The translations under genes and the position numbers were made by a program. From Sinohyriopsis cumingii (lineage: Eukaryota; Mollusca; Bivalvia; Unionida; Unionidae), in the NCBI GenBank assembly GCA_028554795.2, contig CM068835.1:32554311-32618310 (forward strand): a DNA stretch of 64,000 bases, in the 5' to 3' direction. Positions 1 through 64,000 of this stretch are shown here, piece by piece; the stretch's first letter is position 1, and each line of letters starts with the position of its first letter. The notes under the pieces were generated by a model. It was given only the letters and a program-made list of their open reading frames with translations, had not been told where the DNA came from and made no database searches.

Positions 1-1368
1 TATATATTTCTTACAGGAAATTTTAGAGTCATGTAATAACTGTGTTAGATATTCGTATTTAAATAATTAAAGTATGCTTGCTCAAGCGTTTCGCGACTTC
101 AATCATGTTATCTGTTTTGGCCCCGAGCCAAAAAAAAAAAAGGTCTGACGTACATGGTTGAAACAAAAACACTCCTACATAAAACTTCAGTGTACAAATA
201 ATATAGAAACAGCTTTTATTGTTGATGCGAACAGATCGGATTAATTGTATAAATGCACACATTACTTCTTGACTGGGGAAGAAATTCAAAATCAGATAGG
301 AATACATATGTATTTTGTTTATTATTTTGTATAAAGTGTGTAATTTGTACCATTCTATCTAATCTTAAGTATTAAATGAAAGAATGGAAAGTAAAACCAT
401 GACAAAAGGGATGGAACGGCATTATATCGTTCCTTTCCAACATTTTATTCGTTTCCTAATCAATAACACCATCTTAGTTTACCTGTGTTCCTACTTGAAT
501 ACGTACATACCGCATATACTAGTTATTAAGTATAGTCAAACTGCAAAGAACGAAGGTCTGGATCTGCCGTAACATATTGTGTCTGCAGATCAGGGTCTAT
601 GTTGTTTTGCGACGGCAGATCTGGGTCTGAGCAGTTTGCAGTTGGTCTCATCCTACACGCGAGTATAGACGGTTCAAAACGGACGGATCCTACTGTACAT
701 ATAATTAGACACGGGAGATAATGGTTTATCTTTCAGTTTATATGTCACTATATCTTATCTAATGTACAGTAGGTGGTACAGTAACGTAAGAGATTCGAGT
801 TGAAATCTTCAAATTGTCTTGACGATTCTGCGGACTGGTAAGTTCACTTGGCAATCTGATTAAAATCAGATGTCATTGTCCTACGTATAGGACAATACAG
901 ATCTGATTTTAATCAGATTAGTTTAATTGGTTACCACTCCGGCATTAGAAGGGATGAAGACCCAGTTATTGTCTGAGCTGTAAATCCGGTTTCCAAATAA
1001 ATATTAGATCACTACATGATATAATACATTTTTAGCATTAACCGCATTTTACGTTTTATGGTAGTTGATTAATTTCTTTGTTCACTATTTGACCCTTTTC
1101 TTTCTTTTTCATCTTAGATGCCGTGAATCTTTATTTGATATTTTATTTGTTTCCATTTTTTTCTGTAATTACGTAATAGACTCGTTATTAATATTCGTTG
1201 TTTCTATACATATTTTATCATCTCTGTATAGGTGTAGGTAAATACTCATTGCTATATATTCGTAATAACAAAACTATCTGATGGAAGTGAAAATTATTTG
1301 TTTAAAAGAGCTGTAATAGGAATACACGTTTTGTCGATTCTACATTTTAGGAAGCGGTCTGTTTACTC
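1..1368. other. Upstream non-coding sequence of the esterase gene
   Basis: AT-rich DNA with no convincing coding region. It contains a strong hairpin at 853-919, described separately, and a short inverted repeat around 560-625 (GATCTGCCGT / ACGGCAGATC). It probably holds the promoter and 5' UTR of the esterase that starts near 1369, but I cannot place a transcription start. Confidence 0.5.
853..919. repeat. Long hairpin with palindromic centre
   Basis: Perfect 19-bp inverted arms (AATCTGATTAAAATCAGAT at 853-871 and its reverse complement at 901-919) flank a second palindrome, ATTGTCCTA..TAGGACAAT, at 875-896. The whole can fold into one long stem. It may be the relic of a fold-back MITE or an upstream structural element. 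No coding function is implied. Confidence 0.7.
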
Positions 1369-2040
1369 ATGTTTCCGACCAAAATGGACTTTTATTTCAA
1401 TACTGTCTTCATTTTGTGGATATGCTGTTCTTGGGTTAACTGCATCTTGTTTGGACCAGAAAATCCGATATTCCTCGCTGACGCCATTACCGAAACAGCA
1501 TGTGGATTAGTGAAAGGTCTAAGGCAAGATGGCGCCTATTCCTATCGTGGAATACCGTACGCAGAGCCACCTGTTGGCCAGCTGAGATGGAGTCCTCCGC
1601 GACACCTGAGCAAAGACCTTGGCACTTGTTGGTCAGGCATATTGGACGCGCGAGAGTTTGGATCAGAGTGTTATCAAAGAAATGCTTCTGACCAAAGTGG
1701 ATTCAGTGGGAACGAAGATTGTCTGTACCTCAACATTTGGACTCCTTCATTAAACAAGATGGCACGACTTCCGGTGATGGTTTGGGTTCATGGGGGTTCT
1801 CTTCAGAATGGAAATGCAAACGAACTGACGTATATGCCAACTGCAGAGCTCTCAAAGGAGACGAACTTTGTGTATGTGGGGATGAATTACCGTTTGCAGG
1901 CATTTGGTTTTATGGCACTTGGGATTCTTTCTACGAATTCCACAACAGGAACGTCAGGAAACTACGGTCTCATGGATATAATTGAGGCCCTTCGTTGGGT
2001 ACAAAATAATATTCATAATTTTGGAGGGGATCCGATGAAG
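1369..2040 (+). CDS. Carboxylesterase/cholinesterase-family protein, exon 1
   Basis: First of four coding exons of a type-B carboxylesterase (alpha/beta hydrolase); the spliced product is 552 residues, normal for the family. The N-terminus (from M at 1369, or M at 1384) has a hydrophobic signal-peptide-like stretch (FNTVFILWICCSWVN), so secretion or membrane association is likely. Family blocks seen: GLVKG, YRGIPYAEPPVGQLRW, NEDCLYLNIWTP, VMVWVHGGS (oxyanion-hole region), NYRLQAFGF, GNYGLMD, ALRWVQNNI and FGGDP. The exon ends in phase 0 before GTAAAA. Substrate cannot be predicted; the AChE aromatic gorge was not checked. The start codon choice is uncertain because the 5' UTR is unknown. Confidence 0.93.
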
Positions 2041-2468
2041 GTAAAAAAAAAATGTATTCGACAAGATTTTATTTTCATATACCTTAATACTCATTTAGGT
2101 ATCTTTCAGGAGAAACAATAATAGTCTTTTTAGCATAAATGTTGCAGTCAAATAATAGGTAAAAAGTGATTGCGAAAAAAATTATTCTTTGACACTCGTG
2201 ATTTGTTCTGATGTTAAATTGTTCGTGTTTTCCATTGTGGAATAGTTATCATGTCCTTCTCGGAAGTTAAGTAGCTGTTAATGACATAATCGACTTGCTT
2301 TAATTAGAAATTCTTACTTTAATAAGCACCAAGTATATCAGAGACGAAATATAGTATCTTCCATCTAGCAGCTATATATAAGTTGTTTTGTAGTCATAAC
2401 GTGAACAAAGTCGCACGTGCTGAAAGTTATATCTTCTCTATTCTTCATTAACAAAATATCACTTTCAG

Positions 2469-2787
2469 GTTACTATATTTGGTCACAGTTCGGGGGGAAC
2501 GGCCGTCTTTGCACTTCTTGCTTCTGCCCTGAGCAAGGACCTTTTCCACCAGGCCTGGCTCTCAAGTGCCTCTCCTGTTCTAAATAAAATGGCAAGGGAT
2601 GCGTTCAAGGACAACTCAGTATTTCTGAACATTACCGGCTGCTCTGACATCGATTGTTTATACGGGTTATCTCCATCTCAGGTTACTGCAGCTGCACCAT
2701 GGGATGTCTACCCCTATTGGTCAATGGAAGACATGTTGGATCTTCCCGTTAAGGGGCGCTTTGATGGTGCAATGGCTATCGTTGATG
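2469..2787 (+). CDS. Carboxylesterase-family protein, exon 2 (catalytic serine)
   Basis: Acceptor TTTCAG at 2463-2468. The exon opens with VTIFGHSSGG, the nucleophile elbow G-x-S-x-G, in the expected place directly after FGGDP of exon 1. Further family blocks are FHQAWLSSASP, a CSDIDCLYGLS region (disulfide loop cysteines) and PYWSMEDMLDLP, ending in AIVDG. The exon ends in phase 1 before donor GTGCGT (2788-2793), a functional-looking but non-consensus donor. The downstream intron is 19.9 kb and contains Polinton copy A, whose left edge is only about 55-60 bp from this donor. Confidence 0.92.
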
Positions 2788-2849
2788 GTGCGTTTTCAGA
2801 GGTTTATTTTTTTTTATGTAGGTTAAATTCGTGTTATATATAAGCATAG

Positions 2850-3020
2850 TAGAACTTCTCTCTCCTTCTTGATTTCCTCTCTGAAGAGCTCTTTGATCAG
2901 GTCTTCAGTCACTTTCAACATTCTGACATTCTCTGTCTCTGCAGGCCTCGGTATCAGGCTTTGCCTGACACAATGTAAATTCAAGTAAGCTTCGTTCAGC
3001 TTGGCTAGTCTTGAACGGAT
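2850..3020 (-). pseudogene. Copy A left-arm gene c, 5' half only
   Basis: Matches the N-terminal half of copy B's 27544-27912 protein (shared blocks LAKLNEAY, ENVRMLKVTEDLI, ELFREE). The ATG position of copy B is not an ATG here. The left edge falls inside the coding region at a short ACTTCTCT sequence. The missing 3' half lies 2.2 kb away at about 5111-5319. Confidence 0.75.
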
Positions 3021-3232
3021 CTTCACAGGAGGATGAATCAACAATGGATGGTTAGACTGTTGACTGTCCTGCTTTGTATGGTTCAAGCGCGACGCGATAG
3101 AAAACAGCCCTACTCTGTTTAGAGTCGGAACGCTAGAATAGTTTGATTTGAGGGATAGAGAGAAGTCAAAGAGCATATATCATGCTAAAAAGGCAAACAA
3201 ACGACAGATTCATTTTTTCAAAACACAACATT

Positions 3233-3238
3233 TTTATT
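3233..3238 (-). terminator. AATAAA downstream of copy A protease
   Basis: TTTATT on the plus strand reads AATAAA on the minus strand, in the same context (ACACAACATTTT..ATTCA) as copy B 28133-28138. Conservation in the two copies supports a real poly(A) signal for the structural gene block. Confidence 0.55.
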
Positions 3239-3313
3239 CAAATAACTAACATCGAACAATTAACAATCAACACATTTTTAAATTAACACTCCAATAAACT
3301 AACAAACATTTTT

Positions 3314-3881
3314 TTATTTAACCAACTCTTTTGGACAAGGTTGACAACGTTGTGAACTGAAGTTAGACTTACACTGTTGGAAGTCATTGGGCCATTGATG
3401 TACACTACATTTCCTAGCTAAAGACAAAAGATAACCATAATGTTCACAAAACCATCGAACTACTTTGGCATCGTTTCTAGATGAGTGACGATCAAAATAA
3501 GTCACTAAATGTTCTAAAGAATATCCAAGACTGTGTTGATGAAGAAAATACACACAATATTGTCCACACACCATGGAATATGTGCCTTGTAAATTCATCA
3601 GAATTGAATCGTGTTGTCTGAGCATTTCTTCTCATAAAGTCCATGATGTCTTCCAAAGGGGGCAAGCCGTACGAATCGAAATACTCCACAAAACCTTCTT
3701 TTCGAAAGTAGACGGTTACCCAGTGGGTTCCTGGGAAATGACTGTCGTCCGTGTTGATGACATAAGCTTGATGGTCTTGAGGTTTTCAATGAGGCAGTTC
3801 ATCTTTAGCACACATGACAGGATTCCAAGAGGCAGTGTACGAACTGTGGCTCAAAAGATAATAAAGTTTCCAGGTATCCAT
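3314..3881 (-). pseudogene. Copy A adenain-like cysteine protease, frameshifted
   Basis: Homologue of copy B 28252-28811. The Cys-box region VCGQYCVYFLHQHS and the EYFDSYG block are recognisable but lie in different frames, so several small indels separate the N- and C-terminal parts. Not functional. Confidence 0.75.
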
Positions 3882-3909
3882 TTTTGTTGTTGTTTTTTCT
3901 TGTTTTTCT

Positions 3910-4407
3910 TCACAGGTAATGATAAGTGATCAATTCAGTCCTGACTTTCTGTTTGAAAATGTCTGACAAGTAACCGTTTCTTCGTTTCGTCTCTGCAGAC
4001 TGAGTCAAGAGAGCTTCGGTGTGACGGATCCCTAGTGCCATTAGTGGAGGAGAGGAATGATACCGCAGGTCTTTATACCACTGATGCAACACGGCTTCTT
4101 CCGAGATGAGACTCTACGCTTCGTCCAGATACTCGTCCAATTTTTCGTCTTGACTCAGCATCAAACATTAATCGTGTTGAATTTGACTGGGATGATTATT
4201 GTAACATCCATAGCAATCTTTCTTGATCAGTTCCGTAATTTTTAATGTCAGGTATTCGGCAAAACAGGAGACTAAATGTTGTTCTTGTTCTGGCCATTTG
4301 GACTTCGTGACTATGTTGATTTCGTCATTGTCTTGGGGTTCTGCTTCCATGGTCTCCTCCCATTCCAAAGATTCTCCACTATTCAAAGAGGGATGACAGT
4401 CTTCCAT
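3910..4407 (-). pseudogene. Copy A small C/H-rich Polinton protein, broken
   Basis: Homologue of copy B 28829-29302, starting at MEDC (4407). It keeps the CYGC..NHPSQIQH block but runs to a stop soon after it. The C-terminal part reappears in another frame. It lies 5 bp downstream of the capsid stop, as in copy B. Confidence 0.65.
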
Positions 4408-4412
4408 AGCTT

Positions 4413-6149
4413 CTAATAGTCTAGAATGACTTCTCTCAAACTGTTGATTAATATGGTATTGTCGAATTCGGCATACAGGATGACGTTCACCGTGTTGTTC
4501 ACAGGTATTGACTTTGCAAACTGAAGTTCCACACGAATCTGGCCGGATTTTATAGGGTGGAAATGTCCCACGTCGCTGCCTTGGTCTTGGGTGAAATCCA
4601 AAGCCCACAAAGTGTACCCTTCTGCATAATCCTCGTACGTAATGCAGTGACTGGTGTTGGTTCCTGACTTTCCTGTAGCATCGTACAGGGACAAGTACGA
4701 TCTCAAGTAATTCTTCTTCTCGTCACTAAAGTCAGGTTCGAAATGTCTGGTACACAAGATTTTGCCATCTCGACTGACTTCGATCCCCTGTCACCAAAAC
4801 TTACATTACCCATATCATTACCCCAATAAACATGCATCACGTGGACTTAAAAGAAACACTCACTCACTTTTTACTTACAAACCCTAACTACTACCAAAAA
4901 CACACTGACTATTTGACAAGCAATGGAAACGAGGTGCTTATGACACACTTCGAACAAAGTTAAAGAAACGAAGTACTTGTATACACACTTCTATTTTTTA
5001 TAACTTACTAACATACCATTGGCGCTTGAATTAGTATCTCTCTTCTAGAGTATTGGGTAGCCTTGAAAAGGGCTGGGGGCTTTTTTTGGACGAGGTGGTA
5101 TGGCAACCTTTTATTGTCTAAGATTGCGGTCCCGTCTGGCAGCAGGTTTTCCCACAGGATAGGGTCTGCTTCTTCGGAAAGAGAAGAACTCTTTGGTGCC
5201 TACACGGCAGTCGACAAAACCTCTGTCTGGTTCCTGCTGCTGCTGCTGCTGCTGTTGATGCTGATGCTGCTCTCTATCTCTCTCTATCTCTGCTGTTTCT
5301 GAAGTCTGTACTTCTCTGATCATGGATTGATGTTCAGCGGGAATGGTGAAAGTTTTCACTACCACGCGTCGTATCTGATACTTGGCGGTCATTCTGATCA
5401 AAGTGTGACTGCTGTCGTTTCCCACTTAATGTAACACTTCCACATGTCGCACGTAGAGTCTGGCTTCTTGGATGATGGTTTTGTAACAGACAGAAACACT
5501 TATCAAATGGAAAGCGGCACTGCTACGATTCAGTCTCAGGCGGACATCCACACCGTTCAGCAAATACTTTTCTTACAACCACTTGTCTAAATGCAAACGA
5601 TCCATCAGTCCTAAAAAAATATTTGGGGCCTTTGATATCGTTTCGTCGGACATTGAATCCCACCTTGTGGTTGGGGTCTTTATCTGTACTCAAATCGGTA
5701 TCGTCAAACTTGCCCGCTGTGTTAGGTTTCCATACCAAGCAAGCATCCAGATGGGTGTTCTTGGCTTCTTTTCCGTACGTCAAGAGATTTTCCAGGTACG
5801 CTCGGTAAGGGTAAATGTCCATTCTGCTACTGACCAGTTTGCTATTAAAATACAAATCCACTTCACTGAAATTGTTGACGGGGGCTACTTTATCTTCGTC
5901 CTTTATATCGGGACCGTCTGTCGACGTGTCGATCACTTTCACTTTCAAGTACAAGTAACTGCAATACATATTGATGTAATCTTCGGGCTGTCCTTTGATT
6001 TCAAACTCGATAGGAGCTGACCCTGAGTCCTTGACAGAGGAGATGGGATGAAATTCGACCCATTGGAATTCTTGCATCGTCATCATAGTAGGCGGCATGG
6101 CAAACAGATCCAGTTCCGGCTTCAAACAGGCACAAGACTCTCGAAACAT
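4413..6149 (-). pseudogene. Copy A jelly-roll capsid protein, interrupted by a 0.5-kb displaced segment
   Basis: Homologue of copy B 29308-30631 (F54H12.2-like Polinton capsid family). The N-terminal part starts at M 6149. The sequence is colinear down to about 5320, where about 40 codons are replaced by a segment (4790-5319) that belongs to the element's left arm. The C-terminal part resumes at about 4788 and ends at 4413. There are additional frame changes in the N-terminal third. Confidence 0.8.
4790..5319 (-). other. Displaced left-arm segment (3' half of gene c plus stem-loop)
   Basis: Corresponds to copy B about 27116-27740: a promoter-like repeat with AAAAGAAACACTCACTCAC, the TCTAGAGTATTGGG..GCC histone-type stem-loop (here decayed, 5059-5074), and the 3' half of gene c with a glutamine-coding CTG-type tract (5237-5270). 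It ends at TACTTCTCTG, the same place where the left edge of copy A begins, so segment order is Y-X-Z instead of X-Y-Z. Confidence 0.75.
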
Positions 6150-6167
6150 CCTTTTTGTTTCTATGAT

Positions 6168-6559
6168 TCAATAATCAAAAACGTCTAAGTCTCGAGCAGA
6201 TCTTCTTTTCTTAGTCTTTCTAGCTTTATGAGTGTGAAGTCTTCTAAAGGGGTGTTTTCGTCGTCTCTTTCTGCCTTGTCCTTGCTGTGGCGTCACGGAA
6301 GCGGAAATGCCTGACTCAGTAGCGTTTGAAGCAAGACGTTTTTGCCTGCTCTCAAGAACGCTTCTTTAGGGTTTTGTTTGTCAGTGATGACATGTTGGCG
6401 AAATTATTTGCCGTGCGTCAATGCGGCATCTTTCAATGCATTCAAACCTCGTGTCACCATCGGTTTCAACACTGGAACCACCGAACGAAAGGCCGATTTC
6501 AACATATCTCCGAAACCATGTTTTTGTTGTCGAGCGACTCCTCGGTACAATGGATACAT
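6168..6559 (-). pseudogene. Copy A small basic core-like protein
   Basis: Homologue of copy B 30645-31060. It starts at MYPLYRGVA (6559), has a middle LKSAFRSV..PVLKPMVTRGL block, and ends with an RDLDVFDY-like tail at 6168. The reading frame is broken in the middle. Confidence 0.65.
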
Positions 6560-6562
6560 GAC

Positions 6563-7481
6563 TTACAACTCGTTAGAGAATCGTTTTCGAAAATGGAGTT
6601 TCACCGTGACTTTACCTTTGGAGAATGGAATATTTTGTCCCAGATCTCCTTTTGTAGTAATGTTGTTAGTGTCGAAATACGCCTTGCTGACGGGTAAATA
6701 GTGAGTATGTACAAATTCGCAGTGAATGTGATAGGTATTTCCACCTTCCTGGTCATTGGCCGTGGTACTATCCACTTTGAAAGGAATGACCCGCAGTAAC
6801 GGTACGAAGGTGTGTCCCACCACGTTGTACTCCACCACGTCGGAGTACACAAAGATCAAATTGAGTTCTTCGTTCAGTTCTACCGGGAATCCAAAAGCCC
6901 TGTAAAAGTCCATATTACTGTTGATCTTGGGGCCAAAACTGTGTGCTACCATATGTGGATGTCCGCCCAAAATTTCAAACAAACTACCATTAAACCTGAG
7001 GGACAATGTGTCGGTATCCTGACATTGTATCATTAGGCGACGAGCTGCTTTATGATACTAAATCTTACCACTTCTTTTGGCTCTGTTCAGGGCTTTGCCA
7101 AAGGCTACCTCGAACCTGTCCGTAATGATGTCCACCAAATGTTCACCACTAAAATAATAACCTGACGGAATTTTCAACGTGTAGATACTGAATGATGGAT
7201 TGTTTGCTGACTTTGTGCCACCTGAAAACCCGATTTTAATAATTTTTTTTCTTGCAATTTGGCGTTCAGGATTTCGACCTGGAAAGTGTTTTGCTTTTCG
7301 GTGATGTTTTTGATTTGTGCAGGGTAAATCATTTCCGCCAAAGCCACTTCCCAATGGGCTTCGTGATCTGTTTGGATTGCCTGAGGTAATTTGGCCGTGT
7401 AACAACAAAAAGTGTTATTGGGAAACACTCCATCGAACTGTCACTGCGTAAGGTTAAGTAAAATTGGTTGTTGTTGTTCAT
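6563..7481 (-). pseudogene. Copy A second (minor/penton-like) capsid protein
   Basis: Homologue of copy B 31064-31993. The C-terminal 156 codons (6563-7033) are one open frame ending in VTVKLHFRKRF, a part that is cut off by a nonsense codon in copy B. The N-terminal part, from M 7481, is split over frames. Confidence 0.7.
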
Positions 7482-7881
7482 ATTTCCAGAGTTCTGTGGC
7501 TGTCCGAGGAGTAATTGGAAGTCAGAGGAGTGTCCCGCCCAAAATGTTGAGGGAGTGGTGACTGACGTTGGACGCAAGATTCCTGTTGTTCCCGTTTGAG
7601 GAGTATTTCAGGGAAGGATTGGGAAGAAGGTAACCGATGCAACTGCTCAATAAAATGGTCCACAATTGTTTGTCACCTTGTTGCAAACTCAAATTGGCAA
7701 TGGTTGCACCGATGACACAATACACTACAAACATTTGGCAGAAAAAGATGATTTGCGTTTTAGGCACACGTTCTCCACACCACGCCCACTAGGATTGCTT
7801 TTGTAGATCTTGCAGAGAAGAAGTGGGTGAAGGAGTTGTCATTGCAGTGGAAGCGGAAACTGAGGCTGTGTGGAAGGTCAT
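7478..7881 (-). pseudogene. Copy A two-helix membrane protein
   Basis: Homologue of copy B 31990-32409. The hydrophobic block IIFFCQMFVVYCVIGATIAN and LLSSCIGYLLPNP are conserved. There is an in-frame stop and a frame change before the first helix. Confidence 0.7.
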
Positions 7882-7886
7882 GATGG

Positions 7887-8985
7887 TTACTTCTTTTTAT
7901 AGTCGATGACTTGCGAGGCGTCGATCCAAAAATCAAAACTGGGAGGATATCCTTTCCAACGTACTTTGACTTCTTTGACACATTTGCCCACTTTATGGGT
8001 TCTTTGTTCGAGAATGCTTTCGATGTCGTACACTTCGTCTTCTTTTTGGTCACGCGTTGTAACTCGGGCAAATAAGAAGTTCCTATTAACACTTCCTCAT
8101 TCATGTCTTCTAATTTATAGACGACAGGATGACGACCATGCACTCGTCCAGTGACACGAAACAATTTCTGTGGTCCAGTTGGGTAAGTAACCTTTGTCGA
8201 AAGTGCGTTTGGATTTGCCAATGCGCACCGAATCTCCTACTGCCAACACTCCACTTTTCTTGGGGACAGCCTCTGTCGGGGACATACCAAACAGGCCTTC
8301 AGGACCGGTCATTTCGTTGTCGGGAGTCACTTCTTGAGGGGCACCTCCAATGCTTCGATGGTAGGCTTCGTTGTACGCTTGAACCAGGTGTGGTAAGATG
8401 TCGATGTTCTTGAGAGTGTGTTGATGTGTAAAATATTTCCACAAGCGGTCTTTCAAGGTACGTTGAAAACGTTCCAAGATGTTGGCTTTGGTTTCGGGAT
8501 TCTCGGTGGTGAAAAAATGAATGTCACGTTTCTTTAGTTCTTTTTGGAAAGTTTGGTTCAGAAATTCGATTCCTTTGTTGGTTTGCCATCGAAGAGAGTG
8601 ACAACCACTTTGTTTCAACACCAGTTGGAGGGCTCGTACTAATTCACTGCTCGATTTGAAAGTCAATGGCACGACCCATGCCAATTTGGAAACGACGTCG
8701 ATGACACAAAACAAATTTTTGTAGCCACGATTGTAGGTGGCCAAATGAGAGACATCGGCTAAATCGTCTTGCCACTGATGATCGATACCCTCCACGATTT
8801 CTGAAAAATGTTCGTCGAATGGGTTTGTGTAAAGTGTACATGGCTTGTTTTTGCAACCATCGTTGCACTTTAGATAAACGGAGACTTTTCAGTCGTGTTT
8901 TGGCAGCACGATACAATTTCTGAACTCCTCCGTAACCTGCAGAATGGGATGGATCGTAGTAAATGCTGGCTAACACCTTCTCCAT
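7887..8985 (-). pseudogene. Copy A DDE integrase with chromodomain, frameshifted
   Basis: Homologue of copy B 32415-33524. Start region MEKVLASIYYDPSHS at 8985; the D-rich first motif (DDLADVSHL) and the WQTNKGIEF and ERFQRTLK blocks are readable. The second acidic motif has N in place of the usual D, and several indels break the chromodomain. Confidence 0.8.
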
Positions 8986-8998
8986 TTTTGTTAATAAG

Positions 8999-9380
8999 TC
9001 ACCTACTCTTCGCTGTCGCTACTTTGGAAGGGGCGAGATGGTGGTTTGGAAACGGATTTACGTGTCCGATGTGCCACGAGAGTAGACGTCGAAGGTATTG
9101 ATGGAGGTAGTAATGAAATGGCTTTGGTCTTCTTTTCTTTTTTCTCTTCTGGTGTTTAGACAAAGGTATGGTGCCTTTCAAGACGTTCAAACAACATTCG
9201 CACACGGTAACGATGACATCTTTGGAGGCTGTTTGAATGAGTTTGTTTCCGCATGGGTGGAGAAGCTTCGGACAGGACAGACAACATGTCCCCATGTTTG
9301 GCTAAACGAGGAGACAGTCCTTTCCTTTTCTTTCCTTTGGGTTAAGAAGAGGGATGACTTTTGGGGGGGGGGGGTGACAT
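8999..9380 (-). pseudogene. Copy A fusion of two truncated virion-type genes
   Basis: The N-terminal part (from M 9380) matches copy B 34235-34639 up to GTIPLSKHQK. It then jumps into sequence matching the last about 45 codons of copy B 33544-34185 (HRTRKSV..). An internal deletion of roughly 0.8 kb relative to copy B created the junction near 9150. Confidence 0.65.
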
Positions 9381-9460
9381 CTTTGGGTCTTTAGAAGCAC
9401 AAAAACAATGATGCCCATTCTTTTCTTCAGGCCTTTTTTTTATACTGGAATGGGTGGCCA

Positions 9461-10279
9461 CTAATTGTCTTTGCGACGTATCAACTTGATGACAGGCATC
9501 ACGCGTCGTGGAGGAGTTCGCAACGGACTAAGTCGGGACAGGTATATCTTGGACAAATTCAGTGAACTCTGTAACATGCCCGATCGCTCTTGGAATTTGA
9601 TTTTGGGAACAGGTACTTTGTGAGCAGCTGCCACTGCAGATAAAGATGAGGAGGGTGTTTTTGTACACGCGGGTTTCCATTGTTTCATCAAATGAGGAAG
9701 AACGGTTGTCAAATTGGGTTTGGCTGGCATCACCAGCAACGGAGAAGTGGAAGAACCTGAGGCTACTAGAGACGCAGTCACCGTCGCTGAAGGTCGTGGT
9801 TTGCAAATGTTTGCGTCCTGGCCGAAATGTCTCTCTTGCGAGTAGAAGCTGTTTTCTGAAAGCTTTTCTTTTTCTGGGGACTTTTCTTTTTCTTATTGTG
9901 TGGGCTTTTCTTTTTCTGGGGCTGTGACCTGGTCTTGACACAGTTGCTCTTTTTCTTCTTTGGGCTTCGTTTGGCTTTTTTGGGAGTGGCTTTTTTCCTG
10001 GGGAGAACTTTGGCGGCATTAGGATCCCATTTTAAGAGGGAGTGAATGATGACACCTCCTAGAGAACCACTCCATCCAGGTTTCAAAATGATTGCTTTTT
10101 GGTTTGAGTGTCGATGTGGGGATCGGCCTGTTGCTTCAAGGCTACTTTGTTTCTGTGAAAAAAGCGTTTGATTTTATTAGGAATGTGAATGATGCCTTGC
10201 AGTAATTGAAGTACTGTAAACGTAAACCATCGTAAGAACGATTCATTCTGACGGGAAGATGAGACTGAAGGCACGTCAT
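9461..10279 (-). pseudogene. Copy A Lys-rich core-like protein
   Basis: Homologue of copy B 34688-35638. It starts at MTCLQSHLPV (10279), contains a GGVIIHSLLKWDPNAAKVLP block, long Lys/Arg runs, and the C-terminal ERSGMLQSSLNLSK..LSPLRTPPRRVMP block. At least two frameshifts. Confidence 0.7.
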
Positions 10280-10304
10280 GTTGACGCTGTGTGAGACAGA
10301 CCCA

Positions 10305-11002
10305 AAGTTCTCGGGGACGTGTACAGGACAGATCCTCCGTCTTGACACCATTGGTGAAAGAAATGGGTACGAAATCACAAATAATGGTAGGTTTTAGATC
10401 CACGAGTAAATAGGCATCTGGGGTTTGAATGGCATCGTCGTACGCATGAGTCAGCCAAGGCGTTCCTAACTGTTTGGCTAAGGCTTGCACTTACGATTTA
10501 TCTCTGGGGCTTTTAAACAAGACCACGTAATGAGCATTGAGACTGATGGTGCGATGGGCTTTACTTTGTTGAAACAAATTTTGAGTAATGTAAATGATAC
10601 TAGCATTACGGTGATGCCCTTTGCGCGTAAACCACAGTTTAATTTCTTCTTCGTCTTTTCCTAACATGTCATCGAAAATGACCAGATGGGTTTGACGGGG
10701 GTCAGACACAATTCCGTCTTCATCGCTAGGAATACCTTCCACAAACACGATGGAATCGCCTTGACTTTCTCGCAAGAGGTTGTACACTGATTGCCACTCT
10801 TTGTAACACCACACGATTCGTTAAGGTGGACGATCGATCAAATGATGTTTATGTTCGATCAAACGTTTGACAAATTCAGTTTTGTCTGAACCAGTTAAGA
10901 TGTTAAAGGGATGGCGGAGATACAAGGCCTTCCAACTGGCACGATCGTGTGTGTTCGTTTGAAAGTGGAGGAAGAGGGAGCAAAGACAGCAGAGGTAGCC
11001 GC
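10305..11002 (-). pseudogene. Copy A packaging ATPase, degraded
   Basis: Homologue of copy B 35706-36434. The Walker B region HLVIFDDMLGKDEEE and the ITQNLFQQSKAHRTISLNAH block are intact. The codon at the position of copy B's ATG (11000-11002) is not ATG, the Walker A stretch is lost, and two stops or frame breaks occur. Confidence 0.8.
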
Positions 11003-11128
11003 AGTGCAAAGAATGTCACCTTTGACACAAAGATAGACAAGATAAGAGTTTTTATACCTTTTCAGGACACGTTTATTGTAGGTCAAAATGGAACAACACG
11101 AAATACAAAAATACATAAAGCCAAATGG

Positions 11129-11882
11129 TTACGTACAGCAATAAAAACACATCAAAACGATCAAAGTGGAATACAAACAAGTCACTGTACAACATGTTTT
11201 TGGTAACCAAGGTGTCCTAGGGACAGTGTGTAATGTGCTTACATTCTCTACATGGGGTAATGTCACACAGGTGTCCTCGCGGAATGGTCTTTCGGGAATG
11301 TCCATGACAGTCCTGTCCTGAAGGGAGTGGTTGTCCACGGTGACGGATTTTTCATGGTTCTGTCACTAACACAGGTTTAAAATTTACTTTTTTCTCTGAA
11401 CGTTTGAATGGAGGATCACGGCTCTCTGGCATAATTGGCCACTTCTTTGGTCCAAGCCTCAAAGCCCTAATTTTTCCAATCACGAACATCTGTCCAATGA
11501 GGGTGTAAGTCACCAGCTACACACACATCGTCATGCACATCTTCGGTACCTAAACGTACACGAATCTTTTTTCTCCGTAGAGTTCGAGAAGTATCCAGAT
11601 GGAAACGCAAGGCTTTGAACAAAATGAGTTTATCGTGGACATTTAAAGGGACCACTTTCATGTTTTGCTTGGTGGTAAGTAATGTTCGTAAAGAGTCCAA
11701 AAGGAATCGGCTGGTAAACGAAATCACAGAAAGCAAGTCACTAAGACACACAGCAGACGACGACCCCAATTCAATGGACACAGTTGTTGTAATAAATGTT
11801 GGTAATCTTCTACTGTTTTAATACTCTCATTGATTTCCTTCCACGGAATCTGTTGTATCACTTCTGATAAAGGTTGTGGCAT
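11129..11882 (-). pseudogene. Copy A homologue of the 36519-37244 protein
   Basis: Starts MPQPLSEVIQQIPWKE (11882). The downstream block CLSDLLSVISFTSRFLLDSLR continues in a different frame, exactly as in copy B. The RPFREDTCVTLP block is near the C-terminus. Later frame breaks are private to this copy. Confidence 0.65.
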
Positions 11883-11894
11883 GGTAGGTTGTTT

Positions 11895-12338
11895 TTATAC
11901 GTCTTTTTGTCGGAGGCAATAAGTGTACTTTCTGCACAGAGATGATCGTACTCCAGAGGCAAATCTAATTGGTTTAATCACTACGTTGCACATCATAAGA
12001 CACTGTTCACAAATTTCCTCTTCCACTAAGTTTACGTTGTGTAAAAGATTTTGGTAATCCTCTAACTCTTTTTCTGGAATTCGTTGCGGTATGTCTACCT
12101 TAAAGAAGTCCATACCTTCTCGTTCACGTACAGTTAAACAATGTCTGACCACTTAAACACTTTCTACTGAATCAGTCCTCTTATAGCATTCAGGTACCAT
12201 TGGTTTAAACATCGGTGACGTAACGGATGAAATTGTTCTTTCCGTCGAACTTGTATTTTGACCAGCTCTCGGTAAATGCGTTCTCTCAACTCCACAGGCA
12301 AACCACTAATGTTCTCCTTTAAAGTATCAATGATCATG
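11895..12338 (-). pseudogene. Copy A F-box-like paralogue
   Basis: Begins with an LPVELRERIYRELVKIQ-type block like the three tandem paralogues in copy B, ends at 11895 with a RKYTYCLRQK-like tail, and has in-frame stops in the middle. Confidence 0.6.
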
Positions 12339-12410
12339 TCAGTATTATTTTATTTAAAGTCTTCTCCTAGAGAGAAAGTAATGAACATAGTGAATAATTT
12401 CTGACCACTG

Positions 12411-12637
12411 TCATTCAAGGTAACAGTCAAGAATGTCAATAAAATCTTCTGATGCAAACGGTCTAAAGCGGAATAATACAGTCACCCACTGAGATGTTGT
12501 TCTGGCAAGTCCCTGCCAAACTTTCTTGTAGATCTTCTCATGCAGTTCGTTTGGTAATCCTTGAATATTATGTTTTAAATGGGTCTAGGTGTTGTCCAAC
12601 GTTTGACTCCTACCCAATCTGGTTTCTTAAACGACAT
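12411..12637 (-). pseudogene. Copy A second, divergent F-box-like gene
   Basis: One frame reads NIQGLPNELHEKIYKKVWQG, a divergent version of the LPVELRERIYREL block, and then a different C-terminus ending at 12411. Start region and frame are disturbed. It has no exact counterpart in copy B. Confidence 0.4.
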
Positions 12638-12648
12638 GGTATGTCACT

Positions 12649-13281
12649 TCAGTAACTCGGTCCCACTAAAGGTAGGTAGTGACAATTCGGAGACCATCGA
12701 GCATGTTCCAGGTACACCGAATCTTGCTGTTTCCACTGGTGTAGTGACACACCACAACTGAAGCACTTGTCTTTATCCCATTCGCCCAAGTAGAAAAATC
12801 CGGCTCTGACTAATTCTTCGGGGGTAGGTCCTCCTAGATATTTAGGCCATCTTCCTTGGAAGGTTTGGTATCGACTTTCAAAGTTGCAGTAATCAGGCAA
12901 ACGCACAGTGAGCGAGAATTTGTGTTTCACAGATTCATTTCGATGAGGGTAGGGTGAAATCCGTAGGAGTTTGCTCAGTTTTGGATGACATCCGTAGGGT
13001 GGTAGCTGAATGCTGTCACGTGAAGTTTGACATCCACAAAGAAAACCAGTAAAGAGTCCACGATAACGAGTGACATCGCTTTCGAATCAGTCAGGTTTGA
13101 CACGCACAGCATCACTTTACATGGTAGGTGTAGTGGTAGTAGTAGTTATAACAAAGTTCCCATGATGCTTTACTACATCGCTGAGGTCACAGCGTATGGC
13201 ATCGCTCTCATCGTAAGGCACAGCATCGCACTCCACTTGAGAATCACCGAACTTGAATAATGTCTATTTAAAAGGATTCAT
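12649..13281 (-). pseudogene. Copy A BIR-domain (IAP-like) protein
   Basis: Homologue of copy B 38442-39080. The C-terminal BIR domain is fully open (12649-12930): RAGFFYLGEWDKDKCFSCG, then EHARWSPNC, giving the C-x2-C..H-x6-C zinc ligands. The N-terminal region (M at 13281) contains stops. Confidence 0.75.
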
Positions 13282-13313
13282 CTTTCTCGCTTGGTCTTGG
13301 TAGTGACCATGAA

Positions 13314-16300
13314 CTATAGATTTCGGACGTTGTCCCTTTTCATATGCTGACCAATATCGACGTGACCTTTCAGTAAAGTGAAGGGGTTGGGAAGCTGTAC
13401 TCGTTTCTGGTACACGATTTGATACAGTTTTTCCCAGGGTCGACTGACGATTTGGTGAGTGGGTAAACATACAATCTTGTGCGGTTCGTAGGTGATCACT
13501 TTAAAGTTTCTATCCTCTCCAGACTGCATGGCTTCGTTCAATACCCCTAAGTTCACCACCTGACTGTTGCGATAATTGAGAGTCAATCCTTTTACTTTAC
13601 ATTCCGTGTGCACTTTTCCTTGTTGGTCCCGGTATTCTTAGCCGTAATTTTTAGGACGGCCACTAGCAAAACTTAGAATCTTCTTGTCCGGGTGTTCGTC
13701 TGACCAGGCTCCTAAATGGTCTCCTTCGATGTCAGGGTGACGTTCACCTAGGCGATCGATGTAGATGCAACTGTCCGTGTCAAAGTACAGGACGAGATCA
13801 CCTAACAATTCTAAAGCTTCGTACAATTTTAAGCGAGTATGAGCTGTCACGTAAGACGCAATGATCACATTTCCAAATTCGTCAGCTTGTACAAAGTCCA
13901 GTTCTTCTTCGTAATTGACTAAGATCAAATCCTGACGAACGACGTCCATGTGTTTCATGTATTTAGTTTTGTCGTGAATCACATGGAGTAGGGAAAGGTT
14001 CTGTCAAATACTCCGTCTTATGTAAACACAGTCGTTGTGCCATTTTACCCCATAAGCAATTTAACATCACTTTGGCAAACGATCACCTGCCTTCATTTTT
14101 CTCTACGTGGTCTAAAGTAATGCCTTCCTGCTCCAATTATTTCTCTTTGAATTTCTTTTGGTCTTCGGGAGTGTGGCAACAGGAAGGATCGCCGCTGGCT
14201 TCTTGTTTCGGTTTCAAAAAGGCATCCACGTAGTCTACGAAAATGACTTTCTGAGTCTGGTCGCCCTTGTGGTACTGTTCTGTCTTGGGAAAGTGGTAAA
14301 TTTCGTACACTTATAACATTTGGTATCCCATGTCCAGAGCTTTGAACAATTCCACTGTGATCCACGTCCCCGTCAAGGCGTGTTCTTCCTGACTGTGCTG
14401 ACAAGGCTGGTCTTGATTACACGTTTCGGCACAAGTACGGCACAAGGGAAACATCAGTTTTCCTTGACAATGGTGAGGTAATACCGGATGATACAAGTCG
14501 GTGGGAGGCATGACTTCGCACTTTTTCAGTCCTTCGTAATGTCGAATGTTGTCCAGGTCGATGTGTTCCATCAGCAAATGCGGGTGACCTGCGGAAAAAC
14601 GACAATATTTGCGCTCGTTAGGATACAACGAACACACGTCCAAGTATTTAATTTTTTCTCCTTTCTCTTCGTCGGCTTGATACAGCAAACATGTGGCATT
14701 TGTTCTTCCTCCGTACAAACTATTCCGCGGGTTCAGTGGGTCCACCAACATGTAACTTTCACGATGCATTTAAATTCGGGATCGGTTTTCAAACGGTGAT
14801 CGTACTCGTGTTCCCACATTTCCATTACTAATTGGTATCCTTGCTGTTCTAATTTCAACCGCAACTGACAAGTGTCCTGGTACAAGTCTTCCATAGTCCG
14901 TTGTAAAAACTGAGTTTTGGTGCCACGTTGAGGGTAGCAAAGAGGACATCCGTGAAATAAGCAACCGCTAAACTCGTACACGATCTGAGGGCAATGACTA
15001 AAGATAGGCTCTTGTATTCACTTCTCGCATGCTCGATAAGCCACGCAAAAATTAGGAATGTGAAAGCCAGTCTCTTGCATGCATTCGAAATTGAAATAGA
15101 TGAAATCGCCTTTCTTCTTCTTCAAGTCATCGTCTTCCTCTTGATATTTGGAATGGTATTTTTGAATGTAGCATTGGTGTTCCAAGTCCACGATTTGGTG
15201 ACAAATATGACATCGTTTCTTTCCTGAACATACGTGTGCCTTGGCATTATTGGTACGTGTACCTTATCCACAAGTAGGGCACAATCTCAGGAGTTGACAA
15301 GCACTTTTCTGCTGTGAACATTGCGTCTTCAGATGTTGTTGGTGACAAGCAGGGCTGACAAAAGTGCGCTGACAAGCAGGACAATGCACTTGTTCTTGTC
15401 CTTCGTCCAGACAGGGTTGAGAGGCCAAACTTCCTGAGCATTTTCATCCACAATAATAACTGTATCCTAGGAATGCAGTGATACTGGTGATGGTATCGAA
15501 GGGAAACATCAGTTTTCCTTGACAATGACAAAGTCGTGATAATAGACTTGAATGTATTTTCCGTCTTTGAAATCTTTTCCTCGAAACAACAAAGTTCCGC
15601 GCACTTCTTGAGGGTGTACTTTCAAGGTGTAGCGTGGAGCATCTTGCAAGTTTTGAATTTCAAGAATGCCACAGGATGTGTGTTTGGACAGGCCAACTTG
15701 CTATAACAGGAGTTCTGCTTCTCTTCGCTGTTTGGCACGATTCGAGTTTTGACTAGTTTGCCAAGCTCTTTTTTCATTTTACCATGGCGTTCTTGTCGGC
15801 ATACCTTCGTCCCACCACGATGGCACGGGCTAAAGACATCTGGTCTTGAGGGTTGCCAATTTGGACGAGGCTACGCTTGATGCTACGAAGGTCGTCCACC
15901 AATAACACTTTTCTGCGTTGTCCGGTCCTTTGGGGAGAGACACGTGGGTCATGAACAGTGTCGCTTTTCCATCGGTGATGTGAAACTTGTCATTGGATTG
16001 TTGCATGTATTGAATCTTGTCGATGTTTTTGGAAGGTGTATATTCTGCTGGGCTGCTAAACTCGATCCAAACGGGGGACTTGAGACTGTCGTGATGAATG
16101 GAAAGTCTCAAACGATCGTCTGCTTTGGCTTGACACTGTGGTTTCACTGTGGTTAACAAAGAATCGCACACATCAGTGACGAAGCCATCTGCTTTCTCCA
16201 GGGGTACCGTGGACTTGAAATCTTTAAACTTCACTATGTACGTGTAAGCTGTCTTTCTACATTTTCTAGAGGAGCGCTTTACCGTCTCTCGAATGTGATA

Positions 16301-16476
16301 GTACTTTTCAGGGTTTACTAATGGTGGTGAACTTTGACTGGGTGTACACTCTCTGGGTCTGGATTCTGCCTCACTCACGTCACCTTCAAAATCACTGGCA
16401 TGAATTTGTGCCAAGACTTCAGTTTGTGCCCCTTACTTTCTTCTCCTTTCTCCACGATATGATGCGATCGTTTCAT
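13314..16476 (-). pseudogene. Copy A protein-primed DNA polymerase B, frameshifted and internally deleted
   Basis: Homologue of copy B 39621-43658. The N-terminal region starts at about 16476; motif A LDVCSLYP, the motif B-like NCLWGKMAQR region and motif C YFDTDS are present but in different frames. About 0.87 kb covering the middle of the 3'-5' exonuclease domain is deleted at about 14990. A 27-nt stretch copied from 14446-14472 is inserted at 15501-15527. The TGA after CEK found in copy B is present here too. Confidence 0.85.
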
Positions 16477-16610
16477 CTTAACGGCGAAAGGTCAAATGAC
16501 TACATTTTAAAAGCCATCGGTCACTTTATATCCATATCAGACCAGCGTATATATAAAGGGTGTGTGCCTTCCCTTCCAATATTCATTTCCCTCTCAAACC
16601 GAGCAGAACG

Positions 16611-17083
16611 ATAGAAGAGCCCACACAGATCGAACTTCTGATCAGAGCTTTGCGAGGTGTCATAAGAACGTTTTCTTCAGACAAGCCGACGGACTACTCC
16701 CCCCTCCTTTCGAGATAAAAGTAAAGATACTTGATATATCTGTAAGAAGAGAGGACATTGGTTTTCAGAGTGCCCATACCGTAAAAAAAAGTAAGACAGG
16801 TACCAGAAGAGACAAAAGTCAAGATACCTGTTATCATTGTCAAGAAAAAGGACATTGGTTTTCAGAATGCCCTAAGAAACAACAGGAGCAAGAGGAAGAG
16901 AGTGGTTCGGAACAGGAAGTAGAGGTACCCTCCCCAAAGGAAGAACTCAGACACGTAAAGAAAGAGAACAAGGAGAAGAAAAAAAAACGAGGAGAAAGTG
17001 AGGAAGAAGAGGAGGAAAAGACTGTGATTGTGAAGAAATTAAAGAGCAGAAAGAGTGAACAAAGACACAGAAGAAGTCTATGA
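16611..17083 (+). pseudogene. Copy A CCHC zinc-knuckle gene
   Basis: Homologue of copy B 43793-44287, directly downstream of a conserved TATATATAAAGGGTG promoter at about 16548. The start codon position reads ATA, and a frame change follows in the first knuckle. The second knuckle (CYHCQEKGHWFSEC) and the Glu/Lys-rich tail remain readable. Confidence 0.7.
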
Positions 17084-17306
17084 ACTTTTTAAAGTGTTGT
17101 GCTGTGAATTGAATTGTAAAATTTTTACCAGAACAGACCAGGCAGAAAACGTAAGTGTCTCTTGGTTTTGATTTTTAGAATAAGGACCTACAATCACGCA
17201 CGCACTCACTCACTCACACACGTACATCATGGGCAGAAAAAAACGGTTTTTGAGTTTTAAATGATTTTGGCAATTTAAATAGTATCTCTTTTCGATTGTA
17301 GTGCGT

Positions 17307-17322
17307 GGCCCTAAATAGGACC
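17307..17322 (-). terminator. Decayed histone-type stem-loop, copy A
   Basis: Plus strand GGCCCTAAATAGGACC, downstream of the minus-strand gene 17350-17982, in the same position as copy B 44515-44530. The stem is imperfect. Confidence 0.55.
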
Positions 17323-17349
17323 ATTGGGTATTTGCTTAAAGAAACAAAC

Positions 17350-17982
17350 TCAGGAAGACGTAATCATCTTTAATTGTCTTAAGCCTTTGCCATGGCCAAG
17401 GCCTACTTCTGGACTGGCTCCTGTCGATGATGATTTGGTAGAAATCACTAGGGGTGGTATCGTAGGCGTAGTAACAGGGTTGGGTTGTTTGGCTCGGGAA
17501 GGTCTTCTTCTTTTGGGTCGTAATAAAGACGTCTGATACATTTGTTTCAGACTCCTTAACTCTGCTAAAATGTTTATGAGTACCGTTACCATTTGGCTTT
17601 CACTATTCTCCTTCTCTCGTAGATCTTGTTTCTTCTCTGCTGCTTCTTCCTGTCGTTTCCTTCTTGCTTCTTCTTCTTCTCGCTGTTGCTGTTGACGGAG
17701 AAAAGCTTGTTCTGCTTCTTTCTGCTGTTGTAAAAAATTCGCCAATTCTTCCTTCTGTCTCTGTTTAAAATCCTCCACGTGTGGTAAAGAAGGAGAAGGT
17801 GGTGAAGGTACTGGTGCCGGAACCAATTCTTGCGAAGAAGAAAGAAAATCGACTAAATCCCAATTAAAGTCGATCTCTTCTGGAAGTAGACCTGTGTTGA
17901 CATTGGTAGCCGCTGCTATACCATCGCTTCTCGTCTCCACGGCCGGTGCACCCCAATTCATTGTCTTCTTATTTTCCGTCAT
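17350..17982 (-). CDS. Right-arm Gln/Glu-rich coiled-coil protein (copy A, intact)
   Basis: Open from MTENKKTMNWGAPA (17982) to TGA at 17350: 210 residues. An acidic N-terminal third has a Pro-rich patch; a long Q/E/K/R-rich predicted coiled coil (about residues 85-150) follows; then a conserved NILAELRSLKQMYQTSLL helix and a basic Arg/Ser/Pro-rich C-terminus with GLGHGKGLRQL. No family recognised. The upstream TATATAG (about 18031) and the downstream decayed stem-loop match the copy B gene at 44552-45123, which is broken. It is notable that this gene alone is uninterrupted in the older copy. Function unknown; a virion or DNA-associated role would be a guess. Confidence 0.7.
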   Translation of the reverse strand: MTENKKTMNWGAPAVETRSDGIAAATNVNTGLLPEEIDFNWDLVDFLSSSQELVPAPVPSPPSPSLPHVEDFKQRQKEELANFLQQQKEAEQAFLRQQQQREEEEARRKRQEEAAEKKQDLREKENSESQMVTVLINILAELRSLKQMYQTSLLRPKRRRPSRAKQPNPVTTPTIPPLVISTKSSSTGASPEVGLGHGKGLRQLKMITSS

Positions 17983-18210
17983 GTTTGAAAACTGTGTCGC
18001 ATGGATTGACTGCACACAGACGCTACCGCATCTATATAGGGAATGTGAGGTCACAGTCCGCTCTCTTCGGATTGGAAGACTGAGTCCGTGTTGTGACTGA
18101 ATTTTGTAACGCGTGTTTGGATTGGTGAATAAATTCAATCCGTTTCGATCCGCCCTTCCCCTATGAATAACCGCAGTTCACTGCATTCCTTCACCTGTTA
18201 TCGTCTCAAA

Positions 18211-18714
18211 ATGTGGACAAACATAGAATCATCTACTCCCAGGCATAGGGAAGGGAGTTACAACCGACCAAACTTTAATGGAATAATTTAAACTATATCA
18301 TATGATGAACAAAACTTAGACTAACCCTGACAAAATTTTTATCTTTATTCTTCTTGGAGACAAACAAACTTATAACACCTTATGGGTGGACAGGGATACA
18401 CAAAGCACAAAACATCATTAGAAAACCAAGGTGTCACTTCTAAGTCTTAACCAATTAAATGTGTTGGGACGAGACTAAGAGGTGTCAACATAGTAGAATC
18501 CTCTACTCTCGCATCGACAATGCTGTTCCGTACGGACTTACTCATGTATGTCAGATCATCATGGACAATTATCAGGATCACCGATACGAGCGTTTGGAAA
18601 AGAAGAATTTGTGTGGAGAGACAAGACTGTTTGAAGAGAGTTCTCATCTACGGTCCAGAAGTCAGAGGAAGTTTGAGGGTTTGAAGAAGACCTATGCGTT
18701 GCCCTCTATGTTAA
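18211..18714 (+). pseudogene. Copy A small basic right-arm gene
   Basis: Homologue of copy B 45343-45573. The first codons (MWT..ESST) at 18211 are separated from the rest by about 260 bp of inserted sequence flanked by a near-repeat of the ESST region. From about 18486 the frame reads VESSTL..LMYVRS..CLKRVLIYGP and ends RCPLC-TAA at 18714, with one in-frame stop. Confidence 0.6.
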
Positions 18715-18740
18715 CGGAATGATGTTAACATAAACGTAAA

Positions 18741-18756
18741 GGTCTTTTTCAGGGCC
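18741..18756 (+). terminator. Decayed histone-type stem-loop at copy A right arm
   Basis: GGTCTTTTTCAGGGCC followed by ACTCA, 27 nt after the stop of the small right-arm gene. Stem partly maintained by G-U pairs. A purine-rich CGAAAAGATTTG follows. Confidence 0.6.
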
Positions 18757-18789
18757 ACTCATATGCCGCGAAAAGATTTGCTTTCTTGC

Positions 18790-19139
18790 CTAAAAAAGTT
18801 TTATTAGTTGTTTGTGCTGTATATGTTGTCTATTGTCTGTGTTCTCTCTGTCTCTGTCAGTTCAGTTCCCGCCAAGCGTTCTGATGTTTTTCCCCCACTG
18901 TTTGTTCGATTGAGGTCAGCTCCTTGCAACATTGTTGCTAATCGTCAGTATTGTGACGTCACGTTCCCTGTTTCATTCCTATTGTCCATATATAACACCC
19001 TAACCTTTTGTCCGTAGACAGGCCCAAGACCTTTTTGACTGGGTTTTCCCTTGTCCGTATAAATCTTGTCCGCATACAGGCCCAGGTGTGGTCTGTAATG
19101 TATTTTCCCATTGGTCGTATATCGCCCCCCTTCACTACT
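18790..19139. repeat. Diverged right TIR of copy A
   Basis: Contains CAGGCCCA..TCTGTAATG..TTCCCATTG and ends CTTCACTACT, resembling the last 60 bp of copy B's right TIR. The internal repeats (GTCCGTAnACAGGCCC twice) differ from copy B's. No matching duplication is possible because the left end is lost. Confidence 0.5.
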
Positions 19140-22100
19140 TTAGGCATTTTGAATGTCTGAAAACGAAATCCAAACAATAAAACAGTATTCTTCAAGCATT
19201 GTTTGTTTATAATTAGCTTCCACTATTATTCGTGCAAAGTGTCAGTGACAACTTACTGAACTTAATTACCCATTAGATATTCTGTGTCACCCACACAGTA
19301 TTGTGTACCTGTTACACTATACGACACACAGTACACGTGTTTAAGAAAGAGGCTTCATTCAGTATAGTTTTACAATTGTTTTCGGTAGCTATTTTAATTC
19401 TTATCACAGGCATAATAATGTCTGTAAACGATGGTGAAACCGGACACAGATGAGTGTTGATAACGAAACGAATTTCGTGTAGTGTATGTCACTAAAATAG
19501 ACTGCAAACTTGCCAAAGCCACACACAAAATGTGCTAACGAATATAAAAAAATCTCTTCATTTTCATATGAAAACAGTCATAAACAGTCATAAATTTCAC
19601 AAAATACACAATTTAAAACAGTCTATTTGCAACTAAATTTGTGTCGTAAAATGTTTGTTATAAAGTTTGGAATTTCTTTTTATCGATGTTGTAATGCAGC
19701 CTCTAATGGCATTGGCACAGAAAATAGTGAAAAATATATATACAAATCAGCTGTTTTTACCTGAAGCAATTTATAGTAAAAAGACAATTAATGGTTGCTT
19801 TAAAGCAGATATACATAAATATTTCACGAGTAAAGTAGAAGCATTTTTGTATTATCACGAGGGCTAGTTGCCCCCTTCCCTCTCCGCAGACGTCCAAGAG
19901 AGGCTATTCAATATATTTCACTTTTTGATTTCCTATCTTCCGGCTTTCTAATACTTACCCACTCGAGTTTCTAATACTTACTCACTCGGCTTCCTCCTCA
20001 TTGTGTCATCTTGCTTCTATATTTCGCTTCCTCTTCTACAACCAGGATCTTAACCCTTTTACTGCCTCCGTTTCCATTTCTGGATCTGTTTCTTTCCCCA
20101 TTTTATCTTTTCTTAGCTTCCCTTTAGCTTTCCATTCACATTCATTCCATCTGTTTTATCTTTAGTAGTGAACATTTCGCTTCTAGTTCTTCTGCTCACA
20201 TTTAACTTCTCTTTTCTGAGCTTTGTGCGTTCTTCTTCCATTCATATCTAGCCATTCGCTTCCTCGTCTTTTTCTCCTCTATAAACTTGTCTTCCTTCTA
20301 CGACAATATTTTCTCTTTCCGATTATGATTCTCAATCTATGTTCTCCATCCATTCGTCCGCTATCACTCTGTCATATATCGCGTCTTCTATACTATTTCT
20401 TTACATCTGCGCCTGCGAATGTCATTCCTATTTAAATCAAGTTTCACTACCAATTACCTTCTAAGACAATATATGTGATATTAATTTCCATACCAAACAT
20501 ACAAATCTCCAATAAATTCATTTGGGGTTCGATAGAGCACGTTAGCGCTTCAGATTATATCTTTGCTTTTCTAATATGTTTAGATATTCAGCTTGTATAT
20601 ATGCCACGTTTGCTAAGCCCCAGCTATAAACTCATGTATAAGCTATAATCTACCTTTCTTGGGAATATTACCGCGGCCTTGTGTTTGATCTCTAACGATT
20701 GCCGCGGATTTAGAGTTGAACTCTTATGCAAGGTTACAATGACCAGCCAGAGACCGGAAACTGAGTCGCCAAAGGCAACCGGTCGCGTCATTTAACAAAG
20801 GCTTGCTGTCATCACAGCAATATGTTAAGGGTTAGTTCAAGGATCAAAAGGAGTGTCCACGGGGTGAACATGGTGTGTTCTTATCCGTCCCCACGTTGAC
20901 AGACAGCGAGAGGGACATTGTCTGTTAAGTTTGATTGGAGCGATCTACAGCGATATCCAATATTTAAAAAAATGAGATAGAGGGCGTGATTACAATTCAG
21001 ACCCGAACGATACCTTCCGAATCGTAAGAGTAATTTATTATTCTCCTGAAAGGATTGCAGATCAATAGGGTTTACTCAGACGAAGAAGCCACACGTAATA
21101 TGGCGGCGGAACTTAGAGGTAGATTCTAAGGAAAGACAATACTTCGAAAATGTCAGTAAGTTATTTGCTCGATTTTGCAGAATATTACGACATCATAATT
21201 GTAATTATTTGTAGTATGTACACCTAATTACTATGATCATTTAGTCTATACAATTTCCTTTGTAGTGTTTCATTTACATGCGTATTCGAGAAATGGGCTT
21301 GGGATTTACGTGGAGAATTATTAGATGCGAGGCGGAATTATATAGATTGTTAGTTTGTGGTCAGAATTAATTTTGTAATTCGCTGTTAGGTTACTTCGTA
21401 GTAAACCAGTGCATTTAATAATGCGTTATGTTAGAATTTACACATGCTTGAACTGTGAATTTGGAAACATGGTTGAAATGTAATATTAGTTAATATGGAC
21501 GTATGCATATATCAGAGCATGTATATTAGAATATTTGCGTACTTTGTATGAGTTGTAAGGTAAAGAAATGCATCTGATTATTGCGATATTGTTTAGTATA
21601 ACGGGATCAGAAATAGGTACTGATGTGACAGAACTTATTGATGTATGTATAAGAAGTAATTGATAGCGTGCTGTATTATGACGTTTGTTTTACCATACAA
21701 GAACGTATGGGTATCTCGATGTCAACGAATGCGCGACCGAAGAAATTTAATAGCCGTTATCTGATGTTGGGCTATGTATAGTGTGAGATGAGAGGGCTAA
21801 GGAAAAAGATTGTACGTTCTTCTGTTTTCACAGGAACCTTTTTAGGGGACAGAGAACTTCCGGTTCCATTGGGTCCCGAGTTTTCAAGAGTTGGAGACGG
21901 AATTGAGACTGTAGCCGAGACAGTCGAAGTCGACAGAAGTGTGGTCGTGGGAAAAAATGGAGGAGGAGGAGTCTGGAGAAAGTGGAGGAAGAGGAGAAGG
22001 AGTTTGGAGAAAGCGTAGGAGGATGAGAAGGAGTCTAGAGAAAGTCGAGGAGGAGGAGGAGAAGAGGGAAGTTGGGGAAAGGTCGGGGAGGAGGAGGAGA

Positions 22101-22646
22101 AGGAATTGGAAGAAATAAGAGAGAGAAAGGATACAACAGATGAATAGAAATACAAGGACAATGGAACTCATTTAATCACACTGCTAATCAAGTGATGCAA
22201 TAGGCTTATTATAGGGTCGAGCGGAAGGAGTGTAATTGGAAATTTGAGTCATTTGGTTATTGAATTGTTATTAAACTGTTGTATATTGAATTTCAACCTT
22301 TTTTGTATCTTTAATCATCTAACCGTCAGCAATGCTGACTGGGGGCTCGGAGCTTCACATCTATCTTTCACTAAATTTAACTTCGATACAATATAAAACC
22401 TGGGTGGGGCTTCTATAATAGCTTAAATAAAATATTGGGAGCACCCCACCCCAACCATATGGTTGGTCACTATATATATATATGATCATACGAGGAACAC
22501 TGTAATATCGCTGTCAGCACTTTTTGGGTTTCCCGTAAGCTAATGGTTCAATCGGCACCGTTGTTCTTGTTTTGTTTTTATTTCTAGCTGCCAATATGCT
22601 CACTTCATATGAAAAACTTAATCAAAATTATCATTTACACCGGTAG
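19140..22646. other. Rest of esterase intron 2, non-coding
   Basis: Mostly AT-rich unique sequence. About 19880-20420 is pyrimidine-rich on the plus strand, and about 21958-22133 is a purine-only GGA/GAA-rich tract that produces artefactual ORFs. About 20700-22340 may be a decayed repeat (TGCTGACTGGGGGCTCGGAG at 22330) but I could not identify it. No gene seen. Confidence 0.6.
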
Positions 22647-22718
22647 GGTACGTCTTGAAGGAAGCACCTCTAGAAGCTTGGGCCAACGGTCATGGTATCG
22701 ATGTGCCAGTATTCATCG
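22647..22718 (+). CDS. Carboxylesterase-family protein, exon 3
   Basis: This 72-nt exon lies between the two Polinton-bearing introns. Acceptor GGTAG precedes 22647 and a consensus donor GTAAGT follows 22718. It enters and leaves in phase 1, which joins AIVDG to YVLKEAPLEAWANG and then DVPVFIG. That is the family pattern of the strand before the catalytic acid loop. It is too short to be called by an ORF finder but is required to join exons 2 and 4. Confidence 0.88.
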
Positions 22719-25303
22719 GTAAGTGTTAATGAGGAACATACATTCCCAACAAAAAGAGAATTATAACAAATCTAGACCGTGCGTAAAAAAATGGCTATGT
22801 GGAGCTTTTATGTCTGCTGTTCTAAATATGTCTATTGAAAAGGGGGAAATCCTACAAACGCATCTTAAATGATGGACGCTTCGTGCAAATGACAAATCAA
22901 TCAGGCAAAGAATGTAAAGTGGATTTGTGCATTACGTCATGTCAGCAACAATTTAAATAATAATAGCAGCTATTAAACATTATTTCCATACAAATTTAAA
23001 GTACAAGTTGTTGTCTGACTGATTTTCAATATTTTGGTACACATCTTAAATTTTATCTTTAAGTAAGAAATGATTTTGACGGGCCTTTGATCAGGAAGGT
23101 GTGTGGTTTTTGTTCTTGTAAAGAAATTAAATATGTTTCTGTTGCTGTAATTGCTTTGGGGCTCTTAAGTGTTTTTAATTTTCCTTCTGGTAATTGTAAT
23201 GATTTGATGTCTTAATGGCCGTAGGAAAAATTACGTTCGTGTTTTATACATTTTCTTATTACCAGACGCACAGATTTCGCTGTTGTCTTCAGATTTATTA
23301 AATATCTTGTTTCTATAAGACAGTCAGTGTTACTAAAATACTCTAGACATATTTTTTTTAAAACTTCTTTCAACGACATTTGGAGAAAATCGGGAAGGGG
23401 AAACAATGTAAGGGGCATATTTGGCTCCGGTCATAATCCATTTTAACCTATTTATAAGTATATCATATTATATCTTTTGACATCATTCTACAGCAAAAAG
23501 TTGAAATGTTACAATAATAATTTCTGAAATGAAAGATATCATTTACAGAGCTAAATATAGCATTTAGTATAACTCAGTGTCAGCAAAAACGTGTCTTTTC
23601 CTAAAATGTATAACATTTGGAATTTTCTTTATTTGGTATTTGAAAATCTGTCTAGAGTATTTTAGTAACACTTTGACTGTTTTATAGAAACTAGATATTT
23701 AATAAATCTGAAGACAACAGCGAAATCGAATTACCGTTCCATGACATTATCCATATCTCCTCTGTTTATTGTTATGTATATTTAATTGGAATATGTGTTG
23801 ACTTGTATCCAAGAGTATATGTCATGAATATTTGATTTGTGCAGTGTTATTGACCGTTGTTCATAACTGAGGATAGGAGTTTGGGCCACATGACCAATAT
23901 TATTTAGGGTAAACATGTTTACTTGGTTTTGAATTCCATACACAGCCTCGATTCGGACCTTGCAAAATTCTAGGGACGAGTTTTGGTTATACTTTAATGG
24001 AATTTCCATTAATATGACCCGATACTGGTTCTATTATTATTGTTTATGCTTTTATATTAGGATTGTTGATGTTAGAATCACTCATTCCGATCTCAATACC
24101 TGAAGTAGAATCAGTTTTCTTAAGTTGTGTTCAGTTTTAAGATCAGAGGATTTATTTATTTACATCATGCATTGGAATTACAAAGTGCTCTTTTACTTTT
24201 GGACTAAATCACTATTTTAGGACTATAGTGAATTCATTTAGTCGTTTAGATAAGTTTTGTATCACACCATTTTGATATATCAATACTGTTAGCACATCAA
24301 TACTATTCCAGGCTATTGGTACATCTGCACATTCAACATTGAAATTTATCGGAACACCACTGGAAATCATATTTGTATGACCCATATTTATATAGGATGT
24401 GTTCTTGAACAATATTTATATTCTTAACCTCTTCTTCCTCCTGGACGAGTGTCGCCATAAGTTCAATAGTTAAGTTCAATTTACCTTTCACTTTACCAAA
24501 TTGTTTAATTCTTCTACTAATGATCTAAATCAAAATATGGTTCAGTGATATTAAAATATTTCATACAAATGTTGCTTGTAACCATTGTAATATCTATACC
24601 TATTTAATTTTATTTTAGTGAATCTCTGAGTCCTATTCTATAATTTTCTTCAACATGTTGTTTATCCGTACGTCTTAATTCTTTTCTAATTTGAACACGT
24701 ATTAAAGATGGATGCATTTTTTCTAAACTAATTTGTTAGCGGTTCATCAATTACTTGAGTCTTCATTTCGATTTACTTTTGAAACTTTACATATATTGTT
24801 TTGATAAATTTCAAAACTATTTGATCTAAGTACCAAATATTTAAATATAAATTTACTATTTTGATTTATTCAAGTAAGAAATATTTCATTATATATTTCA
24901 CTATTTGATTTATTTTACAAACGACAAAAATCAATATAGCTTTAACTATTTTGATTTATTTAAGTAACAAATATTTCATAACACTATTTCGTTTATGTAA
25001 TGAAAATTTAATCTTGGACATTTGCAATAAATTTTACTAAAAGCCCATCTCCACTCTCTGGTCTATTAACTCTCTTGCTGAAGCCATAAAACCACTCGTA
25101 AGGCCAGGACTCTTCACTAATTCTGATGGCGAATTGGATGGGTTGTTGCCGCAAGTTCCTTGCCGCAAATTAGCTCTGATATCGCTGAATGACATGCGAA
25201 ACTGCATTTTAGATATCTCTAGTGCACAACATACATGTAATCTTAAGCACTGTCCACTCATGTCAGGTGGCTCCAGTTTGATGTAATATTCCCTACTACT
25301 AGG
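22719..25303. other. Esterase intron 3, part left of Polinton B
   Basis: AT-rich intronic sequence. Contains an inverted repeat (23273-23349 / 23649-23727). The last about 260 bp before the insertion (minus strand) is open for about 85 codons and stays open across the insertion site into 45924-45970 when the element is left out, so it might be an older coding or repeat fragment. No host exon seen. Confidence 0.55.
23273..23727. repeat. Fold-back element with about 77-bp inverted arms
   Basis: The left arm 23273-23349 (GATTTCGCTGTTGTCTTCAG...) and right arm 23649-23727 are near-perfect reverse complements with a few mismatches and small indels. They are separated by about 300 bp of AT-rich sequence. 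Fits a MITE or fold-back element; no transposase. Confidence 0.7.
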
Positions 25304-25309
25304 ACCAAT
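25304..25309. repeat. Left 6-bp target-site duplication of Polinton B (ACCAAT)
   Basis: ACCAAT directly abuts the first base of the left TIR (AGTAGTGAAG at 25310) and recurs at 45918-45923. Six bp is the Polinton/Maverick integration signature. Confidence 0.93.
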
Positions 25310-25635
25310 AGTAGTGAAGTGGGTCACCCTAGCCTCAATGGGAATTATCATTACAGAGACCCCTGGGTCACTCTAGCCTCAATGGAAAATTAACATGGAG
25401 AAAAATCGTGGGTCACTCTAGCCTCAAGGGGAATTTAACATGGGAAAAAGTCTTGGGTCACTCTAGCCTCAAGGGGAATTGAACATGGGGGAATAAAGTG
25501 TGGGTCTATTTAGGGACAAGGGGGGAATTGAACATGGGATTTGTTTTTTTTTTAAATTTAAAAAAAGGGGTAGGCAATGGAAAGTCATTCTCTTTTCGAG
25601 AAATATGGGTGGCCCTGAAAAGGGCCTTTGGGTTT
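25310..25635 (+). repeat. Left terminal inverted repeat of Polinton B
   Basis: Begins AGTAGTGAAGTGGGTCAC and matches the reverse complement of 45589-45917 up to GGGCCTTTGGGTTT. The outer about 225 bp is built from four to five direct repeats of about 45 bp, each starting GGGTCACTCTAGCCTCAA and ending near GAACATGGG. The inner end contains an outward-reading histone-type stem-loop. Confidence 0.93.
25611..25626 (-). terminator. Histone-type 3' stem-loop, left TIR
   Basis: On the minus strand the 16-nt core is GGCCCTTTTCAGGGCC (6-bp stem, TTTC loop), preceded by CCAAA and followed by ACCCA, so 25606-25631 matches the 26-nt metazoan histone consensus. A purine-rich CGAAAAGAGAATGA follows at about 25600-25587, like the U7-paired histone downstream element. 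It lies 24-29 nt after the stop codon of the 25655-26245 gene. Confidence 0.85.
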
Positions 25636-25654
25636 TCTTCTTCTTCTTCTTCTT

Positions 25655-26245
25655 CTAACTCCTTAACTTCTTCCACCATCCTCTTATTTTTTCCATCATT
25701 CCTTTCTTCTTTTCTGTTTCCGGCATCCAGTCCGGGTGACCCATGGCTCGGAACTTCTCTTGGATTTTCATCCAGTTTGCGTTTAGTTTCTCTAGTTCTT
25801 CCTTTTTCTTTCTACTTTCTTCTTCTTTTCTTTCCTTTGACCACTTTTCTTTGATCTTCTTGACCTCTTCGGTCAGCACATTCCTCATTACTTCTTCCGC
25901 TTTCTTAAGCTTGTCTAAGCCCCACTTCATAAAAGACCAATCTGTCCATTCTACAATGTCTTCCAAAAAACACCTTACACTCGTCACATAAACTATCGCT
26001 TCTTTCAACTTACCCACTTTCACATACGGTGGGTTAATTAAACCTCTGATTCTCTTCTCCTCATCCTCTATCATTTCTTTTATAATATCGATGGCTAAGT
26101 GGAAGCTGGTTACTTGTCTTGAGACGAAGTCTTTTGTCACTGCATGCCTCCATTCCTGTTCAAGCCTTTCTGCTACATTCAATCCATCCACCATCCAATA
26201 CCAACTTCCCATAAGGTTGTTGTACAAAGCTGAAGCTGCTGGCAT
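25655..26245 (-). CDS. Left-arm gene a, charged helical protein of unknown function
   Basis: 196 residues from ATG 26245, no lesions. The N-terminal half has hydrophobic/aromatic helices (NNLMGSWYWMVDGLNV, CFLEDIVEWTDWSFMKWGL). The C-terminal half is a Lys/Glu-rich coiled coil (about residues 118-160) ending in WWKKL. No family recognised. The gene is a single transcription unit: TATAAAAC about 55 nt upstream next to the shared promoter motif, and a histone-type stem-loop directly downstream inside the TIR. It is absent from copy A, whose left end is lost. Confidence 0.7.
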   Translation of the reverse strand: MPAASALYNNLMGSWYWMVDGLNVAERLEQEWRHAVTKDFVSRQVTSFHLAIDIIKEMIEDEEKRIRGLINPPYVKVGKLKEAIVYVTSVRCFLEDIVEWTDWSFMKWGLDKLKKAEEVMRNVLTEEVKKIKEKWSKERKEEESRKKKEELEKLNANWMKIQEKFRAMGHPDWMPETEKKKGMMEKIRGWWKKLRS

Positions 26246-26296
26246 CTTCTTGTTTGCTTATTCCGTAGAATGGGCTCCAATGGCAAACACTGTAAG

Positions 26297-26337
26297 TTTT
26301 ATACTTAAAGCGCGGACGTGATTGAAAACATCCCCCC
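26297..26337 (-). promoter_or_regulatory. Promoter of left-arm gene a: shared motif plus TATA
   Basis: Minus strand: GGGGGATGTTTTC, then TCACGTCCGCGCTTT (26308-26337), then TATAAAA (26297-26303). The same module stands before genes b and c. A second copy without TATA lies at 26379-26404. Confidence 0.7.
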
Positions 26338-26378
26338 AAGACATAAAATTGATATTACCAAGATCATGACCAAACAAC

Positions 26379-26404
26379 GCGCGACGTGAAGGAAAACATC
26401 CCCC
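26379..26404 (-). promoter_or_regulatory. Second copy of the left-arm promoter motif
   Basis: Plus strand ACGCGCGACGTGAAGGAAAACATCCCC, minus one or two bases relative to the other copies, about 45 bp upstream of the gene a promoter. It is preceded by AAGATCATGACCAAACAAC, a stretch repeated at about 27150-27170. Confidence 0.55.
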
Positions 26405-26591
26405 ACTTTTCTCATTTCGTATAATAAAACCCAAACTATACTCTCCACATACGCTAAGAAACAATAAAAAAACCATAATCTACTATTCACACAAACTTAC
26501 GTGAACGGTTACAAACACAATCACTAACACACAAACACATACACTCGCATTATTAAGAAAAGAGTTAGTGTTTATATTCACACTACTCTAC

Positions 26592-26592
<1 letters not shown>

Positions 26593-26628
<36 letters not shown>
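26593..26628. repeat. (CA)n microsatellite inside Polinton B
   Basis: Uninterrupted CACACA run between left-arm genes a and b. Its absence from the parallel spacer at 27430-27450 suggests local expansion. Confidence 0.95.
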
Positions 26629-26629
<1 letters not shown>

Positions 26630-26668
26630 TGGCAAATGTATAGCTATTTCTTTTCTAGAGTATTGGGT

Positions 26669-26684
26669 AGCCCTGAAAAGGGCT
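26669..26684 (-). terminator. Histone-type 3' stem-loop after left-arm gene b
   Basis: Minus-strand core AGCCCTTTTCAGGGCT with CCAAC before and ACCCA after (26664-26689), then purine-rich TCTAGAAAAGAAATAGC. It lies about 30 nt beyond the stop of 26718-27026. Confidence 0.85.
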
Positions 26685-26717
26685 GTTGGGTTTTTTTTGA
26701 ACTCCAGATGCACCTAT

Positions 26718-27026
26718 CTAATGATGGCACCTTCCTGGCCTGGCGCCACACACGCATCTTCTTCCCCAGTCTCCTTTCACCTTTCTTCTTGGGAGTGCAG
26801 AGGCGGGATGATTGGCTTCAGCATCCCAATCCTCTGTCTCTGGTATCTTATAAGCCATCCTCTCTCCTATTTTCTTTTCCTCCTCTTCCCTCTCTCTTCT
26901 CTCCTCCTCTTCCTTCTTTATTCTTGCCTTTTCTACTATGGCTTCCGCGGATAGTTCATTTACTATGCGCCTGGCATATTCCAGGTGCATCTGGAGTTCT
27001 AGCAGTTTCACAATTCTGGTGTTCAT
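26718..27026 (-). CDS. Left-arm gene b, small Glu/Arg-rich protein
   Basis: Open from ATG 27026 (MNTRIVKLLELQ): 102 residues. There is a helical N-terminus, a strongly charged E/R/K coiled coil (about residues 34-53), and a basic C-terminus with three Cys (RRCVCGARPGRC). No family recognised. It has its own TATA (27083-27089) and shared promoter motif, and its own histone-type stem-loop. No counterpart in copy A. Confidence 0.6.
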   Translation of the reverse strand: MNTRIVKLLELQMHLEYARRIVNELSAEAIVEKARIKKEEEERREREEEEKKIGERMAYKIPETEDWDAEANHPASALPRRKVKGDWGRRCVCGARPGRCHH

Positions 27027-27082
27027 TCTTCTGGTCGTGTTGATCAATCAACAAGGGTAGCTAGACTGCCGAGCGAGTTTCA

Positions 27083-27121
27083 ATTTATACTGAAAGCGCG
27101 GACGTGATGGAAAACATCCCC
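27083..27121 (-). promoter_or_regulatory. Promoter of left-arm gene b
   Basis: Minus strand: GGGGATGTTTTCCATCACGT and CCGCGCTTTC (27092-27121), directly followed by TATAAAT (27083-27089), about 57 nt before the ATG at 27026. Confidence 0.72.
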
Positions 27122-27490
27122 CTAAAAACATAAAATTCATCTTACCTAGATCATGACCAAAAAACAACGCGCGGACCTAAAAGAAACACTCACTCACTTT
27201 TTTATGCTACCCATTCCTATTCTAAAAATTTTTTGTTATTAACCACTTCAATAGACTGTGGATACGCAAAGCAATCCAATCTAACCCCAAATCTACACCT
27301 CAAACACCAAAAAAGACATCATTTTAATCTACTATCCTCACCAACCTACGTGAGCACTTACAAACACACAATCTTATACACAAACACATACCCTCACATT
27401 TTTTAAAAAAGAGTTAGTGTTTATATTCACACTACTCTACCTACACACATTGGCAAATTGATGGTTATTTCTTTTCTAGAGTATTGGGGT

Positions 27491-27506
27491 AGCCCTGAAA
27501 AGGGCT
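27491..27506 (-). terminator. Histone-type 3' stem-loop after left-arm gene c
   Basis: Minus-strand core AGCCCTTTTCAGGGCT, followed by ACCCCAATACTCTAGAAAAG. The flank has one extra C relative to the ACCCA consensus. It lies about 38 nt past the stop of 27544-27912. A decayed copy of it sits at 5059-5074 in copy A. Confidence 0.82.
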
Positions 27507-27543
27507 GTTTTTTTTTTTGTTGTTTTTGCTATGGCAATCTTTT

Positions 27544-27912
27544 CTAGTTTCTAAGAATGCGATGTCCTCTGAGGATAGACTTTTTGACGATAGGTCTGCT
27601 TCTTCGGAAAGAGAAGAAGAACTCTTTGGTGTCGATACGACAATCGACAAAGCCTCTGTCAGCTTCAGGTTGCTGCTGCTGCTGCTGTTGTTGTTGTTGT
27701 TGTTGCTGTTGCTGCTGTCTCTGAAGTCTGTACTTCTCTGTCCATTCTTCTTTCTCCCTGTTCACTTCTTCTCTGAAGAGCTCTTCTATCAGGTCTTCAG
27801 TGACTTTTAACATTCTCACATTCTCTATCTCTTCTGGCTTCGGTATCAGACTGTGTCTGACCCTATGCAAATTCACGTAGGCTTCGTTGAGCTTAGCTAG
27901 TTTGGAGCACAT
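27544..27912 (-). CDS. Left-arm gene c, polyglutamine-containing protein
   Basis: From ATG 27912 (MCSKLAKLNEAY) to 27544, 122 residues; an in-frame stop lies just upstream. A conserved helical N-terminal half (LAKLNEAY.NLH, ENVRMLKVTEDLIEELFREE) is followed by a run of about 16 glutamines encoded by mixed CAA/CAG, then a basic C-terminus. The N-terminal half is conserved in copy A (2850-3020). Function unknown. The shared promoter motif is at 27976-28004, with no clear TATA. Confidence 0.65.
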   Translation of the reverse strand: MCSKLAKLNEAYVNLHRVRHSLIPKPEEIENVRMLKVTEDLIEELFREEVNREKEEWTEKYRLQRQQQQQQQQQQQQQQQQPEADRGFVDCRIDTKEFFFSFRRSRPIVKKSILRGHRILRN

Positions 27913-27975
27913 CTTCGTAGGAGGATGAGTCAACTATGGATGGTTAGACTGGAAACAACCCCGGTTCTTAAAGTC

Positions 27976-28004
27976 AAAGCGCGGACGTGAAGGAAAACAT
28001 CCCC
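27976..28004 (-). promoter_or_regulatory. Promoter motif of left-arm gene c
   Basis: Plus strand AAAGCGCGGACGTGA followed by AGGAAAACATCCCC, the best match among the copies, about 64 nt upstream of ATG 27912. A decayed version (CAAGCGCGACGCGATAG) is at about 3086-3115 in copy A. Confidence 0.7.
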
Positions 28005-28132
28005 ACACGGTTTTCGAGTCGCAACGTTCAATGAGTGTCATGAGAGGGATAGTAAGAAGTGAAAGAGCATCAATCAAACATTCTTATAGCTAAACAAAAG
28101 ACAAAGGCATTTTTTTCAAAACACAACATTTT

Positions 28133-28138
28133 TTTATT
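28133..28138 (-). terminator. AATAAA downstream of the protease/structural gene block
   Basis: TTTATT on the plus strand, about 115 nt after the protease stop, embedded in ACACAACATTTTTTTATTCA, which is conserved in copy A (3233-3238). It suggests ordinary polyadenylation for the structural block. Confidence 0.6.
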
Positions 28139-28251
28139 CAAAAATCACTTAACACTAACCAACAACAACTCTAACATTTTTAACAATAATCCAACACTAT
28201 AACATCAAACATTTTTTTCAAATCACAAACATTTTTTCTTCAATTCACACT

Positions 28252-28811
28252 CTACTTTAAACAGGGCTGACAACGTTGTGAATGAAATTGTGATTTCCAT
28301 TGTTGGAAGTCATTAGGCCATTGATGGACACTACGTTTCCTAGCTTGAGACAAAAGATAAGCATAATGGTCACAAAACCATCGATCTACTTTCACATCAT
28401 TTCTTGAAGAAGAACGAGGATCAAAATGAGTCACTAAATGTTCTAAGGAATAGCCCAGGCTGCGATGATGCAGAAAATACACACAGTACTGTCCACACAC
28501 CAAGGAATCTGTGCCTTGTAATTTCACATTATTGAATCGGATTGTCTGAGCATTTCTTCTCATAAAGTCGATGATATCGTCTTCCAAAGGGGAAATCCGT
28601 ACGAATCGAAATATTCCACACGTCCTTCTTGAGGAAAGTAGACGGCTACCCAGTGGGTTCCTGGGAGATGACTGTCGTCCGTGTTGATCACGTAAGCTTG
28701 ATGGTCTTTAGGTTTGCGATGAGGGAGTTCATCTTTAGCACAGACGACAGGATTCCAAGAAGACGTATACGAACTGTGGTTCAAAAGGTAATAAAGTTCC
28801 CAGGTATCCAT
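28252..28811 (-). pseudogene. Adenain-like cysteine protease (maturation protease), one frameshift
   Basis: Polinton/adenovirus-type virion maturation protease. From ATG 28811 (MDTWELYYLL) the N-terminal frame carries the catalytic His block GTHWVAVYF and the acidic block EYFDSYG. A 1-nt difference in a C-run just after it (about 28588-28593) shifts the frame, and the second frame carries EDDIIDFMRRNAQ and the Cys block VCGQYCVYFL. Catalytic residues are all present, but the gene is split, so it is inactive as it stands. It lies downstream of the C/H-rich gene, as in other Polintons where protease neighbours capsid genes. Confidence 0.85.
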
Positions 28812-28828
28812 TTGTGTTGTTTTCTTCT

Positions 28829-29302
28829 TCACAGGTAATAATAAGTCGTCAATTCGATCCTGACTTTTTGCTTGAAAATGTTTGACAAATAACCGTTTCT
28901 TCGTTTCGTCTCCTCACTTTGATTCAGGAGAGCTTCAATGCGATCGATCTCTTGAGTGGTTAATGGTGGACAGGAATGTTCACGCAAGTCTTTATACCAC
29001 TGGTGCAACACGTTTTCGTCCGAGATGAGACTCCAAGCCTCGTCCAGATACTCGTCCAATTTTTCTTCTTGACTCAACATCAGGCATTTATCGTGTTGAA
29101 TTTGACTGGGATGGTCGTTTTGACATCCATAGCAATTTTTCTTGATCAATTCCGTCATTTTTTTGACCAAGTCTTGTTCTGGCCATCTTGACTTCATCAT
29201 GATATCTTCTTCGTCTTTGTCTTGGGATTCTTCTTCCACAGTTTCCTCACATTTCATCTTCAAAGTTTCTCCACTAGGTAAAGAGGATTAACAGTCTTCC
29301 AT
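28829..29302 (-). pseudogene. Small C/H-rich Polinton protein, nonsense codon 5
   Basis: Starts MEDC at 29302, five bases beyond the capsid stop. Codon 5 is TAA; a later in-frame Met (29263) could still give 144 residues. Acidic N-terminal region, then CYGCQNDHPSQIQHDKC, a C-x2-C..H..C pattern that looks zinc-binding, then helices ending KVRIELTTYYYL. This block is recurrent in Polintons, but its function is not known to me. Copy A has the same gene with other lesions. Confidence 0.65.
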
Positions 29303-29307
29303 GGTTT

Positions 29308-30631
29308 CTAGTAATCTAGGATGACTTCTCTCAAACTGTTGATTTCTATCGTATTATCGAATTCTGCATACAGGATGACGTTCACTGTGTTCTCTGCATC
29401 CAGTGGACTCGCAAACTGAATTTCCACACGAATCTGGCCAGATTTTATAGGGTGGAAATGTCCCTCGTCGCTGCCTTGGTCTGGAGTGAAATCGAAAGCC
29501 CAGAAAGCGTAGCCTCCTGCATAATCGTCGTACGTAATGCCGTGACTGGTGTTGGTTCCTAACTGTCCGGTAGCTTCGTACAGGGACAAGTAAGATCTCA
29601 AATAATTCTTCGCGGCACCAAAGTTAGGCTCAAAGGGTCGGGTACACAAGGTCTTGCCATCGCGACTGACTTCAATCTTGGACACATTGTAATGATTAAA
29701 GTAGAAAGGATTTTCGTTGTAGGCTCCATTGAAAGCTGAATTCTTGACGATACCAACAATCAAACGTTTGGGTAACTGTCCTTGGAACAGATGACCTTCG
29801 ATCATGGATCGCTGTCCGGAAGGAATGGTGAAGGTTTTCACTTCCACGCGACGTATCGGATACTTGGCGGTCGTTCTGCTCAACGTCTGACTGATGTCGT
29901 TTCCCACTTTAGGCAACACTTCCACACGTCGCACGTATAGTCTGGCTTCATCGATTTTGGTTTTGTAAGTGGCATCAGCAGCAGCCATCAAATGGAAAGC
30001 AGCACTGCTGCGATTCAGTCTCAGGGGGATATCAACCCCGTTCAGCAAATACTTTTCTTGTAACCACATGTCCAAATGCAAGCAATCCATCAGTTCTAAA
30101 CTACGACTTCCAGCAATTTTCTTTTGTCGTTCTACAAATCCCGTTGGATTTGAAGCATCCCCAGCAAGTGTAATGCCGTTGAACCTAGTCGCTTGGTCAG
30201 GTTTCCATACCACGCAATCATCCAGATGAGTGTTCTTGGCTTCTTTTCCGTACGTCAAGAGATTTTCCAGGTAGGCTCGATAAGGGTAAGTATCCATGCT
30301 GCTGCTGACCAGTTTGTTATTCAAGTACAAGTCCACTTCGCTGAACAAGGAATGCATGAAATTATTGATGGGAGCTACTGCTTCATCAGCGTCTATGTTA
30401 GCGTTGGGTGGTTCGATCACTTTCACTTTCAAGTATAGGTAACTGCTATTCAGATCGATGTAATCTTCGGGCTGTCCTTTGATTTCAAACTCGATGGGAG
30501 CGGAACCGGTCAATGAGGAGACGGGATGAAATTCCACCCACTGGGATTCTTGCATCGTCATCATGGTGGGGGGGCATGGCAAACATATCCAGTTCCGACT
30601 TGGAACAAGCACATGACTCTCGGTGCATCAT
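29308..30631 (-). pseudogene. F54H12.2-like jelly-roll capsid protein (probable major capsid), one frameshift
   Basis: About 440 codons. The true start is at 30631/30628 (MMHRESCAC), as judged from copy A. A 7-G run on the plus strand at 30568-30574 puts the start out of frame with the remaining 434 codons. Family blocks: WVEFHPVSS, APIEFEIKGQPEDYIDL, HSLFSEVDLYLNNKLV, YPYRAYLENLL, LLNGVDIPLRLNRS, TAKYPIRRVEVKTF, FQGQLPKRLIVGIV and ILYAEFDNTIEI. The length fits a double jelly roll, so major capsid is the better guess, though I cannot exclude the penton role. In copy A the same gene is disrupted by a 0.5-kb segment. Confidence 0.82.
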
Positions 30632-30644
30632 TTTTTTCTGTGTC

Positions 30645-31060
30645 TCAATAATCGAAAACGTCTAAGTCTCGAACGGTTCTTCTTTTCTTGGCCTTTCTAG
30701 CTTGAAGTCTGGTGAAAGGGTGTTTTCTTCGTCGTCTCTTTCTACCTTGTCCTTGCTGAATGCCTGATTCGGTAGCGTGCAGGGCATTTATAGGTGTGTC
30801 TCGTCGGCCCAAAATGTCTTTACCCGTTTGCAGCAAGACATTTTTGCCAGCCCTCATGAAGGCTTCTTTAGGTTTTGTTTGTCGATGATGACATTTTGGA
30901 GAAATTCTTTCCCTTGCGTCACTGCCGCATCTTTCAAGGCGTGCAATCCGCGTGTCACCATCGGTTTCAACACCGGGGCCACCGAACGAAAGGCCGATTT
31001 TAACATATCTCCTAAACCGTGTCCTCGCTGTCGAGCAACCCCTTGGTACACTGGATACAT
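30645..31060 (-). pseudogene. Small basic core-like protein, one frameshift
   Basis: Two overlapping frames (31060-30854 and 30857-30645) form one gene of about 138 codons, broken by a 1-nt deletion near 30884 relative to copy A. The first part has a conserved helix (DMLKSAFRSVAPVLKPMVTRG). The second has GKNVLLQTGKDILG and a very basic tail (GRKRRRRKHPF, KKRRTV) ending DLDVFDY. Position between the two capsid genes and its composition suggest a DNA-condensing or capsid-internal protein, comparable to adenoviral core proteins; this is inference. Confidence 0.68.
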
Positions 31061-31063
31061 GAC

Positions 31064-31993
31064 TTAAGAGTCGTGAGAAAACCGTTTTCGAAAATGGAGT
31101 TTCACCGTGACTTTTCCTTTGGTGAATGGAATATTTTGTCCCAAATCTCCTTTCATAGTAATGTTGACCGTGTCCAAATACGACTTGCTGACGGGCAAAT
31201 AGTGAGGATGGACAAATTAGCGGTGGACGTGGTAAGTGTTTCCACCTTCCTCGTCAGCGTTCGTGGCAGAATCCACTTTGAAAGGAATGACACGCAGTAA
31301 CGGCACGGAGGTGTGTCCCACCACGTTGTACTCCACCACATCGGAATACACGAACATCAAATTCAGTCCTTGATTCAGTTCTACTGGGGTACGAAATAAC
31401 TTGGTAAAAGACTCGTTGTCGTAAACGATGGGTAATTCGTTTTTCTTCATCATGGCCATTCTCATGTTTATGTCTCCGCCCAACATGTCAAACAATTCAG
31501 GACAAAATAAAATGGACATGATTTTACTCCGTTCAAATTTCATCGAGAAGCGATGAGCTGCTTTGTGGTACTCCATGGTGACACTTTTGTTGACATGCTC
31601 CAAAGCTCTAAGAAACACGCCATTAAACCTGGTGGCTATGGTGCTGACCAAATGTTGACCACTAAAATAATAGCCTGGGGGAATGAACAAGTGATAGGTG
31701 GTGTACTTTTGATTTTGTGTACGGGTTTTCTTGTCATATTTGACATGGGTATCCAAGTACTGTTGCATTTGCTCGTCATGAACTTCCACATCAAAAAAAT
31801 TTTGATTGGGAAGGACATTGAGGACTTGAGTCGGGTGAATGATTTCTACCAAAGCCACTTCCCAATGGGCTTCGTGATCTAATGGGATGGCCTGAGGTAA
31901 TTTGGCCGTGTAACAGCACAACGTGTTGTTGGGAAACACATCCATGGAACTGTCACTGGGTAAGGTTAAGTAAAATTGGTTTTGGTAACTCAT
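31064..31993 (-). pseudogene. Second capsid protein (probable minor/penton), nonsense mutation
   Basis: 310 codons from ATG 31993. A TAA at 31217-31219 removes the last about 51 codons, which remain open to 31064. Blocks: NQFYLTLPSDSSMDVFPNNT, YTAKLPQAI, WEVALVEIIHP, PPGYYFSGQHLV, LFDMLGGD, LNLMFVYSDVVEYNVVG, VPLLRVIPF and VTVKLHFRKRF. It is the recurrent Polinton partner of the F54H12.2-like capsid gene. The assignment to a single-jelly-roll penton is inferred from size and position. The start overlaps the stop of the membrane-protein gene as ATGA. Confidence 0.75.
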
Positions 31994-32409
31994 AATTCCA
32001 GAGATCTGTGGGTGTCCGAGGGGTTACTGAACGTCAGAGGCGTGTCTCCGCCCAAAATGGGGTCGTTGTTGTTGTTATTGGAGTGGTGACTGACACTGGC
32101 ACTGGATACAAGGTTCCCGTGGTTCCCGTTCGAAGTGAATTTCAGGGAGGGATTGGGAAGCAGGTAACCGATGCAACTGCTCAATAAAATGGTCCACAAT
32201 TGTTTGTCTCCTTGTTGCAAACTCAAATTGGCAATGGCTGCCCCGATGACACAATACACCACGAAGATTTGGCAGAAAAAGACGATTTGCGTTTTAGGCA
32301 CACGTTCTCCACACCACACCCACAAGGGTTGTTTTTGTAAATCTTGCACAGAATAACTGGGTGAAGGAGGAGTGGTCGACGTAGCTGCGTCTGATGTGTG
32401 AAAGGGCAT
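31990..32409 (-). CDS. Conserved Polinton two-helix membrane protein
   Basis: 139 residues from ATG 32409; intact. Ser/Thr/Pro-rich N-terminus, then VPKTQIVFFCQIFVVYCVIG (first hydrophobic segment), LSLQQGDKQLW, and LLSSCIGYLLPNPSLK (second hydrophobic segment). This arrangement next to capsid genes recurs in Polintons; it is probably a virion or host-membrane protein. TATAAAAA about 15 nt upstream lies in the integrase 3' end. The stop overlaps the next start (ATGA, 31990-31993). Confidence 0.72.
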   Translation of the reverse strand: MPFHTSDAATSTTPPSPSYSVQDLQKQPLWVWCGERVPKTQIVFFCQIFVVYCVIGAAIANLSLQQGDKQLWTILLSSCIGYLLPNPSLKFTSNGNHGNLVSSASVSHHSNNNNNDPILGGDTPLTFSNPSDTHRSLEL

Positions 32410-32414
32410 GATGG

Positions 32415-33524
32415 TCACTTCTTTTTATAGTCGATGACTTGCGAAGCGTCGATCCAAGAATCAAAACTGGGTGGATATCCTTTCCAACGTACTTTGACTT
32501 CTTTGACACGTCGTTTGCCCACTTTACGGGTTCTGCGTTCGAGAATGCTTTCGATGTCGTACATGTCGTCTTCTTTTTTGGTGACACGTTGTAACTCGGG
32601 CAAATAAAACGTTCCTTTGAGCACTTCTCCGTTCATGTCTTCCAATTTATAGATGGCAGGATGACGACCATGCACTCGTCCAGTGACGCGAAACAATTCG
32701 GTCGTCCAGTTAGGTAAGTAACCTTTATCGAAAGTGCGTTTGGTTTTGCCAATGCGCACCCAATCTCCTACGGCCAACTCTCCACTTTTCTTGGGGACAG
32801 CCCTCGTCGGGGATGTACCAAACAGGCGCTCAAACACCAGCACTTCGTTCTCGGGAGTCACTTCTTGCGGGGCACGTCCGATGCTTCGATGGTAAGATTG
32901 GTTGTACGCTTGCACCAGGTGCGGTAAGATGTCGATGTACTTCAGAGTGTGGTGATGCGTAAAATATTTCCACATGCGTTCTTTCAAAGTGCGTTGAAAA
33001 CGTTCCACGATGCTGGCTTTGGTTTCGGGATTCTCGGTGGTAAAAAAATGAATGTCACGTTTCTTTAATTCTTTTTGGAAAGCTTGGTTCAGAAATTCGG
33101 TGCCTTTGTCCGTTTGCCATCGAAGAGGGTGACGACCGCTTTGTTTCAACACCCGTTGCATGGCTCGCACTAACTCGCTGCTCGATTTGGAAGTCAAGGG
33201 CACGACCCAGGGAAATTTGGAAAAGACGTCGATGACACAAAACAAATATTTGTAGCCACGATTGTAGCTGGCCAAATGAGAGACATCGGCTATATCGGCT
33301 TGCCATTGATGATCGATGCCTTCCACTCGGGTGCGACTTCTGGCAAACTTGCATCGAATGGGTTTGTGTAAAGTGTAGGTAACTTGTTCTTGTAACCATC
33401 GTTGCACTTGAGGTAAACGGAGACTTTTCAGTCGAGTTTTGGCAGCACGATACAATTTTTGAACTCCTGCATAACCTGCAGGATGGGAGGGATCGTAGTA
33501 AATGCTAGCTAAGACTTTTTCCAT
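32415..33524 (-). CDS. Retroviral-type DDE integrase with C-terminal chromodomain
   Basis: 369 residues from ATG 33524 (MEKVLASIYYDP); no lesion. The N-terminal region replaces a zinc-binding domain. The catalytic core shows DHQWQADIADVS (first D), WQTDKGTEF (second D) and SIVERFQRTLK (E), i.e. D,D-35-E order. An SH3-like stretch follows (GDWVRIGKTKRTFDKGYLP). A chromodomain closes the protein (YDIESILERR, VRWKGYPPSFDSWIDAS). It catalyses insertion of the linear element, consistent with the 6-bp duplication. It overlaps nothing and sits 5 bp before the membrane-protein gene. This is one of the few enzymes intact in copy B. Confidence 0.93.
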   Translation of the reverse strand: MEKVLASIYYDPSHPAGYAGVQKLYRAAKTRLKSLRLPQVQRWLQEQVTYTLHKPIRCKFARSRTRVEGIDHQWQADIADVSHLASYNRGYKYLFCVIDVFSKFPWVVPLTSKSSSELVRAMQRVLKQSGRHPLRWQTDKGTEFLNQAFQKELKKRDIHFFTTENPETKASIVERFQRTLKERMWKYFTHHHTLKYIDILPHLVQAYNQSYHRSIGRAPQEVTPENEVLVFERLFGTSPTRAVPKKSGELAVGDWVRIGKTKRTFDKGYLPNWTTELFRVTGRVHGRHPAIYKLEDMNGEVLKGTFYLPELQRVTKKEDDMYDIESILERRTRKVGKRRVKEVKVRWKGYPPSFDSWIDASQVIDYKKK

Positions 33525-33543
33525 TTTTGTGTTGGTTGGTGTG

Positions 33544-34185
33544 TTAATAAGGCACCCACTCTTGGAAGATGCTACTCTTTTTCTCTTGGGGTATTTTTTT
33601 GGATTGCAATGCTTTGCGTGTGCGACCGGCAATAGGTGTTGAAGAGGAGGATGTCTGAGCGGGGGATATCGGTTCTTGTTTCACTTCTGTCTTCACTTCT
33701 GTCTTCATTTTCTTTTTCTCTTGTGATGAAGAAGGGGTGGCCACCATCTTTTTAATCCATCCAATTCTGGAGGTAGGTGGTGTTGTTAACTTGCGTACTT
33801 TTTCTCGTGGAGTTTGAAACCCTTCTTCTTCTTCTCTTTTTTCTGTCTTGGTCACTGGTAGTGGTGGTACTGGTACTGATACTGGTACTGGTGATGGTGC
33901 TGGACTTTTCATCAAGGTCTTAAAATCTTTCAGAGTGGGTAGAGCTGTTTCGTCTAAAGCTTTCTGGTGAAAGAGTTGCAGTCGTTGCAAGAGTTGACCG
34001 TACTTTTGCGATTTTTCTGTTTCGGACAAATCTTGGCGATCCATCAAGGACTGCAATTCGTGTTGTAACTGGGACATCTCGCTCAAATTGGGATTGGGAG
34101 GTAAATGCGGGGTGCGTTGTTCTTGCCACCGATGGTATTCCATCCATCGTTTGTAAGGCACTAAAGCCAGTTTTCGTCCTTCCAT
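33544..34185 (-). CDS. Conserved Polinton protein, Pro/Ser/Lys-rich, unknown function
   Basis: 213 residues from ATG 34185. The N-terminus KLALVPYKRWMEY is a recurrent start in Polinton proteins of unknown role. A predicted coiled coil follows (about 37-85), then a low-complexity P/V/S region (about 93-115), a K/E-rich stretch, and a C-terminus GRTRKALQSKK..EWVPY. The weak TATA-like GATAAAAAG is about 25 nt upstream. In copy A only the last about 45 codons survive, fused to the neighbouring gene. Confidence 0.68.
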   Translation of the reverse strand: MEGRKLALVPYKRWMEYHRWQEQRTPHLPPNPNLSEMSQLQHELQSLMDRQDLSETEKSQKYGQLLQRLQLFHQKALDETALPTLKDFKTLMKSPAPSPVPVSVPVPPLPVTKTEKREEEEGFQTPREKVRKLTTPPTSRIGWIKKMVATPSSSQEKKKMKTEVKTEVKQEPISPAQTSSSSTPIAGRTRKALQSKKIPQEKKSSIFQEWVPY

Positions 34186-34234
34186 GGGGTTGTCAGGGGT
34201 CGATTCTGAGATCTTGGGACTTCCGAGGGCCTTT

Positions 34235-34639
34235 TTATCTTGCTCCCACCAGTCCTCCCAACATGGTTCCCAAGACTCCTTTCAGTAAGGGGCCTACAAG
34301 AGAGGTAAAATGCCTCCACGTTGGACCAACATCTTCCTTTTTTTGACGAATGGGAATTTTCTTTTGAACCATTTGGCAAAGAACGTGACGATGTTTGCTT
34401 AAGCATTGTTTCTGGTGTTTGGACAAAGGGATCGTGCCTTTCAAGACGTTCAAACAACATTCGCACACGGTATCGATGGCCTCTTTGGAGGCCGATTGAA
34501 TGAGTTGTTTTCGTAGAGGTGGAGAAGCTTTGGACAGGACAGATAACATGTCCCCATGTTTGACTAAACGAGGAGGCAGTCCTTTTCTTTTCTTTCCTTG
34601 GGGCTGTTTAGAAGAGGGATGTTTTCTGGAGGGTGACAT
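34235..34639 (-). CDS. Conserved Polinton helical protein with Gly-rich hydrophobic C-terminus
   Basis: 134 residues from ATG 34639 (MSPSRKHPSSKQ), TATAAAAA at about 34685. Basic N-terminus, helical core CECCLNVLKGTIPLSKHQKQ, and a C-terminal amphipathic/hydrophobic helix SLVGPLLKGVLGTMLGGLVG. The core resembles ILQGIIQIPHQTKR of the next gene (34688-35638), so the two may be paralogues. The hydrophobic tail would suit a membrane-active virion protein, which is inference. Confidence 0.65.
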   Translation of the reverse strand: MSPSRKHPSSKQPQGKKRKGLPPRLVKHGDMLSVLSKASPPLRKQLIQSASKEAIDTVCECCLNVLKGTIPLSKHQKQCLSKHRHVLCQMVQKKIPIRQKKEDVGPTWRHFTSLVGPLLKGVLGTMLGGLVGAR

Positions 34640-34687
34640 CTTCAGAAGCACTAAAACACTGATACCCGGCTTGGTCACAGGCCTTTT

Positions 34688-35638
34688 TTATACTGGAACG
34701 CATCGCCACTGATTGTCTTTACGTCGTATCAACTTGAGGACAGGCATGACACGTCGTGCAGGGGTACGCAACGGGCTAAATCGAGCCAGTTCTTGCTTGG
34801 ACAAATCCAGTAAACTTTGTAACATGCCCGATCTTTCTTGAACTTTGATTTTGGGAGAAGGTACTTTGTGAGCAGCAGCCACTGCCACTAAATTGGAGGG
34901 TCCTGCCACTGGGGAAGTTCTTTTTGGGGTCATCAACGGAGAAGTTCTTGGTGTGATCAACGTCTCCAAGTACTCTTCAGTTCTAGATGTCATCAACGGA
35001 GAAGTGGATGAACGTGAGGCTGCCGGAGACACAGTCACCGCCGTGGCAGGTCGTGGTTTGCGAGTGTAAAGTTGCGTCCTGGCCGAAGTGCCTCTCTTGC
35101 GACTAGTTTTCTTCTGTGGACTTTTCTTTTTCTGGGGACTTTTTCTCTGTTTCTTTTTCTGGGGGCTTCTTTACTTTTTCCGGGGTGGTGTCTGGTAAGA
35201 GGAGGGTCCCGCCACTGGATAAGTTCTTCTTCTTGGGGACCTGGTCTTTTTCTTCTTCTTGGGACTTTGTTGGACTTTTTTCTTGGGGAGAAGTTTGGCG
35301 GCATTAGGATCCCATCTTAAGAGAGAACGAATGATGACCCCTCCTAGAGTACCGCTCCCTCCAGATTTCAAAATGATTTGTTTTTTGGTTTGAGTGTCAA
35401 TGCGGGGATCGGCCAGTTGGACCAAAGCGACTTTGTTTCGATAGAAAAAGCGTTTGGTTTGATGAGGAATCTGAATGATTCCTTGGAGTATTTGACGTGC
35501 CGTCACCGTGAACCATCGTAAGACTTCTTTGAGACGAGCTTCTAAGACACGAGCTCGTATTTGTGGATTTTTTTCTCGACTGATGCCATACAAGGCACGA
35601 ATCAATTTGACGGGAAGATGCGACTGAAGGGACGTCAT
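34688..35638 (-). pseudogene. Lys-rich core-like protein, one nonsense codon
   Basis: One continuous frame of 317 codons from ATG 35638 (MTSLQSHLPVK) to 34688, interrupted only by TAA at 35171-35173. N-terminal helical domain (about 1-100) with ILQGIIQIPHQTKRFFYRNK and GGVIIRSLLRWDPNAAKLL. A central Lys/Arg/Pro/Ser region of about 70 residues is histone/protamine-like. The C-terminal domain has VAAAHKVPSPKIKVQERSG and LSPLRTPARRVMPVLKLI. TATAAAAA lies about 40 nt upstream. Likely a DNA-binding virion core protein; no named family recognised. Confidence 0.68.
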
Positions 35639-35705
35639 GTTGACGTTGTGTGAGACAGACGAAAAGGGTCTGAGGTTTTTATAGATTTTTTTATGTGGAG
35701 TGAAA

Positions 35706-36434
35706 TTAAGTCGAGGACGGAGACGTGTACAGGACAGGCCCTCCGTCTTGGCACCAGTGGTGAAGCAAGTGGGTACGAAATCGCAAATCCTCGGGGGTCG
35801 TAGGTTTCAAATCGACGAGTAAATAGGCGTGTGGCGTTTGAGTGGCATCGTCGTACGCCTGAGTCAACCAAGGCGTTCCTAACTGTTTGGCTAAGACTTG
35901 CACTTGCGATTTATCTCGAGGGCTTTTAAACAAGACCACGTAATGCGCATTGAGACTGATGGTGCGATGGGCTTTACTTTGTTGAAACAAATTTTGGGTG
36001 ATGTAAACGACACTGGCATTACGGTGATGCCCTTTGCGCGTGAACCACAGTTTAATTTCTTCTTCGTCTTCTCCTAACATGTCGTCGAAAATGACCAAAT
36101 GGGTTTGACGGGAGTCAGAGACGATGCCGTCATCTTCTTTAGGAATGCCTTCCACAAACACGATGGAATCGCCTTGACTTTCTCGCAAGAGGCTGTACGC
36201 CGATTGCCACTCTTTGTAACACCACACGATCCGCTGAGGTGGCCGATCGATCAAATGATGTTCATGTTCGATCAAACGTTTGACGAATTCGGTTTTACCT
36301 GAACCGCTAGGTCCAGCAATGAGCATGTTAAAGGGATGGCGAAGATACAAAGCCTCCCAACTGGCACGATCTAAGTGTTCGTCGATGACTTTGACAGTGG
36401 AGGAAGAGGGCGCAGAAACAGCAGAGGTAGCCAT
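35706..36434 (-). CDS. Genome-packaging ATPase (FtsK/HerA, A32-like)
   Basis: 242 residues from ATG 36434; intact. Walker A GPSGSGKTEF (about residues 41-50), Walker B THLVIFDDMLGEDEE, a following RKGHHRNASVVYITQNLFQQ (sensor-like strand with terminal QN), and a C-terminal YLLVDLKP..DLRFRTH block. This is the packaging ATPase common to Polintons and other PRD1-adenovirus lineage viruses, which drives DNA into the capsid. TATATAAA lies at 36481-36488. Copy A's version lost the Walker A region. Confidence 0.92.
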   Translation of the reverse strand: MATSAVSAPSSSTVKVIDEHLDRASWEALYLRHPFNMLIAGPSGSGKTEFVKRLIEHEHHLIDRPPQRIVWCYKEWQSAYSLLRESQGDSIVFVEGIPKEDDGIVSDSRQTHLVIFDDMLGEDEEEIKLWFTRKGHHRNASVVYITQNLFQQSKAHRTISLNAHYVVLFKSPRDKSQVQVLAKQLGTPWLTQAYDDATQTPHAYLLVDLKPTTPEDLRFRTHLLHHWCQDGGPVLYTSPSST

Positions 36435-36480
36435 AGTGTGAGAAATGTCACTTGTGACACGAAAACAAACAAGACGAGAG

Positions 36481-36488
36481 TTTATATA
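36481..36488 (-). promoter_or_regulatory. TATA box of the ATPase gene
   Basis: TATATAAA on the minus strand, about 47 nt before ATG 36434, located between the ATPase and the upstream block's poly(A) signal. Confidence 0.6.
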
Positions 36489-36505
36489 CTTTTTTTCAGA
36501 ACACG

Positions 36506-36511
36506 TTTATT
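36506..36511 (-). terminator. AATAAA at the end of the polymerase-to-membrane-protein block
   Basis: TTTATT on the plus strand within ACACGTTTATTG, conserved in copy A (GGACACGTTTATTGTAGG near 11065). It lies just beyond the stop of 36519-37244, so transcripts from the upstream minus-strand genes can end here by ordinary polyadenylation. Confidence 0.55.
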
Positions 36512-36518
36512 GAATGTT

Positions 36519-37244
36519 TCATACATGAATACGAAAGACAAAAATACATAAAAGCCAAAGGCTTAAGTACAAGGATAAAAGGCACATGATAACCATTAAC
36601 GTGGAATAAACACAAGTGTCTGTACAACAACATGTTTTGGGTAATGTTCTAACCAGTTCTATTGTAGGGGGTAAGGTCACACAAGTGTCCTCCCGAAAGG
36701 GTCTTTCAGGCCTGTCCACGACAGTCCCGTCCTGGTTGACGGGTTCTTCTGGCACCGTCACTAACACGGGTTGAAAAGTAACTTTTTTCCTTGAACAACT
36801 CTCGTGCATACTGGGCCACTTCTTGGGTCCAAGCCTCAAAATCCCATTCTTTCCAGGCACGGACATCTGTCCAATGGGGATGTAAGTCACAAGCTACACA
36901 CACATCGTTATACACGTCTTGGGTAGCTAATAGTTGACGAATCTTTTTTTCCCGTAGAGGTCGAGAAGTATCCAGATGAAACCGCAAGGCTTTGAGCAAA
37001 AGGAGTTTTTCGTGACCATCTAAGGCCATTGAGGTGGTAAGTACTGATCGTAAAGAGTCCACAAAGAATCGGCTGGTAAACGAAATCCCAGAAAACAAGT
37101 CACTAAGACACACACCACTTGTCGACCCAAATTGAATGGATACAGTTCTTGTAATAATCGATGGTAATGATCCACGGTTTGAATATGGTCATTGAGTTCC
37201 TTCCACGGAATCTGTTCAATCACTTGTGACATAATCCGTGGCAT
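36519..37244 (-). pseudogene. Putative membrane-anchored Polinton protein, two frame changes
   Basis: Starts MPRIMSQVIEQIPWKELNDH (37244, TATAAAAT about 12-18 nt upstream). The reading then passes to another frame carrying CLSDLFSGISFTSRF, HLDTSRPLREKKIRQ, and DVCVACDLHPHWTDV (a C/H pattern). It passes back for the C-terminal part, KKVTFQPVLVTVPEEP, RPFREDTCVTLP, and a hydrophobic tail (VYSTLMVIMCLLSLYLSLWL). The first frame change occurs at the same place in copy A, so it may be a splice, a recoding event, or two overlapping genes. Function unknown. Confidence 0.5.
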
Positions 37245-37713
37245 GGCAACTTGATTTTATAGTGTCTTTGTTTCGGAAGCAATAAAGGTAATTTCTAACT
37301 AAACATGTTCGTTCTCCAGTAGGGAATTTAAATGTTACATACTGTAACTGAAACGTCAGAGTTTGTCTAGATGTTTCGTCTTTCTCTAAGCAGATTCCAT
37401 GTAACAAATGTTGGTAATCCTTTAATTCGTCTTCCTCAATACGTTGCAGTAATTGAATCTCGAAGTAACCAAAATTACGAACGTCTAGTTCATCATCATT
37501 CACAAACTGAAAGTGTTCAACAAGGTCTGACCACTGAAACAATTTCTGACGAATCAGTCCTCTTATACCATTCAGGTACCAGTGGTTAAAGATCTGGTGA
37601 CGTAACGGATGCAATTGTTCTTTACGTTTCACTTGTATTTTGACCAGTTCTCTGTAAATCCTTTCTCTCAACTCCTCAGGCAAGCCCAAAATGTTCTCTT
37701 GTAAAGTATCCAT
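37216..37713 (-). CDS. F-box-like paralogue 3
   Basis: 165 residues from ATG 37713 (MDTLQENILGLPEELRERIY). LP.ELRERIYRELVKIQ resembles the start of an F-box, but the rest of an F-box is not obvious. The middle HPLRHQIFNHWYLNGIRGLI and the tail FPTGERTCLVRNYLYCFR match paralogue 1. The 3' end overlaps the start of the next gene by 29 nt. Host-protein degradation via SCF is a possibility only. Confidence 0.55.
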   Translation of the reverse strand: MDTLQENILGLPEELRERIYRELVKIQVKRKEQLHPLRHQIFNHWYLNGIRGLIRQKLFQWSDLVEHFQFVNDDELDVRNFGYFEIQLLQRIEEDELKDYQHLLHGICLEKDETSRQTLTFQLQYVTFKFPTGERTCLVRNYLYCFRNKDTIKSSCHATDYVTSD

Positions 37714-37948
37714 AAGTATATACACTGTTTTTGAAATCCTTGGGTGGTGGCCAATAGCCTCGTTTACCTTTGTGCCTGATGTAATATCCACTCATAATCA
37801 GTCTTCTTATACTTTGGAACAGAGCATAATTTAAAAACGGTTGAATAACTTTGCGTTTGCGTTTCACTTGTATTTTGATCAGTTCTCGGTAAATGCGTTC
37901 TCTCAACTCCACAGGCAAAGCACGAATGTTCTCTAACAAAGTATCCAT
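37676..37948 (-). CDS. F-box-like paralogue 2, short
   Basis: 90 residues from ATG 37948. It shares MDTLLENIRALPVELRERIY with its neighbours, then diverges (RLIMSGYYIRHKGKRGYWPP). It stops early and its end overlaps the start of paralogue 3, so it may be a truncated duplicate. Confidence 0.45.
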   Translation of the reverse strand: MDTLLENIRALPVELRERIYRELIKIQVKRKRKVIQPFLNYALFQSIRRLIMSGYYIRHKGKRGYWPPPKDFKNSVYTYGYFTREHFGLA

Positions 37949-37960
37949 GAATAGGTCATA

Positions 37961-38419
37961 CTAAATCCTCTTTGGTCTGACACAAGAAATGTACTCTTTG
38001 CACAAACATGGTTTTACTTCAGTGTCGAATTTAAATCGTTTAGTCACTAATCTACACATTACAATTCGTTCAGAAGTTTCCTCTTTCACTAAGTTGACAT
38101 TTTGTTCAAGATGTTGGTAATTCGTTAACTCTTCCTCTGGAATTCGATGCAGTACGTTTACAATGATGTAGTAGATAGAATCGTCCATAACAAACCAATC
38201 CTTTTTAAAACTAGGGGATCGTTGATCAATGTCTGTCCAATGGAACACTTTCAATTGAATCAATCCTTGTATAGCCTTCAGGTACCAGTGGATCAAACAC
38301 CGGTGACGTAACGGATGCAATTGTTCTTTACGTTTCACTTGTATTTTGACCAGCTCTCGGTAAATGCGTTCTCTCAACTCCACAGGCAAAGCACGAATGT
38401 TCTCTAGCAAAGTATCCAT
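37961..38419 (-). CDS. F-box-like paralogue 1
   Basis: 152 residues from ATG 38419 (MDTLLENIRALPVELRERIY). Shared blocks are QVKRKEQLHPLRHR..HWYLKAIQGLI, IPEEELTNYQHLEQN, and a Cys-containing tail CLCKEYISCVRPKRI. First of three tandem copies; copy A retains at least two decayed members in the same place. Function unknown beyond weak F-box likeness. Confidence 0.58.
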   Translation of the reverse strand: MDTLLENIRALPVELRERIYRELVKIQVKRKEQLHPLRHRCLIHWYLKAIQGLIQLKVFHWTDIDQRSPSFKKDWFVMDDSIYYIIVNVLHRIPEEELTNYQHLEQNVNLVKEETSERIVMCRLVTKRFKFDTEVKPCLCKEYISCVRPKRI

Positions 38420-38441
38420 GAACAGATTATGGTAAGTTACT

Positions 38442-39080
38442 TCAATGTCTCGGTCCCACTAAGGGTAAGTAATGACAATGCGGTGACCATCGAGCATGTT
38501 CTACGTAGGCCGAATCTTGCGGTTCCCAGTAATGAAGTGACACACCGCAACTGAAGCACTTGACTTTATCTCCTTCGCCCAAGTAGAAAAATCCGGCTCT
38601 GGCTAATTCTTCAGGGGTCGGTCCTCCCAGATACTTAGGCCATTTTCCTTTGAACGATTGAAGACGATTTTCAAAGTCATAGTATTCCGACAAACGTACA
38701 GGAAACGAATATTCGTCTTTCACAGGTTCGTTTCGATGAGGGTTGAGTGACATGGGCAGGAGTTTGCTCAGGGCTGGATGACATCCGTAGGGGGGTAGAC
38801 GTGAAGGTGAACATTCCCCTTTAAAACGAAACCCAGTAAAATGTCCAAGAGGACGAGCGGCATCACTTTCGCATCCCTCAGGTTTGACACGCACAGCATC
38901 ACTTTCCATGATAGGGGTAGTGAGAACAAAGTTCCCATGATGCTTTACGGCATCGCTAAGGTCACAACGTACAGCATCGTACCCATCGCAAGGCTCACAA
39001 TCGCATTCCACTTCAGAAGCCTCACACTTGAATTGTGCCTTTCTAAACAACTTGTTTTGTGTTTCTCTGAAAGTATTCAT
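38442..39080 (-). CDS. BIR-domain (IAP-like) protein 2
   Basis: 212 residues from ATG 39080, TATAAAAA about 55 nt upstream. The N-terminal half is repetitive (ESDAVRVKPEGCESDAARPL, DAVRCDLSDAV) and Cys-rich. The C-terminal BIR domain reads RLQSFKGKWP..ELARAGFFYLGEGDKVKCFSCG, then the pair EHARWSPHC, with zinc ligands C-x2-C, H and C in place. There is no RING. Viral BIR proteins bind caspases or IAP antagonists and suppress apoptosis; that role is inferred. Copy A has a homologue with an intact BIR. Confidence 0.82.
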   Translation of the reverse strand: MNTFRETQNKLFRKAQFKCEASEVECDCEPCDGYDAVRCDLSDAVKHHGNFVLTTPIMESDAVRVKPEGCESDAARPLGHFTGFRFKGECSPSRLPPYGCHPALSKLLPMSLNPHRNEPVKDEYSFPVRLSEYYDFENRLQSFKGKWPKYLGGPTPEELARAGFFYLGEGDKVKCFSCGVSLHYWEPQDSAYVEHARWSPHCHYLPLVGPRH

Positions 39081-39138
39081 CTTGTTCTCTCGGTCTTGGA
39101 AGTCACAATGAACTATCGATCTTGACCATAGCCCCTTT

Positions 39139-39597
39139 TTATACTAGTCGCAATGCAGTCTCCAGCTTGTACATCTTTCCTTTTTTATGTTTTTTATGTC
39201 TTGTTCTGGAAGGTACCGTCTCTAAGGTACCGTCAACATTGTACTTTAGTGTGATGGGTGGAAAGGCCATAGAAAGGTAAGGGCAGTGCGGAGACCATCG
39301 AGTATGTTCCAGAATAGCTGAATCTTTATAGATACATAGATCCATTCGTAACTTCAGTCCGCAAGCGAAACACTGTACCTCGTATCCCAATCCTGACTCA
39401 GGTCCCAAGTAGACAAATCCTGTTCTAGCTAAAACATGCGAAGAAGGTAATCCTTCCCTATGGGTAGGCCATTTCTGAAACGTGTCCAATCGACGGGCAC
39501 AATCACAATAGTCAGGTAAGAAGACTGGAAAATGGTAGGGTTTGAACTTGGAGTTCTCATCGGGTTTCTCACTCGATTCTTGCTGTGTCGAAGTCAT
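39139..39597 (-). CDS. BIR-domain (IAP-like) protein 1
   Basis: 152 residues from ATG 39597, TATAAAAC about 35 nt upstream. BIR: RRLDTFQKWP, LARTGFVYLGPESGLGYEVQ, CFACGLKL, EHTRWSPHC; basic tail RHKKHKKGKMYK. Zinc ligands conserved. It is absent from copy A at the corresponding site (polymerase end directly abuts BIR 2), so it is either a gain in copy B's lineage or a deletion in copy A. No RING domain. Confidence 0.8.
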   Translation of the reverse strand: MTSTQQESSEKPDENSKFKPYHFPVFLPDYCDCARRLDTFQKWPTHREGLPSSHVLARTGFVYLGPESGLGYEVQCFACGLKLRMDLCIYKDSAILEHTRWSPHCPYLSMAFPPITLKYNVDGTLETVPSRTRHKKHKKGKMYKLETALRLV

Positions 39598-39620
39598 CCT
39601 TCTAGCGTGTGACTATCCTC

Positions 39621-42600
39621 TTACAACCAATGTTTTATACCAACGTGTCCATACGGTAAGGTGAAATGATTGGGAAGTCGAACTCGCTTCTGGTACACGA
39701 TTTGATAGACTTTTTCCAAGGGCCGACTGACGATGTGGTGAGTGGGTAAACGTACAATCTTGTTCGGTTGATAGGTGGTCACTTTAAAGTTTCCATCCTC
39801 TACCGATTGCAAGGCTTCTTTCAATACCCCAATGTTGACCACTCGACTGGTACGATAATTCAGAGTCAGTCCTTTCACTTTGCACGTCGTGTGCACTTCT
39901 CCTTGTTTGTCCCGGTATTCGTAGCCGTAATTTGTGGGACCGCCACTGACGAAACTTAGAATCTTGTCGTCGGGATGCTCGTCTGTCCAGGCTCCTAAAC
40001 GGTCTCCTTCGATGCTAGGGTGCTGTTGACTCGGATGATGGATGTAAATGCAACTGTCCATGTCAAAGTACAGGACGCGTTCCCCTAACAGTTCTAAAGC
40101 TTCGTACAATTTTAAGCGAGCATGAGCTGTCACGTAAGCCGCAATGATGACATTTCCAAAAGGGTCGTCTTGTACGAAGTCCAGATCTTCTTCGTAATTG
40201 ACCAAGATCAAATCCTCTCGAACGACGTCCACGTGTTTCATGTATTTGGTTTTGTCGTGAATCATCTGGAAGTAGCGGGAAGGTTCTGTCAAATATTCCG
40301 TCTTGGGTAAACACGGTCGTTGTGCCATTTTACCCCACAAGCAATTTAACATCACTTTGGCAAACGATCGCCTGCCTTCGTTTTTCTCGATGTGGTCTAA
40401 AGAGATGCCTTCTTGTTCATAGTATTTCTCTTTGAATTGTATTTGGTCTTCGGGAGTGTGACACCAGGACGGATAGCCGCTGACTTCTTGTTTCAGTTTC
40501 AAAAAGGCATCCACGTAGTCGGCTAAAATGCCTTTTTGACTGGGATCACCCTTGTGGTATTGTTGTGTCTTGGGAAAGTGGCAAATTTCGTACACTTCTA
40601 ACAGTTGGTATCCCATGTCCAGAGCTTTGAACAATTCTACGCTGACCCAGGTTCCCGTCAAGGCACGTTCTTCCTGGGTGTGATGGCAAGGCTGGTCTTG
40701 GTTGCACGTTTCGGCACAAGTACGGCACAAGGGAAACATCAGTTTGCCTTGACAATGGTGAGGTAAGACGGGATGGTACAAGTCTGTGGGAGGCAAAACT
40801 TTACACTTGATCAAGCCTTCGTATTGTCGAATGTTTTTCAGGTCGATGTGTTCCGTCAGCAATTGTGGGTGCCCTACAGGAAAGCGACAATATTTGCACA
40901 CGTAGGGATACAGCGAACACACGTCCAAGTATTTGATTTCTTCTCCTTTCTCTTCGTCGGCTTGGTACAGCAAACAGGTGGCATTGGTCCTTCCTCCGTA
41001 CAAACTATCCCTCGGGTTCAGCGGGTCCATGAACTGGTAACTTTCCACGAGGCGTTTAAACTCGGGATCGGTTTTCATGCGGTGATCGTACTCGTGTTCC
41101 CACATTTCCACCACTTGGTATCCTTCCTGTTCCAACTTTAGGCGCCGCTGACAAGTGTCCTGGTACAAGTCTTCCATGGTTCGTTGTAAAAACTAATTTT
41201 TAGTTCTACGGTCAGGGTAACAGACGGGACATCCGTGAAATAAGCAACCGTTAAACTCGTACACGATCTTGGTTTTTTCTAAGTCCCAGCCATCGACCGA
41301 ATACGTTCCGATGGTCTTTTCACCCCCTCCGTTGCGGGCATGCTGAATCCACTTGTCTTCCTTGTCACACAAGTAATGTAACCAACGTAGGGCTTTGACC
41401 GAGTATTGACGTTTGACATAGTGGGTCGTTTGAGGGCTGATGACAGCCACGGTGTTTTCAGGCATGAATCGTTATCGATACACTAAGGAACACGCTTTAG
41501 CAATGGTGCAAGCTTCTTTCAAAGGATCGACCCCTCCGTGTTCCATGAACAGTTCTCGAAATTTTCCACAGCAACGTCGTAAAATGTCCACGTCGGAACG
41601 ACAATAATTTAGCATTTCACCCTGAAAGTCGAAAGGGTCGGAGGCGTGAGCCTGGTACCAAGCGTAGAAAGCTTCTCGTTGTTCGGTACGCATGTTGTCG
41701 GGGTCGTAATAGTGAGCCTCAGGTAAATGGGGTAGAACGGCGTGTTGGTTGGCTTCCGTATTGAAAAAGTGTGGAAAGTACCCTTTAGCCATTTCTGTCA
41801 TTCCAAACGTTTTAGGCATTCGACTCAAAGGCATGGCCAAATAGCTCATCGAATCTTTAAACTGCACTTGTCCCACTTGCATGAAAATGATTTTGGCTCC
41901 GTTCAAAGTCACTTTAGGACGCTCGGTGCTTTGTTCCGTATAGTACCTCAAAAGAAACTGTCCATCGTATCCGGAGAAATTGTGAGCCATCACCGTGGCA
42001 TGACGATGACAATCTCCGTAACGTTCGATGTCCTCTTGGCTCCACGTCTTGTCGATGGGGTCTAAAACCCATTGTGCAAAATCGGCTAACGTGTTCGGTC
42101 CCCGAAAGATTTTTTCACGTCCTCCAGGAATCTTGCTGCAGTGAGGGCAATGACTGAAGATAGGTTCTTGAATTCACTTCTCGCACGCTCGATGAGCCAC
42201 GCAGAAATTAGGAATGTGAATGCCGGTCTCTTGCATGCATTCGAAATCGAAAAAGATGAAATTGCCTTTCTTCTTGTGACCGTCCTCTTTCTCTGGTGGG
42301 GGTTGGTATTTTTGCACGTAGCACTAGTGTTCGAAGTCCACGATGTGGTGACAAATGTGACATTTTTTCTTTCCTCGACATACGTGTGCCTTGGCATTAT
42401 TGGTAAGTATGCCTTGTCCACAGGTAGGGCACAATCTCAGCAGTTGACAAGCACATTTCTTCTGTGAACCTTGTGTTTTCAAATGTTGTTGGTAACAGGT
42501 AGGACTGACAAACGTGCGCAGACAAGTTGAACAAGGCACTGGTCCTTCGCTCAGACAGGGTGGAGAGGCCAAACATCCTGGGCATTTCATTCCACAATGT

Positions 42601-43658
42601 TTGTGTTGCTCTCGATTGCTATAACCATAATCACATTTCTCACAATAATAAACATATCCCAGGAATCCGGTGATGGTGGTAATGGTATCGAAATGGTCAT
42701 CGTGATAATAAACATGAATGTATTTTCCGTCCTTAAAATCTTGGCCTCGAAACAACAGAGGCCCGTGCATTTCTTGAGGGTGCACTTTCAAGGTGTATCG
42801 TGGAGCTAGGGCATCTTGCAATTTTTGCATCTCAGGAATGCCACAGGGTGTGTCTTTGGACAGGCCAGCTTGTTGTAACAGGAGTTCTGCTTCGTTTCGT
42901 TGTTTGGCTCGGTCCGATTGTCGAATAGTTTTCCAGGCTCTTTTCCATTCTACCGTATCGTTCTTGTTGGCATAGGTTCGTCCCACCACGATGGCACGGG
43001 CTAAACACATCTGGTCTTGAGGGTTGTTAATTCGGACGAGACTTGTTTTGGTGTTGCGAAGGTCGTCCACCAATAAGATCTTTTTGCGTCCAGTCCCTTG
43101 AGGAGGAGAGACGTGGGTCATGTCCAGTGTGGCTTTTCCATCGGTGATGTCAAACTGGTCATTAGATTGTTGTACGTGTTGAATCTTGTCCATGACTTTG
43201 GAAGCGGTCAATTCTGCAGGGGTGCTAAACTCGATCCAAACAGGGGATTTCAAACCGTCGTGTTGTATAGAAAGTCTCAAGCGATCGTCTTCTTTGGGTT
43301 GACATTGTCGCTTGAGTGCGGTGAGCAAAGAATCCCACACCCCAGTGATGAACACTTCTGCTTTCTCTAACGGTACTTCAGCCTTGAAATCTTTAAACTT
43401 CACCGTGTATTTGTAAGCCGTGGTTCTAAATTTTCTAGAGGAGCGCTTTTCCGTCTCTCGAATGGAATAGTATTTTTCAGGGTTGACTAAGGATGGTGAA
43501 CTTGGTTTAGAGGGTTCGGATTCTGGTTCACTCATGTCCTCTTCAAAATCACTGGCATGAATTTGTGCCAAGACTTCAGCTCTGGTACGAGGCGATAGAT
43601 CACGTTTCTGCCTCTTACTTTCTTCTTCTTTCTTCTCGAATGAATAGGATCGTTTCAT
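39621..43658 (-). pseudogene. Protein-primed family B DNA polymerase, four in-frame stops
   Basis: One frame of 1345 codons from ATG 43658 to TAA at 39621, without any frameshift but with in-frame stops at 42324-42326 (TAG), 42174-42176 (TGA), 41472-41474 (TAA) and 41193-41195 (TAG). The N-terminal third ends in a Cys/His-rich zinc-ribbon region (YYCEKCDYGYS, CPGCLASPPC, CSTCLRTF). The exonuclease domain has FFDFECMQETG, MAHNFSGYDGQFLL and YCRSDVDIL. The polymerase domain has motif A LDVCSLYPYV, motif B NCLWGKMAQRP and motif C YFDMDS (M where T is usual). The TGA is at the same codon in copy A. TATAAAT lies at 43706-43712. Confidence 0.92.
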
Positions 43659-43705
43659 CTTGAGTGCAAAACGTCAAATGACTCAAGTGTAAACACCATA
43701 GACTA

Positions 43706-43712
43706 ATTTATA
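43706..43712 (-). promoter_or_regulatory. TATA box of the polymerase gene (divergent promoter, minus side)
   Basis: TATAAAT on the minus strand, about 48 nt before ATG 43658, 20 bp from the opposite-strand TATA of the CCHC gene. Together they form a compact divergent promoter. Confidence 0.6.
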
Positions 43713-43731
43713 GTCATGGCAAACCAGCGTA

Positions 43732-43739
43732 TATAAAAG
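43732..43739 (+). promoter_or_regulatory. TATA box of the CCHC gene (divergent promoter, plus side)
   Basis: TATAAAAG in GCGTATATAAAAGGGTGTGTG, about 54 nt before ATG 43793. The same sequence with TATATATAAAGGG is at about 16548 in copy A. Confidence 0.7.
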
Positions 43740-43792
43740 GGTGTGTGTCTTGTTCTTTCACTATTCATTTCACTCTCAAGCCGAGCACAACG

Positions 43793-44287
43793 ATGGAAGA
43801 GACTACCCAAATCGAACGTTTCGTCAGAGCTTTGCGAGGGGTCATTAGAAAATTCTCTTCAGACCAGCCGACGGACTACTCTCCTTCCTTTCGAGATAAA
43901 AGTCAAGATACTTGCTATATCTGTCAGAAGAAAGGGCATTGGTCTTCAGAGTGTCCAGACCGTCAAAAAAGAACAAAAACAGGGGCTAAAAAAGACAAAA
44001 GTCAAGATACCTGTTATTATTGTCAAGAAAAAGGACATTGGTCTCCAGATTGCCCAAAAAAGAAACAAGAGGAGTCAAAAGAAAAGAGGAATTCTTCAGA
44101 AGAAGAGAGGGATTCTTCGGAAGAAGAGAGGGATTTTTCAGAGGAAGAAAGCAGACAGGTGAAGAAAAAGAAACAGGAGAAGAAAAGAAGAAGGGAAGAA
44201 AGTGAGGAGGAAGAAGAGGAAAAGAGTGTGACGGTGAAGAAATTAAAAACCAGAGAGACTAAACAAGGAGAAAGAAGAAGTCAATGA
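43793..44287 (+). CDS. CCHC zinc-knuckle protein with charged tail
   Basis: 164 residues from ATG 43793 (MEETTQIERFVRALRG); intact. Two retroviral-type zinc knuckles, CYICQKKGHWSSEC and CYYCQEKGHWSPDC (both C-x2-C-x4-H-x4-C), spaced by a Lys-rich linker. Then a Ser/Glu repeat region (SSEEERD repeats, candidate CK2 sites) and a K/R/E-rich tail. There is no capsid-like Gag domain, so it is not a Gag polyprotein. Likely a single-stranded nucleic-acid-binding protein; role in the element unknown. Plus strand, divergent from the polymerase. Copy A has a broken homologue. Confidence 0.78.
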   Translation: MEETTQIERFVRALRGVIRKFSSDQPTDYSPSFRDKSQDTCYICQKKGHWSSECPDRQKRTKTGAKKDKSQDTCYYCQEKGHWSPDCPKKKQEESKEKRNSSEEERDSSEEERDFSEEESRQVKKKKQEKKRRREESEEEEEEKSVTVKKLKTRETKQGERRSQ

Positions 44288-44514
44288 ACTTTTTATTAAA
44301 GTGTTGTGTTGTGAATTGTGAATTGGATTGTAACAATGGATAAAAGAATAAATTAATGATATAAGGTAAGTGTCCTTGAGTTTTGATTTTAAAATAAGAA
44401 GCTATACTCACGCACTCATACAAAGACACGTACTATAGGGGTAAAATGTTTTTTTTGTTGATTTTTGAGTTATTGGCAAATTGAAAGCGCTATCTCTTTT
44501 CGAGAGATGTGGGT

Positions 44515-44530
44515 GGCCCTGAAAAGGGCC
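44515..44530 (-). terminator. Histone-type 3' stem-loop after the right-arm minus-strand gene
   Basis: Minus-strand core GGCCCTTTTCAGGGCC, followed by ACCCACATCTCTCGAAAAGA, i.e. ACCCA and a purine-rich element. It lies about 22 nt beyond the stop of 44552-45123. Confidence 0.85.
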
Positions 44531-44551
44531 TTTTTTGGTGTAGGGGTGAGT

Positions 44552-45123
44552 TTAAGCAATCAACTTTAACTGCCTTAAGCCTTTGCCACGGCCAAGGCCT
44601 ACTTCTGGACTGCGTAATGTTGATGATGATTGGGTTGAAATCACTAAGGGTGGTACGGTAGGCTTAGTCACAGGGTTGACGTGTTTAGCTCGGGAAGGTC
44701 GTATTCTCTTCGGTCGTAATAAAGAAGTCTGATACATTTGTTTCAGACTTCTTAACTCCGCTAAAATGTCCAACAGTACCGTGACCGTTTGATTTTCACC
44801 CTCTTGTTTCTTTGCTGCTACTTCTTCTTGCTGTTGTTGCTGTTGTTTTTTTTTACCTCTTCTTCTTGCTGCTGCTGTAGGAGAAAAGCTTGTTCCGTTT
44901 CCTTTTGTCGTTGTATAAATTTCTCCAATTCTTCTTTCTGTCTCTGTCTAAAATTCTCCACTTACGGTAATGAAGAAGGTAACGAAGGTTCCGGAACAAA
45001 TTCTTGCGAGATAAGAAAATCCACAAAATCCCAATGTACCTCTTCTGAAAGTAAGTCCGGGTTCCCTTGGGCAGTCTCCCCTGCTGGTGCACCCCAATGG
45101 ATCGTTTTCTGAGTTTCCGTCAT
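44552..45123 (-). pseudogene. Right-arm Gln/Glu-rich coiled-coil gene (copy B, broken)
   Basis: Homologue of the intact copy A gene 17350-17982. It starts at ATG 45123 (MTETQKTIHWGAPAG), runs into an in-frame stop at about 44965 and a frame change in the Q/K-rich region. The last 73 codons are open (DILAELRSLKQMYQTSLL, GLGRGKGLRQL). TATATAG lies at 45172-45178. Confidence 0.7.
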
Positions 45124-45171
45124 GCTGAATCACTGTCGCATAGATTGACTGCACACAAGCGCTAGCGAATC

Positions 45172-45178
45172 TATATAG
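45172..45178 (-). promoter_or_regulatory. TATA box of the right-arm minus-strand gene
   Basis: TATATAG, about 50 nt upstream of ATG 45123, preceded on the minus strand by GTGACGTGACGTGG and two CCAAT-like boxes (ATTGG on the plus strand at about 45210 and 45250). Arrangement conserved in copy A near 18030. Confidence 0.6.
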
Positions 45179-45290
45179 ACCACGTCACGTCACAGACTGC
45201 TCTCTTCGGATTGGATGCGGGCTGACTGAATTTTGTAACGCGTGTTCGGATTGGTGAATGAACTCAATCCGTTTCAATCCTTCCTCTACC

Positions 45291-45298
45291 TATAAATA
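45291..45298 (+). promoter_or_regulatory. TATA box of the small right-arm plus-strand gene
   Basis: TATAAATA, 45 nt before ATG 45343, on the other side of the same CCAAT-containing divergent promoter. Confidence 0.65.
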
Positions 45299-45342
45299 AG
45301 CGCAGTTCACTGCATTGATTCACCTGTTCTCGTCGCTTCAAG

Positions 45343-45573
45343 ATGTGGACCACAGTCGAATCATCCACCCTTGTGTCTTCCATGATGTTTAGGAAGGACA
45401 TGCTCATGTATGTCCGGTCCAAGTGGACCGTTGTCGACAAGTCAGACACCAGTCTGTGGATACGAAGAGTGTACGTAGAAAGACAAGGTTGCCTCAAGAG
45501 GACACTGATTTATGGCCCTCGAGTAAGACGCAGCTTGAGGACAAGAAGATGCCGCAGATGCCCTTTATGTTAA
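45343..45573 (+). CDS. Small basic Cys-containing protein at the right end
   Basis: 76 residues from ATG 45343 (MWTTVESSTLVSSMMF). The C-terminal half is basic (CLKRTLIYGPRVRRSLRTRR) and ends CRRCPLC. Conservation of the same frame in copy A (VESSTL, LMYVRS, CLKR.LIYGP, RCPLC) supports real coding. It has a TATA box 45 nt upstream, and a perfect histone-type stem-loop 20-25 nt after the stop, so the unit looks like a histone gene in layout although the protein is not a histone. Function unknown; a nucleic-acid-binding role is possible. Confidence 0.7.
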   Translation: MWTTVESSTLVSSMMFRKDMLMYVRSKWTVVDKSDTSLWIRRVYVERQGCLKRTLIYGPRVRRSLRTRRCRRCPLC

Positions 45574-45588
45574 TGGATACATTAACAT

Positions 45589-45917
45589 AAACCCAAAGGC
45601 CCTTTTCAGGGCCACCCATATTTCTCGAAAAGAGAATGACTTTCCATTGCCTACCCCTTTTTTTAAATTTAAAAAAAAACAAACAAATCCCATGTTCAAT
45701 TCCCCCCTTGTCCCTAAATAGACCCACACTTTATTCCCCCATGTTCAATTCCCCTTGAGGCTAGAGTGACCCAAGACTTTTTCCCATGTTAAATTCCCCT
45801 TGAGGCTAGAGTGACCCACGATTTTTCTCCATGTTAATTTTCCATTGAGGCTAGAGTGACCCAGGCATCTCTGTAATGATAATTCCCATTGAGGCTAGTG
45901 TGACCCACTTCACTACT
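45589..45917 (-). repeat. Right terminal inverted repeat of Polinton B
   Basis: Reverse complement of the left TIR with few differences; ends CTTCACTACT at 45917, followed by the ACCAAT duplication. Carries the same iterated 45-bp units and the stem-loop 45598-45613. Confidence 0.93.
45598..45613 (+). terminator. Histone-type 3' stem-loop, right TIR
   Basis: Core GGCCCTTTTCAGGGCC with CCAAA directly before and ACCCA directly after (45593-45618), matching the 26-nt metazoan histone consensus throughout. A purine-rich CGAAAAGAGAATGA follows at 45626-45639, at typical histone-downstream-element spacing. Confidence 0.88.
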
Positions 45918-45923
45918 ACCAAT
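45918..45923. repeat. Right 6-bp target-site duplication of Polinton B (ACCAAT)
   Basis: Identical to 25304-25309 and directly adjacent to the last TIR base. Confidence 0.93.
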
Positions 45924-47266
45924 CACTATCATATTTGAAGGAAGTAATTGATTAGAGGAAATATGGGTGTTCGGTTACCAAAGATGCTAATTGTCAGATA
46001 TACTGTCCTTCTAATCGTTAATTTTTCAAATCGTATCTTGTTCATTTAAATATGTTCTTTATGTCGCGTATCACTAGAAACATGCCCTTCTTATAATTGT
46101 TCAAAACGATGCAGAAACAATTGAATGTCTTAATTTAATAATATATTTACGTATAAATATTTCAAATATGTTTATAAATTTGGTTTTGATATATGGGGAA
46201 TATGTATGCTAAAGTTGTTATTTCAAACCAACTACATCAGCATAGTGCTTTTTTTCTTTCTCTGTAAATTTGTTTTGACATAGAAACATTAGTCACGTGA
46301 TGCTTGCATGAATTGTACACTATAACTACATCTACGTTTGAATCTAAAACATACTAAAGTATATAGCCTTGCTGTCAATACCTCCTTATGACAGACTTAG
46401 GCAATGCTTGCGTCATTCATAAGTTGTATTCATAAAGTTCCTCTCCGACTGCCTGCCTAGACTGCCAGACAAAATCTGAAAGTATTGTGATATATGGCTA
46501 CGTTCTAGAAAATGATACGGTGCATATTAATTCTAATGATTTTAAATGTTGACTTTCCATAATGCATGGTATTACAAAGAAAAATCGTACACCTTTCTGT
46601 ATTTAAAAATGTAAAACCTGTGCAAGTGGTTCTGAAAGTCAATGTCAAATGCAGCACCAATTTATTATATGTTCCGGGGACCCTGTAATACTTATCTTTA
46701 GAAAAATAAAAGTATTTTGATGTCCAAAACATTGGGCATTCTTCATTTGATATGAATGATGATGCATGTCAGTGTCAAAGATTGTGCCAGTATATACTAT
46801 GGTCCGGTACTTAGGGATATTCTTTTAAAATTAAAAAAAAATCGTACATTGTATTCTCAAAATACGATGTTTAAAATTGAAAAATAATTATTGACTTCCA
46901 ATCAGTTTAAATTAATTTTGTGGTCTACAACTCTCCCGTCAATACTTATTACTGATGTAAAAAGCATTTCTTTGTACACGAATTTGAAAAATAATTACCT
47001 TACCTATTACCTGTGCAAAAAAATAACTTATGTAGCTCTTGTCTGATCATCCATATCCTTGCCCTGATGTATACTTATATACTTATATGTTTCAGTTTGT
47101 CACTTGGTATTCATTTCAACCATTCAAGAACCGTAACATATCGCAGTATTTAATAGTCTACCTTAAAAACATTGAGTAATCATTAATTGATCTTACTGTG
47201 CAAAGAAACAAATAAATTAGGAATATCATTGCAAATACAGCAGTATTAAAGTCTTCATTATTTCAG
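45924..47266. other. Rest of esterase intron 3
   Basis: AT-rich intronic sequence ending in the TTTCAG acceptor of exon 4. I see no gene, RNA or recognisable repeat. Confidence 0.7.
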
Positions 47267-47862
47267 GTTCTACTGCCCAAGAGGTCGATATGGCTCCTTC
47301 GATAAACTTTAGTACTTTCACTTGGGAGGACTACAATCATACAGTTAGAAAATCACTCAGCACCTTTGGCAACGACATTGCAGCAATGGCTCTTAAGTTA
47401 TACCCTCCAGGTCACGTGACACCCGAATATCAGTACACCACCATGACAAGCGATGTTAGAGTCGGATGTGCCACCGACTATTTAAGTCTTGTGGCCGCAA
47501 AGTCCTTTAAATCTCCTATATATCGTTATGTGGTTACAGCATGGCCATCAAAGCCGATGAAAGCATTTCAACTGTATGCCTCTCCTTATTCCATGCACAC
47601 GATGGACATGTTTGGATTTTTCGGTAGCTTTGGTCAAATGTTAGAGAAATTATCTCTGTCAGATGTCGAGTTTCAAAACAATGTAAGATCAGAAGTGATG
47701 TCATTTGTTCTTCGTGGCCATCCAAATGCTTCCAGCTGGTTGCCTTATCCAGCAAGTGTGGCAGAATTTTCAAATTCAACTAAAGTAGTCGCAGCATACC
47801 ATCCTGCAGAATGTCTCTTCTGGTTAACCAATGGATTCTCTTCTTATGCTTGGGTCAATTAA
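47267..47862 (+). CDS. Carboxylesterase-family protein, exon 4 (catalytic Glu and His)
   Basis: Acceptor TTTCAG ends at 47266. Reading on from exon 3 gives GSTAQEVDMAP, where E sits in the position of the triad acid, and later AAYHPAECLFWL, where H sits in the position of the triad histidine near the C-terminus. The stop is TAA at 47860-47862. The four exons therefore encode a complete triad with no frame break, so the gene is probably functional despite about 36 kb of Polinton DNA in its introns. An AATAAA lies at 48048-48053. Confidence 0.92.
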
Positions 47863-48047
47863 TAGACGTCACGTGATGAGTCTGTTGAGCATGAGCTAAA
47901 TGGTATACCCCGTTTGTAAAGAATAATTCTCCCTTCCTTGTACATTAATGGTTTCGTTACACATTATTTTGTAACATAAAAATGGCGAAACGTCTGACAG
48001 CAAATTTTTCCTTTGGTATTTGTTACAGTTTTATTCAACACTTGGAA

Positions 48048-48053
48048 AATAAA
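48048..48053 (+). terminator. Probable poly(A) signal of the esterase
   Basis: AATAAA about 185 nt after the esterase stop codon, followed by another AATAAA-like run at about 48060. Placement fits a short 3' UTR; this is inference from the motif only. Confidence 0.5.
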
Positions 48054-48376
48054 TAAGGAAATAAAAGCGTACTGACGCATACAGGATATGTGTGGTGTTT
48101 CCAATGCGCCAACAAACCATATGCCAATCATAAGAAACAGCTGTGCTAAATTTCCTCTAGTTTATTGACAAATAGCTGCCACTTGCTTGCTTCCGTGGTC
48201 AATCTAACACGACTACTTATAGCGGGGTGAAGAAAAAAAACACATTTTGTGGGGGTTGCGTGCGGGTGGTGATGAGGGTGAGTGGAGGGAGAAAACGGAG
48301 GGTACTGAACAATTAGTCTTCAGTCATTCGCATTAAACTAGAGACGATCTTTAATTTTCATGATATATTGTAAGCA

Positions 48377-48378
<2 letters not shown>

Positions 48379-48410
<32 letters not shown>
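48379..48410. repeat. (GT)n microsatellite
   Basis: Uninterrupted GTGT run of about 32 bp. Confidence 0.95.
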
Positions 48411-48412
<2 letters not shown>

Positions 48413-49833
48413 CAGAGACAGAGAAGAAACAAAATTATAAACATGTAATGCTTAAAGGCCGTCCTAGAGCTGTATTTCAAGCAAGCTTAAAGTGCTGATT
48501 TGACAGTAATCATTTCACAGATATTCACCTCGAAATGTTATTGCGGTTCATATTTATTTCATCTCATCGGAAGTTATAGCAACGATAATAGCATACTATC
48601 TTTAACACGATCTTGTATCCAAAGTAAATTTTTTTTGTGAACATATTAACAGCATGGCCTGTGGTCATTGGATTGGTGAGTTTCAGACCTATTAGTAGAA
48701 TAACCAACCGCCCATAGCTGCACAAAAAGCACGATTTTAATCATTTACGCGAAATTCTTGCAAGATACGAAAATTTCCAAATTATGTCAGCATTGACTGA
48801 AATTAAATACAATTTGCTGTTAACTGGATCCGAGCTGCATTTGCCGTTATATTTGCTCCAACAATGTCGTATTTCTACGTATTAGCAGGAGATAACAGAA
48901 AACAAAATGGCTTCACGGTGCCTTCAGAAGGATTCTCGCGAGATATTTTACCCGGAGCGAGAGACTCAATACCAACATAGTAATAGTATGATGTCACGAC
49001 AATCGGAAATTTGCAGTTCAAGATCTGCCTGAACGGGGATTATAGTTTGCATCCAAAATTGTGAATTGTGGCTTTTATTCTATTCTTGGTACCGCGTATT
49101 ACACTAGTAGCTCCAAATCTTTTCACGAGCTAAATAAAAGCCTAGAGTGAAGGAGAAGAGATAAAAGAGATCAGGGGCTTAAGGTGACATCATTAATTAC
49201 TCTGTTCATATTCTTGGACATTCTAGTCGGCGTAATTCACATCTTACTGCCAATGGGAATTAAAAATCAATACCTCAGTCGGATGTCAAAACCTGACCGG
49301 AATATGATACGGGCCCAAAACCTCCGGTGGACATACCGCCACTATTTCTAAAGATCCTCAGGGAAATTATCTCATTGGAATTATTTCTTGGATGGACTCT
49401 TGCATAAGTGACCTGTTTCCTTTTCTTTCGTTTTAACGACTAAATTACCAATAGCGCGGTCACGGGAGAGCGAGAAAGATGTGTCACTTGATGGTACAAA
49501 AGAAATACCGTGTAAAAGGCTTATTAAGCGTAATGAGTGCGATACAGGCTGACAGATTTTGACAAATCCCACTTTCAGTAGGTCCGTAGCGATGTATAAC
49601 AGCAAGACATGATGCGTCAAAAAAGTCCCGAGTGACATCTGGCAAGATTTAACCTATGAGAGCAGTGTTTACATCGCTTTATGAAGCAGCACAACTACGG
49701 ATAGTCTGTTCCTTTATGATGATTTTATGTGGTTAGAGGTTAGAGGATTGAAGTCTACGCACGAGTACTAGTTTTGATGTCAGATCACGTCGGGTCGACA
49801 GCCATATTGTGTCTACAGAACCATCTTTCTCTC

Positions 49834-50763
49834 ATTGCCAAAACATCAAACAAAAGCCTCAAGGCAAACAGCTCTTTATGCCCAATAGCCCAACCAAAGC
49901 TTTAAGGCAAACAGCTTTCTATTCCCAATAGCCCAACCAAAGCTTCAAGGCAAACAGAGCTCTATGCCCAATAACCCCAACAAAGCCTCAAGGCAAACAG
50001 CTCTCTGTTCCCAATAGCCCAACCAAAGCCTCAAGACAAACAGCTCTTTATGCCCAATAGCCCAACAAAAGCCTGTAGGCAAACAGCTTGCGATGCCCAA
50101 TAGCCCAACCAAAGCCTCAAGACAAACAGCACTATATGCCCAATAGCCCAAGCAAAGCCTCAAGGCAAACAGCTCTCTATGCCCAATAGCCCAACCAAAG
50201 CTTCTAAGCCAGGGGTGGGCAAACTACGGCCCGCGGGCCGCATGGGGCCCTCCAAGGGTTTTCATGCGGCCTAGGAACAAGTCATCATTCGCACTGACTC
50301 TGTTTATGTTACTCTGTTTATCAAATAAAGGTGCTTCTTTTGAAGTTTAAGTTTTCAAATATTAACAACATATTAACAACTGAAAATTAATTAGATGTTA
50401 TTTAGAAAAAAACTTTTGTTATTGCATTTCAAATATTAATATTTTACTTAATGAACTATGCGGCCCGCAACAAAGTGTAAATTTGTGTATGCGGCACTTG
50501 CACTGGAAAGTTTGCCCACCTCTGCTCTAGGCAAACAGATCGCTATGCCCAATAGCCCAACCAAAGCCTCTAGGGAAACATTTCTCTATGCCCAATAGCC
50601 CAACCAAAGCCTCAAGGCAAACAGCTCTCGATGCCTATCATGCCCATCCAAAACCTCTGGGCAAACAGTTCTCACTGCCCACCATATCCAACCAAATCCT
50701 ACAGGCAAACAGTTCTCACTGCCCACCGTATCTAACCAAAACCTACAGGCAAACAGTTTGTAG
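49834..50763. repeat. 43-bp minisatellite, split by a hAT MITE
   Basis: About 8 degenerate units before and 5-6 after the MITE. Each has CCCAATAGCCCAACCAAAGC followed by CTCAAGGCAAACAGCTCTC. Minus-strand ORFs here are repeat artefacts. Confidence 0.9.
50210..50524. mobile_element. hAT-type MITE (315 bp)
   Basis: Terminal inverted repeats CAGGGGTGGGCAAAC / GTTTGCCCACCTCTG, the hAT terminal pattern, with inner ACTACGGCCCGCGG / GCGGCCCGC. An imperfect 8-bp target duplication flanks it, TTCTAAGC (50202-50209) and CTCTAGGC (50525-50532), itself lying in minisatellite units. No transposase. Confidence 0.88.
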
Positions 50764-52985
50764 GTGATATGGCTCAAATTCGCTAAAAATGTTATGCGTC
50801 AATTATGCATACCAATGGTTCACGCAAAACTTTAATCCTATTTTTCGAGTGGTCGTTACACTAGTATTTATTCTAATAAAAGATATAACCTTCAGTCACG
50901 GATTTTCTATACCACACGTTGGACATTATATATGCTCAGCAACATAAAAATTATAAAGACATTGACGTCTTAGAAATCAAAATAAAACACGTGAAAACTC
51001 AAAGCTTGAAAATAGCAAATGAATTTGCGCTGACTTTAAGGATTGTGTTTTGTTCTTAGCTTTAGTTGTGGAATTATTTATTTGGAATATGATATTATTT
51101 ATATTTGGTTACATTTCACTTAAATCATCCATTTGCAAAGAGAATGTGCATGGTATTGCATTATTGGAATGATAGATAATATAGATTTTCTATTATTTAT
51201 CCGTATGTAAACTAAATGCTGACCGAAGGCTCTCAAGGCCGTTGCAGTGACATACAAGGTCTGATTCTGTCAGACCATATAAATTTTACATTTGGGAAGG
51301 GACACTGCTATTCATCTGACGATTTTAATTTAAAAGAAAGTCTAAGAATAGGGGAAACTAATTTTTGAATATTACTGATACAACTAAGTCATCTAATTTA
51401 CATCATCAATGGTAGAATGCATTTAAAACTAAAATGCAAATTAAAATGCAAATGAAATTGCAAATGTTGCAAATTATTGCATCATCTCAGGAGCACTTTT
51501 TCATTATTTTCAAAATTCGAAGTTCAAGATATATGTAAACCAATGCATTTTTCTACTAATATGTGAACTGGCCTTCAGTCATCGTGACGTAAATTGGCCT
51601 TCAGTCATCACGATGATTCGTTTTTTAATTATGTTGTTGATAGTAATGAAGAAGGTCACGAAATTTCACAAAACTACGATGGGTTGAAAATAAAAAGGAT
51701 GCATTTAATGATCCTTTTCATAATGTTTTTCAGCGGCGTTGGAATCTGTTTCTTTCAATGTCGTAGCAGCATAATAAAGGCTTGTGATATGCTGGCTAAT
51801 TCCATTTCCCAATCCCTAGACCAACTCATTCCATATTCCCTATAATTGTCCCCAATGAGGTGATATTTTTCGGACGCGAGCGTCTGTGCCTGTAGCCCAC
51901 GTGAGCCCCCAAATGAAGTCTTTACGGGGAGGTTCTCTATTATGTTACCGTAGAAATTGGAGCTAGCTATATCAGTTATCACTAACACGCCCATCTGCAT
52001 TACATCACAGGTATCCCTCAGTATTTTATCATTCTATACGACGGCCTAAACTGAGGAATGGACTGTTTTGCGACGCCTTCGGTTCTCAAGAAGAACCCCA
52101 AACTATCTTAACTTGAGATCTCTTGACTACCGTTTTTGTAACGAACGACTGAATTTATTGTTACTGGAAGTGATAATCAGTGAATCGTTTTAAAGACGTT
52201 AGTTTACTAAGACGTCAAACGTTAACGTTGTTAAAACGTGCAGGACCATATAACATCGATACAATGTTCGGGATTATGTATGTGATATGTAAACTGTCAA
52301 AACCAATAAGCCATGCTATGACAAAATTCAAAACTTGATTTGTTTTTAAAGTGATCATAAGGGGTAGGTGGTGTTAAGTTTGTTAGTTGTGTTAAGTGTA
52401 TATATGAGTTTATTGTACTGGTAATAGTTATGGGAGGCATAATCGATTAGCGTGTCGTTCAAATCAAACTCGCGGAAAATAATATTTTTCTTTATTATTT
52501 GAGGAAGCTTAGGCTGGGTTGTACACAAGAATAAATGTAAAATCTAATGGCTGCTATCAGCATCAATTATAACTACAATGTTTAGTTCTTTGAGAAGTAG
52601 TTTGGGCTGTTGCACATTCACACAGCCATAATTTACACTGACCATGAAATTAGTGCGGTAGATGGCAGCTTGCTTCTAAGTCTCAAAGAAATACTTTTTA
52701 CAAGCGCAACATATTGAAAGCTTCACCGACGATAAAAAGCATGCAAAGCTGTTCGAGGTTCATGATGCATGCTGTCCAGATGTTTGGATGTCCATCTTTA
52801 TATTTCCCCGTACAAACCTTTTTCCGGGTCGAATTACATTCCAACGTCTTCGCACATCCGACACGAGGAGCAATACACGTTGTAAACAAAAGCTATCAAT
52901 TTTTCAAATATGTAATTTATCGGCCTCCAAAATACCAGTAGTAAAAGGATGAAGTCAAGTGTGATAACATTTACAGATATCGGCG
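50764..52985. other. Intergenic AT-rich sequence
   Basis: No gene supported. Around 52700-52920 a plus-strand frame (FTDDKKHAKLFEVHDACC) looks protein-like and could be a further fragment of the fossil Polinton that follows, but I cannot identify it. Confidence 0.5.
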
Positions 52986-54330
52986 AGATTAAATGATTCA
53001 ACCCTGATATCATCATTGATGTATTTATTTGGACACCGACTTAGGGTCAATGCAATCAGTCGCACATTCAAGCAGACGATTTAATATTGATTTGTTATTA
53101 ATGCATGTCTCAGAAACGCGTTATCAGTATATGTGAATAAAAGAATTTCCCCGACGGAGAAAGTAAAATGTGAGGAAATATCCATGCAGACGTTGCATGC
53201 ATGTATTTAGGACGCAATACCTGCTTGACGACCATGAATTTTACTGTGGAAGAGTCAGTGAGAAGTACGATCATGCCAAAGCCTAGTAAAACTGCTTTGA
53301 AATCTACCGCGATGCAACGGAATATGAAAGTAATATATACGATTTGCGCGGACTTTGAATGTTTGAACGTTTCCTAGAGAACCGATCCAAACGTTCAATC
53401 AAATCAATACAATTCAAGCTGTCGAACACGTCGCATGTGGGTTTTGCTACACTATTGTCCGATATTATTGAGCGACTGAGCCACCAATGTTGTACCATGG
53501 CCAGGACTCGGTTGAGGAGGAGTTTATTAAATCGCTCGAGATTAAAGCAAAATGGCATTTTCTTTTTGTCGAAACAAACTCTTCCTGCCCGCAGATATGA
53601 TTATATATCCCCAACAACACGTGCATTCCCGTAGTGCTTCATAATCTGCGCAGGTATTTTGATCATATCATAATGCAAGAATGCGCAATGACACCAAACA
53701 ACATAGAAAAATACATTCCTTTTCGGCTGGGTCATCTGCATTGTATTGACTTCATACAATTCCTTAATTCCAGACTCGGTTTAAGATTTCTCGCCAATTC
53801 GGTAAAACCGAACCCGAAAAGTTCTCTTTGCTCACCCGCTAAGAAGTGCACCTGTACGAGTATATGAGCGACTGTGACAAGTTTGCTGAGATTCAGTTGC
53901 CACCGATTGACCACTTCCATTCGTCGCAGTCTCGTGAGGGTATTTCCTCAATAAACTACGCGCACACGAGTAATGTCTAGTTCACGTTTGGTTATAAAAA
54001 GTTTTGGTGAAATATCACCATATGTTTCTGCTTGGGGTTGTCTTTGAAACGTTTCATGATAGATCCATGCTTGTATACATGGTTACCGTGCATTACTTCT
54101 TGTCATCGGGAATGGCATGTGACGCATTTCTCTCAAAAGCTACGGTCGATTTGTAACTGTTCACTGATATTGATGCACAGCTGTTTATTGAAGGTGGTAT
54201 TCGTGGCGGCATATCGATGACGAGTTACCGATACGATCGCGTGAACAACCCAGTTGTAAATGGATGCCATCCCAAAGTTACATAATATAACCTTTCCCCA
54301 ATAATGTTTATGAAATGGGCATCTCGAACG
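52986..54330 (+). pseudogene. Fossil DNA polymerase B of a different Polinton lineage
   Basis: Readable in pieces over three frames, in the order of Polinton polymerases: zinc-finger start KYPCRRCMHVF..LLDDHEFYC (about 53171-53255), exonuclease I ADFECLN (about 53349), HVACGFCYTIV (about 53425), YHGQDSVEEFIKSLE (about 53498), LHNLRRYFDHIIMQE (53640) with NNIEKYIPFRLGHL, LYEYMSDCDKF and LPPIDHFHSS (about 53853), TDIDAQLFIEGGIRGGIS (about 54165), and a motif-A-like NNVYEMGIS (about 54304). Many stops and shifts. It is not a close relative of copies A and B, whose polymerase reads differently in these blocks. Confidence 0.8.
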
Positions 54331-56560
54331 GATCTCTGCAGTGTTAAAAAAAAATCAATCCAAAGTTGAAACGTTCCCCAGACAGATTAGCAGGGACCAT
54401 TGATGTTAACACCTATGCAGATACAACAGTTTAAAGCAACCAAACGTGAACACTTCAAGAAAACTCCAAAGTTTATAGCGGCCAAGATCGAGGCCGCATA
54501 AAAAGGTAAAGGTCTTCGACTATCCAGTCGTAGTCGAATATTTCAGAGCGATGAGTCCATTGACCATTATTGATAAACTCATGATGGCAGTTAGCCAAGC
54601 ATTGCCGAGGTGTCTTTATGCTGGATGAGCTCGGAGCCAATGGCTCTCAGAATATAATCCCCTGTGCATGGGAAACCGAAGTCATTAACCCGGATTCTAC
54701 GAAAGAATATTGAACTCGTTTGGTCGCACATGCGTTAAGGCCTCAACATCTTCTGTATTTTAACTCGGGTTTGTGCCAAGTGACGTCATTAATTGTGTAC
54801 ATAGACGATAGAGTATTCTACCGCTCTTTTATTCGGTGCTGCCTTACAAACTCGGATGGACGGTCCAATATATGGCCGTCTTCTTGTCAAAGTACTGAGT
54901 GCACTCTAGCGTTCACCGATATCACATGTACTTGTTGATAGTGTATTGTCACTTAGAAATAGTATACGAAATGCATTATAACATTCACGGACGCGGCTGC
55001 GCAACAACCCGACACGGCGTTGTCTTATGCTGTTGCCGACCCGGGAGAACTTAATTTGTCCAACGTGGGCACTAACAACGTTGTTCTGAAGACGTCTCAA
55101 TATTCCTGGCGAAATCACTGAGAACCAGAGAATCAGAGACTTCTGCGTGCATGTTTCGATTGCTTTCTTCAAAGACTACGTGATAGCAAAGGCCACCCAG
55201 GTGCTATCAAAACTACCCTTTAACTACAAATGAACAAATAGACGTCTTTGCCTTAGCAAGTGACTTGTACGTTTTCAATTCCTTTGAAATTGGCTTCCAT
55301 AGGACTAAACGCCGCATCTTTAAGGTGCTTGAGTCCAAATCGTACTTGTTTATCTTGACCGGAAGAAAATGTTTTTGGGAGATAATGGTAATGATTTTTG
55401 TCACCAGTATCACGAATCGACAAACCTGCCACTGTTATTTACGACTTTTTCACATATACAGTATCAAAATCATTAATGCTGGAGAAGAAATTCAGTTCGA
55501 ATGTTTAACTGTCTGCCTGGACAGGTACTTAGCCGTATTTGGTGCTTGTGCTTACGATTTATCGTTACATCTACGTGAAGGATTCAGAACGTGATACTGA
55601 TGCTGCGGCATTGAATGCTGGCAAGATAGTAATCGACCGTTGGGATCACATATATGGTGTGCAACTACACTTTCAAGGCCAGCTTGGAGTCATAGCACGC
55701 GTAAACGCCGGCAAAAAAGACGTCACTGTCAGGCGTAAAATCAGCCAAGACTCTCTCTACATCGATAAAGCTGAAGTCACAGCCGAATCCACACCGGTTA
55801 CATTCCCCAGCGATTACGTTAAACCAAAGTGGCTCGGCTAAGCATAGAAAGATATCGACTGTTATTCAACAAAGACGCCCCTGTCCGCATAACAGTTCAT
55901 GGACGAAAACGAAAACGATCATTAAAGGACCAAAGCAAAGGCGTACTAATTGTGATTTTATATGAATGCATTGCCAGGCCCCGTGAACGCACAATCGCCG
56001 GAGTCTTAAATATTACCCCCGAAGATAGTTTCTGTTATTGTATAGCATTTGTAGCAGTAAACAAAATTACAACTGTATAAGGGCAGCCTGTCAAGCAATT
56101 AATCTCCATAGTTAAAATACTGATTGAAAAACTGTAATGGACCCTTAAAATTATCAATGTGAGAAAATAATCGAAGTGGGACAACGACTACTAGATGAAA
56201 TCGCCCAGAAATCCGATTCACTACCAAAATAGCAACGTGCTTGTGTGGTCAATGATGCTATATGCAGAATCACAGCCGCGATCACCATTAGTATTGGTGT
56301 TGTTGACATTATGACTACAGCAATCATCATAGGCATGGCAGTCGAATTTGCTTTCGAGTAATATGTATAGAAATAGTAACTGATGATGCGGGTGGTGCTG
56401 CCATTCTTCACGGCTCTATCCAGAACTTCTCTCTTAGTAAATAATAATCGGTGATCATTGAAGATAACTCAATTAGCATGGCATGTTGGTCGAAACGTAA
56501 AAACACCGACGTCTTCCAGCGCAGATGTGGAACCGGAACGCCGGTGAACCAAAACAGGTG
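54331..56560. other. Unassigned sequence after the fossil polymerase
   Basis: More GC-balanced than its surroundings, with short open stretches (55539-55841 and 55265-55594) that look like eroded coding DNA, probably the rest of the same fossil element. I could not match them to a Polinton gene. Confidence 0.4.
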
Positions 56561-57112
56561 ACTTATTTACATTTAATAAAAGGCGAGTAAGTGTTTGCCT
56601 GTGTATGGACAAGATGGCCGCTATCGCTTAACTGGCTTGAAGCAGCTGTTCCGTTTTTTAGTGCCGTTTTCATTATATTTGTGCTTGTTGCCTGTTTTCA
56701 TCTACGTTATTGTGTTCATTATGTATTGGCTGTTAAATTCGTATGTGTTTCTTCATCTCCTTGTTTTGGAAATGAGAACAATTAGACTTTTTCTCAGCTG
56801 TCATGCTCCACTGTTTTTGAACAAACCGCCATCACGTGATACTCGCCAGTCAACCCGTTTATGCTACGATGGACCCTCATTAATTGCTTTAAATGATCAC
56901 TCCTTGGCTCTCCACGCTACATTCTGCTCTAGACTAAACCAACTAGGACTATATTCATCATTACCTAAATGTAAACAGAAACGGAAAAAGAAACGTTGTT
57001 TCAAAGCTGGCCGGCGTAGAACAGGAAGAAGATTTCCAGTTATCTCCCTTATTTCGGCTCAACAATTTAAAAAAGTTCGACCGTTAATTTAGATAACCTA
57101 ATTCAAATCCCA

Positions 57113-58200
57113 ATTAATTCGTCAACCCTTGTGTCAGCTATCCAAGAGATACGTCTGCGTATTGGATTATTCAATGCCCATTCGGTAGGACCACCGGAAA
57201 AGCGCACAGAAATAGTTAATTTTATCAACGACCAGAATACTGACATCTTTTTCCTGACAGAAACATGGCTAAAAACATCAGGCGATGAGCCCAAGTGTGT
57301 GGATCTAACGCCCACTGGTTACTCCATCAAGTCGTTCCCCTGTAATTCTCGCGGAGGTGGAATTGCTGTCATCACAAAGAACTCCATGATAAAACGTCTT
57401 AACCATACCACAACATTCAATTTCGACCACACATCGCTTGAACTAGTCCAAACCACACTCACACTGGAGCAAAGGTCACTCCATTTTTTCTGCCTATACC
57501 GCCCTCCTCTTAGTAGAAGAAAACGCTGGCTGACTCTCTCTTTTTGGAGCAGTTTCCGAATCTCCTGGACTATGGAAATTCGATAGGTGGCAACCTGATT
57601 ATTCTTGGAGATTTCAACTTTCACTTTGACTGTCCCGGAAACCCAAATACATCAAAACTCATAGATTCCATTAATGTTTTCAACCTCAAACAATCAGTTA
57701 ACCAACCCACTCATAAACATGGTCACATTTTAGACTGGATTCTTCATAGACCTGATGATAACATTCTACGGTCCTCCCTGATATCCCATGACCTTGCATC
57801 AGATCACCTCTCCATTATATGCCATCTAGATATATCAGTCCCTAACCCTCCACCTCTATCTGCTACTAAGAGAAATCTCCGTATGATAAATAGAACCAAA
57901 CTAATGCACGACATCCAAACTAACCTAACAACTTGCTTACCTCCTACCGCAGAACAACTTGAGAACTGCTGCGTTCATTGCTTGACAAACATGCCCCAGC
58001 TACCAAATACAGAGTATCAATTCAAAAGTGTTCTCCATGGTATAGCAGTGTTAGGGACCAGCTTCGCACGGCTAAAAGAGACCGCCGTAAAGCTGAAAGG
58101 CTTTGGCTTTCCACCAGACTCACTATTCATAAGCAAATCTATGAAGCCGCTAAGAAGAATGTCACAAATATAGTCCACTATAATACTAAGATCATGTAAA
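57113..58200 (+). pseudogene. LINE endonuclease domain
   Basis: AP-endonuclease blocks: LFNAHSV, FFLTETWL, RGGGIAVITKNS, IILGDFNFHFD, LASDHLSI. The frame changes at about 57560 and again near 57975. It lies 5' of the RT domain of the same element. Confidence 0.82.
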
Positions 58201-58241
58201 GTTTCAGCTGCAAAGAGCTCTTCGAGATTACTAACAAGCTA

Positions 58242-60004
58242 ATGTCAAGGAACAAATCTACACCTCTTCCAACTACCTTCTCTCCAGTCGACCTTCCGGA
58301 CATGTTTGCAAATTTCTTCCGTGACAAAGTACAAACCATTAGATATAAGCTTGACACCACAATTTCAATTGATTCGTCGTCACCATACAGTTGGGATACA
58401 GAATTTGGGCGGCAACCATTAGCAGCAATTGAACCTGTCACTATGGATTTCGTACGTACAATCCTGATGAAGAGTGCACCAAAGTCATGTGAACTTGATC
58501 CAATTCCAACATCACTGCTGCTTGAGCGCTTAGATCCAGTATTGTCTTCACTAACTGATGTTGTCAATACCTCTCTCTCATCCGGGGAATTCCCATCATT
58601 TTTCAAAACTGCCATTGTAAAACATCTGCTGAAGAAACCAACACTAGACCATAACGATTTAAAGAACTACCGCCCAGTTTCTAATCTCCCATTCATATAA
58701 AAAATCTTAGAAAAGGATGTTCTATCCCAGCTTGTATCTCATCTAAATTCAAACAGTCTTTTTAGCAATGTACGTTCTGCACATTGTCCTTGCCACAGTA
58801 CTGAAACTACTCTTCTAAAAGTAGTTAATGACATTCTCTCTGCGTTGGATGGGGAAAGATTACAGTCCTCACCCTCCTTGATTTGTCTGCAGCATTTGAC
58901 ACAATAGACAGTGATATATTACTTCACCATCTCCAGCATGTATTTGGCATTCATGATACAGCCTTATTGTGGTTCAAGTCCTACTTGGTCAACAGGACAC
59001 AAATTGTATCTGCAAATGGAATACACTCCAGCCCAGTTAATCTATGTTGTGGTGTTCCACAGGGGTCTGTTCTTGGACCTGTTCTCTTTATTCTGTACAC
59101 TCAGTCGTTCTCAAGTGTCATAGATCATCATTCAGTGTCTCACCAATTGTACGCTGATGACACCCAAATATACAAATCTAGCCACCCAACTGAAGTTGAT
59201 GCTACCATCCAAGGTGTAGAGAGGTGCATTTCTGATGTGAAATCATGGATGACATGTAACAAGCTGCAGATGAATGATTATAAAACTGAGGACATTCTGA
59301 TCACAACACAAAGACTTTCTCATTCACATCCTTTACCTCAAACAATAAATATCAGCAACACCAACATTAAATTCACACAATCAGTACGAAACCTAGGTGT
59401 TACTCTGGACAGTACTCCCACATTGCACCAACATGTCATGAACATATGCAAGGCTGCATATCTTGAGCTGAGACGCATCAGCTCAGTTCGAAAATATCTT
59501 TCAGTTGATGCCACGTAAACACTTGTGTGTTCAGTAGTACTTTCAAGACTGGACTATTGTAACTCAGTTATGTCTGGTTCATCTCAATATCTGCTCCAGA
59601 AACATCAAAAAGTTCAAAACACAGCTACTCGGATCATACTTAGAGTACCACGATCAGAGCACACCTCCCTGCTGTTCTGTACCCTAAACTGACTATCCAT
59701 TCGATCCAGAATCAAACACAAAATCTGTTCTCTGTGCTACGTTTCACTGTCGGACTCTAGTCCAACATACCTATCCGACCTCACCCATGTGTACACACCA
59801 GCAAGATACTTACGCTCCTCTTCTGACAATCGTATACTCATTATTCCCACTATGAAAACAAAGTCATATGGACAGCGTTATTTTGCATACCAGGGCCCAG
59901 CAACGTGGAATGATTTGCCCACTGAACTTAGACACAAAGACACAGTGATCACATTCAAGAGGGCTCTCAAAACTCACTTATTTCGACTGCAAGAACAAAC
60001 TTAA
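58242..60004 (+). pseudogene. LINE reverse transcriptase and C-terminal region
   Basis: RT blocks: AAFDTIDSDILL, CGVPQGSVLGPVLF and YADDTQIY (catalytic ADD). Lesions: a TAA after NLPFI at about 58698, a frame change near 58880, TAA at 59516-59518 and another stop at about 59690. The C-terminus GPATWNDLPTELR is typical of CR1-like elements. Confidence 0.85.
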
Positions 60005-60203
60005 AGACCTAATAATGTTTCCTACCTTAAATATTCTCAGCATGTTTTTTTAATGTTTTCTAATTTCATGGTGTTTGTTTTTGTAATCATATCATTATAT
60101 GTTTTTATCTTATAAGTGTTGTCTAATGTTGTAAAGCGCTTAGAGCTTCTAAAGATTAGGCGCTATGCAAAGTCCTCACTATTATTATTATTATTATTAT
60201 TAT

Positions 60204-61505
60204 CTAACTGTCAGCATACGACAATGTACTGATCTACGGTAGCATAATACAGAGGCTCCTGGTGGGAATTTCGCTTGAGGGCTCACGCGTAAAGCAATCA
60301 CAGACGCACGTTTGTGTAAATATAATCAGTGGATAAAGGCAGTGGGGAATATAGAAGGGTTTTAGGGATAGGTAACTGTAATCAGTCAGTCAAACACAAA
60401 CCACTATTATGCTACTACAAATACTGCTGAATCCATCAGCAAGGTTGTAATATGTTATCACTTATCAGCTCAAAACATGAAACGTTACAATAATTTTTTA
60501 ATTGTGCTGATTCGATGACCAATGCAGCGAACTCAGACGAGCTAGATTGTGTTTTTTATTAACTGATCATGCATTGTTTAAAAAGGCACTGCAAATTATC
60601 CAAACATGTATCGAAGCGTTACATTCATTCATAAGCTTGTCAAACAGATTGATAGTATGATCAACTAAATGGGAGGTAACGATGAAGCTCGACAGGCTTT
60701 TTATTCTTTTATCTTTGGTGCAAAAATATTTGAAAATTGGTGGCAGAATATATTGTCTTTTTCGTCAACTTTTCCGAGGAGTTTGATTCGATAGATCGAT
60801 CAAAGCGTATTAAATGTTTCAATTATTAGCGAAGAAGGATTCTTAATAGTCTTTGTACATGTATCCGAGTTGACTATCAGTATAAACACTTCTCTTCTTG
60901 TAGTATACTAATTAGGTTAAGTTAATTTTTCTAATTAATTTCTCTAATTTTTAATTTGTTTACAAAGGATTTGATTACCAAATAGGTTATAAATGTAGAC
61001 ATGGAATATGACGATTTGCCATATCATATGCTGATAATCTTCTAATCGTGCAGATAATGTGCTAAAAGAAATCTACGGCTTTAAATTAAAGCTGAAGCGG
61101 AAATTTGCGATAAAACGGAATGAAGATTAATCTTTATAAAAATAAAGTAATTGTTTCTAGAAACGGATGTTTTCTAGGAAATAATAAGCAGTAATACCTT
61201 CTACGTAAAAAATCTGAAACTGTATAAGCATTTTGTTACAAACCTATGATATGTACACCTTGTATGCATGTCTCCATAAATAACTTCATTTGACTTTTTG
61301 TGATTTTCTAGTTGACTGCGGAGATTCAGTGTAGGGAAGATATTTCTCGGACCGAATAATTAACCAATTACCGTAGAATATATTAGTTTGGTTAAAATAA
61401 GCCCCTCCCTAATTTCTCCATATAAGGAATTCTCGAGATATTCTCATCTATAAGTGTTTAGTCAATCGAGATAGGAAATTTTTTGTGCCTTAGGTGTTTT
61501 GATCA
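60204..61505. other. Intergenic AT-rich sequence
   Basis: No coding region, RNA gene or repeat recognised. Confidence 0.6.
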
Positions 61506-61508
61506 ATT

Positions 61509-61876
61509 TCTTACTACATGGCATGAAATACCGATTTACTGCTACATGGCATGAAATACCGATTTACTGTTACATGGCATGAAATACCGATTTACTGCTA
61601 CATGGCATGAAATACTGATTTACTGCTACATGGCATGAAATACTGATTTACTGTTACATGGCATGAAATACCGATTTACTGTTACATGGCATGAAATACC
61701 GATTTACTGTTACATGGCATGCAATACCGATTTACTGCTACATGGCATGAAATACTGATTTACTGTTACATGGCATGAAATACTGATTTACTGTTACATG
61801 GCATGAAATACCGATTTACTGTTACATGGCATGAAATACCGATTTACTGTTACATGCAATACCGATTTACTGCTAA
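61509..61876. repeat. 28-bp minisatellite, about 13 units
   Basis: Units of CGATTTACTG(C/T)TACATGG followed by CATGAAATAC, with C/T variation at two positions and one shortened last unit. Direct, head to tail and without spacers. Confidence 0.95.
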
Positions 61877-62700
61877 GACGTTCATATTGATAAATCATAA
61901 GAATATTAAGCAAAAAATACCAAGCTAGTTTGAAATTTAAGTCTCGTGAATGGTCGCTAGTTTGAGTAGATGAAATGAATTTTGAGGTTCAACGCATTTA
62001 CGAACCCTTCAATTGACAACGACTGTTGCATTGAGCTTCTTTGAAGCACGGGAGGCATGGAACTGAAGACAGTCTCACGCACGTGTTCAAGATTGTTTTT
62101 CTTGGTCGTGTGTTGCTGTTTCTGAATATTTTAATTCATTCGATAATATGGTCCCTGCTAATGTAGGTTACTACTCCTAATTGTTTGGATATGAATTTTC
62201 AAACCATATTCAAATGTCCACAGTAGATTTTTAACGAATTAAAGTTACCGCAGAAAGTGTTTTCATCATGTTTTAGAGGTGAATGTAAAAAAAAGCCTCC
62301 CTCTTTTAAAACAAATGTAGTAAGTACGCGATAAAACTGACCAAAATGAACAGTCATAGATACCCTAAAAAATGTTACAAAAATTAGTGAAGCTTGACGA
62401 AGCTGGAATAGTTATTGGGTTTCAAAAGTCAAAGATTTTTTTATTTAGATATGGCGTTTGGATATTCGTGAATCCCACAAGACATTATGATATGCATATT
62501 TTATTGTGTCCTTTAAGCAATGCGTACAAGATCACTTATTACAAGAATGGATGTCAGACATATCGAATTGCAAGACTGCACATCTATACACACATTTTAA
62601 ACCTGAACTAAATATAGACAATAATTATAATATTAGCTGCATTTTGGTACATGAATAAGTGACAATATTATTTTTATCTTATCGGCGACTGCCACATGGA
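61877..62700. other. Intergenic AT-rich sequence
   Basis: No supported gene. The open frame at 62372-62611 lacks any recognisable feature and is probably chance. Confidence 0.5.
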
Positions 62701-62756
62701 AACTTCAAAGTGCCCATTTTCTGTATGACGATGTCTATTAAACCGTTTTCTGTATG

Positions 62757-63004
62757 CAGGGCCGAATTATCCATAGGGCAAAGTAGGCAAAGTTCCCAGT
62801 GCCCCCGAGGCTCAAGGGCCCACTATATTATCGTCTGATTTCACAGGCAGGGTCCCCGAGGTTCAAAGGGCCCCGTATATTATCGTCAGATTTCACAGGC
62901 AATGTTGTTAATAGTACTGTAACCGTATCTATGGACTTGGCAGGAAAGCTATGGGCCCCTATGTTGGCTGTGCCCAGGGCCCCCAAAGGTTTAATCCGGC
63001 CCTA
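62757..63004. mobile_element. hAT-like MITE (248 bp)
   Basis: Ends CAGGGCCGAATTATCC and (reverse complement) TAGGGCCGGATTAAAC are inverted repeats. A perfect 8-bp duplication, TCTGTATG, lies at 62749-62756 and 63005-63012, the hAT signature. Internal CCCCCGAGGCTCAAGGGCCC-type repeats. It sits inside a short tandem repeat (unit TTTTCTGTATGACGATGTCT...). Confidence 0.82.
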
Positions 63005-63012
63005 TCTGTATG

Positions 63013-63247
63013 ACGGTGTTTATAAAACCATTTTCTGTATAACTGTGTCTATAAACTATAAATGATTCTTTATCTCATATAATATGTTACACTAAAATAT
63101 GTTTAACAAATCAAATGCAGAAGCATGCAAACATTTACTCATGTATTTTGGAGAGGGTGGGAAACTATAATGTGCAGTTAAAACAAACTAAAATTTTGAC
63201 TATCAGCAGATAAAGCTTTCAAATGCGAACAAGATATATGTTACATC

Positions 63248-63288
<41 letters not shown>

Positions 63289-63425
63289 TATAATAATAAG
63301 TATAATGAGAACAAGAAGAAGAAGAATAAATGCAATAACAACTCATCCTGGAATAGTAAAGACTTCAATTAAACATATTCAGGTCAAGCAGAATACAGAA
63401 ATTCAAAGGAATACATTTTGTGATA

Positions 63426-63522
<97 letters not shown>

Positions 63523-64000
63523 AGCCCCAAATACTAAGTCCTTGGACGAGTTTATTCAAAGAAATACGTTTTATGGCAAGAATATAATTCAGTAGCAAGA
63601 TACATGTCTGTAACACCATCTACAATATATTCCCCATGCCTAATAATAATTTTCTTTTACACAAGATGACCACTTTGGGTATAGGAAATATGTACGGCTC
63701 ATTTCCCAACTTCAATCTCAGCAGTTATTTTCACTGTTGTATCGTTGGAGCCTAAACTTATATACGCCAGAACATAGGCTACATTAAAACAATTGCAGTT
63801 ATGTACGTTGCAACATTTTTGTCTTCATGAATCTGCTGATCTAGCATTATTTAAAAAGATCAGACCACAATGTATATATAGATGTTTCAGAGTACTGGAA
63901 TTAAGCACATCTCAGGAACCATTGAGGAGTTCGATATCTTCAGGGAGGATACGACTATTCAATTACATCATTTTTTATATCCTATTGCGACAGGTATAAT
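63013..64000. other. AT-rich sequence with microsatellites
   Basis: (AAT)n at about 63249-63285 and (TA)n at about 63428-63518; the latter creates a meaningless Tyr-Ile ORF. No gene supported to the window end. Confidence 0.7.
63428..63518. repeat. (TA)n microsatellite
   Basis: About 90 bp of uninterrupted TATATA. Confidence 0.97.

Follow-up and report, generated by a model that had tools for sequence, protein, structure and literature searches.

Gene content of Polinton copy B

The window, that is, the whole stretch of 64,000 nucleotides analysed here, contains a Polinton (copy B) with the following boundaries.

25310 to 45917, unstranded: Polinton copy B, defined by its terminal inverted repeats (TIRs), target-site duplication and Pfam gene set
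25304-25309 and 45918-45923: target-site duplication ACCAAT, 6 bp, flanking copy B (direct reading)
25309 to 25635, unstranded: left TIR, its inner edge 9 nt before the stem of the adjoining stem-loop
45589 to 45918, unstranded: right TIR (repeat comparison)

The left and right TIRs are identical at 324 of 330 positions. The Pfam matches are a DNA polymerase B of the viral/organellar type (PF03175), an rve integrase (PF00665) with a chromodomain (PF00385), an A32-type ATPase (PF04665) and a BIR protein. Polymerase, integrase and ATPase, together with the TIRs and the 6-bp duplication, are among the features by which a Polinton or adintovirus is recognised. No Pfam family is assigned to the capsid and protease frames. 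We tentatively take the capsid-type frame to be the capsid gene, with regard to its homologues, of which there are 654, the named ones among the 120 matches listed being mostly 'F54H12.2-like' proteins of bivalves; relatives of the protein occur in Mercenaria and oysters. The core block ends with a frame that is presumably the protease.

Arm genes and their 3' stem-loops

Outside the core block, five arm genes are each followed by a hairpin of histone type. These are listed below, with stem-loop scores from the Rfam Histone3 model RF00032 (gathering score 34 bits); the GAAAAGA motifs are read from the sequence.

25655 to 26245, minus: arm gene 1, open frame of 196 aa, charged, no Pfam match above cut-off
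25611 to 25626, minus: histone-type stem-loop of arm gene 1, 28 nt past the stop, 40.8 bits
25591 to 25597, minus: GAAAAGA of arm gene 1, 13 nt past the stem
26718 to 27026, minus: arm gene 2, open frame of 102 aa, no Pfam match above cut-off
26669 to 26684, minus: histone-type stem-loop of arm gene 2, 33 nt past the stop, 31.9 bits
26649 to 26655, minus: GAAAAGA of arm gene 2, 13 nt past the stem
27544 to 27912, minus: arm gene 3, open frame of 122 aa, no Pfam match above cut-off
27491 to 27506, minus: histone-type stem-loop of arm gene 3, 37 nt past the stop, 29.3 bits
27470 to 27476, minus: GAAAAGA of arm gene 3, 14 nt past the stem
44552 to 44947, minus: final open stretch of the right-arm minus gene, which is interrupted in copy B
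44515 to 44530, minus: histone-type stem-loop of the right-arm minus gene, 21 nt past the stop, 39.5 bits
44495 to 44501, minus: GAAAAGA of the right-arm minus gene, 13 nt past the stem
45343 to 45573, plus: right terminal arm gene, open frame of 76 aa, basic, no Pfam family
45598 to 45613, plus: histone-type stem-loop of the right terminal arm gene, 24 nt past the stop, 40.8 bits
45627 to 45633, plus: GAAAAGA of the right terminal arm gene, 13 nt past the stem

Arm gene 1 has nine homologues, all of unknown function and on contigs of 0.6-1.1 kb. The LXCXE motif is present in none of the five arm proteins tested.

A preliminary description of this DNA had reported five stem-loops in copy B, each followed by ACCCA (once ACCCCA) and a purine stretch. 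All five 16-nt cores are exact in position and strand, ACCCA lies 3' of the stems (ACCCCA at the 27491 site), and the purine stretch is GAAAAGA, 13-14 nt past the stem. The stems had been placed about 20-40 nt after the stop of an arm gene; the distance is 21-37 nt, always on the sense strand; the gene before 44515 is interrupted in copy B. The number five also needs qualification: all the sites are present, but the two terminal ones (25611 and 45598) are the two arms of one TIR and should be counted once, and those at 26669 and 27491 look related.

Given that two of the five sites lie inside the TIR, with its inner edge 9 nt from the stem, the hairpin might be a DNA-level element of the Polinton, serving replication, packaging, the integrase or a terminal-repeat function, and only coincidentally like a histone end. 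We consider this very unlikely, as the other three sites are internal and all five are on the sense strand just past a stop. A DNA hairpin would moreover have no need of ACCCA, nor of GAAAAGA at 13-14 nt, both of which match the host histone genes.

The covariance model RF00032 finds all five sites, so that the absence of any match, which would have told against a histone-type signal, did not occur. Three of the five exceed the gathering score: 25586-25631 (minus) and 45593-45638 (plus), both at 40.8 bits, and 44490-44535 (minus) at 39.5 bits. The other two fall below it, at 31.9 bits for 26644-26689 (minus; E 2.8e-5) and 29.3 bits for 27467-27511 (minus; E 2.7e-4). A pattern search of the window with the 16-nt core gives five exact matches and, when up to two mismatches are allowed, eight; 100 shuffles average 0.05 such matches and in no case reach eight. 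The predicted minimum-energy fold contains the stem-loop at all six sites that were folded, two of which are not unusually stable relative to shuffles (z -1.43 and -0.82).

Comparison with the host histone genes

The units of the host histone array consist of H3, H4, H2B, H2A and H1, and their stem-loops score 35-39 bits with RF00032. They take the form GGCCCTTTT[TCA]AGGGCC or GGTCCTTTTCAGGACC. GAAAAGA (GAAAAGG in H2A) is found 13-14 nt past these stem-loops, which is the same spacing as in the Polinton arm genes. The H2B stem-loop matches the GGCCC form of the Polinton exactly, and CTCTAGAAAAGA is common to H2B and arm genes 2 and 3. In known histone genes the purine downstream element serves cleavage. 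Because the arm hairpin and its downstream tag match those of the host histone genes, it is probable that the histone mRNA machinery of the host has been borrowed. The proposal that a Polinton has adopted histone-type 3' ends for a subset of its genes thus gains support, the host genes sharing hairpin, element and spacing.

The host factors themselves were also sought. RF00066 gave no match to a host U7 among the 65 candidates scored of 801,960, a search that is uninformative in that its controls were silent too. A U7 pattern matched 26 times and its reversed control 18 times, and the eight of the 26 inspected show no convincing 3' hairpin past an Sm-like site. For the host SLBP gene all 14 candidates were scored and none matched, a search that is equally uninformative because of introns and because its controls were silent.

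Poly(A) signals

Neither AATAAA nor ATTAAA occurs within 200 nt of the stop of any of the five hairpin genes of copy B. One or other is found within that distance for three of the 23 other frames, including the zinc-knuckle gene and the frame that closes the core block.

28133 to 28138, minus: AATAAA, 114 nt past the last frame of the core block, where there is no hairpin
44347 to 44352, plus: AATAAA, 60 nt past the zinc-knuckle gene (43793-44287), where there is no hairpin

Conservation in other copies

A second copy in the window, copy A, is older than copy B. It carries the following counterparts.

17350-17982: right-arm minus gene of copy A, open frame of 210 aa, counterpart of the interrupted copy B gene
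17307 to 17322, minus: degenerate version of the 44515 stem-loop, 27 nt past the 210-aa frame; RF00032 22.3 bits, E 0.11
18741 to 18756, plus: degenerate version of the terminal stem-loop; RF00032 20.0 bits, E 0.81
5059 to 5074, minus: degenerate version of an arm stem-loop with one broken pair, found by the core pattern search

A further 39 copies, chosen by the coding sequence of arm gene 1 alone, were fetched from the bivalve-like host genome. The hairpin is present in all 39 at no more than two mismatches, and GAAAAGA lies at 13 nt in 36; the hairpin is exact in 30 of the 39, which in this near-identical sample is close to the roughly 26 expected from drift at 97-98% identity (hand arithmetic). 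A further set consists of 46 unselected sites, these being sites in diverged copies that played no part in the choice of those copies. All 46 have the hairpin at two mismatches or fewer, and 34 are exact compared with 6.7 expected under drift at the coding-sequence rate. Since the copies are related, their sites cannot be treated as independent, and homogenisation may have acted on the terminal repeat. For the three gene classes that have at least nine sites, the stem-loop is 97-100% identical to copy B; identity is 32-84% in the interval 60-100 nt from the start of the stem and 54-84% in that of 100-136 nt. Eight of the 12 changed stem-loops among the unselected sites lose one pair, so that changes within single copies are not compensatory.

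The identity of the host H2B hairpin to the GGCCC form makes capture from a host histone gene plausible, and one could suppose that such a 3' end was captured once and has since been copied passively with the arms, functionless. This is the least probable of the readings, to the point of being hardly credible: the hairpin stands behind five different genes, it is retained in copies whose coding identity has fallen to 72-80%, and a distant relative has its own version behind a different gene. Both this idea and that of a DNA-level element were judged weak.

A stronger alternative, but still an unlikely one, is that SLBP is recruited by the hairpin but histone-type cleavage does not follow, the arm mRNAs being polyadenylated downstream and the signal acting in export, translation, decay or titration of SLBP or U7. 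The element is numerous in the host genome (40 places were scored of 3941 first-look candidates), the processing of arm mRNAs is something that we infer from sequence, and canonical ends are, according to PMC9756948, also available to human histone pre-mRNAs. Retention of GAAAAGA in 44 of the 46 unselected sites at a fixed 13-14 nt argues against it, as does the lack of a nearby poly(A) signal at the five arm-gene stops.

Distant relatives and databases

RF00032 matches one of seven relatives from other assemblies, a distant Polinton contig (L006) whose capsid-type protein is 31% identical. Its signal lies 28 nt past a zinc-finger frame at the arm position, and is a version of its own, behind a different gene. 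The other six give no match, and seem to lack arms. A random position relative to genes in relatives, which would have spoken against the signal, is thus not what is seen: in related copies the same genes still have it at their 3' ends, and in L006 it lies past an arm-position frame.

No relatives were confirmed in IMG/VR by polymerase scans, capsid alignment or scans with the L006 polymerase. One stem-loop pattern has a single match there, antisense to a 280-aa open frame on a 90-kb contig and judged to be chance, and a second pattern has none.

Literature searches on Polintons or adintoviruses and histone ends found no account of arm genes with histone-type ends. The earlier statement that no description exists is nearly right, the exception being PMC12220804, which tallies six Rfam histone stem-loop matches in genomes of Polinton-like viruses and virophages; in the section that gives this count the matches are neither located nor assigned to genes, and nothing is said there of a downstream element or of what they mean. 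A histone stem-loop match in SARS-CoV-2, given in PMC7786107, lies within a coding region and scores 14.7 bits, far under the 34-bit gathering score.

Proposed mechanism and comparison with known systems

It is established that the arm signal is present, where it is placed, that it matches the host histone genes and that many copies conserve it. We consider it highly likely that the arm genes give rise to non-polyadenylated messages of histone type, through processing by the SLBP and U7 snRNP of the host. The stem-loop in an arm transcript would be bound by SLBP, GAAAAGA would pair with the U7 snRNP, and the histone cleavage complex (CPSF73) would cut a few nucleotides past the stem, to leave a short mRNA ending in the hairpin and lacking poly(A). 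The core replication and capsid genes, which have no hairpin, are probably terminated in blocks by poly(A) signals of the ordinary kind. This would imply two classes of message per element, with the arm class tied to the histone locus body and S phase. For the arm mRNAs, then, we infer SLBP binding, U7 cleavage, lack of poly(A) and S-phase timing.

It is a real possibility, put forward tentatively and with the balance slightly against it, that a dedicated class of arm genes is expressed throughout the animal Polintons as histone-type mRNAs that lack poly(A) and are coupled to S phase, so that a family of integrating DNA viruses reads the replication state of the host through SLBP and U7. If so, the arm genes would be the first protein-coding genes outside the histones whose normal form has a histone 3' end. 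They would form a natural test set for the function of the histone 3' signal, and they suggest how a provirus could time its expression to host DNA replication.

Copy B resembles animal Polintons, Mavericks and adintoviruses in its gene set, TIRs and 6-bp target duplication, but differs from them in the histone-type ends of its arm genes. With the metazoan replication-dependent histone 3' end (RF00032; SLBP, U7 snRNP and CPSF73) these ends share the 6-bp stem, 4-nt loop and A-rich 5' flank, together with ACCCA, the purine element at 13-14 nt and nearness to the stop of a short gene; the difference is that in the Polinton the signal follows the non-histone arm genes of a virus-like transposon.

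Copy B and its surroundings

Copy B (25310..45917) is a Polinton. Pfam identifies polymerase B, an integrase with a chromodomain, an A32-type ATPase and a BIR protein among its products, and it is bounded by terminal inverted repeats and a 6-bp duplication, ACCAAT. Two further frames, which we take to be capsid and protease, have no Pfam name; the best relatives of the capsid-type protein among named proteins come from Mercenaria and oysters. Most core frames sit close together in a head-to-tail arrangement, with three adjacent related frames, tandem copies, at 37216-38419, and two adjacent BIR (apoptosis inhibitor)-looking frames at 38442-39597, the first of which, being the one covered by the test, matches PF00653. 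An older related element, copy A, sits to the left of copy B; within its stretch 2855-5318, which otherwise matches the capsid region, a left-arm 3' region carrying a degenerate hairpin sits out of place at 5017-5318. Carboxylesterase-like gene pieces (PF00135) are found on both sides of the two Polintons, an N-terminal part on the left (1369-2121, 201.7 bits) and a C-terminal part on the right (47290-47862, 19.2 bits, under the cut-off of 27), as if both copies lay within one intron or had broken one gene. The host flank carries tandem repeats of 28 nt (61422-61925) and 43 nt (49786-50667).

A histone-type signal at the ends of the arm genes

The preliminary description reported histone-type stem-loops, followed by a purine element, after the outer (arm) genes of copy B. 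All five 16-nt cores are present exactly:

25611, minus strand, stem-loop core
26669, minus strand, stem-loop core
27491, minus strand, stem-loop core
44515, minus strand, stem-loop core
45598, plus strand, stem-loop core

Each lies on the sense strand 21-37 nt after an arm-gene stop, with GAAAAGA 13 nt downstream of the stem (14 nt at 27491). The Rfam Histone3 covariance model (RF00032) matches all five: three above its gathering score of 34 (40.8, 40.8 and 39.5 bits) and two below it (31.9 and 29.3 bits). The proteins of the arm genes match no Pfam family above its cut-off. The observation is therefore right, and stronger than originally stated. The two terminal sites count as one sequence, because the terminal repeats begin 9 nt before the stem. 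Copy A gives two degenerate covariance matches, of 22.3 bits (E 0.11) and 20.0 bits (E 0.81), and a mismatch search finds one additional near match to the core.

Neither AATAAA nor ATTAAA occurs within 200 nt of any of the five hairpin genes; three of the 23 other listed frames have such a signal:

protease-end frame, poly(A) signal at 114 nt
g36519, poly(A) signal at 8 nt
zinc-knuckle gene, poly(A) signals at 8 and 60 nt

No copy B hairpin lies within 200 nt of any of those 23 frames. The three left-arm genes also share a promoter-like upstream motif, of which there is one extra copy (26400); its exact form is absent upstream of the right-arm genes and from the rest of the window:

26332, 26400, 27118 and 28001, minus strand, GATGTTTTC[CA][TA]TCACGTC

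Conservation among related copies

A search of the 2.9 Gb genome with RF00032 gave 75 scored matches, every one above the cut-off, from 589,472 first-look candidates. None coincides with the listed histone places despite the signal in those genes, so that the scored list is uninformative on relative abundance. Of 50 places inspected (30 + 20), 49 have a DNA match to an arm gene of this Polinton, and in the lone exception (L055) the hairpin is preceded by arm-gene-1-like text. No H3 or H4 match was found at these 50, and histone loci do match.

Because these places had been chosen by hairpin score, only sites not so picked were analysed: 40 picked rows were set aside and two whose coding match ended short of the stop were excluded, leaving 46 (19 for the right-arm minus gene, 17 for arm gene 2, nine for the right terminal gene and one for arm gene 1). 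The hairpin has at most two mismatches in all 46, all six pairs in 38, and is exact in 34, against 6.7 expected under drift at the coding-sequence rate. GAAAAGA is spaced at 13 nt in 42 and at 14 nt in two. In the three gene classes with at least nine sites, the stem-loop is 97-100% identical to copy B and the downstream element 93-98%; farther from the stem start the figures are 32-84% (60-100 nt) and 54-84% (100-136 nt).

Some points weigh against the histone-type reading. Among the 12 altered hairpins of the 46 sites, eight have lost a pair, which means that changes within copies are not compensated; the sole clear paired exchange is between the GG..CC and AG..CT forms. The sites are kin by descent and the tests take each singly. 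In two of six folds, stability is no greater than shuffles often reach. Separately, at three of the six folded sites (25586-25631, 44490-44535 and 45593-45638), GAAAAGA is predicted to fall inside another small hairpin of 5-6 bp that follows the main one and could hide it from U7.

A second sample used arm-gene-1 coding sequence as its sole criterion, taking the best 39 places besides copy B (40 scored of 3941 first-look candidates). The hairpin has at most two mismatches in 39/39, all six pairs in 34 and an exact sequence in 30; GAAAAGA is present in 36/39, the gap is 18-51 nt, and the aligned coding end is TAG in 38/39. These copies are young (97-98%), and are thus evidence of presence and not of selection.

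Distant Polintons

A capsid-alignment scan of prokaryote assemblies yielded seven contaminant contigs. One of them (L006, 31% identical) has an RF00032 match of 35.8 bits, 28 nt past the stop codon that ends a zinc-finger-like frame of 89 aa; this frame lies beyond an integrase-like frame, close to a repeat-rich contig end, and AAAAAAGAGA follows the match. The other six have no such match, and by their frames or lengths look short, decayed or armless. On a Polinton contig associated with Bathymodiolus, a weak twister-P1 ribozyme-like match (L003:11644-11708, 28.9 bits, under the cut-off of 67.2) adjoins the capsid-type gene.

Interpretation and comparison with host histone genes

The best interpretation, and in our judgement a probable one, is putative histone-type 3'-end processing of the arm-gene messages. 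By analogy with the histone pathway, the messages would be bound by SLBP, cleaved and coupled to S phase. Genome searches identified no host U7 or SLBP, but the family searches were silent in control genomes too and are uninformative.

Stem-loops on the histone mRNAs of one bivalve are described in PMC6210712, with purine-rich elements near only some. Histone-like proteins reported for adomaviruses in PMC11071296 are a separate matter; the histone passages in PMC12721341 and PMC8363768 concern unrelated topics, and PMC11244446 mentions neither stem-loop nor SLBP.

The host genome contains tandem histone arrays (150 scored of 662 candidates), and four array stretches served as a yardstick, with gene names taken from the frames of one (L089). 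The best relatives of the host H1 among named proteins are from Mytilus and oysters, which, like those of the capsid-type protein, mark the host as bivalve-like. The four stretches contain 24 Histone3 sites (35.0-39.4 bits), at the ends of H3, H4, H2B, H2A and H1. Their stems are GGCCCTTTT[TCA]AGGGCC or GGTCCTTTTCAGGACC, and the downstream element is GAAAAGA (GAAAAGG in H2A). It follows the stem by 13 nt for H3, H4 and H2B, and by 14 nt for the other two genes. By these stems and this spacing, the Polinton signal is therefore of this host's histone type.
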